Shown: positions 1 to 64,000 of the stretch, piece after piece
Numbering within the stretch: the first letter of the stretch is position 1
How the letters are laid out: every line of letters begins with the position of its first letter
Source of the DNA: Malachius bipustulatus
Taxonomy: Eukaryota > Arthropoda > Insecta > Coleoptera > Melyridae
Length of the DNA: 64,000 nucleotides
Assembly: GCA_910589415.1 (NCBI GenBank)
Contig: OU342631.1
Span: 60,912,598-60,976,597 of the forward strand
Direction of reading: 5' to 3'
The notes under the pieces: model-generated
Seen by the model: the letters and a program-made list of their open reading frames with translations, nothing else
Database searches by the model: none
Told to the model about the DNA's origin: nothing
Translations under genes and position numbers: made by a program

Positions 1-107
1 GTAAAATTTATTTCCAGCACTATCAGATCACCATTTTGATAATACAGGGCATTTTAAAATCAGTAATTATCTGGCAGATCTGTGATTAACGTTTGTGCAA
101 CCGGACC
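1..107. mobile_element. Truncated Harbinger-type MITE (cut by window start)
   Basis: This is the reverse complement of the first ~110 bases of the complete MITE at 8421-8657, with several mismatches. The shared parts include the stretch around the internal TACAGGGCATTTTAAAATC and the terminal ACGTTTGTGCAACCGG. The right end is at about 107, followed by TAG where the complete copy has TAA. It abuts the RNase H part of the neighbouring LINE, so it probably inserted there. Confidence 0.75.
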
Positions 108-2326
108 TAGTTGTTTTATAATATATATGGTGGGGTCAAGGTTGCCTTTATTATCAATTTGAATTAGGTTTTTTAGAACGCTTTGTGAGTCAGAGGATAT
201 GGTTGCTTGTAGGATGTTATCGTATTATATGCTTTATGGTGTGTATAATGGCGAAAGCTTCTGCGTGGAATATGGAATAGTTTAGATTGATTCTGGCTCC
301 GAATTCGATATCTTTATCTGGGCAAACATAAGCAAAAGCCGTTGCAACAGGTGACCGGGTTGTTTGATCTACAGGGTGCACCATGTATCCTTCTCTATAT
401 TGCTATCTCCTAACGCTAACAGATACAGGGTCGGTTAAACAAATCCAAAGGAGCGCAATTTTGTGGCCATCTCGATTCCGTCGAGACAGACAATATATCT
501 GTGACCATTCCTGAAATATCCTGAAAAAACTGAAAAATCGAGATATCTTACTTTTGCCACATCTTTTTTCTTATTGGAGATTAATGAATAATTTTTTGTG
601 GGCTTACATAAGTCGGCAAGAGCTATCCGTTTGACATTACAAAAATTTTCAAAGCCGACTAGATCCCAGAATTTTCATAGTCAACTTTCGTTTTTCTTAT
701 GGCCACCATAGTGTTTTTTTTTTATGTTGTTAGGTATAAAAAGAAAATCATAAAAACTTAAAATTGTTAAACTTCAAAAAATAAATAAAAAATTTTTTTA
801 TTCTTCCTTTTTCTTTACAAAAAAGACACATTTTTAGACCGAATTTCATAGATAAATTAAAAAACCATAAGGCAAGCACTATTTCGGCGTATTTTACAAA
901 TGTAGACGTTTTTCGACGATTTTTTATTAGGTTTTTGTTTGAAAATTTATGAATAAAAATTAAAAAAATTTTTTTTTGAAGTTTATTAATTTTTGGTTTC
1001 CATTATTTTTTTCATTTCGAACGACATAAAAAAATAATATGGCGGCCATAAGGAAAACGAAAGTTGACTGTGAAAACTCTTGGACCTATAGTAGGCCTTG
1101 AAAATTTTTGAAATGTCAGATGGATAGCTCTTAACGGCTTATGTAAGCCTACAAAAAATTTATTATTAATTTCCAATAATAAAAAAATATGAGGAAAATA
1201 AGAAATCTCGATTTTTCAGTTTTTTCAGGATATTTCAGGAACGGTCACAGATATCTTGCATGTTTTGACGAATTCGAGATGGCCACAAAACTGCGCATCT
1301 TTTCTCTAATTTAACCGACCCTGTATCTCTTAGCGTTCAGGAGATAGCAATATAGAGAAGGATACATGAAGCACCCTGTATAGTACGAGATCCATCTGTA
1401 AAAAAGATGGTGTTATCAGGCATGTTTGCTTTTATATGCTGTTCAAATACGTTGTTAATATTGCATCTTCTTGTATTTTGCAGAATTTTCCCTGTTAGTA
1501 GGTCGACATTATCTGACAGGTTTAGGAATCTCGTGTAAAATTTAAAGTTAAGCGAACCAGCAAGTTTCGACTGTGTAATAGAAAGGAAAGTGTCCCTGTT
1601 GTTGATGTAGGACTTGAGAATTGGTGAATTTAGTTGGAGGAGTTCATTTTGATTTCTGTAGGTTGTTATCTCCGTAATTTGGTTGTTTAAGGGATGATTC
1701 TTGGTAGATACGATCTTAACAAGCATTTTTTTTTATTAACAGTTGCCTGCGGTATTTTAGGGGCATTTCACCTACCAGGTCGAGCAGGACATTTGTCAAA
1801 GTGGAGTTCATTAAGCTCAAAATAATTCTGATTGATGAAAATTGGATTTTGTCTAGCATATTAGTCAGTCTTTGGCTAGCCGAATCAAATAATTGAGATC
1901 CCCAGTCTAGGTTTGATCGTATTAGTCCTTTGTATACATTCAATAGGATCGATGGGTGAGAGCCCCATTTGATGTTAGCGAAGGCCTTCAGGATGTTTAT
2001 TAGTTCAAGAGTTTTATTTTTGATATTTTTTATGTGAGCACTCCAGTTAAGTTTGCTATCTAAAGTAATCCCCAAGTATTTGACTTGGTTAACCATACGT
2101 ATTTCATCGTTTTGTAGCATTAACTTCAGTTTATTGCGAGTAATGATGGACTTTTTAGATTTCTTGCTGAATATCATGCCAAAAGATTTACTGCTAGAGA
2201 GCTTCAGTGATAGATTGTCCAGTTTATTGTTAATTTCATTCACGGCATGGTTTAGGTTGATGAAGATTTCCTTAATGTTATTTGAGGAGTTATAAATGGC
2301 AATGTCGTCTGCATACAGTGCATACA
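108..2326 (-). pseudogene. Decayed non-LTR retrotransposon fragment: RT 3' half plus RNase H
   Basis: Reading the minus strand from about 2326 downward, an RT fragment opens with the catalytic YADD box (codons near 2310). The RT thumb and connection region follow, to about 1730. Near 1430 comes TDGS, the first Asp of a RNase H domain. That domain is split by the MITE at 372-1378 and resumes at 370 with HAEAFAI (catalytic Glu) and SDSQS (second Asp), with frameshifts between the pieces. Order and motifs fit LINEs with a C-terminal RNase H (I/R1-like groups); the exact clade is uncertain. There is no endonuclease or ORF1, so it is 5' truncated. Several frames are needed, so it is dead. Confidence 0.85.
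372..1378. mobile_element. 1.0-kb hairpin (foldback) MITE, TA target site
   Basis: The ends read CAGGGTGCAC and GTGCTTC...GCACCCTG in inverted orientation, with TA on both sides (370-371, 1379-1380), as in Tc1/mariner-type MITEs. Nearly the whole length is one imperfect palindrome. The left arm contains GGATACATGG-like, GGTCGGTTAAA, CTGAAAAATCGAGAT and AACTTTCGTTTTCC-type blocks, and each recurs inverted in the right arm. The AT-rich middle, about 720-1020, is the loop. It contains no coding sequence. It interrupts the RNase H domain of the surrounding LINE. Confidence 0.85.
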
Positions 2327-3285
2327 GTGGCGCCAATTTTTTTTTTTTGAAAAGGGGCGACGGCACACCCATATCTCCGCCGCTGGTTTTCGCAATTTAT
2401 CACCATAAGCCGTAAATCATGAAAGATACTTAGCTCATGCTGCGTGCCAATTTTAATTTTTTTTAAAGCAGCCCTTTTGACAATATTCACAAAACATTAT
2501 TATTTTCCCAGAACTTCAACCCTGTATCTTGAAAAGAAAGCTTTCCCGGCTATAAGTGTATTAGAGAAACTGGCATTATTTTAACGTTTTTTATCGTTTG
2601 GTATAGTCCTGACGTTTTAAGTTGGACCAGCCTGTATGTTTATTTGTGATAGTCGATGCTCTGGAATTTCATTTAAAGTTTTCCGTGCCACAAAACAATT
2701 TCGGTTTTTTTTCAATTTCAATATACTTTTTTGTTTTTTTTTTTCTGGTAGCGGATGTTCATTTCGCGTAGAGTACGGATTAGTATTTGACGAGATACCT
2801 TCGGCAGACTTTCATTGTTGTTGCACTCTGTTAGAATGGGTTTTGAAGTGGGAATTTCATTCCTAAGAAATTCAGTATGAAATTTTCGAATGAGATACTT
2901 ACTACTTCACTTCATCATCGAGTATGATTCTATACGACTACACAAGTGACAGCTTTATTTGGTTTTTCAATACATGGATTACTGAGATTAGTGCTGGTGC
3001 TAGTAACCCACTAGAATTTCCTGCAAATTCCATTTAATGAAAAGCTAGAATAAATCTTAGATATTTTACGGGATAAGCTATAGTGGTTGAAACTATTATC
3101 CTACACCTATAAAAGTATATCCAGCTATTCACTTTAATTATGTAATACTAACGTATCAGTTGAAGGTTGGAACGTAAAAAGAAGCAAGCAAGAAGGCAAT
3201 TTATGCGTTATGAAATTATCAAAGCTTAATAAGACACAAGCCGTCCCCGCCTATGTCAGTGTAATCACATTTCTCATTTAAAGTT
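2327..3285. other. Non-coding stretch, dispersed-repeat debris
   Basis: About 2400-2640 looks like anonymous insect repeat: T-runs, and phrases such as CCCTGTATC and CAGCCTGTATG that resemble MITE ends. No paired TIR could be established. From 2641 to 3285 the DNA is AT-rich with only short chance ORFs. I see no gene. Confidence 0.5.
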
Positions 3286-3288
3286 TTA

Positions 3289-3437
3289 TGCCCGTATTCA
3301 CAAACCATAATTTCCTAAATAATTACGTAATCAATTATCCCCATCTCATTCTATTGCAAAAAAACTGCATATCTCCATCTCACTCATTTAATTAATTACG
3401 TAATTATTTAGGAAATTATCGTTTGTGAATACGGGCA
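3289..3437. mobile_element. 149-bp Harbinger-type MITE, copy 1
   Basis: The TIRs are about 40 bp: TGCCCGTATTCACAAAC at the left, inverted as GTTTGTGAATACGGGCA at the right, extending through ATAATTTCCTAAATAATTACG. The element is flanked by TTA (3286-3288 and 3438-3440), the 3-bp TWA target duplication of PIF/Harbinger. A second, almost identical copy lies at 3996-4144. Confidence 0.9.
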
Positions 3438-3440
3438 TTA

Positions 3441-3992
3441 ATGTATAACAACTATTGTTCGATTTCGAGCAAAAAATTTACAAAGATAAGAGCGAAGCAA
3501 ATAAGAAGACGGATTTTCCTGGTGATTCGAATAAAACTATAAAATTAAATGAGTTTCGAACGAATCTAAATACGACTTCTTTGAATCACCAGTAAAAAGA
3601 TTAAATTTTATTTCAAATCTGATAAGGTCTCTTCCGATTTGGAACTGAAATATAGTTTGAGAGTTTCAAACAAGTTAAAATCACAATTTTTCAACAATAA
3701 AACAATGTAGACCGAATTCGGAATGAAAACAACATGTACGTTGTACTGATACGGGATACCGCCTTGCACAAAAATTTATAAGGCGGGGTGGATTCTTTTG
3801 GAATATGAATTTGGCTCCGGCAATTTCAATTCTTATCAATTCTTTATAATATGAATACAGATACAATAAAACTGTAAGTTCGTTATCTACTTCAGATTTA
3901 TACTTGTATTATACAACATAAATTTTTTGTTATTGTCCCTATAAGTAAAGGGCTTCTGCTTGTTTACACAATGTAATTAAATAAACAAATAC
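3441..3992. other. AT-rich intergenic DNA
   Basis: I see nothing in this stretch beyond AT-rich sequence and short chance ORFs. It separates two copies of the same MITE. Confidence 0.5.
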
Positions 3993-3995
3993 TAA

Positions 3996-4144
3996 CGCCC
4001 GTATTCACAAACGATAATTTCATAAATAATTACGTAGTCAATTATCCCCATCTCATTCTATTGCAAAAAACTGCATATCTCCCATCTCACTCATTTAAAT
4101 AATTACGTAATTATTTAGGAAATTATCGTTTGTGAATACGGGCA
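3996..4144. mobile_element. 149-bp Harbinger-type MITE, copy 2
   Basis: Same family and length as the copy at 3289-3437, with a few substitutions (for example ATTTCATAAATAA for ATTTCCTAAATAA). It is flanked by TAA (3993-3995 and 4145-4147). TIRs CGCCCGTATTCACAAACG / CGTTTGTGAATACGGGCA. The two copies lie about 560 bp apart in the same orientation. Confidence 0.9.
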
Positions 4145-4400
4145 TAAATCTATAATAAATAAATAAATAATGCTATAATAAATCAAATGCCTGTTCAATT
4201 ACCATACAACCAAAGTCTATGAAATAACTATAACTTCAGCCTGTTAGACTTTTGATTACGTCATCAGGACTTTTCTACCACCCCTTAGCGTTTGTGCGAA
4301 TCTGCGACGTACTCGTTGTTTTAATTCCGGGCGTTCGGTCTACATTTACATGCATACAGAACGGCTTGAGATATTGAAAAACGACTCAAATATCCCTACC

Positions 4401-4623
4401 TAAACCAGTGTTCATCGAGAACCTCTCGAGATTTAGTAAAACATTTACATGTCCCTATAGTTGAAATGTTTAATATTTACACAGAGTGGTCAAAATGTCA
4501 GATTGTTCATTATCCTATATAAACATTCCAACTACACAATTGGCTACCTAATAAAAAGTTAAGATATAGGGACATGTAAATGTTTTTCTAAATCTCGAGC
4601 TGTTCTCGATGAACACTGCTTTA
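4401..4623. repeat. Hairpin element with 59-bp arms
   Basis: Inverted arms at 4401-4459 and 4565-4623 are centred exactly on 4512. They carry AGTGTTCATCGAGAAC, CTCGAGATTTAG and ACATTTACATGTCCCTATA, and match with only a few mismatches. The 105-bp middle is unrelated and AT-rich. The size and structure suggest a MITE, but no target duplication is certain. It lies in the intron just upstream of the host exon at 4867. Confidence 0.75.
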
Positions 4624-4866
4624 AAGTTGGAAAATTTAATTTTTCACTGATGGCTTGTGACTCTTAAGCTACTCATTCTTAAATTAAAGAAATCAGTGAA
4701 AGAAAAGTCAAATCCATTTGAAGTTGTCTGCATGTTTGCCCATGTTTCCATAGTACCTACAATGTTTCATTTGCTGAAGAATTTTAGTATTTTAAAGTAG
4801 CAATAATACCTGCCATCTTTTATCTATGTATCATTTTAATATAAATTGTTATTGTTCATTCTTTAG

Positions 4867-5389
4867 GTCCCAACCGAACATGAGACAAATGGATTCGCTT
4901 AATAATATGGAAAACATCAGGATTCCGATCAGGTCAACTGAAAAAACAACTTCCTCAAACATTATGAGGCAAATGACAGTCTCTCAGTCGGCTCCTCATA
5001 CTCCAGTCTCTGTTCCAGGTCATACGGATTCCGTTCTTTTTAAGACGGTTCCCAGGCTTCTCTCGGATCCGACAGTAGGAGCTAGAGCGAAAAACTCTAA
5101 TTTTAACAAACCAAAAACTTCTCCAAAGAACGATCCTCTGCAGCATTCCTTTATCAATAGGAAAATCGACAACGGGTTCTCGTTTGACAAATATGACAAT
5201 TCACGTAACAGGCCCTATCCTGTTCCTATTCACCTATCGCCAAAACACCTCATGAAACTTGATTCCAAGTTAATTTCAAAGTCGCCTTTGACTAAGATGA
5301 ACACCAAAGTTGATTTAGAATGCACTTCGCCACGTTGCCACAGGGAAAGTCTGAGAAAAATTCATTCCCTTGAAGGAACTCATGTATGA
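4867..5389 (+). CDS. Last exon of an unidentified host protein-coding gene
   Basis: A pyrimidine-rich tract ending TTCATTCTTTAG (AG at 4865-4866) is followed by an open frame of about 174 codons to a TGA at 5387-5389. The preceding exon must supply two bases of the first codon, so the ATG at 4826 lies in the intron and is not the start. The encoded tail is basic, rich in Ser, Pro, Asn and Lys, and low in hydrophobics. It includes Ser/Thr-Pro pairs (SAPHTPVSVPG, KTSPKNDP, ISKSPLTK) and ends CHRESLRKIHSLEGTHV, which suggests a disordered C-terminus with phosphorylation or interaction motifs. I do not recognise the protein. The long frame, good splice site and downstream AATAAA make this the best host-gene candidate in the window. 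Upstream exons are not visible here and may lie outside the window. Confidence 0.65.
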
Positions 5390-5427
5390 ACTTATCAATG
5401 AAAACGAAAAAATATTACTAATGAATC

Positions 5428-5433
5428 AATAAA
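5428..5433 (+). promoter_or_regulatory. Candidate poly(A) signal AATAAA
   Basis: AATAAA lies 39 bp after the stop of the exon ending at 5389. Its position suits a short 3' UTR. Later AT-rich alternatives exist near 5640. Confidence 0.5.
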
Positions 5434-5439
5434 TTAAAT

Positions 5440-6180
5440 TGACAGGCATCCATAATGTGTATATTTTTTATATATGTAACAAAACTGTTTACCTGTAGGT
5501 AAATAACCGCAAACTTTCTAACTTATACCCTACTACTTAACTGAAAAAATTCTGTTTTGTCTTGAATTTCATTTATTTCATTTAGAGTGATTTAAATATT
5601 GTTATAACATGTATTTTATAAATGTTTAATATTTATTGTAAAAGAATATAAAGTAAAATGTTCTATGTTTTTTTTGTGTTGTAATTTTTTCTTAATATCT
5701 AAATGGTAGGTACCTTGGAAAAAATTGTCAAGAAACATCAGGAAACTCATAACAAAAGTATAAAGAGCCACTAGTACGCAGAGTTGCAACCTAGATGCAT
5801 GTGTAGAAAATCGCACAAGTTGTAAGTACTTCAACTTCATTAACGTTTATTGTTTTTTGTTTGATTTTTACAATTTATTTTCTTAACTACATATGTCCCT
5901 ATCGCGAGCTGTTATAGGACTAATGTGTCCTCTTCAGCCCTGGATGCTACTTAAATATTGTGGGAAATGGAGGAAAGAAAAATTAGATTGGAAAAAATAA
6001 GAGTATTATTGGAAAAAGAAGACGAGAGAAGAAAGAGAAAGAGAAAAAGAAGAAGAGAAGTTTGAAGGGAGGATAACAGGAGATAAGAGTCTAAGGTGAC
6101 TAAGAAGAAGAAGAGTTTTTTCGGAGGATAACAGGAGGGAGTGCTTATTCTAGTCCAGATAGGCCGGAGGGTCTTAAATA
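5440..6180. other. Intergenic DNA with a purine-rich tract
   Basis: 5440-5950 is AT-rich and without visible genes. About 5958-6135 is a strand-asymmetric purine tract (GGAAAGAAAAATTAG, AAAGAGAAAGAG, GAAGAAGAAGAG, with two copies of GGAGGATAACAGGAG). No coding or TIR structure was found. Confidence 0.5.
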
Positions 6181-6460
6181 ACGAAGATCTAACCTAAACT
6201 TATAACTAACACTGAGTGTCTTTTCACTGCGAGGGGAGGGCTGCCGTTTCACCGCAGTGTGACCGGGGTGTTGTCGATCACGCTGCTGTATGTGTCAGGG
6301 AGATCTTCGTCGACGGTTTCCAGTAGAGCGGCCGGGATGTGGCGGTGTTTCCTCCTGGGGCGAGGTGACTGCTCGGGAGCTGCCGTGCCATGGAGTGGTG
6401 CGTTGTGCACACAAGTTGTAGATGAGTTAAGAACGTTGCATATGAACAGCATTTAACGCA
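6181..6460. other. GC-rich block, probable retroelement remnant
   Basis: Base composition jumps to GC-rich. On the minus strand a ~50-codon frame (6249 to about 6400) contains SPRPRRKHRHIPAAL and ends PVTLR. That is reminiscent of the basic C-terminal tail of LTR-element pol proteins, but it is too short to assign. Downstream on that strand lies the TTAGTTATAAG region and the purine tract. 6461-6880 holds nothing I can name. Confidence 0.3.
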
Positions 6461-6881
6461 GGCAATGAAATATAAATCTTCATTTATTTCTTGATATAAA
6501 TCTTCATTAGGTGTGGTAACCAACACCTAATGTTACACCTAATCACAACTATACCTAAACTCTATTTTTTATTTAGGTGGACTTAACAAACAGCTGTCAA
6601 GCTGGTAGCCTATGCAATCTCTAAACAGTTATTTTGGATACTTTCAGATGTTTGCCTGTTTCCTTAACATCGACAAAATATTCACATTGTGACTAGAGTA
6701 TCGACAACACTACCTGACTCTGGTATAGGTAGGCTATGACGTCACTTGCAAATCATGTTTCCTTGTTGCACTGTTATTAAACGCAAATTAAAAAAATCTA
6801 ACTCAATTTTCTTTCAAAATAGGTCTCTTTTGTGGTTTATTTCTTATTCAGAATAAAAATTTAACTGTTGTTTGGCATGAC

Positions 6882-7393
6882 TATACAGGGTCAACCTTTG
6901 GGAGTTGATACCATTTATACATATAGGCTAAACTGTCAGTTTGACAGTTTCCATTTTTTGTGTATCTGTGTTTTAGGAAAAACTCAACATTTAAAAAATA
7001 TTTTCAGCACAACACCACATACCGGAAGTGGACACGAACTTCGTCATTTTAAATGACACGGTGCGGTTTTTTTATGGATTCATGTTCCTCATCAAAAATT
7101 AAGTGACTTTAGTAAAACAACATAATATCGATCTTAATTTGTTTTTGAGTTACATATTTGGATTTTTATGAATTTTTTGACACTTTCAGAGTCTCACTAA
7201 AACCGTGTTATCTACGAAACTGTATGACATAAATTGAAGAAATAAATTTTAGTTCACTAAAAAATTAACAAGTTATCACACAAAATTTGAGAAATCAGAA
7301 AAACGCGCAAAAAGTGATTGAAAATGACTTTTGACATTTCGAATTTTACAATTATTAAAAAAAAAATCATTTTTTCAAATAGCACCCTGTATA
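6882..7393. mobile_element. MITE with TATACAGGGT ends
   Basis: TATACAGGGTCAACC at the left faces GCACCCTGTATA at the right, about 510 bp apart. The ends match the CAGGGT class seen at 372-1378, and TA dinucleotides lie at both borders. The inside is non-coding and AT-rich. The TIRs are short, so the call rests on the perfect terminal 10 bp. Confidence 0.55.
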
Positions 7394-8420
7394 TATTTTT
7401 ATTTCATTAGATTGGCAAGAAAACTAAACAAAATCGATGTGCATGATAAGGGTCAAATAACAGAACGTGTTACGGAAACTAAAAGAAAAAACTAAATAAC
7501 CAATAAAAAAATTTCCAGAAAACTTAATGTTTTCATAACTTTAATAAAAAAATTAAAATTTAAAACAAGAATTACAGTTTTTAAGAATGGTAAATTTTCT
7601 TACTGCAGTGTTGTAAGTTCTTTTCTTCCAAAGATATTATGACCATTTTTGTAAAAAAAAAAGGTGGCAACACACCACTGAACATGTGAATAAGTTCGGG
7701 TTAGATGGTATTGTTATTATTTTTATTTCCATAGCAAGGAAGGGATTTGATTATTTTACATTTTAAATTGCGTTTAGGCGGTTGCCAAACTTCAAATTTC
7801 GTTCAGATTTAGGTATGGTATCAATTTCCAACATTTTCAATTCCTCTGTAAAGAGGTTTTGTGGGAAAAAAAATTGATGAATTATATGGTATCCGTTCCA
7901 GACATTACAGTAACCTGAATTTTTCATTAATTTTTATAACGGTTATTGAAAAAAATAGCTTTAAACTCGGATGAGGGAAACTCTGTAACTTAATTTTAAT
8001 GGGCTCTATATCGCCCTGTATTCAGAGTGCGCGAATTACTGATCAACCTGTATATGGATTGTTAAGCATGTCCAGATCTTTCCACAGTGTTCCAAGCAGG
8101 AATAAAGAATTATGTATAAAGTTAACTTTAGAAGCCGCGTAAATAAACTTGTTCTTCCGAGATCGATGTAATCGTAAATCTCGGAAGTATACTGAGCCTA
8201 CCGCCCGATTTTTGTCCGTCTGTCGGTCGCAAGTTCTGTGACTTTTGCTAGGAAACACTCTAGAGGCGCCATTTTTCGTCGTAGAAAGTTGAAATTTGAC
8301 TCGATTGAAGGGCGCACGGTCCCACGATGCCTATTAAAAATGAGCGGGATCCGTTACCGGGAAGTGGCTTTTTTCAGGGAATTTCGTTTTTTTTCGGGAA
8401 CGACCTAGGAAACACTCTAA
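7394..8420. other. Unassigned DNA, dispersed repeat at its end
   Basis: 7394-8150 is AT-rich with scattered CCCTGTAT / AACCTGTATA phrases and no gene. From about 8160 it becomes a more GC-rich repeat-like sequence (GTCCGTCTGTCGGTCGC, AGGAAACACTCTA twice). This continues after the MITE at 8421-8657, showing that the MITE inserted into an older repeat. Confidence 0.45.
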
Positions 8421-8657
8421 GGGCCGGTTGCACAAACGTAAATCAAGAATTTTCAGATAATTACTGATTTTAAAATGCCCTGTATTACCAAAATATTTGT
8501 CTGATACTGCTGAAAATAAGTTTTACTCCCTTTAAGAAGAGTTAATTACTAATTAAAATTACAAGATCATTTAATATATTCGCCATATTTTCAAAATATG
8601 CAATCAAAAATCAGTAATTATCAGAAAATTATTAATTTACGTTTGTGCAACCGGCCC
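8421..8657. mobile_element. Complete 237-bp Harbinger-type MITE
   Basis: Perfect 23-bp TIRs start GGGCCGGTTGCACAAACG and are flanked by TAA (8418-8420 and 8658-8660). The internal sequence includes TTTTAAAATGCCCTGTAT and is otherwise AT-rich and non-coding. The TIR shares CCGGTTG--CAAA with the two-gene Harbinger at 50350-55145, a plausible source of mobilising transposase. The truncated copy at 1-107 belongs to the same family. Confidence 0.9.
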
Positions 8658-8660
8658 TAA

Positions 8661-10208
8661 GTGTCCGAAAGTTGCACCGATCGGGATGAAACTCGGTAGG
8701 GACGAAGCTCGGGACCCCCAAATACGACCTATTGAAAATGTACCGGATCCGAGTATTTCAAGGCCCCCGTTCAGGACCGTATTTTTTTTAAAACGTCCCG
8801 ACCTAAGGATTTGTTTCTCGGTAACGGTACGTCGCGGACAGATTCTGCAAGCACAGTTACTTAGGGAAAGCATACAAAGACGTACAAACTTTGTAGAGAT
8901 CGTTTTTCGAAAAAATAATTAGGTGAGCGATAAACGACTCTCAAAAATTGAGTATACACCGTTTTCGCATGATTTTTCGATTATTTCGAATTTTTTTCAA
9001 AATTTATTTGACGGATCGAAAAAATAACAAAACAGTGAGATAGAGTAATATAACAAAATAGTTAGTTACCTACTAAAAAGACGATGATGATTTTTTTGTG
9101 AAAAGTCGGGAAAAGTGACTTATTCAAAAAAAAAAAAAAAATCACGATTGGCTTAAAAAAATAACAAAAAATTTTTTTTAACGAAAACGGTGGATCCTAG
9201 CGAAAAATCAAATCAGACCTTTTTTGAATAGTTCTTCAAGTGCTATTTTTTTTATTTGAAACATTTCCCCGAAAAATTCCCTGTTTGGGAGCGGCAATTG
9301 TTTCTTCAATAATAACAATTGACCAAATGCTACTCTTTATCGCATGCTTTCGAATTTTTTTCGAAATATTGTCGACCGATCGAAAAAATAATAAAACTGT
9401 ATGATAGAGACGTTCTTTACCTACAAAAAATATACATATATTTTTTTCCTAAACCGTTGGAAAATCTGTCAAAATTCGGAAAAACCTCGGCAGGTCATTG
9501 AAACTGTTCAGGCGTGTTTCAAATATAACATCTTCGATCGACGACACAGGTACACTTTTGTCAAATTTTTTTTCTTCAACACATAATTTGATGTTTTGGC
9601 TAATAATTACTTACTGGTTAAACTAATGTTTACGATTACTTTAAACGAAAAATTAAAAACTTCCTCGCTGCTCGAAAATTAACTTACACTTTTATTTTTA
9701 TTAAAAAATTTATAAATTAATGCTTTTTTATTTTTTTTTGTCATATTTTTTATACACGATTGGGAAAATTAGAAGGACAGTCGCAACGACAATTAATTAA
9801 CATAAATGATTGTGAAAAAATTATCCATATTGGTCTTTTATTAACGAAGATATGACAATTTTAAAAAATTGTCAATAATAATCCAACGGCTGTTCCCGAG
9901 CGCGATCGTGATTGCGAGGCGTCGAAGCCGGGCTCGGTCGCTCCGTTCCCCCGCTATATTATTATTATAATGGTAATTAGTATGTAATCATAATAAATGC
10001 GCGGTTCCTGTTCGGGAAATGCCCTAATTTCTGTTTTTTTATGCATTTTGTAAATAATAATTGTTTTTACAATTAATTGCGATGTACTATTAGTCTTTCA
10101 CTAATAATTTGCACTGATAATTATTATTTTCAAAATTTGAAAAATTCACCGTGAAAAATAGAGTACAGAACGTAATGTCATATTACGTATGCGGAAATTC
10201 CGTAAACG
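8661..10208. other. AT-rich DNA with a diverged local duplication
   Basis: Around 8985-9060 and 9345-9420 the same phrases recur in order (TCGAATTTTTTTC, GATCGAAAAAATAA, AGATAGAG/ATAGAGA), so this looks like an old tandem duplication with a period of about 360 bp. Near 9890-9955 is a short GC-rich island (GAGCGCGATCGTGATTGCG). No coding gene was seen. The stretch ends with the left target-site CGAC of the giant palindrome. Confidence 0.5.
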
Positions 10209-10319
10209 CGACCAGTAGAAAGGGCGCCACCTGGGTCCGTCGGATTTCCCTAGATCTAGGGAAAAATGGCAGTCTAGGGAAATTTTAGCTGAACTGACCT
10301 GGCCTCATGCAGAGCCGAC

Positions 10320-10370
10320 GGGACCTAACCGGACCACATGCAGAGCCGGCAGGGTCTGACCCGGCCTCTC
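10320..10370. repeat. 51-bp segment present only in the left arm
   Basis: The left arm reads AGAGCCGAC, then 51 bases containing ATGCAGAGCCGGCAGGGTC, then GATAGCAATAAATC. The right arm joins AGAGCCGAC directly to GATAGC (inverted, near 39740). Because the extra piece partly repeats the neighbouring CATGCAGAGCCG module, deletion by slippage in the right arm or duplication in the left are both possible. Confidence 0.8.
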
Positions 10371-13300
10371 GATAGCAATAAATCTGTCAATTTAATAGCT
10401 TATTTATGTAAATTAGGGTCATTAATCATATATGGAAACACAATAGCCTAATGAGTTCTATTGTTATCAAGGTCATTAATCACGCCCACCTGTCACTCCT
10501 TTGTTCGGCGGCCCTTTGTCGGCGTTCCTTTGTGTGAAATACAATAGAATTAATTATGTTGTTATTTATAACCCTCACGTGTCACTGAATATAAATTGTA
10601 TAATTAAAAAAAAACCTAATCCCTTAATGTCATCTTAATTGTTATTTATTATACCTATTATGACCCCACGGAGATAGCGGCGACACCTTTGAGGTGCACA
10701 CGTGCACCATTAATCATATCCGGAATGCAACAAACCTATCAAGTTAATTGTTATTTATGTACATACCTGCATCAGAAACAGATAAGATCTCAGAGTGTTC
10801 AACGGAAACACAAGCTTCGACATGTCTTAAAACAGCGCACCTGCACCCGGTCCTTTGTTCGGAAACACAATAGACTAATGAGTTCTTAGAAATCGGGGGT
10901 CATTAATCACGCCCGCTTGGCACTCCTTTGTTCGGCGGCCCTTTGTCGGCGTTTCCTTGTCTGGAACACAATAAAGCTGCCGGTCTTTGCTATGCGAACA
11001 CAAAAAGAGAAGTCAAGTTAATACATCCGATTCGACAAGCTTCGACACGTCTGAAAGGGACCACCAACATTGAAAACCGTTATTATGTTAATCCATAGGT
11101 CAGTCGCACACACCAGCATCGAAAACCGGTAATCACTACGAAGACCTACCTGCATACCTACCAACCCACCTACCCAACTACTACCTGCACCGAAAACCGG
11201 TTTTATATGACTCACCACGGAGACAACAACCATCGACACGTCTGAAATTGAATTATATGAAGAGTTGGGGCCGAGGTCCACTACATGAAGAACCAATTAG
11301 AATAAAGATAATCGAGGGGTGGGGGTAGAATATAGGGTGTATGATGTAGGGGAGGGGGTAACTACACAACTTGATGCACCAATCAGAATAAAGATAATCG
11401 AGGGGTGGGGGTAGAATATCGGGTGTATGAGGTAGGGGAGGGGGAGGGCCGCGGGGGTGCAAGCCATGACAAGTATCGACGCGTCTGAAAGCCGGCCACC
11501 GACGATGAAAACCGGTCTTAATATCTGAAAAAACCAGCCTACCAATGGGAGACGCACCTCTATGACAAGTCGAAGAATGAAAACATGGTTGTGCGATTCT
11601 AAACCGTCTTATAAAAATCAATAAATAATAATGTAAAATGTGAGACAGAAAATAGATACATAACTCCCCTTACAGAACATGGCAGTAAGTGTAATAAGAC
11701 ACGAATTATAAAAGACCCTACACATGTACCTTAAGGTATACACATCCAAGATAACCGTCTTGTAGTGTTAAGACTAACAGCGGTACATCTAGCTAAGCAA
11801 GTCCGAACACGACAGATCTATTACACCAGCTATAATTAACGACCCTGACTGAAGACCCAGATGGTAGTGGCAGCCAGCCTGTATATCGTTCGGGAGCAAT
11901 AGTACGACATCTTCATTATTATTATTATTATTATTATTAATAGTATTATTCGGTACATCAGCGCAATAACTTATAAATTAAGTACCTAAATAATTATAAG
12001 TAGGTACCTCTACCTATATCATGATTATAAACAGGTAAGTACCGTATTAATAGCGTACAGCTGTAAGTAGGTATACAATCCCCATAACCTATATAATGCA
12101 TACTCAAAAGGGTCCAGATATTATGAATCATCCTTTATATTAACGACCCTGACTGAAGCCCAGACGGTAGTGGCGGCCAGCCTGTATATCGGTCGGGAGC
12201 AATAGTACGCCATCTTCATTATTATTATTATTAGTCGATTCATTCTCAGCATTCTCAGTATCACATCATTATTGTTATTAATATTATCTTTATTAATAGT
12301 ATTATTCGGTACATCAGCGCAATAACTTTTAAATTAAGTACCTAAATAATTATAAGTAGGTACCTATACCTATAATCATGATTATAAATAGGTAAGTACA
12401 AGTATGATAGTATTAATAGCGTACAGCTGTAAGTAGGTATACAATTCCCATAACCTATATAATGCATACTCAAAAGGGCGCAGATATTATGAATCATCCT
12501 GTATTAAGTATTCTACAGGGATATCAATGCAGTCTTAAGTACTGATTACACCCACGAGAGTAGCTAGCACAGGGTGTGACTCTATCAGCGTTTCCAGACA
12601 CCCAAGACCTCAGAGACGGATCTCGACAGCTCCGTAGAGTTGGGTTAAAACTGCATGATATAAAATGTCGCTAAAATACCCAAGCAGACGGGGAGCTCAT
12701 GGAATACACCCCAGAAGACATGGAACGAGTCTGATCGCAATAACCAAGTATCCTTCAGAGGGATCCAGAGCTAAAACCGCCAAAGGACTTGCACTTTGTG
12801 TTCAGAAGAGACATGCTGTACAGTATGCTTATATATCAGCTCCTTAAACAACATATTATGACAGCAGCGAGACTATAGGGATATTAAAAACCATATATTA
12901 GTATTATTTCATGGTTACATAAAAGGTATGTGATAGGGGGGCCCTAGTTCATAGGTCATAGACGCTCCGTAGATAATATACCTATACCTATATATATTTA
13001 TATACCTATAATATATACCTATACCTATTACCATGAATTAAGACAGAAATTCATAAATAAATAGCACTTCTTTTTAAAAATTATACATAACCGCTAATCG
13101 GCGACACCACGTACCTACCCTGTTTTGTTACGGGAATACAATAGAGGAGTCAAGTTATTCCTTCGTAATCGACAAACAACGGACGGACGACCACCAACGT
13201 CGAAAACCGTTATTATGTTAATCCATAGATCCGTCGCACCCACCAGCATCGAAAACCGGTATTCACTACGAAGATCTACCTGCATACCTATCCACACACC

Positions 13301-13635
13301 TACCCAACTACTACCTGCACCGAAAACCGGTTTTTATATGACTCACCACGGAGACGACAAGTTTCGACACGTCTAAATTGAATCATATGCAGAGTGGTGG
13401 CCGATATCCACTACTTGATGCGCCCATTAACATAAACATAATAGAGGGGATGGGGAGGGAATCGGGTGTTTGATGTAAGGGATATGTAACAGGTAGGGGA
13501 GGGGGTCGCCTAAGTACACCGCTATGCAGCGGGTTACCATATAGTCTTCTGACTGAGTGTGCGAATTTAGTTCCTTCCGGCTGAAGACAGTGTTGTTATA
13601 CAGGTTGGTGTACCCTTACAAGACGCTGAATCATC

Positions 13636-14103
13636 ATGTCATTGTATCGTACAAATCTGCTATCCGAGGCCATGCCGGAGTCGCAGCGAGAAAGAAGTAT
13701 GCAGGAAATCGACGCTAAGTGTCTCCTTAATGCAAGCACAATCCCCGTAAATGATAGCGCGTGCAAGTTGATAACTTTGGGTCTTAATCCATGCACGAAT
13801 TTATGGACGGTGATTAAATTACACAGTGCGAAGTCTCCAAATGCCTGCGTAGTGATGGACACCGAGGGTTTCTACGCATTGATGCAGATGCTACCAAAGT
13901 CAATCACCGAGTGCGAAATCGCCAACATAGAGAACCGCCGCAGTTATAATCTAGAACAATACGTCATAAATCACAGACAAGACACCAATATACAGCTGAT
14001 ACCCAGGTTTCAAGCAAAGTACGGATATAATATATACCTGGGGGTTGCAACTCTTAAAAGACTGAAATCTCTAGAAAACTACATCCAAAGATGTGATCAA
14101 TAG
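13636..14103 (+). CDS. Unidentified 155-aa protein of the giant palindrome, left copy
   Basis: The frame runs ATG to TAG, opening MSLYRTNLLSEAM and ending LENYIQRCDQ. The protein is soluble, with no signal peptide or membrane segment. Two similar blocks stand out: about residues 45-85 (LITLGLNP...VVMDTEGFYALMQML) and residues 120-150 (LIPRF...IYLGVATLKRLKSL). Each is a beta-rich stretch ending in an amphipathic helix. This weakly recalls single-strand-binding PC4/Whirly-like folds, but that is an impression only. I do not recognise the family. It is the longest frame of the arm, differs from its mirror copy by one residue (Asn/Tyr at about 35), and escaped every insertion. A coding role in replication, packaging or mobility of the element is possible but unproven. 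Confidence 0.55.
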   Translation: MSLYRTNLLSEAMPESQRERSMQEIDAKCLLNASTIPVNDSACKLITLGLNPCTNLWTVIKLHSAKSPNACVVMDTEGFYALMQMLPKSITECEIANIENRRSYNLEQYVINHRQDTNIQLIPRFQAKYGYNIYLGVATLKRLKSLENYIQRCDQ

Positions 14104-16571
14104 TTTGGAAAAGGACGACAGACGTATCAATACAGATGCCTGTTTATGAACAATGGCTGAAGAGGCAGCAATAACAGCCATAGAGATAGGTGAAGCAGGG
14201 ACTGGGGCCTAGATTTATGGATACCTTCAAAATTATAATAACTAGCTTCACCCCTGATAGGGACTCATGGCGAAACATGCAGTAAGTATACGCTGACATT
14301 ATACCGAGAATTGTGCCAAGAGAAAGGGGATAGTTACCATCAACAATAAGGATAATTAGTGCTTGGTACGTCCACTGGTGGTTGCCATGGCATACCTTCA
14401 GAACGTTCCATATCTGAACCAGGTGAGGCGAAATATAGGAAAGAGACAGGACGAGGAAGTAAAGAAATTAATATTAACAGTTTCTCAATTTAATATTTCT
14501 ATAGCCTGCATAGTAGCAATGTTATTATCTTGGTCAACATCATTGTGGACAGAGTGGTACCACCTGGGCAATAGTCTACGCCGGTCCAAATTAGGTATTG
14601 GTAGTGAAAAATCTGGGGTGAGGAATGATGCACATCGCTAGGTATGTCGAACTGAGCGATTACTGGTAACAGCCGTTAGTATAGCAGAAACTCGAAGTAT
14701 TCCGAGAGTAGGTAGTTGAAACTCGATGTCTTCGACGCGTATGATACCGACCATCAACGGCGAAAACCGGTCTTAATGATTCATCACGCCGTCGACAACC
14801 CTCGATACGTCTGAAAAACCCCGCTTATCATGAGAAACGCACCTACGGCTGGTCGAAGAATGAAAACATCGCTGTACGATTCTTAGCTTTAAAGACCGTC
14901 TTATAAAAATTAAGAAATAATGTAAAATGTGAGACAGAAAATAGATACATACTTCCTTTCAGAACATGGCAGCAAGTGTGATAAAACACGTTGTTTAAAA
15001 GACTCTACACATGTACCTAAAGGTATACGCATCCAAGATAACCGTCTTGTAGTGTAAGACTGACAGAGGGACATCCAGCGAGGCAATTCCAAACATGACA
15101 GGTCTCTTACACCCGCCATAATAATTAACGATCCCCCGACTGAAGGCCCAGACGATAGCGGCGGACACCCTGTATATCGTTCACCAGGTACTTTGTCTGG
15201 AATACAATAGAGCTCCACACCTGCATCCGTTCCTTTGTTCGGCGGTCCTTTGTCTGGAATACAATAGGGTTAATTAAGCAGAGGCACGTCGACTTGTCGG
15301 CAGCCGCACACCTGCATCCTATTGCATAGCTGCTCAGCTCGGACCAAGTCAAATCTGCTTGTTATCAAGTCTCGGATATCGCGGGTCAACGCTTGTTCAT
15401 CTCCCATCGCATCTGACCATTGCCTCGCAGCTGGGCTCTCATCGAGTCTGACTGTAGCGTCGCGCATCGGACTGATCAACGTCTGATCGTCTCTTATCGG
15501 ATCTGGCTGACGGTGCGGACCTGATCAGGGTATCCGGGCTTTGTTCTGCCCCACATACTTATCGATTTTGGTTGACTATCACATCTCGGATCTGACGGAG
15601 TAACCGTATGCTCTATGGCTTGGTCATGTACGTAGGACGAGGGTAGGTAGCGGAAACGTGGTAGCTGAAACTCGATGTATGGTATGGACTGGTAGCTGAA
15701 ACATAAGTATAGATAAAATGACAGTTATAAAATTCTGTAAGATAACAATTATTAAGACTGTGTGATTAGGTGGTAGTTGGCCAAAAACGACAACACGGCA
15801 CTCAATAAGTGTGCAGGTTTATACCCATATTATCAAGATGCTAACAGGGAAACGTTCGATTAATACCCTCAGTAACTTGAACAACGTTGCCACATTGACA
15901 AAACCGGTGGGCGATGACGGGTTAACTGCTGGTCATATCCTATCGGATCCGGCCTACGGCGTCGAGTCGACCACTGTATCGCTGCTCAGCTCTGACCAAG
16001 TCAAATCTGGTTGTTATCAAATTTCAGAGTTCGCTGGTACACGGTTGTTCACCCCCAATCGGATCTGTCAGGCGGTGCAGGTTTGACCAATGCCTCGCGT
16101 CTGACCAAGTCTCATCGAATTTTGCTGGTTGGTACGTCTCGGATAGGGCGGGTTAACGTCTCTTATCGGAACTGGCTGACGGCGCGGACCTGATCAATGC
16201 ATAGTGGCGATGCTCTGATCAGGTCCTATCGATTTTGGTTGGCTAACACGTCTCGAATCTAACGGGACAACGTCTGGTACAGAGCCGGCAGGTCCGGTCA
16301 GTTCGGCTATCATTTCCCTAGACTGCCATTTTTGCCTAGAATCTACGGCTATCCATCAGCATACCTGCTCCGAGTCCTTAAGGAACCGGTTATCGATGTT
16401 AATCAATGATGCATGTGGGTATCTCAACTATCTAATTAACATAAATAACAATTAACTTGACAGGTTCATTGCATACCACTCATGATTACTGACCCTAATT
16501 TGCATAAATAACCAATTAACTTGAAAGATTTATTGCTATCATGAGGCCGGGTCAGAGCCTGTCGGCTCTGC

Positions 16572-16919
16572 ATGAGCCCCGGTCAGCTCGAATAAAACAC
16601 CACAGAGCCCCGGTCAGCTCGATTAAATATTACAGAGCCCCGGTCAGCTCGAATAAAACACCACAGAGCCCCGGTCAGCTCGATTAAATATTACAGAGCC
16701 CCGGTCAGCTCGGATAAAATATTACAACATACAAGTCAACATGGAAACTAAAAGATTATCGATTTGTAATATTTTATCCGAGCTGACCGGGGCTCTGTAA
16801 TATTTAATCGAGCTGACCGGGGCTCTGTGGTGTTTTATTCGAGCTGACCGGGGCTCTGTAATATTTAATCGAGCTGACCGGGGCTCTGTGGTGTTTTATT
16901 CGAGCTGACCGGGGCTCAT
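16572..16919. repeat. Central 30/31-bp tandem repeats around the palindrome centre
   Basis: Five tandem units per arm begin GAGCCCCGGTCAGCTCG. They alternate between a tail AATAAAACACCACA (31 bp) and ATTAAATATTACA (30 bp). The right arm mirrors them. Ten GC-rich copies thus crowd the centre on both sides of the spacer. Their position suggests a structural or origin-like role, which is inference. Confidence 0.85.
16728..16763. other. 36-bp unique spacer at palindrome centre
   Basis: This is the only non-paired sequence between the arms (starts CATACAAGTCAACATGG, ends TTATCGAT). It would be the loop of a hairpin or cruciform. It does not resemble a sequencing adapter. Confidence 0.9.
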
Positions 16920-18235
16920 GCAGAGCCGACAGGCTCTGACCCGGCCTCATGATAGCAATAAATCTTTCAAGTTAATTGGTTATTTATGCAAATTAGGGTC
17001 AGTAATCATGAGTGGTATGCAATGAACCTGTCAAGTTAATTGTTATTTATGTTAATTAGATAGTTGAGATACCCACATGCATCATTGATTAACATCGATA
17101 ACCGGTTCCTTAAGGATTCGGAGCAGGTATGCTGATGGATAGCCGTAGATTCTAGGCAAAAATGGCAGTCTAGGGAAATGATAGCCGAACTGACCGGACC
17201 TGCCGGCTCTGTACCAGACGTTGTCCCGTTAGATTCGAGACGTGTTAGCCAACCAAAATCGATAGGACCTGATCAGAGCATCGCCACTATGCATTGATCA
17301 GGTCCGCGCCGTCAGCCAGTTCCGATAAGAGACGTTAACCCGCCCTATCCGAGACGTACCAACCAGCAAAATTCGATGAGACTTGGTCAGACGCGAGGCA
17401 TTGGTCAAACCTGCACCGCCTGACAGATCCGATTGGGGGTGAACAACCGTGTACCAGCGAACTCTGAAATTTGATAACAACCAGATTTGACTTGGTCAGA
17501 GCTGAGCAGCGATACAGTGGTCGACTCGACGCCGTAGGCCGGATCCGATAGGATATGACCAGCAGTTAACCCGTCATCGCCCACCGGTTTTGTCAATGTG
17601 GCAACGTTGTTCAAGTTACTGAGGGTATTAATCGAACGTTTCCCTGTTAGCATCTTGATAATATGGGTATAAACCTGCACACTTATTGAGTGCCGTGTTG
17701 TCGTTTTTGGCCAACTACCACCTAATCACACAGTCTTAATAATTGTTATCTTACAGAATTTTATAACTGTCATTTTATCTATACTTATGTTTCAGCTACC
17801 AGTCCATACCATACATCGAGTTTCAGCTACCACGTTTCCGCTACCTACCCTCGTCCTACGTACATGACCAAGCCATAGAGCATACGGTTACTCCGTCAGA
17901 TCCGAGATGTGATAGTCAACCAAAATCGATAAGTATGTGGGGCAGAACAAAGCCCGGATACCCTGATCAGGTCCGCACCGTCAGCCAGATCCGATAAGAG
18001 ACGATCAGACGTTGATCAGTCCGATGCGCGACGCTACAGTCAGACTCGATGAGAGCCCAGCTGCGAGGCAATGGTCAGATGCGATGGGAGATGAACAAGC
18101 GTTGACCCGCGATATCCGAGACTTGATAACAAGCAGATTTGACTTGGTCCGAGCTGAGCAGCTATGCAATAGGATGCAGGTGTGCGGCTGCCGACAAGTC
18201 GACGTGCCTCTGCTTAATTAACCCTCATCATCATC

Positions 18236-19210
18236 ATGTCGCCGAGTAGTGCAGACGTGCATTTTAGGTGCTCAGTTTGTAAAGTTGATTTTGGTGAAAG
18301 TGAAGGTTATTTGTGTTGTGCTGGCTTGTGTGATTTTAAGAGCCACTTCAAATGTTCTAAAATAAAGACTCACGAAATTAAATCATTAGAAAATGTGAGA
18401 ATAAAGTGGTTTTGTGAAAATTGCAGCTATTCCAGTGCAAGTTTACTGGACATGCTGCTATCTATGAAGAATGCGATTATTGGTATTCAAGATAAACTTA
18501 TTAATATGGATGGCAACTTCGCAAAATTTGGAGGTGCTATTGATCATTTAAACCGAGATGTGGAACAATTAAAAATTATTTCGCAGTTGGATAAAACTAA
18601 AAATTCATCGTGTACGAGTATACCTGTAGTCGATAAACGCCACGCAGATAAGGCGCCGATAATAAACGGCTTTGAAACCAAAACAGAAGCAAAAAATAAT
18701 AATGTCAACATTCCAGCAACTAATACTAGTGATGGGAAAGGCAAAGGTAATGATGGTAAAATAACATATTCTCAGGTTGCATCGGCTGTGAAATTCGCCA
18801 CAAACAACTCTAAATCAGAGCAGTCAAATAAATCTGAGGAAAGTAACTGGACAAATGTTAAAAATTTTAAAAATAAAAGAACCAAAAAGGCAACTAACAA
18901 TGTAACGGTTATTGGAAACACAAAAATAAACAATAATAATTTAAAAGGGGTTCCAAGAAAAGGTCATATTCATGTATATAGACTTCAACCCAACACTACT
19001 GTCGAAGATTTAATGAATTTTCTGAAACCCAACTATCCCGAAGCAGAATGTGAGAATCTTAAATCAAAACATCCAGAAAGTTACTCTTCTTTCAGAGTTT
19101 CAGTTGATTATGACAACCTCACTAAAATAATGGATCCAAATGCATGGCCCAGTGGAGTTCATGTGAATAGGTTTTTTCACATACGTCCCAAAACAGTAAC
19201 GCCAGCTTAA
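18236..19210 (+). CDS. CR1 LINE ORF1 (PHD-finger RNA-binding protein)
   Basis: 324 aa. Residues about 12-65 form a PHD/zinc-finger Cys-His array (CSVCKVDFG, CCAGLCDF, HFKC, WFCENC), the usual ORF1 start of insect CR1 elements. Residues about 75-115 are hydrophobic-heptad-like (possible coiled coil). A long Lys/Asn/Ser-rich basic linker follows (about 130-240). The C-terminal 80 residues (HIHVYRLQPNTTVEDLMNF onward) form a conserved alpha/beta domain of this protein class. The product probably coats LINE RNA and chaperones target-primed reverse transcription. The stop codon overlaps the ORF2 start (TAATG), which suggests coupled reinitiation. Confidence 0.9.
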   Translation: MSPSSADVHFRCSVCKVDFGESEGYLCCAGLCDFKSHFKCSKIKTHEIKSLENVRIKWFCENCSYSSASLLDMLLSMKNAIIGIQDKLINMDGNFAKFGGAIDHLNRDVEQLKIISQLDKTKNSSCTSIPVVDKRHADKAPIINGFETKTEAKNNNVNIPATNTSDGKGKGNDGKITYSQVASAVKFATNNSKSEQSNKSEESNWTNVKNFKNKRTKKATNNVTVIGNTKINNNNLKGVPRKGHIHVYRLQPNTTVEDLMNFLKPNYPEAECENLKSKHPESYSSFRVSVDYDNLTKIMDPNAWPSGVHVNRFFHIRPKTVTPA

Positions 19211-22068
19211 TGGATAAAGCTACTGAGGCTACAACATCATCTCAGCAGGTTAGTTCATCATTATCCTTATTAGTTTTGAACATCCAGTCACTCAGAAATA
19301 AGACCGATGAGTTGAATGCGCTGCTTTGTCAGTGTTGTTGTGAATTTTCTTTTTTGGTTCTTGTTGAACACTGGCTATGTGACGGCGAAATTAGAAATTT
19401 AACTATTGACAATTACACCGTCGCATCGCATTTTGCACGTAGTGAATTTGAATGCGGTGGTTCCTTGATTTGTAAACGCAACACTGTTGGGTCTCTTGTT
19501 GTGGCCGATCCGCTGCATTGCCAGGCTGCATCTCTGGAGAAACACTGTGAAGTGTGTTCTGTTTTTCTACCAGAATTAAATCTGTATATTATATGTGTAT
19601 ATCGATCACCATCAGGAGATTTTGATCTTTTCTTTGATGTCATGTCTAATGTTTTTAAATATGTGGATTTTTTACTTTGTAACGTGCTAGTGTGTGGTGA
19701 CTTTAATGTTAGGTTTAATACGGCTGATTGCAGGGCGGTGGATCTGTGTGACTACATGGCTGGCTATGGCCTTGGCAACGCTCACGTTGATTTCCCGACT
19801 CGCGGGAGAAATTGTTTGGACAATGCTTTCAGTAATCTACATTGTCAATTTGTGTCCGCTGCTCCTGTTAATTCTGGTATGTCGGACCATCTAGGCTTTC
19901 AGCTGAACATCAATCATGCCCTTTTTCGGTGCAGGGATCGGGACAAAAAGGGGATAATATCCAGGCCCATAACGGCTCTTGGCAGGTTTCGTTTGTATGC
20001 ATTTTTGGAGCATATTGACTGGAGCTTCCTTGGCTGTGATTCGGGGGACGTGGAGTATGGTTTTGATTGCTTGATTTCTACTTTGTCATCGGCATGCGAC
20101 GTGTTTTTTCCTTTTAAGATAAAAACAGGGAATGCTCCTTGTGTAAAGTGGTTTAATGATTCTCTTAAGCAGCTAAGAAATGCTGTTATCATGTTTGATG
20201 ACTTGTTTAGACAGACGGGATCCCATAAGTGGCATGAATTGCGTAATAAATTAAGAAGCTACTATAGAAAGGCGATTAAGAATGCAAAGTTGCATGCTAC
20301 AGATATGTTTATAAAAAACTCAAAGAACCCTGTAAAGGCAGCTTCGCAGATCATTAATACAAAGCGAGCACACAGGTCTAATCTGGGTCTTGCGGAATGT
20401 AACATCTCACCGAATCGCTTTAACCAATTCTTTGCAGATGTTGCTGGTGAAATTGTGAATAATCTTCCCTCATCGGAAGGGGACCCTGTTCTTTTTATGT
20501 GCAATACCACGTGTACCAGCCCTCCCGAGACTTCCTGCAGACCGTTCTGTTTCAGTCAGGTGTCTGAGGTGTTGGTGAGGGATGTGATCGGTGGTCTGAA
20601 GCCTGGAAATTCCGTTGACGTCTATGGCTTGAGCGTTAGTATGGTCAGAGATGTCAAAGATCTGATTATAACACCACTGACTAAACTCATTAACTTGTGT
20701 CTCAGTAAGGGAATTTTTCCTGCCACTCTTAAACGAGCAGCCGTGGTGCCTGTGCACAAGAAAGGATCGACTGAAGATCCGTCAAATTATAGGCCGATTT
20801 CCATCCTTCCGGTGTTTTCTAAGGTATTGGAAAAAATTATAAAACAACAACTGATTTCCTTTTTCACACAGGGTAATTATTTTTCTGAGAGCCAATTCGG
20901 TTTCCGAACCGGGTTTTCTACGGTCAGTGCGTTGGTCGACCTGACTGAGAGTGTCCTGGAAGGTTTTGAACGAGGTGATTACACGTTAGTTCAGTTTTTG
21001 GATTTGAGTAAGGCTTTCGATTGCCTCTCTTATGAGATTCTGATTCGCAAGTTGTACTTTTATGACTTGCACCCTTCGAGCGTGAAATTGATTGCGTCAT
21101 TTCTGACCGATAGACTCCAGTCAGTGAGAATTGGGGGTGTTTTTTCGGACTTTTTGCCAGTAACAATGGGAGTTCCTCAGGGCTCTGTCTTGGGACCCCT
21201 TTTATTTTTAATTTACGTTAACGACCTTCCTTATGCTTCTGGCATGTCGAGATTGATCCAATTTGCGGATGATACGACCATCATTACATCTGGTGGGAGG
21301 CATGAGGATGTTGCCTGTTCTGGGGAAGTGTCGCTGTCGCGTGTCAACAGTTGGTTTGCCTCCAACAGGTTACAGCTTAATCTAGAAAAGTCATCTCGTT
21401 TGCTGTTTACGTTGAAAAATAAGGCTACCTTGGACCTTGCGGGGCACAGCCCCTCTGTCAAGTTTCTGGGGCTACATATAGATGACGATTTAAATTTCAG
21501 GTCTCACTCGGTACATCTTAGTGGTAGGCTATGTTCTGCAATATTTGCACTGCGTAATATTTCTGGTACGGTCTCTCAACCTGTTCTTCTTACTGCATAT
21601 CATGCATTATTCCAGACTCACGTGAGTTATGCACTGATTATTTGGGGTCACAGCCCCATCAGACATCGCATTTTCAGTCTCCAAAGACGAGCAGTCAGGG
21701 TTGTCGCCGGCCTTGGTTACAGAGACGACTGTAGAGCGACTTTTATTGCTCTCAGGATTCTCACACTTCCGTCCCTGTATATCTACTTGACTGTATGTTA
21801 CATCAGGAAACATCTGCATCATTATAATACCAATGACAGCCATGATCATCATACGCGATTCAAGCATAAACTGTTGCTGGATAGTCACCGATTATGTAAA
21901 TCACACACTGGCACTAAGTATTTTGCTGTAAAATTTTATAATATGATAGATGATGAGTGTAAAGTTCTTTCTATCAACGCCTTCTGCAAACGACTTAAAT
22001 TATTTCTCATTGATAAGGCGTATTATTGCATAGATGATTTTTTGAATGAAGGAACTATAGTTTTTTAA
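19210..22068 (+). CDS. CR1 LINE ORF2: AP endonuclease-reverse transcriptase
   Basis: 952 aa, uninterrupted. The N-terminal endonuclease/exonuclease/phosphatase domain spans about residues 20-240, with NIQSLRNK, VEHWL (catalytic Glu), CGDFNVRF and MSDHLGF (His/Asp pair). The RT core runs about 490-770: NYRPISILPVFSK, FLDLSKAF (first catalytic Asp), GVPQGSVLGPLLF, and FADD at residues 685-688. The C-terminal segment contains the usual CR1 thumb/zinc-knuckle-like region; no RNase H. It nicks target DNA and primes reverse transcription of the LINE RNA. All catalytic residues I can check are present, so it may be active. Confidence 0.93.
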   Translation: MDKATEATTSSQQVSSSLSLLVLNIQSLRNKTDELNALLCQCCCEFSFLVLVEHWLCDGEIRNLTIDNYTVASHFARSEFECGGSLICKRNTVGSLVVADPLHCQAASLEKHCEVCSVFLPELNLYIICVYRSPSGDFDLFFDVMSNVFKYVDFLLCNVLVCGDFNVRFNTADCRAVDLCDYMAGYGLGNAHVDFPTRGRNCLDNAFSNLHCQFVSAAPVNSGMSDHLGFQLNINHALFRCRDRDKKGIISRPITALGRFRLYAFLEHIDWSFLGCDSGDVEYGFDCLISTLSSACDVFFPFKIKTGNAPCVKWFNDSLKQLRNAVIMFDDLFRQTGSHKWHELRNKLRSYYRKAIKNAKLHATDMFIKNSKNPVKAASQIINTKRAHRSNLGLAECNISPNRFNQFFADVAGEIVNNLPSSEGDPVLFMCNTTCTSPPETSCRPFCFSQVSEVLVRDVIGGLKPGNSVDVYGLSVSMVRDVKDLIITPLTKLINLCLSKGIFPATLKRAAVVPVHKKGSTEDPSNYRPISILPVFSKVLEKIIKQQLISFFTQGNYFSESQFGFRTGFSTVSALVDLTESVLEGFERGDYTLVQFLDLSKAFDCLSYEILIRKLYFYDLHPSSVKLIASFLTDRLQSVRIGGVFSDFLPVTMGVPQGSVLGPLLFLIYVNDLPYASGMSRLIQFADDTTIITSGGRHEDVACSGEVSLSRVNSWFASNRLQLNLEKSSRLLFTLKNKATLDLAGHSPSVKFLGLHIDDDLNFRSHSVHLSGRLCSAIFALRNISGTVSQPVLLTAYHALFQTHVSYALIIWGHSPIRHRIFSLQRRAVRVVAGLGYRDDCRATFIALRILTLPSLYIYLTVCYIRKHLHHYNTNDSHDHHTRFKHKLLLDSHRLCKSHTGTKYFAVKFYNMIDDECKVLSINAFCKRLKLFLIDKAYYCIDDFLNEGTIVF

Positions 22069-22202
22069 TGTATACTTCTAGTTATTAGCCGGGTAATACG
22101 CTCGGTGAAATCTTTGGATGTTTTTTGTTGTTGATTTTAGACTATTTTTAAATTGCATTGACGTTGTGTAAGACTCTTATAAAGTTAAAACACTGAAATA
22201 TA

Positions 22203-22229
22203 TATATTACTGATTACTGATTACTGATT
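22203..22229 (+). repeat. TTACTGA tandem 3' tail of CR1 LINE
   Basis: Three to four direct TTACTGA heptamers end the LINE immediately before the target duplication. CR1-type LINEs end in such short repeats and use them for 3' recognition (known for the clade). Confidence 0.85.
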
Positions 22230-23142
22230 ACCCTATTGTATTCCAGACAAAGGACCGCCGAACAATGGAACGGATGCAGGTGTGGAGCTCTATTGTATTC
22301 CAGACAAAGTACCTGGTGAACGATATACAGGGTGTCCGCCGCTATCGTCTGGGCCTTCAGTCGGGGGATCGTTAATTATTATGGCGGGTGTAAGAGACCT
22401 GTCATGTTTGGAATTGCCTCGCTGGATGTCCCTCTGTCAGTCTTACACTACAAGACGGTTATCTTGGATGCGTATACCTTTAGGTACATGTGTAGAGTCT
22501 TTTAAACAACGTGTTTTATCACACTTGCTGCCATGTTCTGAAAGGAAGTATGTATCTATTTTCTGTCTCACATTTTACATTATTTCTTAATTTTTATAAG
22601 ACGGTCTTTAAAGCTAAGAATCGTACAGCGATGTTTTCATTCTTCGACCAGCCGTAGGTGCGTTTCTCATGATAAGCGGGGTTTTTCAGACGTATCGAGG
22701 GTTGTCGACGGCGTGATGAATCATTAAGACCGGTTTTCGCCGTTGATGGTCGGTATCATACGCGTCGAAGACATCGAGTTTCAACTACCTACTCTCGGAA
22801 TACTTCGAGTTTCTGCTATACTAACGGCTGTTACCAGTAATCGCTCAGTTCGACATACCTAGCGATGTGCATCATTCCTCACCCCAGATTTTTCACTACC
22901 AATACCTAATTTGGACCGGCGTAGACTATTGCCCAGGTGGTACCACTCTGTCCACAATGATGTTGACCAAGATAATAACATTGCTACTATGCAGGCTATA
23001 GAAATATTAAATTGAGAAACTGTTAATATTAATTTCTTTACTTCCTCGTCCTGTCTCTTTCCTATATTTCGCCTCACCTGGTTCAGATATGGAACGTTCT
23101 GAAGGTATGCCATGGCAACCACCAGTGGACGTACCAAGCACT

Positions 23143-24645
23143 TATAACCTTCCGTTCCACCCCGAGCAATTTTCGGGGAGGTTAGGAATGCTATTTAGCA
23201 GCCAGCTAGCTCAAAATGAAAAAATTCACTGTTGTTATGGCAATGCACACAAATGAACAACGTCACAGGCAGAAGGAAATTCACAAGCAAATTTTAACAG
23301 TTTTTATTAAAGTAAGTAATAAATATAAATAGATAGTAAAATGTAATAAATATATCAAATATCACAAAATAGAAAAATACAATTATTGGTGAATTACAGA
23401 TGATCACAGGTAGGTATACAGTTAACAATAAAATATCAAATGAAATATCAAATCACAGAAATTATGCAATGATTATAATAATGAAATAGGTATTAATTAA
23501 ATGAGAAGGATTAAACGGCAAAGCACAAAAAAAATTATATTGAAACCCACACGATGACGTGTGGGGGCGATATTAATAATAGAAAAAATTGCTTTATTGA
23601 ATAAGATTAAAAATTACAAACTGCGGAAATTATGACATAATGAGGCACTAGAGCCCTGGAGGTGAAATTAAAAAGCAATTATTTGAAAAGTGAGAATAGC
23701 AACCAGGCTAAGTTATACCAGGTGAAGAATTGAACCACTTATCTTTGTAAAGCAGGTGGTGTAGGTGCCTGCTTCAAAAGTGTTCCACACGACTCCCCGA
23801 GGACGTGCCATGGATGGTGGAAATGCTGGTGGTAGTGCTGGTCGTGCCGTGGGAGTGCTCCTGGTGCTGGTGCTGGTGCTGGTACTGGTACCGCTGCTAG
23901 CTAGCCGGTCATGATAAGCCTGTCATCGGTCCTGACGGTCTTGTGGGCGTAGAAAGGCATCCATTAAAAAAGGGGGCGAACTCCCTACAGCAGATCAGAA
24001 GATTTCAGACTCAGCATAATAATGATCGGCGCGAATCCTCGAGAGTAATGAGAACGTGTTGAACTTAAATAGTTCAACCCTTCACATGATAAAAATTGAG
24101 GTTAATAAAAAGTAACCTCCAAAACTCTCGAGAACTCACCGTCAATAATAAAATATAAAGCAATATAAAATAATAGCAACCACGATAATATTAAAAGTAA
24201 TAAATGATTGGAAATTAATTTAGAGAAATGAAATGAGATCGGCGATCTTGACTCGCCACTCAACCTTCACATGGTATTATAAAATAAAAGCAGTATTACG
24301 GAGAATGCTCCACACTTACCTACTGAGTGGGTGAGGGGCTGCTTTCTAGCTGCGAGACATTATGTTTAGGTGGTTGTTTAAAGAGAGTTTTTAACAGGAA
24401 TCAATCATCCATGACTGTGTTGCATCCTATATTAATTATTCCCCTCCCTGCAGGTATTACGAATTGCAGCGAGGCGCGACTCGGGAAGTACGAACGGTAG
24501 TGTCGCCCTCGCTCGGTGTTAACGCAACCTATTAAGGCAACATACCTACAGTGCGCTCTCGAAATATCTAGTCCTACCTACAGGGAAAATGAATAAATTT
24601 TATTTATTTAAAAATGAATGCAACGGTGTCAAAAGAACCGTTACA
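23143..24645 (-). repeat. 3' LTR of the gypsy element
   Basis: On the minus strand it starts TGTAACGGTTCTTTTGAC and ends GGAAGGTTATA. It includes a short GGTGCT-type minisatellite near 23865-23890 and a palindromic ACACGATGACGTGTG near 23550. By eye I find no difference from the other LTR. A G-rich polypurine stretch (GGGGGTG) immediately precedes it on the minus strand. Confidence 0.95.
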
Positions 24646-25590
24646 CACCCCCGTACGTGGGGTCGGAATTTTTGGCACAAAAATTCCTCAAATAAAAGGT
24701 AACAGCAGAAGAAAGTGATGGCTCAAGATACAGGGTAACCTGGTGGGAGCATCTCATGCGTGACAGGTGAGATAGGCAAGAACTGATGAACAATAAATTT
24801 AAATGATTTTGCATAATATCAAAGAAAACAGTAACAATAATTAGCAAATGAATAATATAAATTGAAAAAGAGACCAAGTGAAATGGGCGCCAGGAAGCTG
24901 TGAACTTCCAAATAGAAAAAATTACAAAGAATTAAAAAGTTAAATAAGTCAGACGGCAAGAGTTTCGACCCAGGGAAGCACCTCACGCAGCAGATAAAAA
25001 ATCTGAGGTGGTTAGTTTCATACTTCAAAGAGCATGCTCCTGATACACCAGAGATAGGGCAAGGGAGGACTCAGTACACAAAATTTTGCATACGCACTGC
25101 ATACATGAGACTCCCAAGCACAGAATACGCATACCAGGAGATGCCTTCAAACAAATTTCCCTGCTCGGATCCGAACAGTCACTGCACCTTCGCCCCCGTG
25201 ATCAAATATAATAAAAATAATAATAACAATAATAATCACGCCGAAGCAAATTTTGGTGCAGGAGTGTTGTAAAACCGGTCCGAGCAGTCTCCGGGGTCAA
25301 ATGTGGGGTAGGCCTCCCGCGGTCCTGGAACTACAAAAAAGAAATGCCACTAAGGCTAACATTACCATAAATGTTCCACTAAACCACTATTGAGACCACC
25401 AGACAATAAGACGCCAGAAAATAAAATAAAATAAGAGGCAACGCCTCTCTTGCTAGTGAAAGGATGCTAACCTGAGCGTCAAAAATCGACGGCCAACTTA
25501 TGAAATAGGTGAAAAATTTAAAAGGTGAAAAATTTTGAAAAATGAAAAATGTAAAGAGGCTAACATGACATGGTAAAAAAAAGGTCAATG
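24646..25590 (-). other. Gypsy non-coding region between pol and 3' LTR
   Basis: No coding frame of note (only 69-78 codon chance ORFs). The G-rich polypurine tract adjoining the LTR should prime plus-strand DNA. Confidence 0.6.
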
Positions 25591-25597
25591 TTAGAAA

Positions 25598-26090
25598 AAA
25601 ATGATGAGCCAGGTGTTGGGATCTTGAGGGATGAAAACAGACTGCACCGATTCACCTCTATTACGGTGGCAATCTTCCGACTGGCCTGACATGAAAAAAA
25701 ATGAGCCTGATGTTTGGCTCTTGAGGGAAGACAACAGACTGCACCGATTCGCCTCTATTACGGTGGCAACTTTACTGTTGGCCTGACATAAAAAAAATGA
25801 GCCTGATGTTTGGCTCTTGAGGGAAGACAACAGACTGCACCGATTCGCCTCTATTACGGTGGCAACTTTACTGTTGGCCTGACATAAAAAAAATGAGCCT
25901 GATGTTTGGCTCTTGAGGGAAGACAACAGACTGCACCGATTCGCCTCAATTACGGTGGAAATTTATATAATTGGTCTGACATGAGAAAAGAATGAGCCTG
26001 ATGTTTGGCTCTTGAGGGAAGACAACAGACTGCACCGATTCGCCTCAATTACGGTGGCAATTTATATAATTGGTCTGACATAAAAAAAAT
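25598..26090 (-). repeat. ~96-bp tandem repeat array in gypsy 3' region
   Basis: About five units start ATGAGCCTGATGTTTGGC at 25701, 25797, 25893 and 25992, with a diverged first unit near 25601. The period is 96 bp (99 for one). Because 96 is divisible by three, 111 codons stay open on the minus strand, but the frame is low-complexity and probably not a gene. Confidence 0.9.
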
Positions 26091-26248
26091 GAAATTCTGA
26101 TAGACAAAAAAAAGAATAAATTACAAAAAGAGTAATAGACCATAAAAAAGGTATGAATTCCAAAGAGTTAAATAGATCACAGATCCAAAAAAAACGACAA
26201 ACTACAAGGAGCAAAACAAAATTGATTGAGAGTGATTATAAATTCTGG

Positions 26249-27931
26249 CTAAGTTTCTGAGGTGTCATCAGGAATGTCAGGAGCGTCCTCAGTTAAATCT
26301 GGCTTCAGATCTTTAACATGAAAATCACCAAGCTTATTACCCCGGAGATCCTTTAAAGAATAAACTAAAGGGGACTTGACACGATCCACCACACATTGGG
26401 TGAACTTCGGGGCTAACTTCGCATTGAAGTTATCCGCGGCTTTGGACAGGAAAAAGTTACGCTTAAGCACCCTATCACCAACACTAAACCGCACATCACG
26501 CCTCCGAAGGTCGTACCTAGACTTGTTCACGTCATAGGAGCGTCGAAGACGTTCCTGCACCCTTAAATAAACATCAGGAAGGTTCTGAACACACTCTGGG
26601 TTGAGCACCTCCTGGGCAATATTCACAGGATTCTGAGCGTCGTCAGAAATCCTGCCATAAAAGGAACCGTCCACTGGGACGTTTCTGAAAAAATTTAAAA
26701 AGCTCGGGGAATAGCCGGTGACCTCATGTCGTGCAAGCCGAATTGCTTGTGCGATTTTAAAAATGGACTCATCCCATGTTTGATGGTTGTCCTTAATGTA
26801 AGAGCGGATTGCTGTGGTGATAGTCCGATTCACTCGTTCGGTTGGATTCGTCTGCGGATGATATCTGGCGGTGTACCAAGCCTTCTGGACATTATAAAGT
26901 TTCATCAAGGACTTAAATTCCTTAGAAATAAATTGAGGACCATTATCCACCAGCATGATCTGGGGGGTACCGAAAATAAGAAAAACTTGGTTTTCCAGAA
27001 ACTTAACGATGGCTGCAGAAGTAGCTTTAGCTAAGGGTTGAACCAACACGAATTTTGTGAACCAGTCACACACCACAAGCAAAAATCGATTCCCTTTTTT
27101 CGATCGGGGGTAAGGACCTAACAAATCGGCTGAAACCATCTGAAACGGGTACTTAATATCCCTATATTTTCCCATAAGCCCTGCCTGTGGAAGATTACTG
27201 GGCTTGCATTGCGAACATACTTTGCAAGCACCCACATAAAGTTGAACTGACTGCTTCATGCGCGGCCAGTAATATAGTGCGGATATCCTAGACAATGTTT
27301 TATAGACACCCAGATGACCAGCTGTAGGGTCGTCATGATACATTTTCAGAATCTCTGGCCTGTTTCTAGTGGGAACGATGATCTTCCACGAGCTCGAATC
27401 TGAAAGTGGACTACGACCAAGGACATGTTTATATAAAACGCCATTTTCGGCTTTAAAAGCTGGAAACCTGCCTGGTTCGTCATGAACACGATTGAGCATG
27501 TCCCTGTACCACTTATCAGGGATCAACTTGGCTAAATTCAGGACAGAGATCTGAGATGGTGCCGGGGAACTATCTACGCCGGATCGGGATAGCGCGTCTA
27601 CGACTGGAATATCTGAGCCCTTGCGATGAACAATGGTGAACTTGTATTGCGAGAGCCTCAAGAGCCATCTGGACAAGCGTGGAAGAGGATCCTTCATAGT
27701 CCACAGCCATTGAAGGGAGGAATGATCGGATATAACCTTAAACTCGGTCCCTTCCACATAGCACCGAAACTTTTCGATGGATAAAAGGACAGCTAAAAGT
27801 TCTTTTTCAGTGGTGGTGTACTTCCTCTGACATTTATTCAGGGTTTTGCTAAAGAACGCGATGGGATGTTCCAAGCCATCCTCCTCTTGAAAGAGTATAC
27901 CCCCCACTCCTGTGTCCGATGCGTCACACAT
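26249..27931 (-). CDS. pol: Gypsy pol, 3' part: RNase H and integrase
   Basis: 560 codons from an internal Met; the true reading is continuous with the upstream pol across the insertion. RNase H: CDASDTGVGG (residues 2-11), TEKELLAVL (about 41-49), SDHSSLQWL (about 68-76). Integrase: the HHCC zinc domain YHDDPTAGHLG...CKVC (His199, His206, Cys236, Cys239) and the catalytic triad Asp269 (SADLLGPYP), Asp329 (VDNGPQF) and Glu365 (NPTERVNR). The C-terminal GPY-like region (VLKRNFFLSK) and acidic tail end at TSET. It cleaves template RNA and inserts cDNA. Translation as part of Gag-Pol is blocked in this copy by the insertion at 27941-29304. Confidence 0.93.
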   Translation of the reverse strand: MCDASDTGVGGILFQEEDGLEHPIAFFSKTLNKCQRKYTTTEKELLAVLLSIEKFRCYVEGTEFKVISDHSSLQWLWTMKDPLPRLSRWLLRLSQYKFTIVHRKGSDIPVVDALSRSGVDSSPAPSQISVLNLAKLIPDKWYRDMLNRVHDEPGRFPAFKAENGVLYKHVLGRSPLSDSSSWKIIVPTRNRPEILKMYHDDPTAGHLGVYKTLSRISALYYWPRMKQSVQLYVGACKVCSQCKPSNLPQAGLMGKYRDIKYPFQMVSADLLGPYPRSKKGNRFLLVVCDWFTKFVLVQPLAKATSAAIVKFLENQVFLIFGTPQIMLVDNGPQFISKEFKSLMKLYNVQKAWYTARYHPQTNPTERVNRTITTAIRSYIKDNHQTWDESIFKIAQAIRLARHEVTGYSPSFLNFFRNVPVDGSFYGRISDDAQNPVNIAQEVLNPECVQNLPDVYLRVQERLRRSYDVNKSRYDLRRRDVRFSVGDRVLKRNFFLSKAADNFNAKLAPKFTQCVVDRVKSPLVYSLKDLRGNKLGDFHVKDLKPDLTEDAPDIPDDTSET

Positions 27932-28089
27932 TATTAAAAAACCTTCTTGCGCATCAATCGCAGAAATAGTGTATTTTTATGCGATTCAATAATAAATATT
28001 TTCTTCCTATTTTTTTTTTATAATGAATATAATGAAAAAATAATCCGATTTTTTGGGGCGGAAAAGCGGAAAACCACCTACCTACCAAA

Positions 28090-28184
28090 AAAAAAGAATA
28101 ACCCTCTCGTGGTTTCGAACCCGCATCAACAGTTTACTATTTAGGCAAGGGTTCGCTTGCCTAACCAACTGAGTTAAAGGTGCC
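28090..28184 (-). ncRNA. tRNA-like pol III unit (SINE head or tRNA pseudogene)
   Basis: On the minus strand, TAACTCAGTTGG (28176-28165) matches an A box and GGGTTCGAAACC (28122-28111) matches a B box, 42 bp apart. A T9 run at about 28095-28087 follows, a pol III terminator. Between the boxes is a perfect 9-bp stem, TTAGGCAAG/CTTGCCTAA (28141-28164). The 5' GGCACCT has no complementary 3' acceptor strand and the T-stem is poorly paired, so this is not a functional tRNA. A tRNA-derived SINE head is the most likely reading. Confidence 0.65.
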
Positions 28185-28559
28185 TTTCAAATATGTAGCG
28201 ATGATCGAGTAGGTATATGTAGTACGTCCAATACTTCATCCTACACATTTTATTTTTTAAACTGGTCGTATCTTTGTTATTAAAAAACCAATTTGAATAC
28301 TTTTTTCACCTGCATGTAGGTGATTTAATTGTTGTTGCGTTTGCTCTTCTAATTTTCAGAACCATTCATAATTGAATGTGGAAAAAAATAAAAAAGAAAT
28401 TGCGAACCATTTCATCGATTTAATAAGTGCAAGCTAATTTTGCACAAGCGAAAAACTTTTTTGTTTTTCGTTTAAAGTGCTACATTAATCGAGGCGAATT
28501 GAAGCTAAGACATCAAATTATATGTTAAAGCAAAAAAAAATTGAAAATTTCGGTTCAAC

Positions 28560-29075
28560 TTCTTCAAAAATGGACTCATAAACGGTTATAGAATTGACAC
28601 ATTTTCACCCTTTTTCCTACCCACGACACTGGCTTATTAATGGAAAATATGCTAATTTTATTGCATTAACTCAAATTTCCAATAATTTTCTTCAAATCCT
28701 GTTAATTTTATTTCAAAGTTTTTTTGCCATCTTGCTCATACAGGGATTCAAAAATAGTCAATTTTCCAAAAAATTAAAATAGCCGCCATTTTGAAACGGC
28801 TCGGCCGATTTTGCTCAAGTGCAATACCAGACCACTCCTTGTGGATATCTTACTCCCACAAAAATTTCAGCCTCCTAGATTCAAAACTGCGACCTGAAAT
28901 GAGATGACAAAAACCGGATACCTGGAATTTTGAAGGGACACCCTGTAGAAGTGATGGGACTTTTGGAAAGTTTTTCAACGAAAATCCAACGTCATTCCCA
29001 AATTTTACAAGGACCCAAAATTTCGTTCACTAATCTTAAAAGATAAAGCCACAGGAGCGTTTTTAAAATCGAAAT
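28560..29075. repeat. Dispersed repeat, permuted relative to 60.9-61.7 kb
   Basis: Block A (about 28595-28915, containing CTTGCTCATACAGGG and GCCGCCATTTTGAAACGGC) and block B (about 28970-29065, containing AATCTTAAAAGATAAAG and CAGGAGCGTTTT) both recur near the window's right end, but there B precedes A. Both are non-coding. Confidence 0.8.
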
Positions 29076-29093
29076 TTCGCGATTTTGGAGAAA

Positions 29094-29174
29094 TATATAT
29101 ATATATAAATATATATATAAATATATATATAAATATATATATAAATATATATATAAATATATATATATATATAT
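29094..29174. repeat. AT microsatellite with regular AA interruptions
   Basis: ATATATATATAA-type units repeat about five times with a 16-bp period, followed by pure AT. This is low-complexity DNA; the tyrosine/isoleucine ORFs over it are spurious. Confidence 0.95.
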
Positions 29175-29307
29175 CGTGGGCAGGTGAATTTTGGAAAACC
29201 ACTTTTTCGTAATCTGGGGGTCATGATCGGTGGACATTTGATGAGTTTGGGTGATTTTTGGAAAGTGATGTCGTCCTCAATAGTGTATTTTTTTGTTAAA
29301 AAATACA

Positions 29308-31023
29308 CTAAAATGGCTTTGAAAAGTCTGGACTAGCCAGAATAGGAGCACTAGTGAGGAGAACTTTAATTTTTTGAAACGCCTGTTCAGCCTCGGAGGT
29401 CCAAACCACCGGCTGACCTTTTTTCTTACCCTTCAGAAGATCGTTAATGGGGGAAGAAACAGATGCAAAATCTTTGAGGAAGCGACGATAGTATCCGATC
29501 ATACCGATAAGTCTACGAATCTGAGTGGTATTCGTAGGGCTGGGATAATTAACAAGAGCAGAGATTTTCTCAGGATCTGTTCTCAGGCCTTTGTCGTCAA
29601 CGACAAAGCCTAGAAAATTCAAAGATGGTCGACAAAAGAAACATTGTTTGAAGTTCACTGTCAGATTAGCATTCTTGAGTCTCTCACGGACATCACGCAA
29701 TACACGGAGATGAGTTGAAAAATCTCCCGTGGCAATGATGATATCATCAAGGTAATAAAAAACATAGGGCTCCAGTTCAGGACCCAAAACACCGTCCAGG
29801 AGTCGGCACATAGCACTAGAACTATTATTCAGGCCGAAAGGAAGACGTTTATAACAAAAAAGGCCTTTGCCACGAACGGCGAAGGCGGTCTTAAGTTTGG
29901 ACTCATCGTCAAGAGGAATCTGAAGAAAGGCAGATTTAAGATCTATTGAAGAGAGATATTTAGAGTCTCGGATCTTCATCAAGATGGAGTCAATTAACGG
30001 TGGAGGATAAGAATCGGGGACCGTGACAGAATTTAACTTCCGCCCATCAAAACAAACACGGTATGACTCATCCTTCTTTTTGACAAGCCATAGGGGACTG
30101 CACCAGGGAGAAGAACATTTTTCAATAATTCCTAACTTGAGCATCTCATCGACCTGCTCGTCGAGAGCCTGCTGCATGGCATGAGACAAAGGATACTGTC
30201 TCTGCCTGATGGGGGTTGCATCACCGGTGTCGATGTGATGTGTATACAAATGGGTACACCCTATCCTATCCTCAGGACCTATCTCCTTAAACAGGTCAAC
30301 GACCTGGTTAAGTTGCATAACTTCACTCTCGTCTAACCTTTCCAATCCCTGAATGGCGTTAATAGCGCAGGAGGACATTATGGATTGATATTTAAAATTG
30401 GGAAAATCTACTTTTAATTTAAATTTAAGAATAAAATCCATTCCCAGAACTAATTTATGGGCAATGGTGGGAACAACTAAAACCTTAAACTCCTGATGAC
30501 AATCCTCGAAAATTAAAGGGAGCATAACATACCCCAAGGTGTCCTGCACTTGGCCATCTGCTGTGGTCAAATTTAACATGATGTCATAAGAAAGGGTTAA
30601 ATTAAGTTTTCTTAAAAGGTACAAACCTGCAGATCCTATTATGGTGACATTACTACCACTGTCTAATAAAGCAGAAACATTCTCGCCAGCGACACAGATG
30701 TTAAGATATGGACGATTGTCGCTGTCGAGCTGTAAGAGAAGGGGCTCAACTGCCACTTTGGGCGCAACGCTTGATTGAACGGAAGGTGAAACCTGAGCTA
30801 AGGGAGTTGGTGTGTGGACAAACCTTTTAATGCGCTGGAGCCAGTGAAGCCAGTCTCCAGAATCCCTACGATAAATTATTTGGGGCCGTTTTTTGGAGGT
30901 TGTCCTGGTGCGGACTTTCCTTTGCTCGTTCCAGCCTGACTTTGGCCTTGGGAGGTTCCAGGAGCTGGAGCTGTTGTGGACCTGGCCTCCGGCCGATTGG
31001 CGTTTTTTGAGCACGATGGGCAT
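29308..31023 (-). CDS. pol: Gypsy pol, 5' part: protease and reverse transcriptase
   Basis: 571-codon open frame whose first ~43 codons overlap gag in another frame; the natural entry is the -1 frameshift at 30888-30894. Protease: ALLDSGSNVTIIG with the active-site Asp at residue 121 (DSG). RT: SSIDLKSAF (Asp361), LPFGLNN, and YLDD at 424-427, followed by the thumb and NFLGFVVDDKGLR. The frame ends at KPF, exactly where the insertion begins and brings a TAG. The protein would mature Gag and copy the genomic RNA. Catalytic residues are intact; only the insertion inactivates the element. Confidence 0.93.
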   Translation of the reverse strand: MPIVLKKRQSAGGQVHNSSSSWNLPRPKSGWNEQRKVRTRTTSKKRPQIIYRRDSGDWLHWLQRIKRFVHTPTPLAQVSPSVQSSVAPKVAVEPLLLQLDSDNRPYLNICVAGENVSALLDSGSNVTIIGSAGLYLLRKLNLTLSYDIMLNLTTADGQVQDTLGYVMLPLIFEDCHQEFKVLVVPTIAHKLVLGMDFILKFKLKVDFPNFKYQSIMSSCAINAIQGLERLDESEVMQLNQVVDLFKEIGPEDRIGCTHLYTHHIDTGDATPIRQRQYPLSHAMQQALDEQVDEMLKLGIIEKCSSPWCSPLWLVKKKDESYRVCFDGRKLNSVTVPDSYPPPLIDSILMKIRDSKYLSSIDLKSAFLQIPLDDESKLKTAFAVRGKGLFCYKRLPFGLNNSSSAMCRLLDGVLGPELEPYVFYYLDDIIIATGDFSTHLRVLRDVRERLKNANLTVNFKQCFFCRPSLNFLGFVVDDKGLRTDPEKISALVNYPSPTNTTQIRRLIGMIGYYRRFLKDFASVSSPINDLLKGKKKGQPVVWTSEAEQAFQKIKVLLTSAPILASPDFSKPF

Positions 31024-32324
31024 CGTGGTTTAACCACACCCTCTCGTCCACATCCGTAACAATACGGAGATGGTCGGGAGCGACACTGACGAGAAGTGTG
31101 ACCTTCTCGGTTACAGTTCTGGCAGACAACAGGGGCAGTGGTAGCACTGACATTAACATTTCGGAACGATTGGGTGACTTGGTATGAGTCCTCCAATCGT
31201 CGACAGGCACTTGCCAATTGTTCGAATGAAAAAAAATCATGTAGGGCCAATGACCTTACATAATGGGGTAGTAGGTTTCTACGTACGATATTCACCTGCT
31301 CCTTCTCTGAGAGAGAAGAGTTGAGCAGACGATGGAGCTCTGCCTGCATGAGGAAGAGAAAGTTTGTGACAGATTCTCCCCTGCCCTGCTTACGCCTCCT
31401 GATCTCGTCCAGTAAGTTCTGGTCGTGATCGGTGCGCATGAAAGCTCCTTTGAGCTGATAGACCAGATCATCCCAGTCATAAAAATTGTTGGCACGGTGA
31501 CCATTGTACCACCATGTCCACGCCACACCTTCAAAAAGATCACCTGCAGCAGCAAAGAGATCTGCTTCGTTGCAACCACGAGATGGCATCAACGATTCCA
31601 CCTTTTCGAGGAACTCCATAAGAGAGCCCTCACCTGAAAATTTTTTAATGCCCCATTTAAATACGGGGACCTTTTTTGCATGCTCAGCGTTCTGGGTTGA
31701 CCAGGATGTATTCTGAGCATGGGAAACCGGTGGAGATGGTTGCTGTGACGTGATAGGTGCATTGATGGATTGCACCACAGAAGTGACTGGGAATGACGGT
31801 GGCTGCAAAGTGGATGATGCCAGGGTGTTCGGCATAAAAGACACGGTCGCTGTTGTTCGCGGTGGAGAAGGGAGAGTCGGTGAGGCCGACGATGGATCTG
31901 GGGGCAGTTGAATCCTGTCCAACAGATCCGACTCTAGGATGATTAGAGCAACCTTTAGAGCCTCAAGTTTCTTACGTTCTTCCTCGGTGTTGGCAGTTAT
32001 TCGGCGAAGACGACCACTCATGTGTGACAGCCGTGAATTAACACGACGCTGTTCGGTGGAGCCGAGAGATACTGAAGAGGTGTTAACCAACTCTCTCACC
32101 TTGGTGATGGAGGCGAGCAATGCAGCTTCATCCTCATCAAAAGTAAAAGGGGATTGAGACGCTTGGGGATCAGAAAAACTACGGTCATTTGCCTCCTGGG
32201 CAAATAAACCCCGCAGATATCTACGCTTTTCCTCAACAGTGGCGGGCACCGTGAGACCCCGTATTAATATTTCATAACTAAGCTCCTCCGAAAGCAAATC
32301 TACCACATTGATTTTGTGAGACAT
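30876..32324 (-). CDS. gag: Gypsy gag: capsid and nucleocapsid
   Basis: About 482 aa, starting at the Met of MSHKINVVDLL; the 23 upstream codons in the same frame lie in the leader and are less likely used. A helical matrix-like N-terminus is followed by a Ser/Pro-rich linker and a Ty3/Arc-type capsid region (from about W-G-I-K-K-F-S-G, including AWTWWYNGH and RRKQGRGESV). The zinc knuckle CQNCNREGHTSRQC has a perfect CX2CX4HX4C pattern. A second, CYGCGREGVVKPRC, has lost its His. It packages element RNA into virus-like particles. The last codons contain the slippery site that leads into pol. Confidence 0.9.
   Translation of the reverse strand: MSHKINVVDLLSEELSYEILIRGLTVPATVEEKRRYLRGLFAQEANDRSFSDPQASQSPFTFDEDEAALLASITKVRELVNTSSVSLGSTEQRRVNSRLSHMSGRLRRITANTEEERKKLEALKVALIILESDLLDRIQLPPDPSSASPTLPSPPRTTATVSFMPNTLASSTLQPPSFPVTSVVQSINAPITSQQPSPPVSHAQNTSWSTQNAEHAKKVPVFKWGIKKFSGEGSLMEFLEKVESLMPSRGCNEADLFAAAGDLFEGVAWTWWYNGHRANNFYDWDDLVYQLKGAFMRTDHDQNLLDEIRRRKQGRGESVTNFLFLMQAELHRLLNSSLSEKEQVNIVRRNLLPHYVRSLALHDFFSFEQLASACRRLEDSYQVTQSFRNVNVSATTAPVVCQNCNREGHTSRQCRSRPSPYCYGCGREGVVKPRCPSCSKNANRPEARSTTAPAPGTSQGQSQAGTSKGKSAPGQPPKNGPK
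30888..30894 (-). promoter_or_regulatory. -1 ribosomal frameshift site A AAA AAC (gag to pol)
   Basis: On the minus strand, in gag phase, the codons CCA AAA AAC contain the heptamer A AAA AAC (X XXY YYZ), one of the strongest known -1 slippery sequences. It lies 3 codons before the gag stop (30876-30878), inside the gag/pol overlap. Gag and pol frames differ by exactly -1. A downstream pseudoknot was not demonstrated. Confidence 0.85.
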
Positions 32325-32393
32325 GATGTTAAAGGTTGGTATGTACGTAACGTAGAATTCCAAAGTTAAAATAAAAAAGAGAAAAAGATACAA

Positions 32394-34226
32394 GGGAGTT
32401 CAAATAGTACCTACTAATAAGGACCCCTACCTACAATGTTGAAAACTAATTGGCAATCAAAGAAAAATTTTTAATGTTTTTATTAACGTTAATATCAAAA
32501 GTTAGCACCTGAGGGATGGAGAACTACTATAACCCCACACTAATAATCAGTAATAGATAACGATAAAAAAATTAAATAATTAATCGGCAATAGTAATTAT
32601 TGAATTAATCAAATACCTGCAGAGCAGCAACAAAAGAGAAAAGCACACAGTATGGGTGATTGGTTCAAAGATGTAACTTTTAATTTTTTAATATATTTAA
32701 AAAAAAAGAAAACAGCAATAATAATAATGAAAGATCTTAAATGCTAAATTACTGTTCCTTAACGGCGAGCAGCAGAAATTGTTACGCTCAGCAACTCAGT
32801 CACCCAACTCAGCAAGGCTGTGCCGACCAGGCTCCGTCCACAGGTACGGTGGATTTTCCTGTGTAAAAAAAAATTAATTAGTGTGGGTAAAGGCAAGTTG
32901 CAAGACCAAGATGACCAATTAGACTACCAGTGACACCAATAATCGAAAATAGATGGAGAAAATTTTTAAAGATAATAGTAATAAGAAATAATTTATAAAG
33001 ATAATGTAACAAAATCTAATTAAAGAGCAATAATATAATATACAAAAATGTAACAAAAGCCACAATAATTGGGGCACACTCACACACACTCTCAATCAAA
33101 ATGACATAAACTTTCCTCTTGCGAGGAGAAAATGATTCCTGTTAAAAATAATTATGAAAGTGAGCAATATGTACTCATCCACACATAATAAGAATTCAAA
33201 TCAATACTCTATATAGAAAAGATTCAAAAAGTAGTGAAGACTCAATCTCACAGACTTGAAAATAAATAATTTAAAATTTAAATATTCATAAATAATTTCG
33301 CCCACTCAGACGAGAAGACTCGCCCCCTTCATGGAGGATGGTAAGGCCTTGCAAAGTAACATTATTGCGGGTGCAATGAGTGAAGGTAGAGTTATGTAAT
33401 AAAAAAATAAAGTTGATAAGTCCCAGGTCAAAAAAAAACTCATCATCCCAGATGAATAAAAAAAAACAATTAAATAAATACTCCTAAGTTAACTAACTAT
33501 AAATAAATGAAAAGAAACAAATTTGATCTTTGATAGGTGTATAATAAAATAATTCTAAAAAGTAACAACACCAAAATATTTCAAAGTCAAATTGTTTTAA
33601 TAATAATCATGAATTATTATTTATCATGAATAAATGCAGAAATTTTAAATAATTTCACAATAAAATAACTTAAAGGAGTCGAAATAATTTTCCAGGATAA
33701 AGAATCAAATTTTGCGGACCTGATATGGAGCTTATCACTCATAAAAAAAACTACTACCTTCCTTGAAACTGATAACAGGCCAATTCTGCACGATTAAAAA
33801 TTAAATTTTTAAAATGTTAAAATGCAATTAAATATTTATTACACCCACAATAATTATTATAAATTTCATGAAAAATTTGAAAAATTTCAATAAAATAAAA
33901 TTTGGACACATCAAAGAACCGAAACAAACCACAGCAATACCATTTCCCTCACTAAAAATCATGCCTGCTATTTTCATGAAAAGATTAAAATGTTATTGAA
34001 AAGATTAATGAAAAAAAATGGAAAATTTTACTAGAAAATTGGAAAAATGAAAACTGAAACCACCTGGATACCATCTGTTATTGCGATACTGTAAAATTGC
34101 TTTTACCGAACTCTTCAACCTGATCTGCCGCTCAAGTGTAGCAATGCCAAACAAAAAAAATTACAAAAGATTTAAATAGAGCAATTATCATGACTTTGAA
34201 AGTCTCAGGGTCTTCAAATTACGAGG
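32394..34226 (-). other. Long non-coding leader of the gypsy element
   Basis: About 1.8 kb between primer site and gag, AT-rich and A-rich on the plus strand. No coding frame was found; it probably contains the packaging signal and 5' UTR. A candidate TGATATGG...TACCATCTG region near 33720-34075 shows nothing distinctive. Confidence 0.6.
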
Positions 34227-34244
34227 GCCCCGCGTTGGGCGCCA
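34227..34244 (-). promoter_or_regulatory. tRNA-Lys primer binding site
   Basis: The plus strand reads GCCCCGCGTTGGGCGCCA, ending in CCA like a mature tRNA 3' end. It differs at one base from the insect tRNA-Lys 3' sequence used by gypsy-type elements (established knowledge). It lies 3 bp inside the 5' LTR, as required for minus-strand priming. Confidence 0.85.
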
Positions 34245-34247
34245 ATT

Positions 34248-35750
34248 TATAACCTTCCGTTCCACCCCGAGCAATTTTCGGGGAGGTTAGGAATGCTATT
34301 TAGCAGCCAGCTAGCTCAAAATGAAAAAATTCACTGTTGTTATGGCAATGCACACAAATGAACAACGTCACAGGCAGAAGGAAATTCACAAGCAAATTTT
34401 AACAGTTTTTATTAAAGTAAGTAATAAATATAAATAGATAGTAAAATGTAATAAATATATCAAATATCACAAAATAGAAAAATACAATTATTGGTGAATT
34501 ACAGATGATCACAGGTAGGTATACAGTTAACAATAAAATATCAAATGAAATATCAAATCACAGAAATTATGCAATGATTATAATAATGAAATAGGTATTA
34601 ATTAAATGAGAAGGATTAAACGGCAAAGCACAAAAAAAATTATATTGAAACCCACACGATGACGTGTGGGGGCGATATTAATAATAGAAAAAATTGCTTT
34701 ATTGAATAAGATTAAAAATTACAAACTGCGGAAATTATGACATAATGAGGCACTAGAGCCCTGGAGGTGAAATTAAAAAGCAATTATTTGAAAAGTGAGA
34801 ATAGCAACCAGGCTAAGTTATACCAGGTGAAGAATTGAACCACTTATCTTTGTAAAGCAGGTGGTGTAGGTGCCTGCTTCAAAAGTGTTCCACACGACTC
34901 CCCGAGGACGTGCCATGGATGGTGGAAATGCTGGTGGTAGTGCTGGTCGTGCCGTGGGAGTGCTCCTGGTGCTGGTGCTGGTGCTGGTACTGGTACCGCT
35001 GCTAGCTAGCCGGTCATGATAAGCCTGTCATCGGTCCTGACGGTCTTGTGGGCGTAGAAAGGCATCCATTAAAAAAGGGGGCGAACTCCCTACAGCAGAT
35101 CAGAAGATTTCAGACTCAGCATAATAATGATCGGCGCGAATCCTCGAGAGTAATGAGAACGTGTTGAACTTAAATAGTTCAACCCTTCACATGATAAAAA
35201 TTGAGGTTAATAAAAAGTAACCTCCAAAACTCTCGAGAACTCACCGTCAATAATAAAATATAAAGCAATATAAAATAATAGCAACCACGATAATATTAAA
35301 AGTAATAAATGATTGGAAATTAATTTAGAGAAATGAAATGAGATCGGCGATCTTGACTCGCCACTCAACCTTCACATGGTATTATAAAATAAAAGCAGTA
35401 TTACGGAGAATGCTCCACACTTACCTACTGAGTGGGTGAGGGGCTGCTTTCTAGCTGCGAGACATTATGTTTAGGTGGTTGTTTAAAGAGAGTTTTTAAC
35501 AGGAATCAATCATCCATGACTGTGTTGCATCCTATATTAATTATTCCCCTCCCTGCAGGTATTACGAATTGCAGCGAGGCGCGACTCGGGAAGTACGAAC
35601 GGTAGTGTCGCCCTCGCTCGGTGTTAACGCAACCTATTAAGGCAACATACCTACAGTGCGCTCTCGAAATATCTAGTCCTACCTACAGGGAAAATGAATA
35701 AATTTTATTTATTTAAAAATGAATGCAACGGTGTCAAAAGAACCGTTACA
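34248..35750 (-). repeat. 5' LTR of the gypsy element
   Basis: 1,503 bp, offset 11,105 from the other LTR along its whole length. It carries promoter and polyadenylation functions on the minus strand. The apparent identity of the two LTRs implies a very recent insertion. Confidence 0.95.
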
Positions 35751-36008
35751 CACTAATTATCCTTATTGTTGATGGTAACTATCCCCTTTCTCTTGGCACA
35801 ATTCTCGGTATAATGTCAGCGTATACTTACTGCATGTTTCGCCATGAGTCCCTATCACGGGTGAAGCTAGTTATTATAATTTTGAAGGTATCCATAAATC
35901 TAGGCCCCAGTCCCTGCTTCACCTATCTCTATGGCTGTTATTGCTGCCTCTTCAGCCATTGTTCATAAACAGGCATCTGTATTGATACGTCTGTCGTCCT
36001 TTTCCAAA

Positions 36009-36476
36009 CTATTGATCACATCTTTGGATGTAGTTTTCTAGAGATTTCAGTCTTTTAAGAGTTGCAACCCCCAGGTATATATTATATCCGTACTTTGCTT
36101 GAAACCTGGGTATCAGCTGTATATTGGTGTCTTGTCTGTGATTTATGACGTATTGTTCTAGATTATAACTGCGGCGGTTCTCTATGTTGGCGATTTCGCA
36201 CTCGGTGATTGACTTTGGTAGCATCTGCATCAATGCGTAGAAACCCTCGGTGTCCATCACTACGCAGGCATTTGGAGACTTCGCACTGTGTAATTTAATC
36301 ACCGTCCATAAATTCGTGCATGGATTAAGACCCAAAGTTATCAACTTGCACGCGCTATCATTTACGGGGATTGTGCTTGCATATAGGAGACACTTAGCGT
36401 CGATTTCCTGCATACTTCTTTCTCGCTGCGACTCCGGCATGGCCTCGGATAGCAGATTTGTACGATACAATGACAT
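36009..36476 (-). CDS. Unidentified 155-aa protein of the giant palindrome, right copy
   Basis: This is the mirror of the frame at 13636-14103 (coordinates sum to 50112). It is open over its full length and differs only by Tyr for Asn at about residue 35, caused by a two-base TA/AT change. Convergent pointing toward the palindrome centre holds for both copies. The function is unknown; see the left copy for what can be seen in the protein. Survival of an open frame in both arms is compatible with selection but also with very recent duplication, so it is not proof of function. Confidence 0.55.
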   Translation of the reverse strand: MSLYRTNLLSEAMPESQRERSMQEIDAKCLLYASTIPVNDSACKLITLGLNPCTNLWTVIKLHSAKSPNACVVMDTEGFYALMQMLPKSITECEIANIENRRSYNLEQYVINHRQDTNIQLIPRFQAKYGYNIYLGVATLKRLKSLENYIQRCDQ

Positions 36477-39400
36477 GATGATTCAGCGTCTTGTAAGGGT
36501 ACACCAACCTGTATAACAACACTGTCTTCAGCCGGAAGGAACTAAATTCGCACACTCAGTCAGAAGACTATATGGTAACCCGCTGCATAGCGGTGTACTT
36601 AGGCGACCCCCTCCCCTACCTGTTACATATCCCTTACATCAAACACCCGATTCCCTCCCCATCCCCTCTATTATGTTTATGTTAATGGGCGCATCAAGTA
36701 GTGGATATCGGCCACCACTCTGCATATGATTCAATTTAGACGTGTCGAAACTTGTCGTCTCCGTGGTGAGTCATATAAAAACCGGTTTTCGGTGCAGGTA
36801 GTAGTTGGGTAGGTGTGTGGATAGGTATGCAGGTAGATCTTCGTAGTGAATACCGGTTTTCGATGCTGGTGGGTGCGACGGATCTATGGATTAACATAAT
36901 AACGGTTTTCGACGTTGGTGGTCGTCCGTCCGTTGTTTGTCGATTACGAAGGAATAACTTGACTCCTCTATTGTATTCCCGTAACAAAACAGGGTAGGTA
37001 CGTGGTGTCGCCGATTAGCGGTTATGTATAATTTTTAAAAAGAAGTGCTATTTATTTATGAATTTCTGTCTTAATTCATGGTAATAGGTATAGGTATATA
37101 TTATAGGTATATAAATATATATAGGTATAGGTATATTATCTACGGAGCGTCTATGACCTATGAACTAGGGCCCCCCTATCACATACCTTTTATGTAACCA
37201 TGAAATAATACTAATATATGGTTTTTAATATCCCTATAGTCTCGCTGCTGTCATAATATGTTGTTTAAGGAGCTGATATATAAGCATACTGTACAGCATG
37301 TCTCTTCTGAACACAAAGTGCAAGTCCTTTGGCGGTTTTAGCTCTGGATCCCTCTGAAGGATACTTGGTTATTGCGATCAGACTCGTTCCATGTCTTCTG
37401 GGGTGTATTCCATGAGCTCCCCGTCTGCTTGGGTATTTTAGCGACATTTTATATCATGCAGTTTTAACCCAACTCTACGGAGCTGTCGAGATCCGTCTCT
37501 GAGGTCTTGGGTGTCTGGAAACGCTGATAGAGTCACACCCTGTGCTAGCTACTCTCGTGGGTGTAATCAGTACTTAAGACTGCATTGATATCCCTGTAGA
37601 ATACTTAATACAGGATGATTCATAATATCTGCGCCCTTTTGAGTATGCATTATATAGGTTATGGGAATTGTATACCTACTTACAGCTGTACGCTATTAAT
37701 ACTATCATACTTGTACTTACCTATTTATAATCATGATTATAGGTATAGGTACCTACTTATAATTATTTAGGTACTTAATTTAAAAGTTATTGCGCTGATG
37801 TACCGAATAATACTATTAATAAAGATAATATTAATAACAATAATGATGTGATACTGAGAATGCTGAGAATGAATCGACTAATAATAATAATAATGAAGAT
37901 GGCGTACTATTGCTCCCGACCGATATACAGGCTGGCCGCCACTACCGTCTGGGCTTCAGTCAGGGTCGTTAATATAAAGGATGATTCATAATATCTGGAC
38001 CCTTTTGAGTATGCATTATATAGGTTATGGGGATTGTATACCTACTTACAGCTGTACGCTATTAATACGGTACTTACCTGTTTATAATCATGATATAGGT
38101 AGAGGTACCTACTTATAATTATTTAGGTACTGAATTTATAAGTTATTGCGCTGATGTACCGAATAATACTATTAATAATAATAATAATAATAATAATGAA
38201 GATGTCGTACTATTGCTCCCGAACGATATACAGGCTGGCTGCCACTACCATCTGGGTCTTCAGTCAGGGTCGTTAATTATAGCTGGTGTAATAGATCTGT
38301 CGTGTTCGGACTTGCTTAGCTAGATGTACCGCTGTTAGTCTTAACACTACAAGACGGTTATCTTGGATGTGTATACCTTAAGGTACATGTGTAGGGTCTT
38401 TTATAATTCGTGTCTTATTACACTTACTGCCATGTTCTGTAAGGGGAGTTATGTATCTATTTTCTGTCTCACATTTTACATTATTATTTATTGATTTTTA
38501 TAAGACGGTTTAGAATCGCACAACCATGTTTTCATTCTTCGACTTGTCATAGAGGTGCGTCTCCCATTGGTAGGCTGGTTTTTTCAGATATTAAGACCGG
38601 TTTTCATCGTCGGTGGCCGGCTTTCAGACGCGTCGATACTTGTCATGGCTTGCACCCCCGCGGCCCTCCCCCTCCCCTACCTCATACACCCGATATTCTA
38701 CCCCCACCCCTCGATTATCTTTATTCTGATTGGTGCATCAAGTTGTGTAGTTACCCCCTCCCCTACATCATACACCCTATATTCTACCCCCACCCCTCGA
38801 TTATCTTTATTCTAATTGGTTCTTCATGTAGTGGACCTCGGCCCCAACTCTTCATATAATTCAATTTCAGACGTGTCGATGGTTGTTGTCTCCGTGGTGA
38901 GTCATATAAAACCGGTTTTCGGTGCAGGTAGTAGTTGGGTAGGTGGGTTGGTAGGTATGCAGGTAGGTCTTCGTAGTGATTACCGGTTTTCGATGCTGGT
39001 GTGTGCGACTGACCTATGGATTAACATAATAACGGTTTTCAATGTTGGTGGTCCCTTTCAGACGTGTCGAAGCTTGTCGAATCGGATGTATTAACTTGAC
39101 TTCTCTTTTTGTGTTCGCATAGCAAAGACCGGCAGCTTTATTGTGTTCCAGACAAGGAAACGCCGACAAAGGGCCGCCGAACAAAGGAGTGCCAAGCGGG
39201 CGTGATTAATGACCCCCGATTTCTAAGAACTCATTAGTCTATTGTGTTTCCGAACAAAGGACCGGGTGCAGGTGCGCTGTTTTAAGACATGTCGAAGCTT
39301 GTGTTTCCGTTGAACACTCTGAGATCTTATCTGTTTCTGATGCAGGTATGTACATAAATAACAATTAACTTGATAGGTTTGTTGCATTCCGGATATGATT

Positions 39401-39852
39401 AATGGTGCACGTGTGCACCTCAAAGGTGTCGCCGCTATCTCCGTGGGGTCATAATAGGTATAATAAATAACAATTAAGATGACATTAAGGGATTAGGTTT
39501 TTTTTTAATTATACAATTTATATTCAGTGACACGTGAGGGTTATAAATAACAACATAATTAATTCTATTGTATTTCACACAAAGGAACGCCGACAAAGGG
39601 CCGCCGAACAAAGGAGTGAGAGGTGGGCGTGATTAATGACCTTGATAACAATAGAACTCATTAGGCTATTGTGTTTCCGTATATGATTAATGACCCTAAT
39701 TTACATAAATAAGCTTTTAAATTGACAGATTTATTGCTATCGTCGGCTCTGCATGAGGCCAGGTCAGTTCAGCTAAAATTTCCCTAGACTGCCATTTTTC
39801 CCTAGATCTAGGGAAATCCGACGGACCCAGGTGGCGCCCTTTCTACTGCGAC

Positions 39853-40868
39853 CGAAGGAAATATTTTTTTCCGATTCGAAGAATCCAGATGGCGGCCATT
39901 TTGTAATTTTAACGTAACGAAAAGACTCCCGGCCACTACAATCCGGTGAAATATTTCGAAAAACCAAATCGAACTGTCACATTTGAAACGTCAAAATCGA
40001 AAAGTTGAAAAAACGCGAGTTTTTGCACACGAAAAAAATTAATTAAAATCGAAGAATCAAGATGGCGGCCAGATTTTGGTATCGTCGTGAAGGTAAAATG
40101 TGCAGCAATAACATATTGGTGGTATATACAAAAAACTGTCATTTATTAAATGTCAAAATCAAGAGCATTTAAAAAAATCGTTTCTCTTTTCAAAAAACTC
40201 ATTTTGGCAATTTGTTGATTCCACACACCGCATTGACATATTTGACATCTGTGAAAAAAATTCCGTGCTTCTCCGCGACCTGTTCTCTCTTTCACGACTA
40301 ACTTGAACTGTTGAACTAACGCGTGACTAACTTTTACGCGCGATCTCGGAAGTTCCCATATTGGTCCTTCAGGAGCGATATAGAAAAAAAATAACACAAA
40401 AAGAGATGAATGGCAGATTTTAACTATGACGCGGAATGTACTGATCACAGTGCCGTATAGCGACATAGAAAAAAAGGTAACACGAAAAAAACATGAAAAA
40501 TTCTAACTTTGACGGGGATCTACTGAAAAACCGGGCCGAGGGCCCGCAATGGAGGGCCGAGGGCCCGACGCCGCCGTCAAGCCAAGATCTCGGAAGAGAC
40601 CTTGTTAATATTTTATAACTATACTGATGGAAATAGGAACAAGAAATAGGTTATAATAATATCGATGAGTGACGAAATTTTGAAAAAGTGTGGAGTATCG
40701 AAGCCGAATTCTCACCATATTTATTTTGATCATTTCAAAGAAGAAAATGCTGTTAGTACAGCAAATAATATACCAAAAACTGCAAGGAAGCACATTATTG
40801 GAATTGTGGAACATAAAAAGTTTACACACATTTAGCGATTCAATCTCTTTTTGAAATAAACAACTTGC
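39853..40868. other. Right flank of the giant palindrome
   Basis: Two copies of GAAGAATC(C/A)A(A)GATGGCGGCC lie at about 39877 and 40052, each with an AAAACGCGAG/AAAAACTC-type continuation, so this is a local diverged repeat. A second pair, AGAAAAAAAATAACAC and AGAAAAAAAGGTAACAC, sits near 40383 and 40466. GGGCCGAGGGCCCG occurs near 40533 and 40555. No gene was seen. Confidence 0.5.
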
Positions 40869-42394
40869 TATACACCGTTCACATATTAAAAAAGAACTAG
40901 TTTGCCATGAACTTTTGTTTTTAGGTTTGCAAAAATGAAAACTCCCTAGATCTCGATTGACAATATCAGCTGATCGAGATATTAAAGGTTAATAAAAATA
41001 AACATTTGTCAAATCACTCAAATTGTCTCAGCTGATTAACAGCCTTGTTGTCTAATTGAAGTTTTAGAAGAAGGGGTATCTAGGATAGGTAATTTTTTAC
41101 TCTGATCAATTTTTTTCAAACTGACAACTAAAATTATTAAATTTTTGACATTTTAAATTTCGAAAGAGCAAAATGTCGAAAATAATATCTTTAGATGGAT
41201 AAATCCACATTAGGAAAGCAATTCAATGATTAAGATCCAGAAAGTCCAAACTTGAGCAAACATTTAAGTCATTCTCTGAAGGTAAAATATATTTCGGATG
41301 TAAGTATTAAGTAAAATATGTGTATCTGCTAAATTGCTAGTAATGCGGTCTCTGATAGTAGTCAGACCGTGCATTAGCAAGTATTATTAGACAGGTCAAA
41401 TGTGAAATTACACATTTGGGCAGCCCGCCTAAAACAGGCACTAATTATGAAAATATTGTGTTTCCGAAAGATTTGCAATAATCTATTTCCAATACAACCC
41501 AATCGATGACATGGGGGTATTGTAAACTTCATTATACAAGCACGTAAATTAGCAGCTTCCCTCTAAGGATAAAGTAAAGAATGTATGTCTTGAAGAGCTT
41601 TCAAAATGTAAGTACACCTGATATATGACAAAATTAATATAATCATTGTGAAAAACTTATTTCGGAGGACTGGACGAAACAAATGGACATGGTGAAAATC
41701 TTATTAAAATCAGAGCGCTGAAGATGATTCCAGATTCTAAGCAGGATGCAGTAGCTGTTATTGATAATGGGGGATAATTTTGGGCCAGAAGCGAAAACTG
41801 AAAAGTATCTTGTGTAAAACATTCTCAAGTCTAGAATCTTTGGCTGGTTTCTGACACAGTACTACGATACCGAATAACCGACGAATTGACGAAAAATATT
41901 TTTTATTTACGTACCTATATTTTAATATTTTAATAAACGCACCGATATATTTTAATTACCTGCTATGTATTTATTAAAAGTAAATTAATATAATTGATTA
42001 AAGTTTTTTATTTTATATTCAAAAAGTACATTTGTGTATTTTCCTAACTTGGCAAAATTGCATGATAACCTTTTTCTCAAACTCTTATGAAAAGCTTAAG
42101 ATTTTAAGATCTTAGATCCGGCGACATTGCGTTCTAGTTAAAGATTGCAATATGTGACTAAATGATTCAAAATAAAAAGCCCCCAAAGATGTAAATATAA
42201 ATATAATAAGAAGAATACCAAAAATATCAAAAATCCATCTGGCAACTATGTCCTGTTCCTTGCCATAAAACTTCAACCTCATAAAAAAGAGACATAACCA
42301 AACTCCAGCCAATGATTGACAGCGGTTATACCCCAGTGATTTCTATCACCCTACACCATAACCCAATTCTTTTATAATAAGTGAACGGTGTATA
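40869..42394. mobile_element. 1.5-kb mariner-like TIR element
   Basis: TATACACCGTTCAC at 40869 faces GTGAACGGTGTATA ending at 42394 (perfect 14 bp, with TA at both edges). This fits Tc1/mariner insertion at TA. Inside, an imperfect hairpin (TTGCTAGTAATGCGGTCT...AGACCGTGCATTAGCAA, about 41335-41382) and a short degenerate coding-like stretch near 41650-41780 are visible. I could not identify a transposase. It is probably non-autonomous or decayed. Confidence 0.65.
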
Positions 42395-42535
42395 TATCAA
42401 TAACATTGTGTGAAATAGTAGTTAATAATAATAATTGTCAATATAATAAACATATTGAAAACTTTCTTGCATTAATAATAATTATTAATCCCAATTTCAT
42501 CCGTCTAATTAATTTTAAGCGAGATTCAGAGTTGA

Positions 42536-43990
42536 TTTTTTTATTGAAGATGCACATGCACTGCTGGGAGCGGTGTATGAGCGGAGATGTCGATTCACGT
42601 TGGCCTTGAATCGCTGCAGGTTGTATACTTCGGGAAACACGCCCTTTGGAATGCTGTTCCAAAGTGATGCGGTTCTATACATAAAAAAGTCTGAAATACG
42701 GTGGTACGAGGTGTAACGAGCTGAACCTGATATGGATGAGCGTCTGCGGCTCGATATGTGTTTCAGCCAGGTCTCGTTCTAGGTGGGATCAAACGGGCCA
42801 CATCTTTTGAACACTTTTCATAAAAATATCTGTAAAACAGACTCAGGTCAGCTACTCTATTTCGATGTTCGAGAGTGTCTAAATTTTTTTGTCAAATCTG
42901 GGTCCCCAATCAATTGGATGGCTCTTTTCTGAATAGAGTCGAGTAATCTCAGCGTATGTTTAGGAGCTGAGCTCCAAACATGTGAGCAGTACTCCAAGGA
43001 TGATCGGATGTGAGCCTGGTATAGGAGGAGAAGCTGTTGCGGTTTATAGAATTTCTTCGTGCGGAAGAGTGTTCTAAGTTTTTGAGAAGCACTCTTAGCC
43101 AGAAACATGATCATGCCAAGATATGTTCAATCCGAGACTCACTCCAAGTAAACTATGAGATGACGCTGGAGTAAGAGAGTGTCCCGCCATCACCATATCT
43201 GGCTCCAAAACGTTCGTCTTTTTGGAGAAGATGACTGCTTGGGTTTTTACAGCATTAAATTGAACTTGGTTTCTATCGCCCCTAGCGAGAATGTTTTTTA
43301 TATCTTTGTTAAGAATGGCTACTTCTTGCCCCTGCGAGTCTGTACGTCGATGGCAGATCGATACGCATCTAACGTATAAGAAGATATGAGGGTACTGTCG
43401 TCGGCAAAACTGTATATTGGATTTTTTGTTGTTTCAAGCTAGTCATTGATAAATAATATAAAAAGAGTCGGAGATAAAATGGATTCCTGGAGGCACACCG
43501 GCATTGATGGAAAATGTCTCAGAAAGAACTCCATCCACTGCCACCTGTAATGAGCGATCTCCGAGATAACTCGCAAGCCACAAGCAGAATTTCTCGGACA
43601 TGCCATAAGCCTGCAGTTTTGCCAACAGTTCATCATGAAATATCAAGCGCAACCCCTCGAGACTCGCCGTGGTTCTCGATTGCGCTGCTCCACATCTCGG
43701 TGACGTAGGTGAGGAGGTCCCCAGTTGACCTCTGTTTGCGGAATCCGTATTGGCGGTCGCTGATTATATTAGCTCCTTCCAAGTACTTTAAAAGATGTTG
43801 GTTAATAGCTTTCTCCATAATCTTGGATAGTACTGAAAGCAGTGCCATTGGTCGATAGTTATTTGGTATAGTCTTTTTGCCTTTCTTGGGAATAGGTTGG
43901 ATCCGTGCACATTTCCAGCAGGAAGGAAATATTTCCTTTTTATAAGACAGATAGTTTAGTTATTTGTAGAGAACCTTAAACAAAATATTA
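42536..43990 (-). pseudogene. 5'-truncated, degenerate jockey-like LINE copy (antisense)
   Basis: Same family as the LINE at 49198-59209. On the minus strand it runs from RT (SYKKEIFPSCWK, NNYRPMALLSVLSKIMEK, YGFRKQRSTGD, VALDIS), through the palm region (frameshifted near 43500), to the thumb segment RSSLEYCSHVWSSAPK. It ends in the 3' UTR motif GTGCATCTTCAATAAAAAAA. It is broken into at least three frames. It shows the sequence that the other copy would have without its 56608-59105 insertion. Confidence 0.88.
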
Positions 43991-44085
43991 CATTTACATA
44001 CAATATAACAATAATAACAATAATAACAATAATAATAAACATTCTTCGGTATGCAGTCGATCGAGTAGCACGGGAATAATTTGCT
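43991..44085. repeat. AAC/AAT microsatellite
   Basis: ATAACAATAATAACAATAATAACAATAATAATAAA-type low-complexity sequence lies between two LINEs (about 44006-44040). It could be the tail of an antisense element. Confidence 0.7.
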
Positions 44086-44204
44086 CTGTGTTGTTAAATG
44101 AAAGTTGTGGGTGCTTAATATTGAATTTTTCGTTTGCACAGTGAGTAGAACAGGCTTTATTTTGGGTATACCTACTATAATATAGTTATTGTTGGATAAT
44201 CATC

Positions 44205-44870
44205 ATGTCTTTAACAAGAGATCAGTTAAATGAATTGAAGGGAACAATTAAATCTACCATTGTTGATTTATTCAGAGATGAGGATTTTTTATCGAGTATA
44301 TTTGATAAGATACTAACAACCAAACAAAGAAATTAAAACTGAAATCCAGTCTTGCCGACTCGAAAATGATAAATTAAAAACAGAAATAGGTTTGTTGAAA
44401 TTAAAATCAGCTGAAAATGAACAATTTTCTAAGAGAAAAAATGTTCGCATTGTCGGTCTTAGTGTCTTAGGATAGATAATGACAAAGATGTACCTATGCT
44501 GGTGGATAGATTTGTGGCTGAACGATTAAAGTTGAAATTGAATTCAAGCGACATTGAATCAGCTTATTGCATACGTCCTCGCAGGTCCACTTCACAGGAT
44601 GTCCAGATTAAAACTGTACTTATTAAATGTGCTTCTGTGGGTATTCGTAATCTGCTTCTTCAATCCAGGAAATTACTAAAAGATACTAAAATCGTCATGT
44701 ATGAAGACTTAACAAGGGAACGACATACTGTTCTAAAGGCAGCAATGAAGAAGTTTGGTAATAAGAATACCTGGACTATGGGTGGCAAGGTGAAGGTGAA
44801 GTTTAATGGTCAGGTGCACACTATAAAGTCTGTTTTGGATGTTGCATCTATTACCAAGTCTGATGGGTGA
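44205..44870 (+). pseudogene. ORF1 of the L2/Crack-like LINE (broken)
   Basis: ATG at 44205 opens MSLTRDQLNELKGTIKS. The frame stops near 44336 and continues in other frames through a Lys/Glu-rich, coiled-coil-like stretch (about 44330-44440) and RKNVRIVGLS. The last 124 codons (from 44496) are open and contain SAYCIRPRR and RERHTVLKAAMKKFG. This resembles the RNA-binding ORF1 (Transposase_22/L1-ORF1-like) used by some LINEs. At least two frameshifts inactivate it. Confidence 0.7.
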
Positions 44871-45617
44871 ATTTCGTATTTAACGAGCAATTATTGACCA
44901 GTAGTGAACTGATACTATCTTCTATTCACATTATTTTGATATTGCATTTTATTTTTATTTCTCTTTCACGATACCTTGTATTACTGTTAATCTTTAATTT
45001 AATCTTATCGATATTTTTGTATTGTAATCATTTGGTTCGACTAATTTGTGTTTCTATCCTGATTTTTGTTCTGTTTGAATTGTTCCATTCTAGCTTGTTG
45101 TAATATATTAACCCAACAATATAGGTAGCGCCAATGAAATTAATGAATATTTCATTAACACTGTTCCGGAAATGACGCCAGATGACTCGTTAATTCCTTA
45201 TTACAGCAAAGAAGTTTTGTCATCAGTAAAAACTTGGCTAGGGTTTCATACTGTAGGTAAGTGAGATTGAAGTACTGAAAATTGTTTCTGCGTTGAGATC
45301 CAGAGCTGTAGGTGCTGATGCTATTAGCATTGACGCCATTAATTTGTGTATGCCTTATACCAAGTCTGATGGGTGAATTTCGTATTTAACGAGCAATTAT
45401 TGACCAGTAGTGAACTGATACTATCTTCTATTCACATTATTTTGATATTGCATTTTATTTTTATTTCTCTTTCACGATACCTTGTATTACTGTTAATCTT
45501 TAATTTAATCTTATCGATATTTTTGTATTGTAATCATTTGGTTCGACTAATTTGTGTTTCTATCCTGATTTTTGTTCTGTTTGAATTGTTCCATTCTAGC
45601 TTGTTGTAATATATTAA
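44859..45617 (+). repeat. Duplicated linker with a displaced ORF2 fragment between copies
   Basis: The block at 44856-45113 (ACCAAGTCTGATGGGTGA onward) recurs at 45358-45615. Between them, 45114-45360 is a near-identical copy of 46796-47040, the RT start of the same element, including its frameshift. The displaced copy differs at one position (TTGAGATCC versus TTGAAATCC). The pattern is A-C'-A'-...-C. Confidence 0.9.
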
Positions 45618-45688
45618 GGTACCTATTTCATAATACTTTACGATACATCTGTGCCTACTTATTATGTTTTTTATTAATACATGAAAAT

Positions 45689-46945
45689 ATGACATTATTC
45701 TACGGCCATTTAAATGTCCGATCATTATCAAGGCATCATGGTGCAGTTGTAAATATAATTCTGGATTACAATTTTGATGTCTTCGGCATGTCCGAAACTT
45801 GGCTGAGCTCCGATGTACCTGATTCATTGTTGGCGGTGACTGGTTATAACATATTGCGATTTGATAGGGAGGGTAGAGGAGGGGGAGTTGCAATTTATTT
45901 AAAATCTTCACTTAAATACACTGTGGTTAGTACTTCCAAAGAAATTACTCAGCTCTGGATTCGAATCGACGCACATCCCTTAAAACTAGCTTACTGTGTT
46001 GCCTACCGAAGTCAGATAGATAATTATAAAAAAATTTTTGATGTCTTTACACATAATTTTCTTGAAGTTAATTCGACGGTAGATAAAGTCATATGTATGG
46101 GTGATTATAACGTGGATTTACTTGTACAGGACTATCAATCCGAATATGTTTTAAATTTGTTTGATAGCTTGGACCTTACCCAGCTGGTAGATCAACCGAC
46201 AAGGATAACACAGAATAGTGAGTCTCTTTTAGACTACCTAATAGTGTCGGACAAAGGTTTAGCTTTGGAAGTGGGAGTCCATTCGGTGGTCGATGTTGCT
46301 GATCATCAACTTGTCTGTTGCAGAATGAATGTATCGTTAGAAATGCAGCACCCACCGACCATAACTTATCGTAATTACAAAGGTGTAAATATTGACATGT
46401 TTGAATCTCATCTAAGGGCCATTCCATGGCGAAATATTTTCGATATTGACAACATCGATGGAAAGGTAGACTTTTTGACCGCTAATGTTCTTACTTTACT
46501 TGATTGGCATGCCCCTTTAACTACCGTTCATAAAACAAATAAAACTCCTCCTTGGCTTACAGCTCACATACAAGCTATGATTGCTGATAGAAACAAGGCT
46601 CACAAGAAATATAGGGCATGCAGATGTGATGAACATTGGCGGTCATACAAAATATTGCGTAATATGGTTAACACTGTTATTAAAAATGAGAAAAGAAGCT
46701 ACTATGATAGTGTTTGTAGGGATGTTAGCCAGAGAAATGTTTGGAAAATAATTAAACGACTTAACCTTAAAAAAAATAAAAATATACAGCTTCCCAACAA
46801 TATAGGTAGCGCCAATGAAATTAATGAATATTTCATTAACACTGTTCCGGAAATGACGCCAGATGACTCGTTAATTCCTTATTACAGCAAAGAAGTTTTG
46901 TCATCAGTAAAAACTTGGCTAGGGTTTCATACTGTAGGTAAGTGA
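45689..46945 (+). pseudogene. LINE ORF2, endonuclease domain
   Basis: Met at 45689 (MTLFYGHLNVRSLSR) starts the AP endonuclease domain: NVRSL (Asn), SETWLSS (Glu), GGGVAIYLKSS, CMGDYNVDLL, and the DVADHQLV region with the terminal Asp-His. The domain is complete. The linker region (LTAHIQAMIADRNKAHKKY) follows. The frame ends at 46945 by a one-base deletion just after FHTVGK; reading resumes one frame over with EIEVLKIV. It would nick target DNA for RT priming. Confidence 0.85.
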
Positions 46946-46973
46946 GATTGAAGTACTGAAAATTGTTTCTGCG

Positions 46974-48029
46974 TTGAAATCCAGAGCTGTAGGTGCTGAT
47001 GCTATTAGCATTGACGCCATTAATTTGTGTATGCCTTATCTTGGTCCATATATTACACATGTAATAAATTTTGCGATTGAGGTCTCTACTTTTCCAAGCA
47101 TGTGGAAGCAAGCGCTTATAAAGCCCATTTCTAAGACAACGAATGCCAAGGTTTTGGGTGATTTGCGTCCCATAAGCATTTTACCTGTCTTATCCAAGAT
47201 TCTTGAAAAGATCTTGTGTAGACAACTGGCAGAAAATTTGCATAGTAATGATATTGTGTCGCCTTTTCAATCTGGTTTCAGGTCAAAACATAGCTGTGCC
47301 ACTGCGCTCCTGAAGGTCACCGATGATATTTTCGACGCCTGGGATAAGGGAAAACTTACTACCCTTGTATTGCTTGACTTTTCTAAAGCTTTCGATACTA
47401 TTAACCATAAACTACTCATATCAATACTGCATTATATTGGACTTCAAGATTTAGCTATTTCCTTGCTTTCAAGCTACCTCACCAATAGATATCAAAAAGT
47501 TGAATTTATGGAGAGCGTTTCTGATAGTTTGCCTGTAAAAAGAGGAGTTCCTCAAGGATCTATATTGGGTCCACTATTATTTAGTTTATATGTGTGTGAC
47601 TTGCCAAGATTACCTGTTTCCTGCATGCAGCATTTTTATGCAGATGACACACAATATTATCTCTCGTTTTTTCCTCAAGAAAGTAATCAGGCCGTTGCAG
47701 CGATCAACTTTGATCTAGACCGCTTGCTGCAATATACAACCAGACATTGTTTGATGCTTAATTCAGGAAAGTCGTCGGTCATCACTTTTGGCAGTACAGC
47801 TTCTAGAATCGCATTTAATTCTCGTCATAAAGACGAAATAAAATTAGATGACAATTCTTTGAAACAAGAAACCTGTGTAAAAAACCTTGGTCTCTTTATT
47901 GATCAAGATTTGCGATTCACGGAACACATTAGTCACTGCTTAAGAAACGCTTATGGTAGATTGAAATTTTTATATGAACTTAGGTCGTCACTCAACACTT
48001 CACTAGGGCTACACTGTGCAATTCCCTGA
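46974..48029 (+). pseudogene. LINE ORF2, reverse transcriptase domain
   Basis: 351 codons covering the RT fingers and palm: GADAISIDAIN, LRPISILPVLSKILEK, FQSGFRSKHSCATAL, LLDFSKAFD (catalytic Asp), RGVPQGSILGPLLF and FYADDTQYY (catalytic Asp pair). The frame is lost at about 48027, where another indel shifts reading after LGLHC. Catalytic residues are intact, so decay is recent. Confidence 0.87.
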
Positions 48030-48058
48030 TTCTTTCACAGCTAAATTATTGTGATTCG

Positions 48059-48481
48059 GTGTATGGTCCCTGTTTGAAACATAGTGACCGTTATCGTGTT
48101 CAGAGGTTGCAAAACTGCTGTCTGCGTTTTATCTACGGTCTGAGAAAGTATGATCATATAAGTCATAAACTTAAATGCGCTGGCTGGCTGAATATGATTA
48201 ATAGGAGGATTTTCCACAGTACTTGCCAATTTATGAGAATTTTGGCTGATAAAACTCCTCCTTATCTGTTTTCTAAATTGCGCTTTCGTACAGATGTGCA
48301 TACGCTTAATTTGAGATTTAAAGGCTTGCTTACACCACTTATGCATAATACACAGTTGTATAAGAGATCATTTTCCTACAATGCTGTGAAATATCTCAAT
48401 GCTGTACCACAAACATTGAAACATCTTAACTGGAGGACGTTTCGTAAAAGACTTTTTGATCAGTTGTATGCTGTCCAGTGA
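48059..48481 (+). pseudogene. LINE ORF2, C-terminal domain
   Basis: 140 codons in a third frame (YGPCLKHSDRYRVQRLQN, CLRFIYGLRKYDHIS, ending FRKRLFDQLYAVQ). This is the helical C-terminal domain after the RT thumb in CR1/L2-like LINEs. A 3' UTR with a TTTTG microsatellite (about 48663-48690) follows, and then the ATT tail. Confidence 0.8.
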
Positions 48482-48873
48482 GTCGGGTTGCTTTCGGACT
48501 CGTTGAGATTTTCTTTTTTTTACCTATAGGTAGTAACTTACATGAAGCCTTGTTATGATATTTAGTTATTATGATTTTGTTATTATAATTTTGATGTGGA
48601 GCGATGTAGTTGGGGTGGTATAGTTTGTAATAGGTAATTCTGATTATCTGTCAAAATGTTTATGTTTTGTTTGTTTTGTTTTGTTTTGTTTAACTTTGTC
48701 GAGCCGAAGATTGACTGATGCCGGGGTTTTTTCAAGGTTAGATGGAATAACAGAGCGAAGACACGTCTTTAATCTGAATCTCGCCTTTTTCTTCCATTTT
48801 CTGTATAAGTAGTAATCTTATATTGTATCTTACATTTTGTTTAAAACAATTGTTAAAATGGAGGAAATAAAGT

Positions 48874-48908
<35 letters not shown>

Positions 48909-49188
48909 ACTTAATAATATCAGCAATGGTTAACATAATTATGGTAGCTTTACCTATCTGTTAGGTGCTTTTCAACTTCATTGATCAATCTGAATGTTAT
49001 GAACTGCATCCTGCTCTTCTTACCATTGATTTCCTTATTCTTTACCCTTCCATCTTCAGCTCTACAACCGTTCCTTTTCTGCTGGAGTTTTGATTCAATA
49101 AAAACCTGAATTAAATTATAATTTCTGGTTTTTGACGCGTAATATTTCACTTACACTTACGAGGGATTTAAGTTTTTTATTGTTTCGT
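48909..49188. other. Unassigned sequence between two LINEs
   Basis: A minus-strand 66-codon frame (48950-49150, KYYASKTRNYNLIQVF) has a Lys/Asn/Arg-rich composition. It has no recognisable domain and no convincing splice signals. It may be host DNA between insertions. Confidence 0.35.
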
Positions 49189-49197
49189 ATTATTGTT

Positions 49198-49716
49198 CTT
49201 TATAGTAATTTATCTATATAATCTTCACGGACTTCTTCATCAGTGAAGTTTGAGAATTTAAGCCAGTTGATGTTATTATGTACACATTGAAATCGCCTAG
49301 GATGGATATCTCGGCTCTTGGGTATTTTATCTGTATGAAGTCAACAGTTTTTGTCAGGGAAAAAAGTGTCCTATACGATGTATCGCTGGGTGGTCGGTAT
49401 AAACAACAAATAAATCTCGTTGTTTGTCGGTCTGTTATCCTAAGCCACATGACGTCGAAGTCAAGGGGCTCAAAGACTTCTTCACGTAGGCAGGAGAAGT
49501 CACTTCTGACAAAAATGCCAATTACGAAGTTAAGTCTAAATCGGGAATGAAAGTCATATCCTGGATAAATATAATTAACTGTGCTTGACGACGCTTGGAC
49601 TTTTGTTTCGCCCAGTGCTAGAATGTGAGGTTTATTTGCCAGAAGATGTTGATGTACTGAATTGATATTCGTGTTTAAACCTCTAATATTACAAAAGTCG
49701 ACTATAAATTTTCACA
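49198..49716 (-). pseudogene. Inverted endonuclease segment of the jockey-like LINE
   Basis: On the minus strand from about 49716: FCNIRGLNTN (catalytic Asn), LALGETKV (catalytic Glu), FVRSDFSC, RFICCLYRPPSDTSYR, SILGDFNV and INWLKFSNFTDEE. This is the N-terminal two thirds of an AP endonuclease. The C-terminal third (SDH motif) is missing at the inversion joint. The frame is nearly open with minor shifts. Confidence 0.85.
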
Positions 49717-50349
49717 TTCTGGAGGTATAAATCTGCTAAATGGGAAGAACTCAGGGAATATTATCGAGATTTTCCATGGAGGAGTGTTTGTTTCGGCTCT
49801 AATGATCCATCTGTTTGTGCTAGGGAAGTTGCTCAAGTCATCCTAACAGGCATGGAAGCCTACATTCCCTTTTCAAAAAAACAGCCCTCAAACAGCAAAA
49901 CTTGGTTCAACAAAAGATGCAAGGAAGCTGTCGCCTCCAAACAACTGGCTTTTCGCCAATGGCGAAAGAGCCCCGACGGCATAAACCACCACAATTTCAT
50001 CCTTGCTCGAAACAGATGCAAGGAAATAATAGATCAAACCAAGGAAACTCACAACCAAAGAATTAGGAACAAACTTCTCTCCTGCCCTAACGGTTCGAAA
50101 TCTTTTTGGTAGGTAAATAAGGCAGTCAGCCAGAACTTCACCAGATCCACGATTCCACCACTTACACGGGCAGACGGGGCCATCGCATCTACGGCTAAGG
50201 AGAAGACGAACTTGTTGGCGGGAGTGTTTTCTTCATACTCTTCCGTCGACTTTCAGGGAAGAACTCCGCCAATGATTCCTTCCGTAGAGCCCAAAATGTC
50301 AGACATTGTTTTCCGACAGCGTGTCATAAAGCGCATTATGTTACCCTTA
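49717..50349 (+). pseudogene. Jockey-like LINE, linker between endonuclease and RT
   Basis: Reads WRYKSAKWEELREYYRDF, then from 49852 MEAYIPFSKKQPSNSKTWFNKRC...ARNRCKEIIDQTKE, stops at 50110 and continues with frameshifts (LLAGVFSSYSSVDF-like) to IMLPL at the Harbinger insertion. This is the typical region preceding the RT in jockey-like LINEs. Confidence 0.8.
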
Positions 50350-50853
50350 TGCCCGGTTGTTCAAAAAATAATTGCCAATTAATCTGAGATTAATCTATGA
50401 TTAAGCAACAGGTATTGGGTCAAGGAGCGAATAATCTATGATTAATTAAAGATTATTCTAATAATCAACTCCGGAGATAATCATAGATTAATCAATGATT
50501 AAGGATCATTTCGGTTGTTCAAACACAAATCTTTGATTAATCATTCGTAAATCAATAATTATTGTAATTATAGAAATTTGATGATTAACTGTCAATTGTA
50601 GTAGGTTTTAAAGTAATTTATTAGATATTTCTTGCATAAATATTAAAGTTTATTAATTTCTTCTTGTTTATAAAGTGTGTTTGTGTTTTTTTATTTATAA
50701 AGTTTAAATTAGTTGTAAATTACATTAGGAAAATATCCAATTAATAAACTTGAAATGGAATCAGATCTATCTTCACTGAGTGACTTCGAAGAAGAATAGG
50801 AATTACCTTTACGAAAAGTTCGTGTTATAAGAGAAAGAAAAAATCCTTTTGAA

Positions 50854-51834
50854 ATGTTCGATGAATTTGAATTTAAGCAACGATATCGCTTAAATAAAGC
50901 GACAGTAACTGCTCTGGTTCACGAATTCGGGGATTTATTACAGGTTAGAACTAACCGAAACAAGCCAATAGATACACTAGGGCAGATCTTGATTACGTTG
51001 AGATTTTATGCGACGGGTGCATTTCAGCAGTTGGTAGGTGATGATATGAATATACATAAATCTACGGCATGTCGAATAATTCACTCTGTCACAAGAAGAA
51101 TCGCATCATTATCTCACAGACATATTAAGATGCCAGAAACAGCGGAAGAATTGGCCGAAGTACGAGCAGGTTTTTACCAAATTGCTGGATTTCCCAGGGT
51201 GATTGGAACTGTCGACTGCACCCACATAAAAATTCAGTCACCTGGGGGACCCAATGCTGAATTGTATCGCAACAGGAAAGGCTACTTTTCTTTAAATGTT
51301 CAGTGCATATGTGATGCAAATTTAAAGCTACGCAACATTATTGCTAGATGGCCTGGATCAGTTCACGACAGCACCATTTTCAACGATTCCCATACACCAG
51401 CTGAATTCAATCTCGGCAGATATGAAAATGGATTCCTTCTAGGAGATAGCGGTTATGCTAGCAGGCAGCATCTTCTGACGCCATTACTGAACCCGACAAA
51501 TAGAAGTGAAGAGGAGTACAACAGAGCCCACATTCTTACAAGAAATACCATCGAAAGATTTTTTGGTGTACTGAAGCGTAGGTTTCCATGCTTACAAAAT
51601 GGGCTGCGACTGAAACTGCAGAGGATACCTGCTGTGATTGTAGCTTGTGGTGTGCTATATAATATCTGTAAGGGACAAAATGATGAATTAGATGAAAATA
51701 TTGGTGAAGTATTTAATGAGGATGACCATGAACGTGTAGACGAAATACCTCAAGCTAATTTACATGGGCTCCAAAATCAAAATCAAAATTATGCTGTTCG
51801 CAATGCAATAATTGCAACTGTTTTTAGAAGGTGA
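50854..51834 (+). CDS. Harbinger (HARBI1-like) DDE transposase
   Basis: 326 aa from the ATG at 50854. N-terminal helix-turn-helix-like region (LNKATVTALVHEF, STACRIIHSV). DDE catalytic core with Asp121 (GTVDCTHIKI), Asp198 (LGDSGY) and Glu234 (NTIERFFGVLKRRFPCL), plus the family motif GSVHDSTIF. Length is near the HARBI1 norm (about 350). An in-frame ATG lies upstream at 50755 (MESDLSSLSDFEEE), but TAG at 50797 ends it after 14 codons. The native N-terminus is therefore probably truncated by a nonsense mutation, or translation starts at 50854. The enzyme cuts and pastes the element at TWA sites and needs its SANT partner for nuclear import and DNA recruitment (family knowledge). Confidence 0.93.
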   Translation: MFDEFEFKQRYRLNKATVTALVHEFGDLLQVRTNRNKPIDTLGQILITLRFYATGAFQQLVGDDMNIHKSTACRIIHSVTRRIASLSHRHIKMPETAEELAEVRAGFYQIAGFPRVIGTVDCTHIKIQSPGGPNAELYRNRKGYFSLNVQCICDANLKLRNIIARWPGSVHDSTIFNDSHTPAEFNLGRYENGFLLGDSGYASRQHLLTPLLNPTNRSEEEYNRAHILTRNTIERFFGVLKRRFPCLQNGLRLKLQRIPAVIVACGVLYNICKGQNDELDENIGEVFNEDDHERVDEIPQANLHGLQNQNQNYAVRNAIIATVFRR

Positions 51835-52113
51835 CACTACATTAGAACACTACATATTAAATGTTTTTTTTTAAGAGGGACCATCGGTAATCACCGTGAA
51901 GATATAAGACGCAGTCGTTTTACTCTCGTAATTATTGGCTTCGAGAACTATTATAGCCCATATGGCCATACCACAAGTTTTAAATTATTGAATAGTTTTG
52001 AATAGACGAACATAATATTCGTGGCCTGGTGAAAAGCGATTATATAATAATAAAAAATTCCATATAATATGTTATAAACAAATAGTTTGTATTATTGTTA
52101 AAATAAAAACAAA

Positions 52114-52150
52114 TTAATTAATTAATTAATTAATTAATTTATTTATTTAT
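52114..52150. repeat. TTAA/TTTA microsatellite
   Basis: TTAATTAATTAATTAATTAA followed by TTTATTTATTTAT, inside the Harbinger between its two genes. Confidence 0.9.
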
Positions 52151-52599
52151 ATCAAATTTGCCCAACAGACGCTAGTCCAATTACAGGACAAATAAAAACA
52201 ATACATTTGTGATAATTCACTACGTAAGTATTACAAAATGGTATACATTAGTGTTTACTCCGATGTTTAAAAAATCCAAATTAATAATAAAGCAAAAAGA
52301 AAAACAAGCAAAAACCTACATAAATCATAATTACCCACATACCAAAAAACAAGAAATATCATAAATAGAACTAACAAAATTAAGTAAACAAATAAAAATT
52401 ATTTTCATTCTCCCCTTTACGAAAGTGTAACTTTCTGTCTTGATAAGACGACCGAAAGCGAAAGTAAAACATCCTAGGTGATAGGTTGCTAGGTGGTTGC
52501 TAGCTATGAAAAACTTTCGTGGCCTGGACAAAAAAGTAGAAATGCCAGTTTGAATAACGTTTATTTAGATGGAAAATTAAATGTAAAACTGCAATAAAA

Positions 52600-52671
52600 A
52601 ATTCCAGTAAATCTTTCTGGAACATACAAATAATTATTATTGTATGTTCCAGAAAGATTTACTGGAATTTG
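52600..52671. repeat. Perfect 31-bp hairpin between the convergent Harbinger genes
   Basis: Arms 52600-52630 and 52641-52671 (AATTCCAGTAAATCTTTC and complement) pair without mismatch around a 10-nt loop of A and T. It sits within a non-coding stretch flanked by inverted CATTCTCCCCTT (52406-52417) / AAGGGGAGAATG (52890-52901). It could therefore be the core of a small nested MITE; no target duplication was found. Confidence 0.85.
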
Positions 52672-53054
52672 CAGCTTCTTGAATGAAATTCATTTTGAAC
52701 TAAACTACGATCAAAGATTCTAAAATTATAGCGGTACAGAGTTTTAAACTTGACAGTGTCATAAATTAATAATTTAAAACTATCGTTACTATGGTAATGT
52801 TAAAAACATGGCACCTTATAATAATTCCATTGTTATCACTGAGTCGTATTATTTTACTAATTTCTTCTTAATCCGGGGTTCAATATGGCAAGGGGAGAAT
52901 GAAAAGTTTAATACATTACACGCTACGAAAGCTCTTTCAGGTGCTCGGAGTTTTTAAATACCCTCGGCTACGCTACGCTTTGCCTCGGCTATTCAAAAGA
53001 CCTCGCACCTAAAAGTGAACTTTCGTAGCTTGTAATGTAAATAACTATAATTAT

Positions 53055-54207
53055 CTATTGCAACTTATTTATTTCTAATTTAAGTTTTTTTGCCGTCAAG
53101 TTGTGTAATATTCTTTTGCTTTTCAGTTCAAATTTTGCGACTTCCAATTTTTTTAAATAAAATTGGTGTCTAATGGCTTGTGTGTTAAGGGGCCTTCTTA
53201 GCACTCGAGCTTGAAGATTTTTATTGTTTTTATTGGACTTTTTCTTTAATTGTGGCTTCGGGTTAGGAATAATGGGCTCTGGGTGAGATATTAGTGCAGG
53301 TTTCAGGTGTGATTTTAGTACATCCTCTTGGATTGCATCAGGTAGATTAAAACCACTAGTTGATGGGCCAGGTTTGGTAGGATCGAATGACCATTCTGGG
53401 AGATATGATAGGTCAGGTTCATTGATAGGAGAAAGATCTTTCTCAGCTAGAAATATATTGGGAATTAAAAAATAGACAGTTCTTATTAAATTTATGTGTA
53501 TGGTAGTTACAGAAATACACTGCGGCACTGTCATACTCATTGGTAAGCGGCGTCGCTTGACCTGCAAGTACTGCCAGTAACTTCTCTTGTTCTTGGGTGA
53601 CACTTGCCACCGAGTCAGTCCCACCTCCAGTTTTAAATATCTCTTTCTTCAAAATGAAACAGTTAATTAACATAGATATCCAAAATTGATGCTCAAAAGT
53701 GATTATATGAGTTAATTATGTAGATATACCTTCTGAGTAGCAGCTGCTTGCTGTGCGGAAGCAAGTTTCTGTTTATAGCTCTCTTGCTGCAAATTCAGTC
53801 AAATGAAAAAATATCAAAAAAGTCAGAATACTAGCTTACATGTTCATCCGCAATTTTGCACTTATTTGTGCGCTTATAAATGTTGTACAGAACTCGGAGT
53901 TGCTGCTCTGTTCGTATTTCGGAGTCTGCACAACAATTATATTCGTCCACTATTCTGGACCACGCCTGCTTTTTTTATCTACAAAGAAAGTCTTTGTCGA
54001 CTTATTTTCCACTATTTCAACGTATCTGGAAGGAAAAGAAGACATAGGTAATGGAAAAACAGGAAATTGGAAAGTGGAACCAGAATGCAAAGGCAAAGTC
54101 TTGTGAGATGTCAGAAGCTTATTAGATGGCAATTTCACTTACTTTCCAACAATGCAAAATAATCTTTGCTTCTCTTGCTCTGAAAAATTGCTTCGTTTCT
54201 TCTCCAT
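53055..54207 (-). CDS. Harbinger Myb/SANT-like accessory protein, five exons, one frameshift
   Basis: Exons inferred on the minus strand: 54207-54143 (ATG, MEKKRSNFSEQEKQRLFCIVG), 54025-53840, 53786-53730, 53646-53511 and 53446-53055. Introns have GT...AG borders (GTAAGTG, GTAAGC, GTATAT, GTAACT). Exons 1-2 give a Myb/SANT helix set (FSEQEKQRLF, YVEIVENK, AWSRIVDEYN). Exon 3 is QQESYKQKLASAQQAAATQK; exon 5 ends in a Lys/Leu-rich helix (KKLKLEINKLQ). Total exon length is 836, one short of 279 codons. The missing base is in the A7 run after FFVDK in exon 2, where A8 restores the family frame. Without it the protein stops early. It normally binds TIR DNA and carries the transposase into the nucleus. 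Confidence 0.82.
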
Positions 54208-54384
54208 GATTATTAGTTACTGCCAAAAATTGTGAAACTCGAGTTTGACTTTAAAAAATTCCACTTAATGGTTAAATAAAATAAGTTATTTCATAGGGAA
54301 TAAAGATGACCTATAGAGACAAACAGGATACCTGATCAAACCTATTTATATCATGATTTACCTATTACATATATTGTAAATATA

Positions 54385-54900
54385 CAGGGTGTTTCTTAAT
54401 AACATGCGAATATTTAAGGAGGTTATTCTTGGGTCAATTTTGAGAAAAAAACTTTATATGAACGTATGTCCTAAAAGTCTTAACTTTTGAACTACAGGGT
54501 GCTAAAATTTAAAGAAAAAAACTTGTTTTTTATTATAACTGTGATATTAGCCTAGATATTTTTTTGAAATTTGGTACACGCCTTCTATGCATCAACATGC
54601 ATTTCATGAGGCGAAAAAAATTTTAGTACTTTTACCAGTGGCGTCTGTACGGGTTTTGAATTAAATGTTTTTGAAGAAAAATATGTTACGCCACTGCTTT
54701 TTCTTAAAGTAAAAATTATTTTTGAAGTCCCCATCCCTTTCCAAGCAAATGTGGTTTCTTGATTTTTTTCCGTTTGACGTATAGTTTTTGCATAAAAAAA
54801 TAAAACTCAATCATTAACAAGTATTAAAAACGATCTAGGTATTTGGTAAGAAGCAGATTTTGTTTTGTAAACATAAAAGTTTTGACAGTTTTCTACCTAG
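54385..54900. repeat. Dispersed ACAGGGTG-type repeat inside the Harbinger
   Basis: Starts TATACAGGGTGTTTCTTAA and contains a second ACTACAGGGTGC near 54492. AT-rich, non-coding, and of the type scattered through many insect genomes. The right border is not visible. Confidence 0.5.
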
Positions 54901-55145
54901 TTTAGTGTTACTATTCCAAAATGTATGTAGATTACTTTTTTTTCATAATTTTACAGTTTAAAAATTATTTTCTTAAATAAACTGTTCAAAGTTATTGTTC
55001 TTATAAGTGGTCTACCGCGGTGTTAATGATTAGATTAATCAGTTATCATTTGTCTCGGTGCAACCCAATCTATCAATAATCTATGATTAGCAATAATTGA
55101 TAATTTTGTAATTACTCATTAATTGGAGATTTGAACAACCGGGCA

Positions 55146-56607
55146 TTAGACCCAAACAAAGCTTCTGGGCCCGATGACGTACCTGTTATCGTACTTAAAA
55201 ATGCGTCACTGAACTGTCATCTGTCTTCTGTCGACTTTTCAATCTGTCGTATGAAAAAGGAATACTTCCTTCCTGCTGGAAATGTGCACGGATCCAACCT
55301 ATTCCCAAGAAAGGCAAAAAGACTATACCAAATAACTATCTACCAGTGGCACTGCTATTAGTAATATCCAAGATTATGGAGAAAGCTATAAACCAACATC
55401 TTTTAAAGTACTTGGAAGGAGCTAATATAATCAGCGACCGCCAATACGGATTCCGTAAACAGAGGTCAACAGGTGACCTCCTCACCTACGTCACCGAGCT
55501 GTGGAACAGCGCAATCGAGCACCATGGGGAGTCTCGAGGGATTGCGCTTGATATTTCTAGAGCTTTCGACCGTGTCTGGCATGATGGACTGTTGGCAAAA
55601 CTGCAGGCTTATGGCATGCCCGAAATATTCTGCTTGTGGCTTGCGAGTTATCTCGGAGATCAATCATTACAGGTGGCAGTCGATGGAGCTCTTTCTGAGA
55701 CTTTTTTCATCAATGCCGGTGTGCCTCAGGGATCCATTTTATCCCCGACTCTCTTTCTAATATTTATCAACGACTTGCTTGAAACAACAAAAAATCCAAT
55801 ACACAGTTTTGCCGATGACAGTACACTCATATCTTCTTATACCTTAGATGCGCAAACATCTGCCATCGACGCACAGACTCGCAGGGAACAAGAAATTGCC
55901 ATACTTAACAATTACTTGCGAGACATTCTAACTTGGGGCGATAGAAACCAAGTTCAATTTAATGCTCGAAAAACCCAAGCAGTCATCTTCTCCAAAAAGA
56001 CCAACGTTTTGGAGCCAGATATGGTGATGGCGGGACACTCTCTTACTCCAGCGTCATCTCTTCGTTTACTTGGAGTGAGTCTCGGGGCGAACATGTCTTG
56101 GCATGATCATGTTGCAGGTCTGGCGAAGAGTGCTTCTCAAAAACTTGGAACACTCTTCCGCACGAAGAAATTTTATACACCACAACAGCTTCTCCTCTTA
56201 TACAAGGCTCAAATCCGAGCGTCATTGGAGTACTGCTCACATGTTTGGAGCTCAGCTCCTAAACATACACTGAGACTACTCGACTCTATTCAGAAAAGAG
56301 CCATCCGCTTGATTGGGGACCCAGATTTGACAAAAAATTTAGACACTCTCGAACATCGAAGAAGAGTAGCTGACCTGAGTCTGTTTTACAGATATTTTTA
56401 TGGAAAGTGTTCAAAAGACGTGGCCCGCTTGATCCCACCTAGAACAAGACCGGGCAGAAATACAAATCGAGCCGCAGACGCTCATCCGTATCAGGTTCAG
56501 CTCGTTACACCTCGTACCACCCTATTTCAGACTTCTTTTATGTATAGAACCGCATCACTTTGGAATAGCATTCCAAAGGGCGTGTTTCCCGAAGTATACT
56601 ACCTACA
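55146..56607 (+). pseudogene. Jockey-like LINE reverse transcriptase
   Basis: Continues from IMLPL across the Harbinger: DPNKASGPDDVPVIVLKNAS, a frameshift at about 55350, then an open run (from 55346) with LKYLEGANIISDRQYGFRKQRS, IALDISRAFDRVWH (catalytic Asp), NAGVPQGSILSPTLF, SFADDSTL (catalytic Asp pair) and LEYCSHVWSSAPKHTLRLLD. The coding part proper ends near FPEVY at the 56608 insertion. Codons after that up to 56833 belong to the inserted element and are spurious. The catalytic core is well preserved. Confidence 0.88.
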
Positions 56608-59105
56608 CCCAAGTAGCATCAGAGGGTACAACCACCTTCTCATTTTATACCGGAACTTTGAGAAAGTGATTATCACTTATTTTCCACTCAATTTAAAACT
56701 TTACAGTAGAAAAAACTGTATATCCTATATTCATAGTGGTAATCACGGTGCATTCATACCAACGTGGCCACTTGATAGTTTCATAACATCTTGGTGCTAC
56801 TTTAGGTGCTCAAAACGTTATTTTTCCTCCTAATAACCACTTGAAAGTTCTGCAACCATGAAGTGGAAAGTGAAAGCTGCAGTCACCAACAAAGAGCACT
56901 AAAATATCACTTAAAAGTGGCGACAGCTTTGAAGTGATAATATAAGTGGCCGCATCATTCTCAAAACTTCTGTAATATCTTTGAAGATTCATCACACTCT
57001 AGTGGCATGCAGCACCGATCGTCACAATTCTGCCACCAAGAAAAGTAACTTTGATAATTTGAATAAGATTTTGAGCCACCAAAATGTGGCAAGAACTTGC
57101 GAAAATAACTTTTAAGAAAAAATAACTTACTGGTGACTGTTTAGGGTTAGAATCAGACTAAGTAGGGTTAGGTAGGTATATTGTAGAAAAGTGTCAGTGT
57201 TGGTTTTAAAATCCTTTTCAACATTATTATAATAATGGATAATAAAATATCAGGCAAGAAAAGGAGTTTTCGACATTCAACAACGTTTTATAGAAAATAA
57301 AAACAACAGTTGGAAAATACATCGGTTAAAATCGTGGTCTTGTAAACAAACCACGATCACCTAAACAATTTTAACCAGCATGTAGTACTTCGACCATTCA
57401 TTTCGTTTATTTAAAGTAGAACACGGAGAACCTAAACTTACACCTACGTAAATTCTTTTCATTCATTTTTCAAGTTCCATTATTATCAACGACAGTAATT
57501 ATTGTAGGTAGGTACTATTGCAAATAAATGGGAAATCAAGGTGGCTTCCTATAGTGACAGAATGGTTTAAATAACTGTTCGAAATCACTTTCATGTGACG
57601 AAGAAATCGATTGGCTTGTTCTTTAGTTCATATAGTTCCCTTGGCCACTTGTTATTCGAAAGCCACCTAGAAGTGAAATATTTTCAGTTTTGCCACTACG
57701 GTTTGAGTGATGAACCCTTTATAGTCTTAAAATGTGACAAACGCCACTTATAAAGGTGCGTTTTCACCAAAAAATCATTGTTAGCAAACGTTCGCAAATG
57801 TTTGCGAATGTTTCCAAATGTTTGCAATTAAAGTGTCTCCACTGAATATTCACAGACACCTGGTACGTTATTAGCAATCATTTGTTCATGTTCCGAGCAA
57901 AAATGGCTCCGAAAAGAAAACGTATTGTTAGTGCCGCATCTTTCATAATTATGACTGTTTTAATTGAAAAAGAGAATAATAAAAAGAGAACTCGTAGATT
58001 TTGGACATCCCATTTTTTTGTTATAGTTAAAGTTAATTTGGTAGACACATCGCAGTTGCTGGAAAACACCAAACAACACTGCTCTGATTCCCTGCGATTC
58101 CTGCGAACACTCCCTGCCCGTCTACACTGAAAATACTTCGCGCACGCACAAGCAACAAATCCCTTTGATGTACCCGACAACGCTGGGAACACGGACAAAT
58201 GATTGCAAATGTTGGCGAATGCGCGTCATTTTCGTCTCCACCAAACAAATATTGTGATTGCAAACATTTGCTAACAATTGCAAACGTTTTGCGCGCTTGG
58301 TGAAAACGCACCTTAAGTTATATTCTCCTAAGGCGGCCATATTTACGGATAAACCTCCTTGCCGCCATTACCGCAAAGATTATGTAAACGATCTGATAAA
58401 TAGTAAATTTTGGTCAATATGGCACAGAATTTAAAAAAAATTACTTTTGCGTTTCTTGTAAGTAATATTTATCGATAAAAAATAACTTCTTGCCGCAGAC
58501 AGCTTATCACACACTAACCGTACGTGAAATTACGTTTCAAGTTTTTTTTTAAATGTCGTTTTTATGGCGGCGCTTAGTAATAAGATTTCGATTTATTACA
58601 TAAATGTTTCACGATAAAGTTGCGTTCGTTTTTGTTGGGCGAGTGCAGACGCACACTCCTCCGTAATAATTTTACTTGAATACCTATGTAGATTCAAGGA
58701 TGAGTTGAGTTCTTCATTTTCCATGTCGTCCCGATCTTGTTTTGTTTAGCAAGACTCGAAATACGATAGGAATAGGAAGGTAAAAATATGACATTGCGGC
58801 TGTAAGACAGAGATCGAAAACCCAACAACAACTAGTATGTGCGCGGACTGCGCGAAGATACAAGGGATAGGCCCGCCACCATACATCAACGGTGTGGCCA
58901 CGTGACCGTGATGTGACCAAACCGTGGCACGGTCAGATCTAATCACGTGGCCGGAACTAGTCAACCACTTAAAAATTGTTCCCCATTTTAGTGGTAACCA
59001 CGTAATAGAACCGTTGCTTTCATGTGGCCACCACTCGTGGCGGGAACTTTTAATGTATCTTCTGCAGTGACCCTCACGTTGTCTCCACTAAAAATGCTAC
59101 TTGGG
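56608..59105. mobile_element. 2.5-kb non-autonomous TIR element, superfamily unknown
   Basis: CCCAAGTAGCAT at the left, ATGCTACTTGGG at the right, CA on both sides (56606-56607, 59106-59107). Comparison with the sister LINE at 42.6 kb shows the LINE resumes with GATTCAAGGCCAACGTG exactly after this element. Inside are many CCACTT / AAGTGG words in both orientations (for example 56765-56950 and 58930-59040) and a nested MITE. No transposase frame was found. A 2-bp CA duplication does not match a superfamily I can name with certainty. Confidence 0.8.
57754..58313. mobile_element. 560-bp Harbinger-type MITE nested in the TIR element
   Basis: TIRs AGGTGCGTTTTCACCA / TGGTGAAAACGCACCT are flanked by TAA (57751-57753 and 58314-58316). 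The TIRs continue into repeated GCAAACGTTTGC / GCAAATGTTTGCG words in both orientations. The interior is non-coding. It is the deepest level of this nest: MITE in TIR element in LINE. Confidence 0.88.
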
Positions 59106-59218
59106 CAGAGATTCAAGGCCAACGTGAATCGACATCTCCGCTCATGCACCGCTCTCAGAGCGTCATAGGGATTTCCCTGCAGTGCATGTGCATTTTCAAT
59201 AAAAAAAAAATTATTGTT

Positions 59219-59749
59219 ATTTCTCCTGAATGAATTTGCCCCTGGATTAGCCCCCGCCCGGAGATCCGAATTGTGGGTCGTTTTAACTCCGGGAAATTTT
59301 AATCCCGGGAACGCCATCCATGCATATTATTATTGTGTCTTACCTCATGGACCGAAATCTTTGGCACAGCAACGAAATGTCAGCTCTTTAAAGCAACTGC
59401 ACGCCGCCTAAACCAGAAAGATGGTATCGCACCGGGCGAGGCTGTGTGGCTTCTATGTCCTCTACCATCTGGTTTGCAAGTTTTGGTCAGCCCCGAGGTA
59501 TCTAATTTCCCCGGTGTCATCTATACAGACGACCTTACCCTATCCCCCTATCCGCAACCCGGGGAGGCTCCCGATTGGGGACTAGCAACCCCGACACGGG
59601 GTTGATATTTAAAACTCCCGCCATATGTTTCACCAAATTTACCTTTTAGTGTCACCAAGTCAGGTTTGGCGGCGCTGTTAAAGTTATCGCACATCGACAC
59701 AATGCATTAGGTATAGAAGTGTCCGGTGTTAATATTTTAACGTATTTGG
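59219..59749. other. GC-rich unassigned block
   Basis: 59225-59615 is distinctly GC-rich (CCCCCGCCCGGAG, CCCCGGTGTCATC, ACCCCGACACGGGG hairpin-like). It has a 90-codon frame at 59333-59605 with no recognisable domain. Possibly the 3' end of another retroelement; not assignable by eye. Confidence 0.35.
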
Positions 59750-60239
59750 TATAGGCATGATACATCTAAAAAAGGTATGTCACCTTGAGACTGAAAACTC
59801 GTCCGCGCTGCGCATTACGCCACTGTGGTGATTGTAATGCAAGCTCTAACGGAAGAATTGAAAATATTTTATGGTGAAACTCAATATTTGTGGAGTGTAA
59901 TGCAAAGGGCTGATGCTTATTGCTGTAATACTATACAAATCATTTATACATAATTGCCTTTGCCTATGCTAGCAAACTAAAAAAAGATATCTCTTTGCCT
60001 TTTGTTTTTCTTACGTGATTCTCACACCAGCACTTACCGTACAATAAATAAACCATTTTTGCTATCAGACAGGTTCTGAAGTCAAACTTATTAAAATTAC
60101 TGGAACATCATCAAACGTCGAAATAAGCACTAAATCGCGACTTTACGTCATTATTACTGCCGAGTCGCATGTAGCTATCACCACACTGACGTCACAGGTT
60201 GCGCGCTGACATACCTTCTTTATTTGTATCATGGGTATA
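59750..60239. mobile_element. 490-bp TIR element (MITE), TATAGG-type ends
   Basis: TATAGGCATGATACA at the left faces TGTATCATGGGTATA at the right, with matching subterminal GGTATGTCA / TGACATACC. The arms are imperfect. Non-coding interior. TA at the borders suggests mariner-type target use. Confidence 0.6.
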
Positions 60240-60929
60240 GTTAATTATTATGGCATTCACCGAATTAAATCTTTGGTTACCAGGTACTATAAAAGTCGAC
60301 CAGTTTGAAAATTCAAATTCAACATAGATCAACGTCCCGACACTATTTTCAATGATCTAATTACGTTTTTCGACGTTCTAACACTGGAGTTTTCTTCTCA
60401 CAGAAAAAAATTGTATATTATACACAAGAAAAATATACGATTTTAGCTCTCGATGTGTTTGCCCCCTCCGCTAAAGCGTCGGGAACCAAATCCGATCTCG
60501 AGTTAAAATCGATTACTTTTATATTACTTTTTTCTGCTCATTTGTCAATGAATTAAAGCAAGACACAAGCAAATTAGACCAATTATTACAGATCAGATTA
60601 GAAAAAATTAGGAAGTGTTTGGGCAGATTTTGATAATTACAAACAATGATTATCATCAAGTGAAGTACTTCGGTACAAGTATCACATTCAAATGAATTTG
60701 AAAATAAATACTTTCGAATGGTTGCGAAAGCAAGGCAAATAATTAACGATGAAGTAAATGCGGCACAAAGCTAATGAGCCCAAGGGGCTGAGGTGCTTCT
60801 GGCGATCCCGAATCAGACGATCCTCGAAAGGAAAAAAAGGCACAATTATCACAATCACAATTTGCAATGACCCAAATAGAGATAGCTAGATCAAAAAAAA
60901 AGTCTTGCACATCAATTGCATAATAGTAT
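60240..60929. other. AT-rich intergenic DNA
   Basis: I see no gene, TIR pair or tandem array in this stretch. Confidence 0.5.
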
Positions 60930-61745
60930 ACAGGGTCTTTCAATAAAAACTCCCAGGCCAATTATTTCGAAAACTAAAAGTGACATTTGAATTCTGTAAA
61001 CGCCAGTTTTTAGCCTCTATGATTGGCTTCACAACTGTGTAAAAAATGTGTTTGAATAATACAAGATGTAGGTGGCGAAAGAATTCTTTCGATGACACGA
61101 ACTTTTAAATGTTATGGGTCTTAAAGATACTTAATTTATAGAAACCGTGCCTAATGGACGAATGATTTCGAAATTTGAACGGTAAAAGTGACGCGACTTT
61201 AGGAATTTTTTTTATGTAAATCAAACGTCATCCCAAAGTTTCTGAAGAGTAAAAAAAATTTGTTCCCTAATCTTGAAAGATGAAGCTACAGGAGCGTTTT
61301 TTGAATTTTAAAGTATTTTTTAAATACCCGTCATTTCTTTTTTGCTTCTTGAAATTTTCGAGGTTTAAAGGATTTTAGTATAGTTGTCTACTGTGAAAAT
61401 TTCAGTTCAATTCCTTCAAAAATGTGCTCATAAATTTAGACATTTTTACCCTTTTCTTACGCCACTGGCTTATTAATAGAAATGATGCAAATGTTATTGC
61501 ATTAAATCAAATTCCAAATAATTTTCTTTAATCTGTTAATTTGATTTCAATTTTTTTTCCATCTTGCTCATACAGGGGCTCAAAAAATAGTCATTTTTCC
61601 GAAAATTCAAATGGCCGCCATTTTGAAACGGCTCGGCTGATTTTGCTCAAGTGCAATACCCGACCATTCCTTGTGAAAATCTTACTTGTGAAATGATACC
61701 ACAAAAACCGGATATCTTAAATTTTGAAAGGACAGCCTTTAGATT
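60930..61745. repeat. Dispersed repeat, B-A order
   Basis: Begins ATACAGGGTCTTTCAAT. Block B (about 61210-61310, TCTTGAAAGATGAAGC, ACAGGAGCGTTTTTTG) is followed by block A (about 61440-61680, CTTGCTCATACAGGG, GCCGCCATTTTGAAACGGC). Both blocks recur in the gypsy insertion at 28595-29065 in the opposite order, same strand. Confidence 0.8.
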
Positions 61746-64000
61746 ATATTAGAATAATTGTGAGTGGGCCATTGTGACACCTCCACTGCTACCGTAGGTC
61801 TATCGTGGCTCACATCTACTCGTGCTACATTAAACCCATAAGACCAGCCTCTGTAAGGAATCTGACCATCTTTGATTGTTGCTAATGTATCCAGGTTCTC
61901 CGTAGTGAGAGTCTCTCCCGAAGGTTTGCAATCTGGTTATTAGAGTCGGATTAGAACCGATCTCCACACAGCTTCTTCAGTTGTCTGGAGATCGAGGTTT
62001 TGGCTCTCCTCGTCAGAGCATATTTGTTTTACACACTCCATGGATGTCCCAGGAGTGGCTAGAAAAGGTTTTTCCACTACCTGCAGAGCCCACATGCGAG
62101 GAGTAAGGCTCAATACAGCGGGGTGCGCCCGGTGCCCCGAGGTTTTTTTTTTTTAAATTTGACAAAATTTTTAAACCAAATTAATAGGATTGGAAGAAAA
62201 TTATTTAAAATTTGAGAACCTGACTGATGAGATGTGATGATGTGAATAATAAACTTTTCCTAGAGAAATAACAAGATCTGAAATAAAGGCTTTAAATGTT
62301 GTTTCTTTTATATTTTTTTTCGGAGGAACGCAATTTCGCTTTTATTTCATTATTCCCAATAAGAAAAATCATTCCCTTCGCTACGCGTCTGGAACGAGAT
62401 CACATCTGTCGTGCTAAAACGTATTAGTCTTTTTCCTTGAATAATAAATAAAAATTTTCAAAATTTTGCTCTATAACCTTTTATTTTCGAGATACAAGGG
62501 TGTTAACCTTTGAAGAAAAATAGTATATTCTATATCAAGGGCGAAAAGAAGTTTATTTCGGCGAGTATGAAGTTATCGGGCCGAGCAAAGCGTAGCGGAC
62601 CGAGGGTCGATTGAATACGAGCTGAAATGGACTTCGGATCCGGCCGAGATATAGACGCTATTTTTTGGCGCATCGCGTTAGAACACTGAATACTTTGGCT
62701 TGTTAGCTTGTTGGCGAATATGTGGTGGCGTACAAATTAATTCACTGTCAGTGTCATTTTTCTGCCTAGCGTTCATTTTGTTGCTTTATTGACGAAACCT
62801 CAGAAACTAGTAACGCCCTTTAATCGTTATAATTAGATAGGTACCTACCTGTTATTAATATATTTCCAGCTCGTTTAGACTTGATTGAAATACGCGCGTA
62901 TCGTGGTCTCGGTAGTTGTCAGCTGTGTGGTTGAATTTCGCTGCCGAGCTCTCACCTGCCGCGCAATCACTAACTGATAACAGTAGTTGTTATAGTAACG
63001 ACTAAATCTGTCCGCCCTAGGGCCAGAAAAAACGGGCTGGAATATTTTGTACGCTTGGAAGCGAGCCGCTATTGCATATAGGGCTGCAATATGCGTCGTT
63101 CCGCCGGCTATAAAGCTACTGAAAAGTCGTCTTTCAGAGGCGATGAGCTAAAAAATCAATTTTTTCCACGGTCGGGAGTAGAAGTTAGTTTCTATGATAT
63201 CAAAATCAAAACAGAAGTAGTCGATTATTCCCAAGGGATTATAATGCTCCCAAGGGAATTTACATTATGGAGAACGTAGTTATTATTTATTTCGTAGTTA
63301 TGACAATAACTCAACGACTACTAAATAAATGCTCAAATCCGAATACAATAATTCTGGTGCTACTTATACTTCATAATGACAAAATATGTGTTTTAAGTTA
63401 ATGAGACCGTGGAAAAAATAGTATAGGTATACCATTCGGGAGAGATGCTATTTTGTCCTCGTGCATTGTAACCCTCGGGCTTCAAATTGCACCTCTGCCA
63501 AAATAACGCATTTATCTCCCTTATAGTATAATATACCTACTATTATGGAATATCTCCTAAACTATTGAAGATATTTTTTTTCAATTTTGATATAAGTAAT
63601 AGAGAGGTACAATTTGTCGAAGCCCAGTGGTGTAGTTATGAGGATTATTTTATCTTTTACGACCCGAATTAAAAACTACACGTTCATACTGTCCTAAATT
63701 TTATACATTAATACTGTCTAATATCAACTGTCGACGCTAGTAGACACGATAGTGAAACTAAGAACACTTTTCTTTTGAAGTTTCCAGTATTGTGATGTTC
63801 GTAGTCTCGTTTATAAAAAAAATCAAGATATCTCACAAACTAAGCCTTCTAGAGGCCTTTACATACAATTCAGTAGTATCTTTTTTTCGGATAATAAGTT
63901 AAAATTCCGAAATAAGTTAAAAAAAAAAATTGCAGTGGCGTATAAATTTCGAGGCTTAAAAGAAAAAAGAACCCTCATAACTAGACAACACTGAGTCTGG
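61746..64000. other. Unassigned right end of window
   Basis: 61790-62130 is a higher-complexity stretch (GGAGATCGAGGTTTTGG, GTGAGAGTCTCTCCCG) with no open frame I can interpret. 62520-62660 holds a repeat with CCGAGCAAAGCGTAGCGG, related to CGGCTACGCTACGCTTTGCC inside the Harbinger (about 52967). 62661-64000 is AT-rich with no supported gene. Confidence 0.4.

Follow-up and report, generated by a model that had tools for sequence, protein, structure and literature searches.

Introduction

Polinton/Maverick elements of vertebrates are flanked by 6-bp target-site duplications, have AGT-type ends, mostly (AGT)2, and carry terminal repeats of 46–1447 bp (PMC8097293). Foldback-type transposons, exemplified by Tetris (PMC4079207) and including Galileo and FB, possess very long inverted repeats (up to 1,735 bp in Tetris), internal subrepeats and non-autonomous copies, with 8–10-bp duplications in Tetris. 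Bidnaviruses have a Polinton-derived PolB and segments of 6.5 and 6 kb, their genes being distributed over two molecules (PMC4061559), while Ginger and IS3EU elements have TGTNR or TA..TA ends and 4-bp or 6-bp duplications. The comparison literature also includes PMC6431247, PMC2836005, PMC10045372, PMC5033970, and PMC12090768. Among the open-access papers searched, no title or opening of an abstract describes a palindromic Maverick.

Here we analyze a 64,000-nt stretch of Malachius bipustulatus DNA (GCA_910589415.1, OU342631.1:60,912,598–60,976,597, forward strand; hereafter the window), which contains a palindrome that is likely to be a non-autonomous copy from a branch of the Polinton/Maverick lineage that is palindromic and lacks an integrase, a reading that includes the hairpin replication and in-trans integration proposed below; its assignment to this lineage is indicated by the ends, the duplication length and PolB.

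Results

Geometry of the Window Palindrome

The left arm (10214–16727, forward strand, 6514 bp, starting AGTAGAAAGGGCGCC) is separated by an asymmetric 36-bp centre (16728–16763) from a right arm that spans 16764–39847 on the reverse strand and is split by two younger retrotransposons into an inner (16764–18225), a middle (22230–23142) and an outer piece (35751–39847, ending CTACT). The computed inverted blocks pair 10370–14361 with 35751–39742, 14355–15270 with 22230–23145, 15266–16727 with 16764–18225, and 10213–10320 with 39741–39848. Taken in order, the right-arm pieces equal the left arm plus two insertions, and both uninserted sites are visible in the left arm. The first insertion is a non-LTR retrotransposon (18226–22229, forward strand) with a PHD-like ORF1, endonuclease, RT and a 5-bp duplication, ACCCT; the second is a Ty3/gypsy-type LTR retrotransposon (23143–35750, reverse strand) with 1507-bp terminal repeats that are 100% alike and a 4-bp duplication, CACT, and it interrupts the PolB fragment of the right arm.

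The arms otherwise differ by nine substitutions over ~6,463 sites (10396, 10433, 10492, 11980, 13728, 13729, 14254, 15234, and 16374) and one 51-bp indel, a tenth mismatch call at 14357 being the edge of the LTR insertion and not a substitution. Arm comparison places the 51-bp stretch (10319–10369, forward strand) in the left arm only; it was probably lost from the right arm, because related sequence is held by the inner repeat at 16482–16589. Tandem repeats of 30/61 bp (16574–16726, forward strand) adjoin the centre, and scans of the window with Rfam (at gathering thresholds) and for tRNAs returned no matches. The palindrome is confirmed as real, and the computed blocks bear out the near-perfect symmetry, ~6.5-kb arms and 36-bp spacer that an earlier note had claimed. 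Palindromic reads are a known sequencing artefact, of the kind left by a missed hairpin adapter, and a collapsed repeat could be imagined at the assembly stage. Such an artefact is nevertheless so unlikely as to be nearly negligible, because the sequences flanking the element are unlike each other except for a 6-bp duplication, the two nested one-arm insertions carry duplications of their own, the 51-bp indel and the nine substitutions distinguish the arms, and other copies abound, lying on many contigs.

Ends, Target Duplications and Copy Number

The element begins with AGTAG (from 10214) and ends with CTACT (to 39847), between copies of GCGACC at 10208–10213 and 39848–39853. The earlier note had read CAGTAG/CTACTG ends with CGAC flanks, but the extra C/G is part of GCGACC, as the other copies agree. 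The same ends and 6-bp duplications were found in 19/19 insertions (the window, 17 other copies and one conventional polymerase element); in three, the duplication appears after one extra AGT/ACT unit, as judged by eye from the flanks. All ten copies of one set have such duplications, nine directly and one after an extra AGT, as do all seven of a second set, known from their ends only, five directly and two after an extra ACT. A genome search with the tip pattern gave 74 exact matches versus none for the reversed control; 58 of these tips form 29 inward-facing pairs, 23 of which span 9–15.1 kb, and 16 are unpaired. The palindromes constitute a multicopy family, the copies read being near-perfect palindromes of ~11–13.5 kb, some with one damaged arm, and their shared ends, each copy with its own target duplication, uphold the proposal that the entire palindrome transposes as a unit. 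One of the copies, the C10 palindrome, lies within a repeat array. Eleven viral contigs also contain the 15-bp tip; nothing in them beyond it resembles the arm, and the occurrence is taken as chance and not kinship.

Foldback elements such as Tetris typically have long terminal repeats that contain tandem repeats (PMC4079207), and long inverted repeats with subrepeats, as in Mutator-type foldbacks, are present in this family. That these are cut-and-paste transposons of the foldback type (Mutator/FB, P/Galileo or similar), mobilized by an unknown transposase and with repeats grown to 6.5 kb, is nonetheless highly improbable: the 6-bp duplications of all 19 insertions contrast with the 8–10 bp of Tetris, the arms exceed those of Tetris in length (PMC4079207), and the AGT ends and PolB lineage point to Mavericks. 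The duplication length and PolB already largely refute this reading, and the new foldback superfamily suggested earlier is not supported. The AGTAG ends also differ from those of Ginger and IS3EU.

PolB in Sister Palindromes and Its Remnants in the Window

Some family copies carry one PolB per arm; others, including the window copy, carry a shorter H per arm plus PolB scraps. PolB of the sister palindromes matches DNA_pol_B_2 (PF03175, E = 7e-40), a family assignment that suggests a polymerase of the protein-primed type; a single-sequence search of a PolB piece against the PDB gave no match at E 0.01. Twelve of 14 inverted PolB pairs have open frames of at least 1118 aa in both arms. With dN/dS of 0.17–0.30 between copies at dS 0.065–0.12 (within-copy dS ≤0.003), palindrome PolB is, as judged from these ratios, under purifying selection across copies. 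A frame break followed by a 160–162-aa frame occurs in all five PolB palindromes read; damage was initially considered for C7a and dropped because the identical break is present in all five, and the break looks like a short intron.

The window copy retains a PolB fragment (14220–14473, forward strand) corresponding to approximately residues 122–142 (71% identity) and 147–204 (84%) of the C10a PolB frame, and its outer 1.2 kb (10214–11444, forward strand) shows ~95% identity with the outer end of the PolB-bearing palindromes. Both ends of the window arm match the PolB palindrome arm, and between them lies the H segment, most of PolB having been lost. The window copy is a deletion derivative with PolB scraps and one gene H per arm. 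The previous statement that no known polymerase is present stands insofar as the window copy has no intact gene, but fails for the fragments at 14220–14473; with PolB in sister palindromes, a complete absence of any polymerase link is not supported. Replication of the family probably depends on a DNA polymerase whose gene is present twice in some sisters, once per half.

Frames of at least 150 aa on both strands of ten palindromes comprise PolB, H, an antisense 159-aa frame (C3a) and a 160-aa frame (C4a). No integrase, capsid, packaging ATPase or protease was seen in a survey that covered PolB, H and the antisense frame, nor a parvovirus-type capsid or S3 helicase in one that covered PolB and H. 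Pfam likewise found no capsid, packaging ATPase or protease on the longer frames of the window arm.

Bidnaviruses resemble the family in units of ~6.5 kb and genes on two molecules, and may do so in their Polinton-type PolB (PMC4061559), a likeness seen here by Pfam family only, and here PolB and H occupy separate palindromes with common ends. The copies might accordingly be relics of a bidnavirus- or adintovirus-like virus with hairpin-ended PolB and H segments, endogenized many times. We consider this decidedly improbable, since the frames of at least 150 aa are confined to those listed above, with no capsid or helicase seen, the 6-bp duplications show integrase-type insertion, the copies are palindromic dimers and not separate single-stranded segments, and a scan of viral contigs by exact 8-residue words found no relative. 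Bidnavirus repeats, moreover, are described as forming no hairpins (PMC4061559).

Gene H

Gene H (13636–14103, forward strand; right-arm copy 36009–36476, reverse strand) encodes 155 aa and is C-terminally shortened relative to the 239–290-aa frames of the single-copy relatives read. The conserved ORF noted earlier is supported. H may be unimportant for mobility, because palindrome H is shortened and weakly constrained (dN/dS among palindromes 0.40–1.0). A search of the 155-aa protein against 5.8 billion proteins, which needs shared 5-residue words, found no homologue. This miss carries some weight because the same database contains insect proteins: the window's HARBI1-like transposase has 1,913 matches there, and of the 120 listed, all that bear a name come from insects. 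The protein has no relative in viral contigs and prokaryote genomes, an H profile against the PDB and H members against Pfam gave nothing significant and no recognized domain, and the predicted structure of H alone has a mean pLDDT of 36.8. The DNA of 10207–14361 has no match in phages and plasmids.

Arms, Centres and Inheritance

Each of the ten copies read is palindromic, although in some of them one arm is damaged or shifted. Their arms measure ~5.8–6.8 kb, apart from the damaged one of C7a at 4.2 kb, and show within-copy arm identities of 99.3–99.95% in the main blocks. Arms of a copy differ at 0–3 positions per 1250 bp, compared with a between-copy mean of 3.55% (~3.6%), and left and right arms group as sisters in 9/11 copies. 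The exceptions, C1a and C6b, have three left/right differences in common across the whole arm, although their target duplications differ; they also have four unshared differences and no site changed in both arms, whereas C6a and C13a differ at three sites changed in both arms and at four in a single arm. The palindromes are inherited as units, yet their arms are homogenized; as these two pairs show, homogenization is not immediate, and not all pairs display it. The 36-bp spacer of the window, an open loop of 36 bases, is identical in C6a and C13a (C6:44.41M and C13:38.40M) and differs by one change at C2:32.97M, a GC-rich hairpin is common to the centres of C1a, C4a, C7a, and C10a, and C3a has another, AT-rich type. 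Several copies have centres that fit the earlier proposal that a linear DNA with a hairpin end was dimerized head to head.

The genome also contains a conventional PolB element (C7:3920228–3932467) with one H and one PolB, convergent, between terminal repeats of ~1.8 kb and a 6-bp duplication, and, by gene order, 33 convergent H/PolB neighbours. In adenovirus, left-end palindromic defective genomes are dimers formed when one end of the protein-primed linear DNA folds back. The palindromes here have the same form, and those with H–H and PolB–PolB resemble mirror dimers of either half of a conventional element; together with the near identity of arms within copies, this resemblance speaks for palindromes that form anew at every turn from a conventional element, each a fold-back dead end comparable to defective-interfering genomes, with no lineage of their own. 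Fresh formation is unlikely, however, given the centres common to several copies, the left/right differences shared by C1a and C6b, and a multicopy chromosomal family whose PolB is under purifying selection. The palindrome PolB compared shares only 41% identity with its counterpart in the single conventional element read, from which it follows that the palindrome/conventional split is old and which also speaks against fresh formation. Passages on packaging in two reviews make no mention of palindromes.

Discussion

The palindromic family shares with Polintons/Mavericks the 6-bp duplication, AG/AGT ends, a viral/organellar-type PolB and a total length of ~13 kb (PMC8097293). It differs in having repeats of ~6 kb instead of 46–1447 bp (PMC8097293), and PolB doubled in mirror image, and the copies read show no frame for an integrase, ATPase, protease or capsid. 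A classical Maverick of the same genome, at C2:52601852–52623380, has AGTAG ends, a 6-bp duplication (CACTAT) and an rve integrase (E = 6e-15); only the AGTAG tip is common to it and the palindromes, with no meaningful longer end similarity.

In the palindromic Maverick branch that we favor, PolB supplied by PolB-bearing sisters would start replication at the AGT ends using a terminal protein, and a three-base slide-back would fit the extra AGT unit on some ends. The displaced strand could then fold back as a 6.5-kb hairpin, its open end would again be an origin, and the palindrome would thus need no partner strand to be copied. Mismatch repair within the hairpin, or gene conversion, may keep the arms alike, and integration would occur in trans, with a classical Maverick that has the same tips supplying the integrase. 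More tentatively, and with somewhat less than even confidence, we envisage a self-complementary mobile genome: a protein-primed linear lineage without integrase or capsid, with a mirror-image copy of PolB on each side of a conserved hairpin centre, which would replicate as a covalently folded 6.7-kb hairpin, unfold into a 13.4-kb palindrome for integration through a borrowed Maverick integrase, have its halves equalized by hairpin repair, and be accompanied by H satellites with the same ends.

Perfect palindromes of such size are normally considered unstable, yet those described here make up a multicopy family in which selection acts on the polymerase genes. Because insertion sites record the extra AGT units, the use of ends by protein-primed elements becomes testable. 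The proposed mode of propagation would show a replication route without a partner strand, a new genome architecture within the Maverick lineage, and a satellite system that borrows its integrase.

Structure of the Window Palindrome

The inverted arms claimed in the earlier note were both recovered by computation, as a left arm (10214–16727), a 36-bp centre (16728–16763), and a right arm (16764–39847) that houses two insertions: a non-LTR retrotransposon (18226–22229) with the duplication ACCCT, and an LTR retrotransposon of Ty3/gypsy type (23143–35750) with the duplication CACT and 1507-bp terminal repeats 100% alike. The left arm retains the uninserted sites for both. The arms differ by 9 substitutions over ~6,463 aligned bases and by one 51-bp stretch present in the left arm only; the sole adjacent pair of changes lies at 13728–13729 in H, a gene without recognised domain (TA on the left, AT on the right). 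At both ends the arm resembles sister palindromes that carry a DNA polymerase gene, PolB (94.8% with copy C10a over the outer 1.2 kb). It keeps a PolB fragment at 14220–14473, and its H-bearing segment sits where most of PolB would be.

The window also contains a HARBI1-like (PIF/Harbinger) transposase frame (50800–51834, plus strand; the named database matches among those listed are insects, which points to an insect host), inverted reverse-transcriptase fragments ~90% identical and ~11.3 kb apart (42618–43952 and 55242–56604), and a non-LTR retrotransposon region (44463–48481) in which internal stretches of 260 bp (100%) and 247 bp (99.6%) are duplicated in an unusual order.

Copies and Centres

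Searches of the 544-Mb assembly (52 contigs; window at G000:C2:60912598-60976597) with arm end and tip located the further copies with the same ends that the earlier note had called for. Searching with the outermost 588 bp of the arm yielded 349 candidate places; among the 40 scored, the full-length matches apart from the window are 95–97% identical. A 22-base tip pattern has 74 exact matches (0 for the reversed control), forming 29 inward-facing pairs: 23 span 9–15.1 kb, 3 (including the window) are longer, and 3 are shorter than 4 kb; 16 of the 74 tips lack a partner. The short pairs, with tips 447 bp (C14:13302121-13302567), 1009 bp (C3:4683632-4684640), and 3205 bp (C17:96127-99331) apart, are possible miniature elements. 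Ten copies, each in two pieces, measure 10.9–13.5 kb, with arm–arm identity of 99.3–99.95% in the main blocks, a range that counts in the asymmetric centre for some copies. One arm lacks ~2.4 kb in C7a and has ~1.25 kb additional in C3b, and the arms of C4a are shifted by ~0.26 kb. The PolB palindrome at C10:84949-98396 sits inside repeated DNA, which we take to resemble the 28S R2-target region.

One 36-bp spacer is common to the window, C6a, and C13a, and recurs with one change in C2a. A GC-rich centre is common to C1a, C4a, C7a, and C10a (GCCGCTAGCGGC, with one change in C7a); folded with RNA parameters, as were all centres, that of C1a is almost perfect down to a four-base loop (98.7% symmetric), and those of C4a, C7a, and C10a have more mismatches. 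In C6b the C1a-like sequence is confined to one side, and the centre of C3a is AT-rich and unlike the others. The second centre-finding step returned none for C2a, C6b, and C3b, and neither step identified one in C3b. Centres are shared among copies, and the palindromic state is therefore mostly inherited.

Ends and Target-Site Duplications

The CAGTAG ends and 4-bp CGAC duplication of the earlier note gave way to AGTAG ends and a 6-bp duplication, GCGACC, a boundary decided by the ends of other copies. The 6-bp duplication lies immediately outside AGTAG in nine of ten palindromes with fetched ends and after one extra AGT in the tenth; among seven copies known from their ends only, it is direct in five and follows one extra ACT in two (the three extra-unit cases were read by eye in printed flanks). 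Protein-primed replication uses a slide-back mechanism at template ends, and the three-base steps at the element tips would fit such slide-back. Within the tip (10214–10240 and its mirror), GCGCCACCT presumably resembles the insect CTCF core motif. Duplications of 6 bp also flank a conventional, non-palindromic element with one H and one PolB (C7:3920228-3932467; AAGGGG) and a classical Maverick (C2:52601852-52623380; CACTAT). Vertebrate Mavericks likewise have 6-bp duplications, with (AGT)2 as their commonest end (PMC8097293).

Arm Symmetry and Movement

In each of 11 copies compared over the outer 1250 bp, the two arms differ at 0–3 sites, whereas copies differ from one another by 3.55% on average, and a tree places left and right as sisters in 9 of 11. 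Of the ten sites at which the two arms of a copy differ, eight are private and two are common to C1a and C6b. Over whole arms this pair shares three left/right differences, with four unshared and none changed in both arms, and their target-site duplications differ. Gene conversion between copies could also be a source of shared sites; left/right differences shared despite differing duplications support transposition of the entire palindrome as a unit, as the earlier note had proposed. The nearly identical C6a and C13a differ at three positions changed in both arms and at four more in one arm only (columns at alignment ends omitted). The arms therefore become homogenised, though not instantly.

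Gene Content

The 155-aa ORF described as conserved proved to be so: of 190 genome candidates for H, 150 matches were scored, at 43 to 100% identity. Its length by itself is only moderately unusual, since an equally long frame arose in 7 of 500 shuffles (ATG) or 33 of 500 (stop-to-stop). H spans 239–290 aa in the single-copy relatives read and is shortened in palindromes (157–234 aa; 111 aa in C2a). Between families dN/dS is 0.12–0.25, indicating strong constraint, though dS exceeds 1 and two pairs gave no value; constraint is weak among palindromes (0.40–1.0) and between palindromes and the conventional element (0.53–0.77).

A DNA_pol_B_2 search of the genome gave at least 150 rows (76 of 187 candidates scored). 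Clustering these with the H rows by script (16-kb limit) yielded at least 39 inverted H–H pairs (at least 41 including the window and C7:9.05M, both beyond that limit), at least 14 inverted PolB–PolB pairs (both frames at least 1118 aa in 12 of 14), at least 33 convergent H–PolB pairs, and 45 unpaired genes, among them four from the window and C7:9.05M loci. The convergent class is defined by gene order alone, with one pair read as sequence, and some members may be chance neighbours. Several H and PolB matches cluster within 125 kb at C4:10.33-10.45 Mb. In the conventional element, with inverted repeats of ~1.8 kb (94–97% in main blocks), a 268-aa H and a 1172-aa PolB frame (DNA_pol_B_2 E=1.5e-46) are convergent.

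C7a carries PolB in both arms. All five PolB palindromes read (C1a, C3a, C6b, C7a, C10a) have a long PolB frame of 1122–1126 aa (in C3a and C7a the left-arm frame is broken or cut) and, ~9–22 bases beyond it in another reading frame, a PolB-like frame of 160–162 aa; on its own strand, the left arm of C7a has no 160-aa frame. PolB (about 1286–5157 from the tip) is split at the same position in all five, and this, together with the pyrimidine-rich run preceding the second frame, suggests a putative short intron. For the first frames of eight arms from the five palindromes, dN/dS between palindromes is 0.17–0.30 at dS 0.065–0.12, excluding the near-identical pair C1a/C6b (few changes; 0.26–0.52 where computable); within copies dS is at most 0.003. 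Aligned over 1010 columns, the PolB proteins of C7a and the conventional element show 41% identity.

Relationship to Mavericks

Frames of at least 150 aa on both strands of ten copies comprise PolB, H (168 or 231 aa), and two others, an antisense frame of 159 aa in C3a and one of 160 aa in one arm of C4a; C2a has none. No integrase frame was seen among them (the C4a frame apart), and no capsid frame was found in the copies read. The classical Maverick ends in AGTAG, has terminal repeats that reach at least 481 bp, and encodes an integrase of the rve type (E=6e-15) together with a Pox_A32-type ATPase; it also has a phospholipase A2-like domain and matches a protease weakly. This adintovirus-like element carries a retrotransposon frame as well. 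It shares the AGTAG tip and 6-bp duplication with the palindromes but no meaningful similarity past the tip. It is a plausible integrase source for the palindromes, which may integrate in trans and would replicate through hairpins.

The palindrome is real, mobile, and multicopy. Because a search for integrase and capsid frames in the copies read found none, we regard the family as a new palindromic variant that descends from the Maverick lineage rather than as a Maverick proper.
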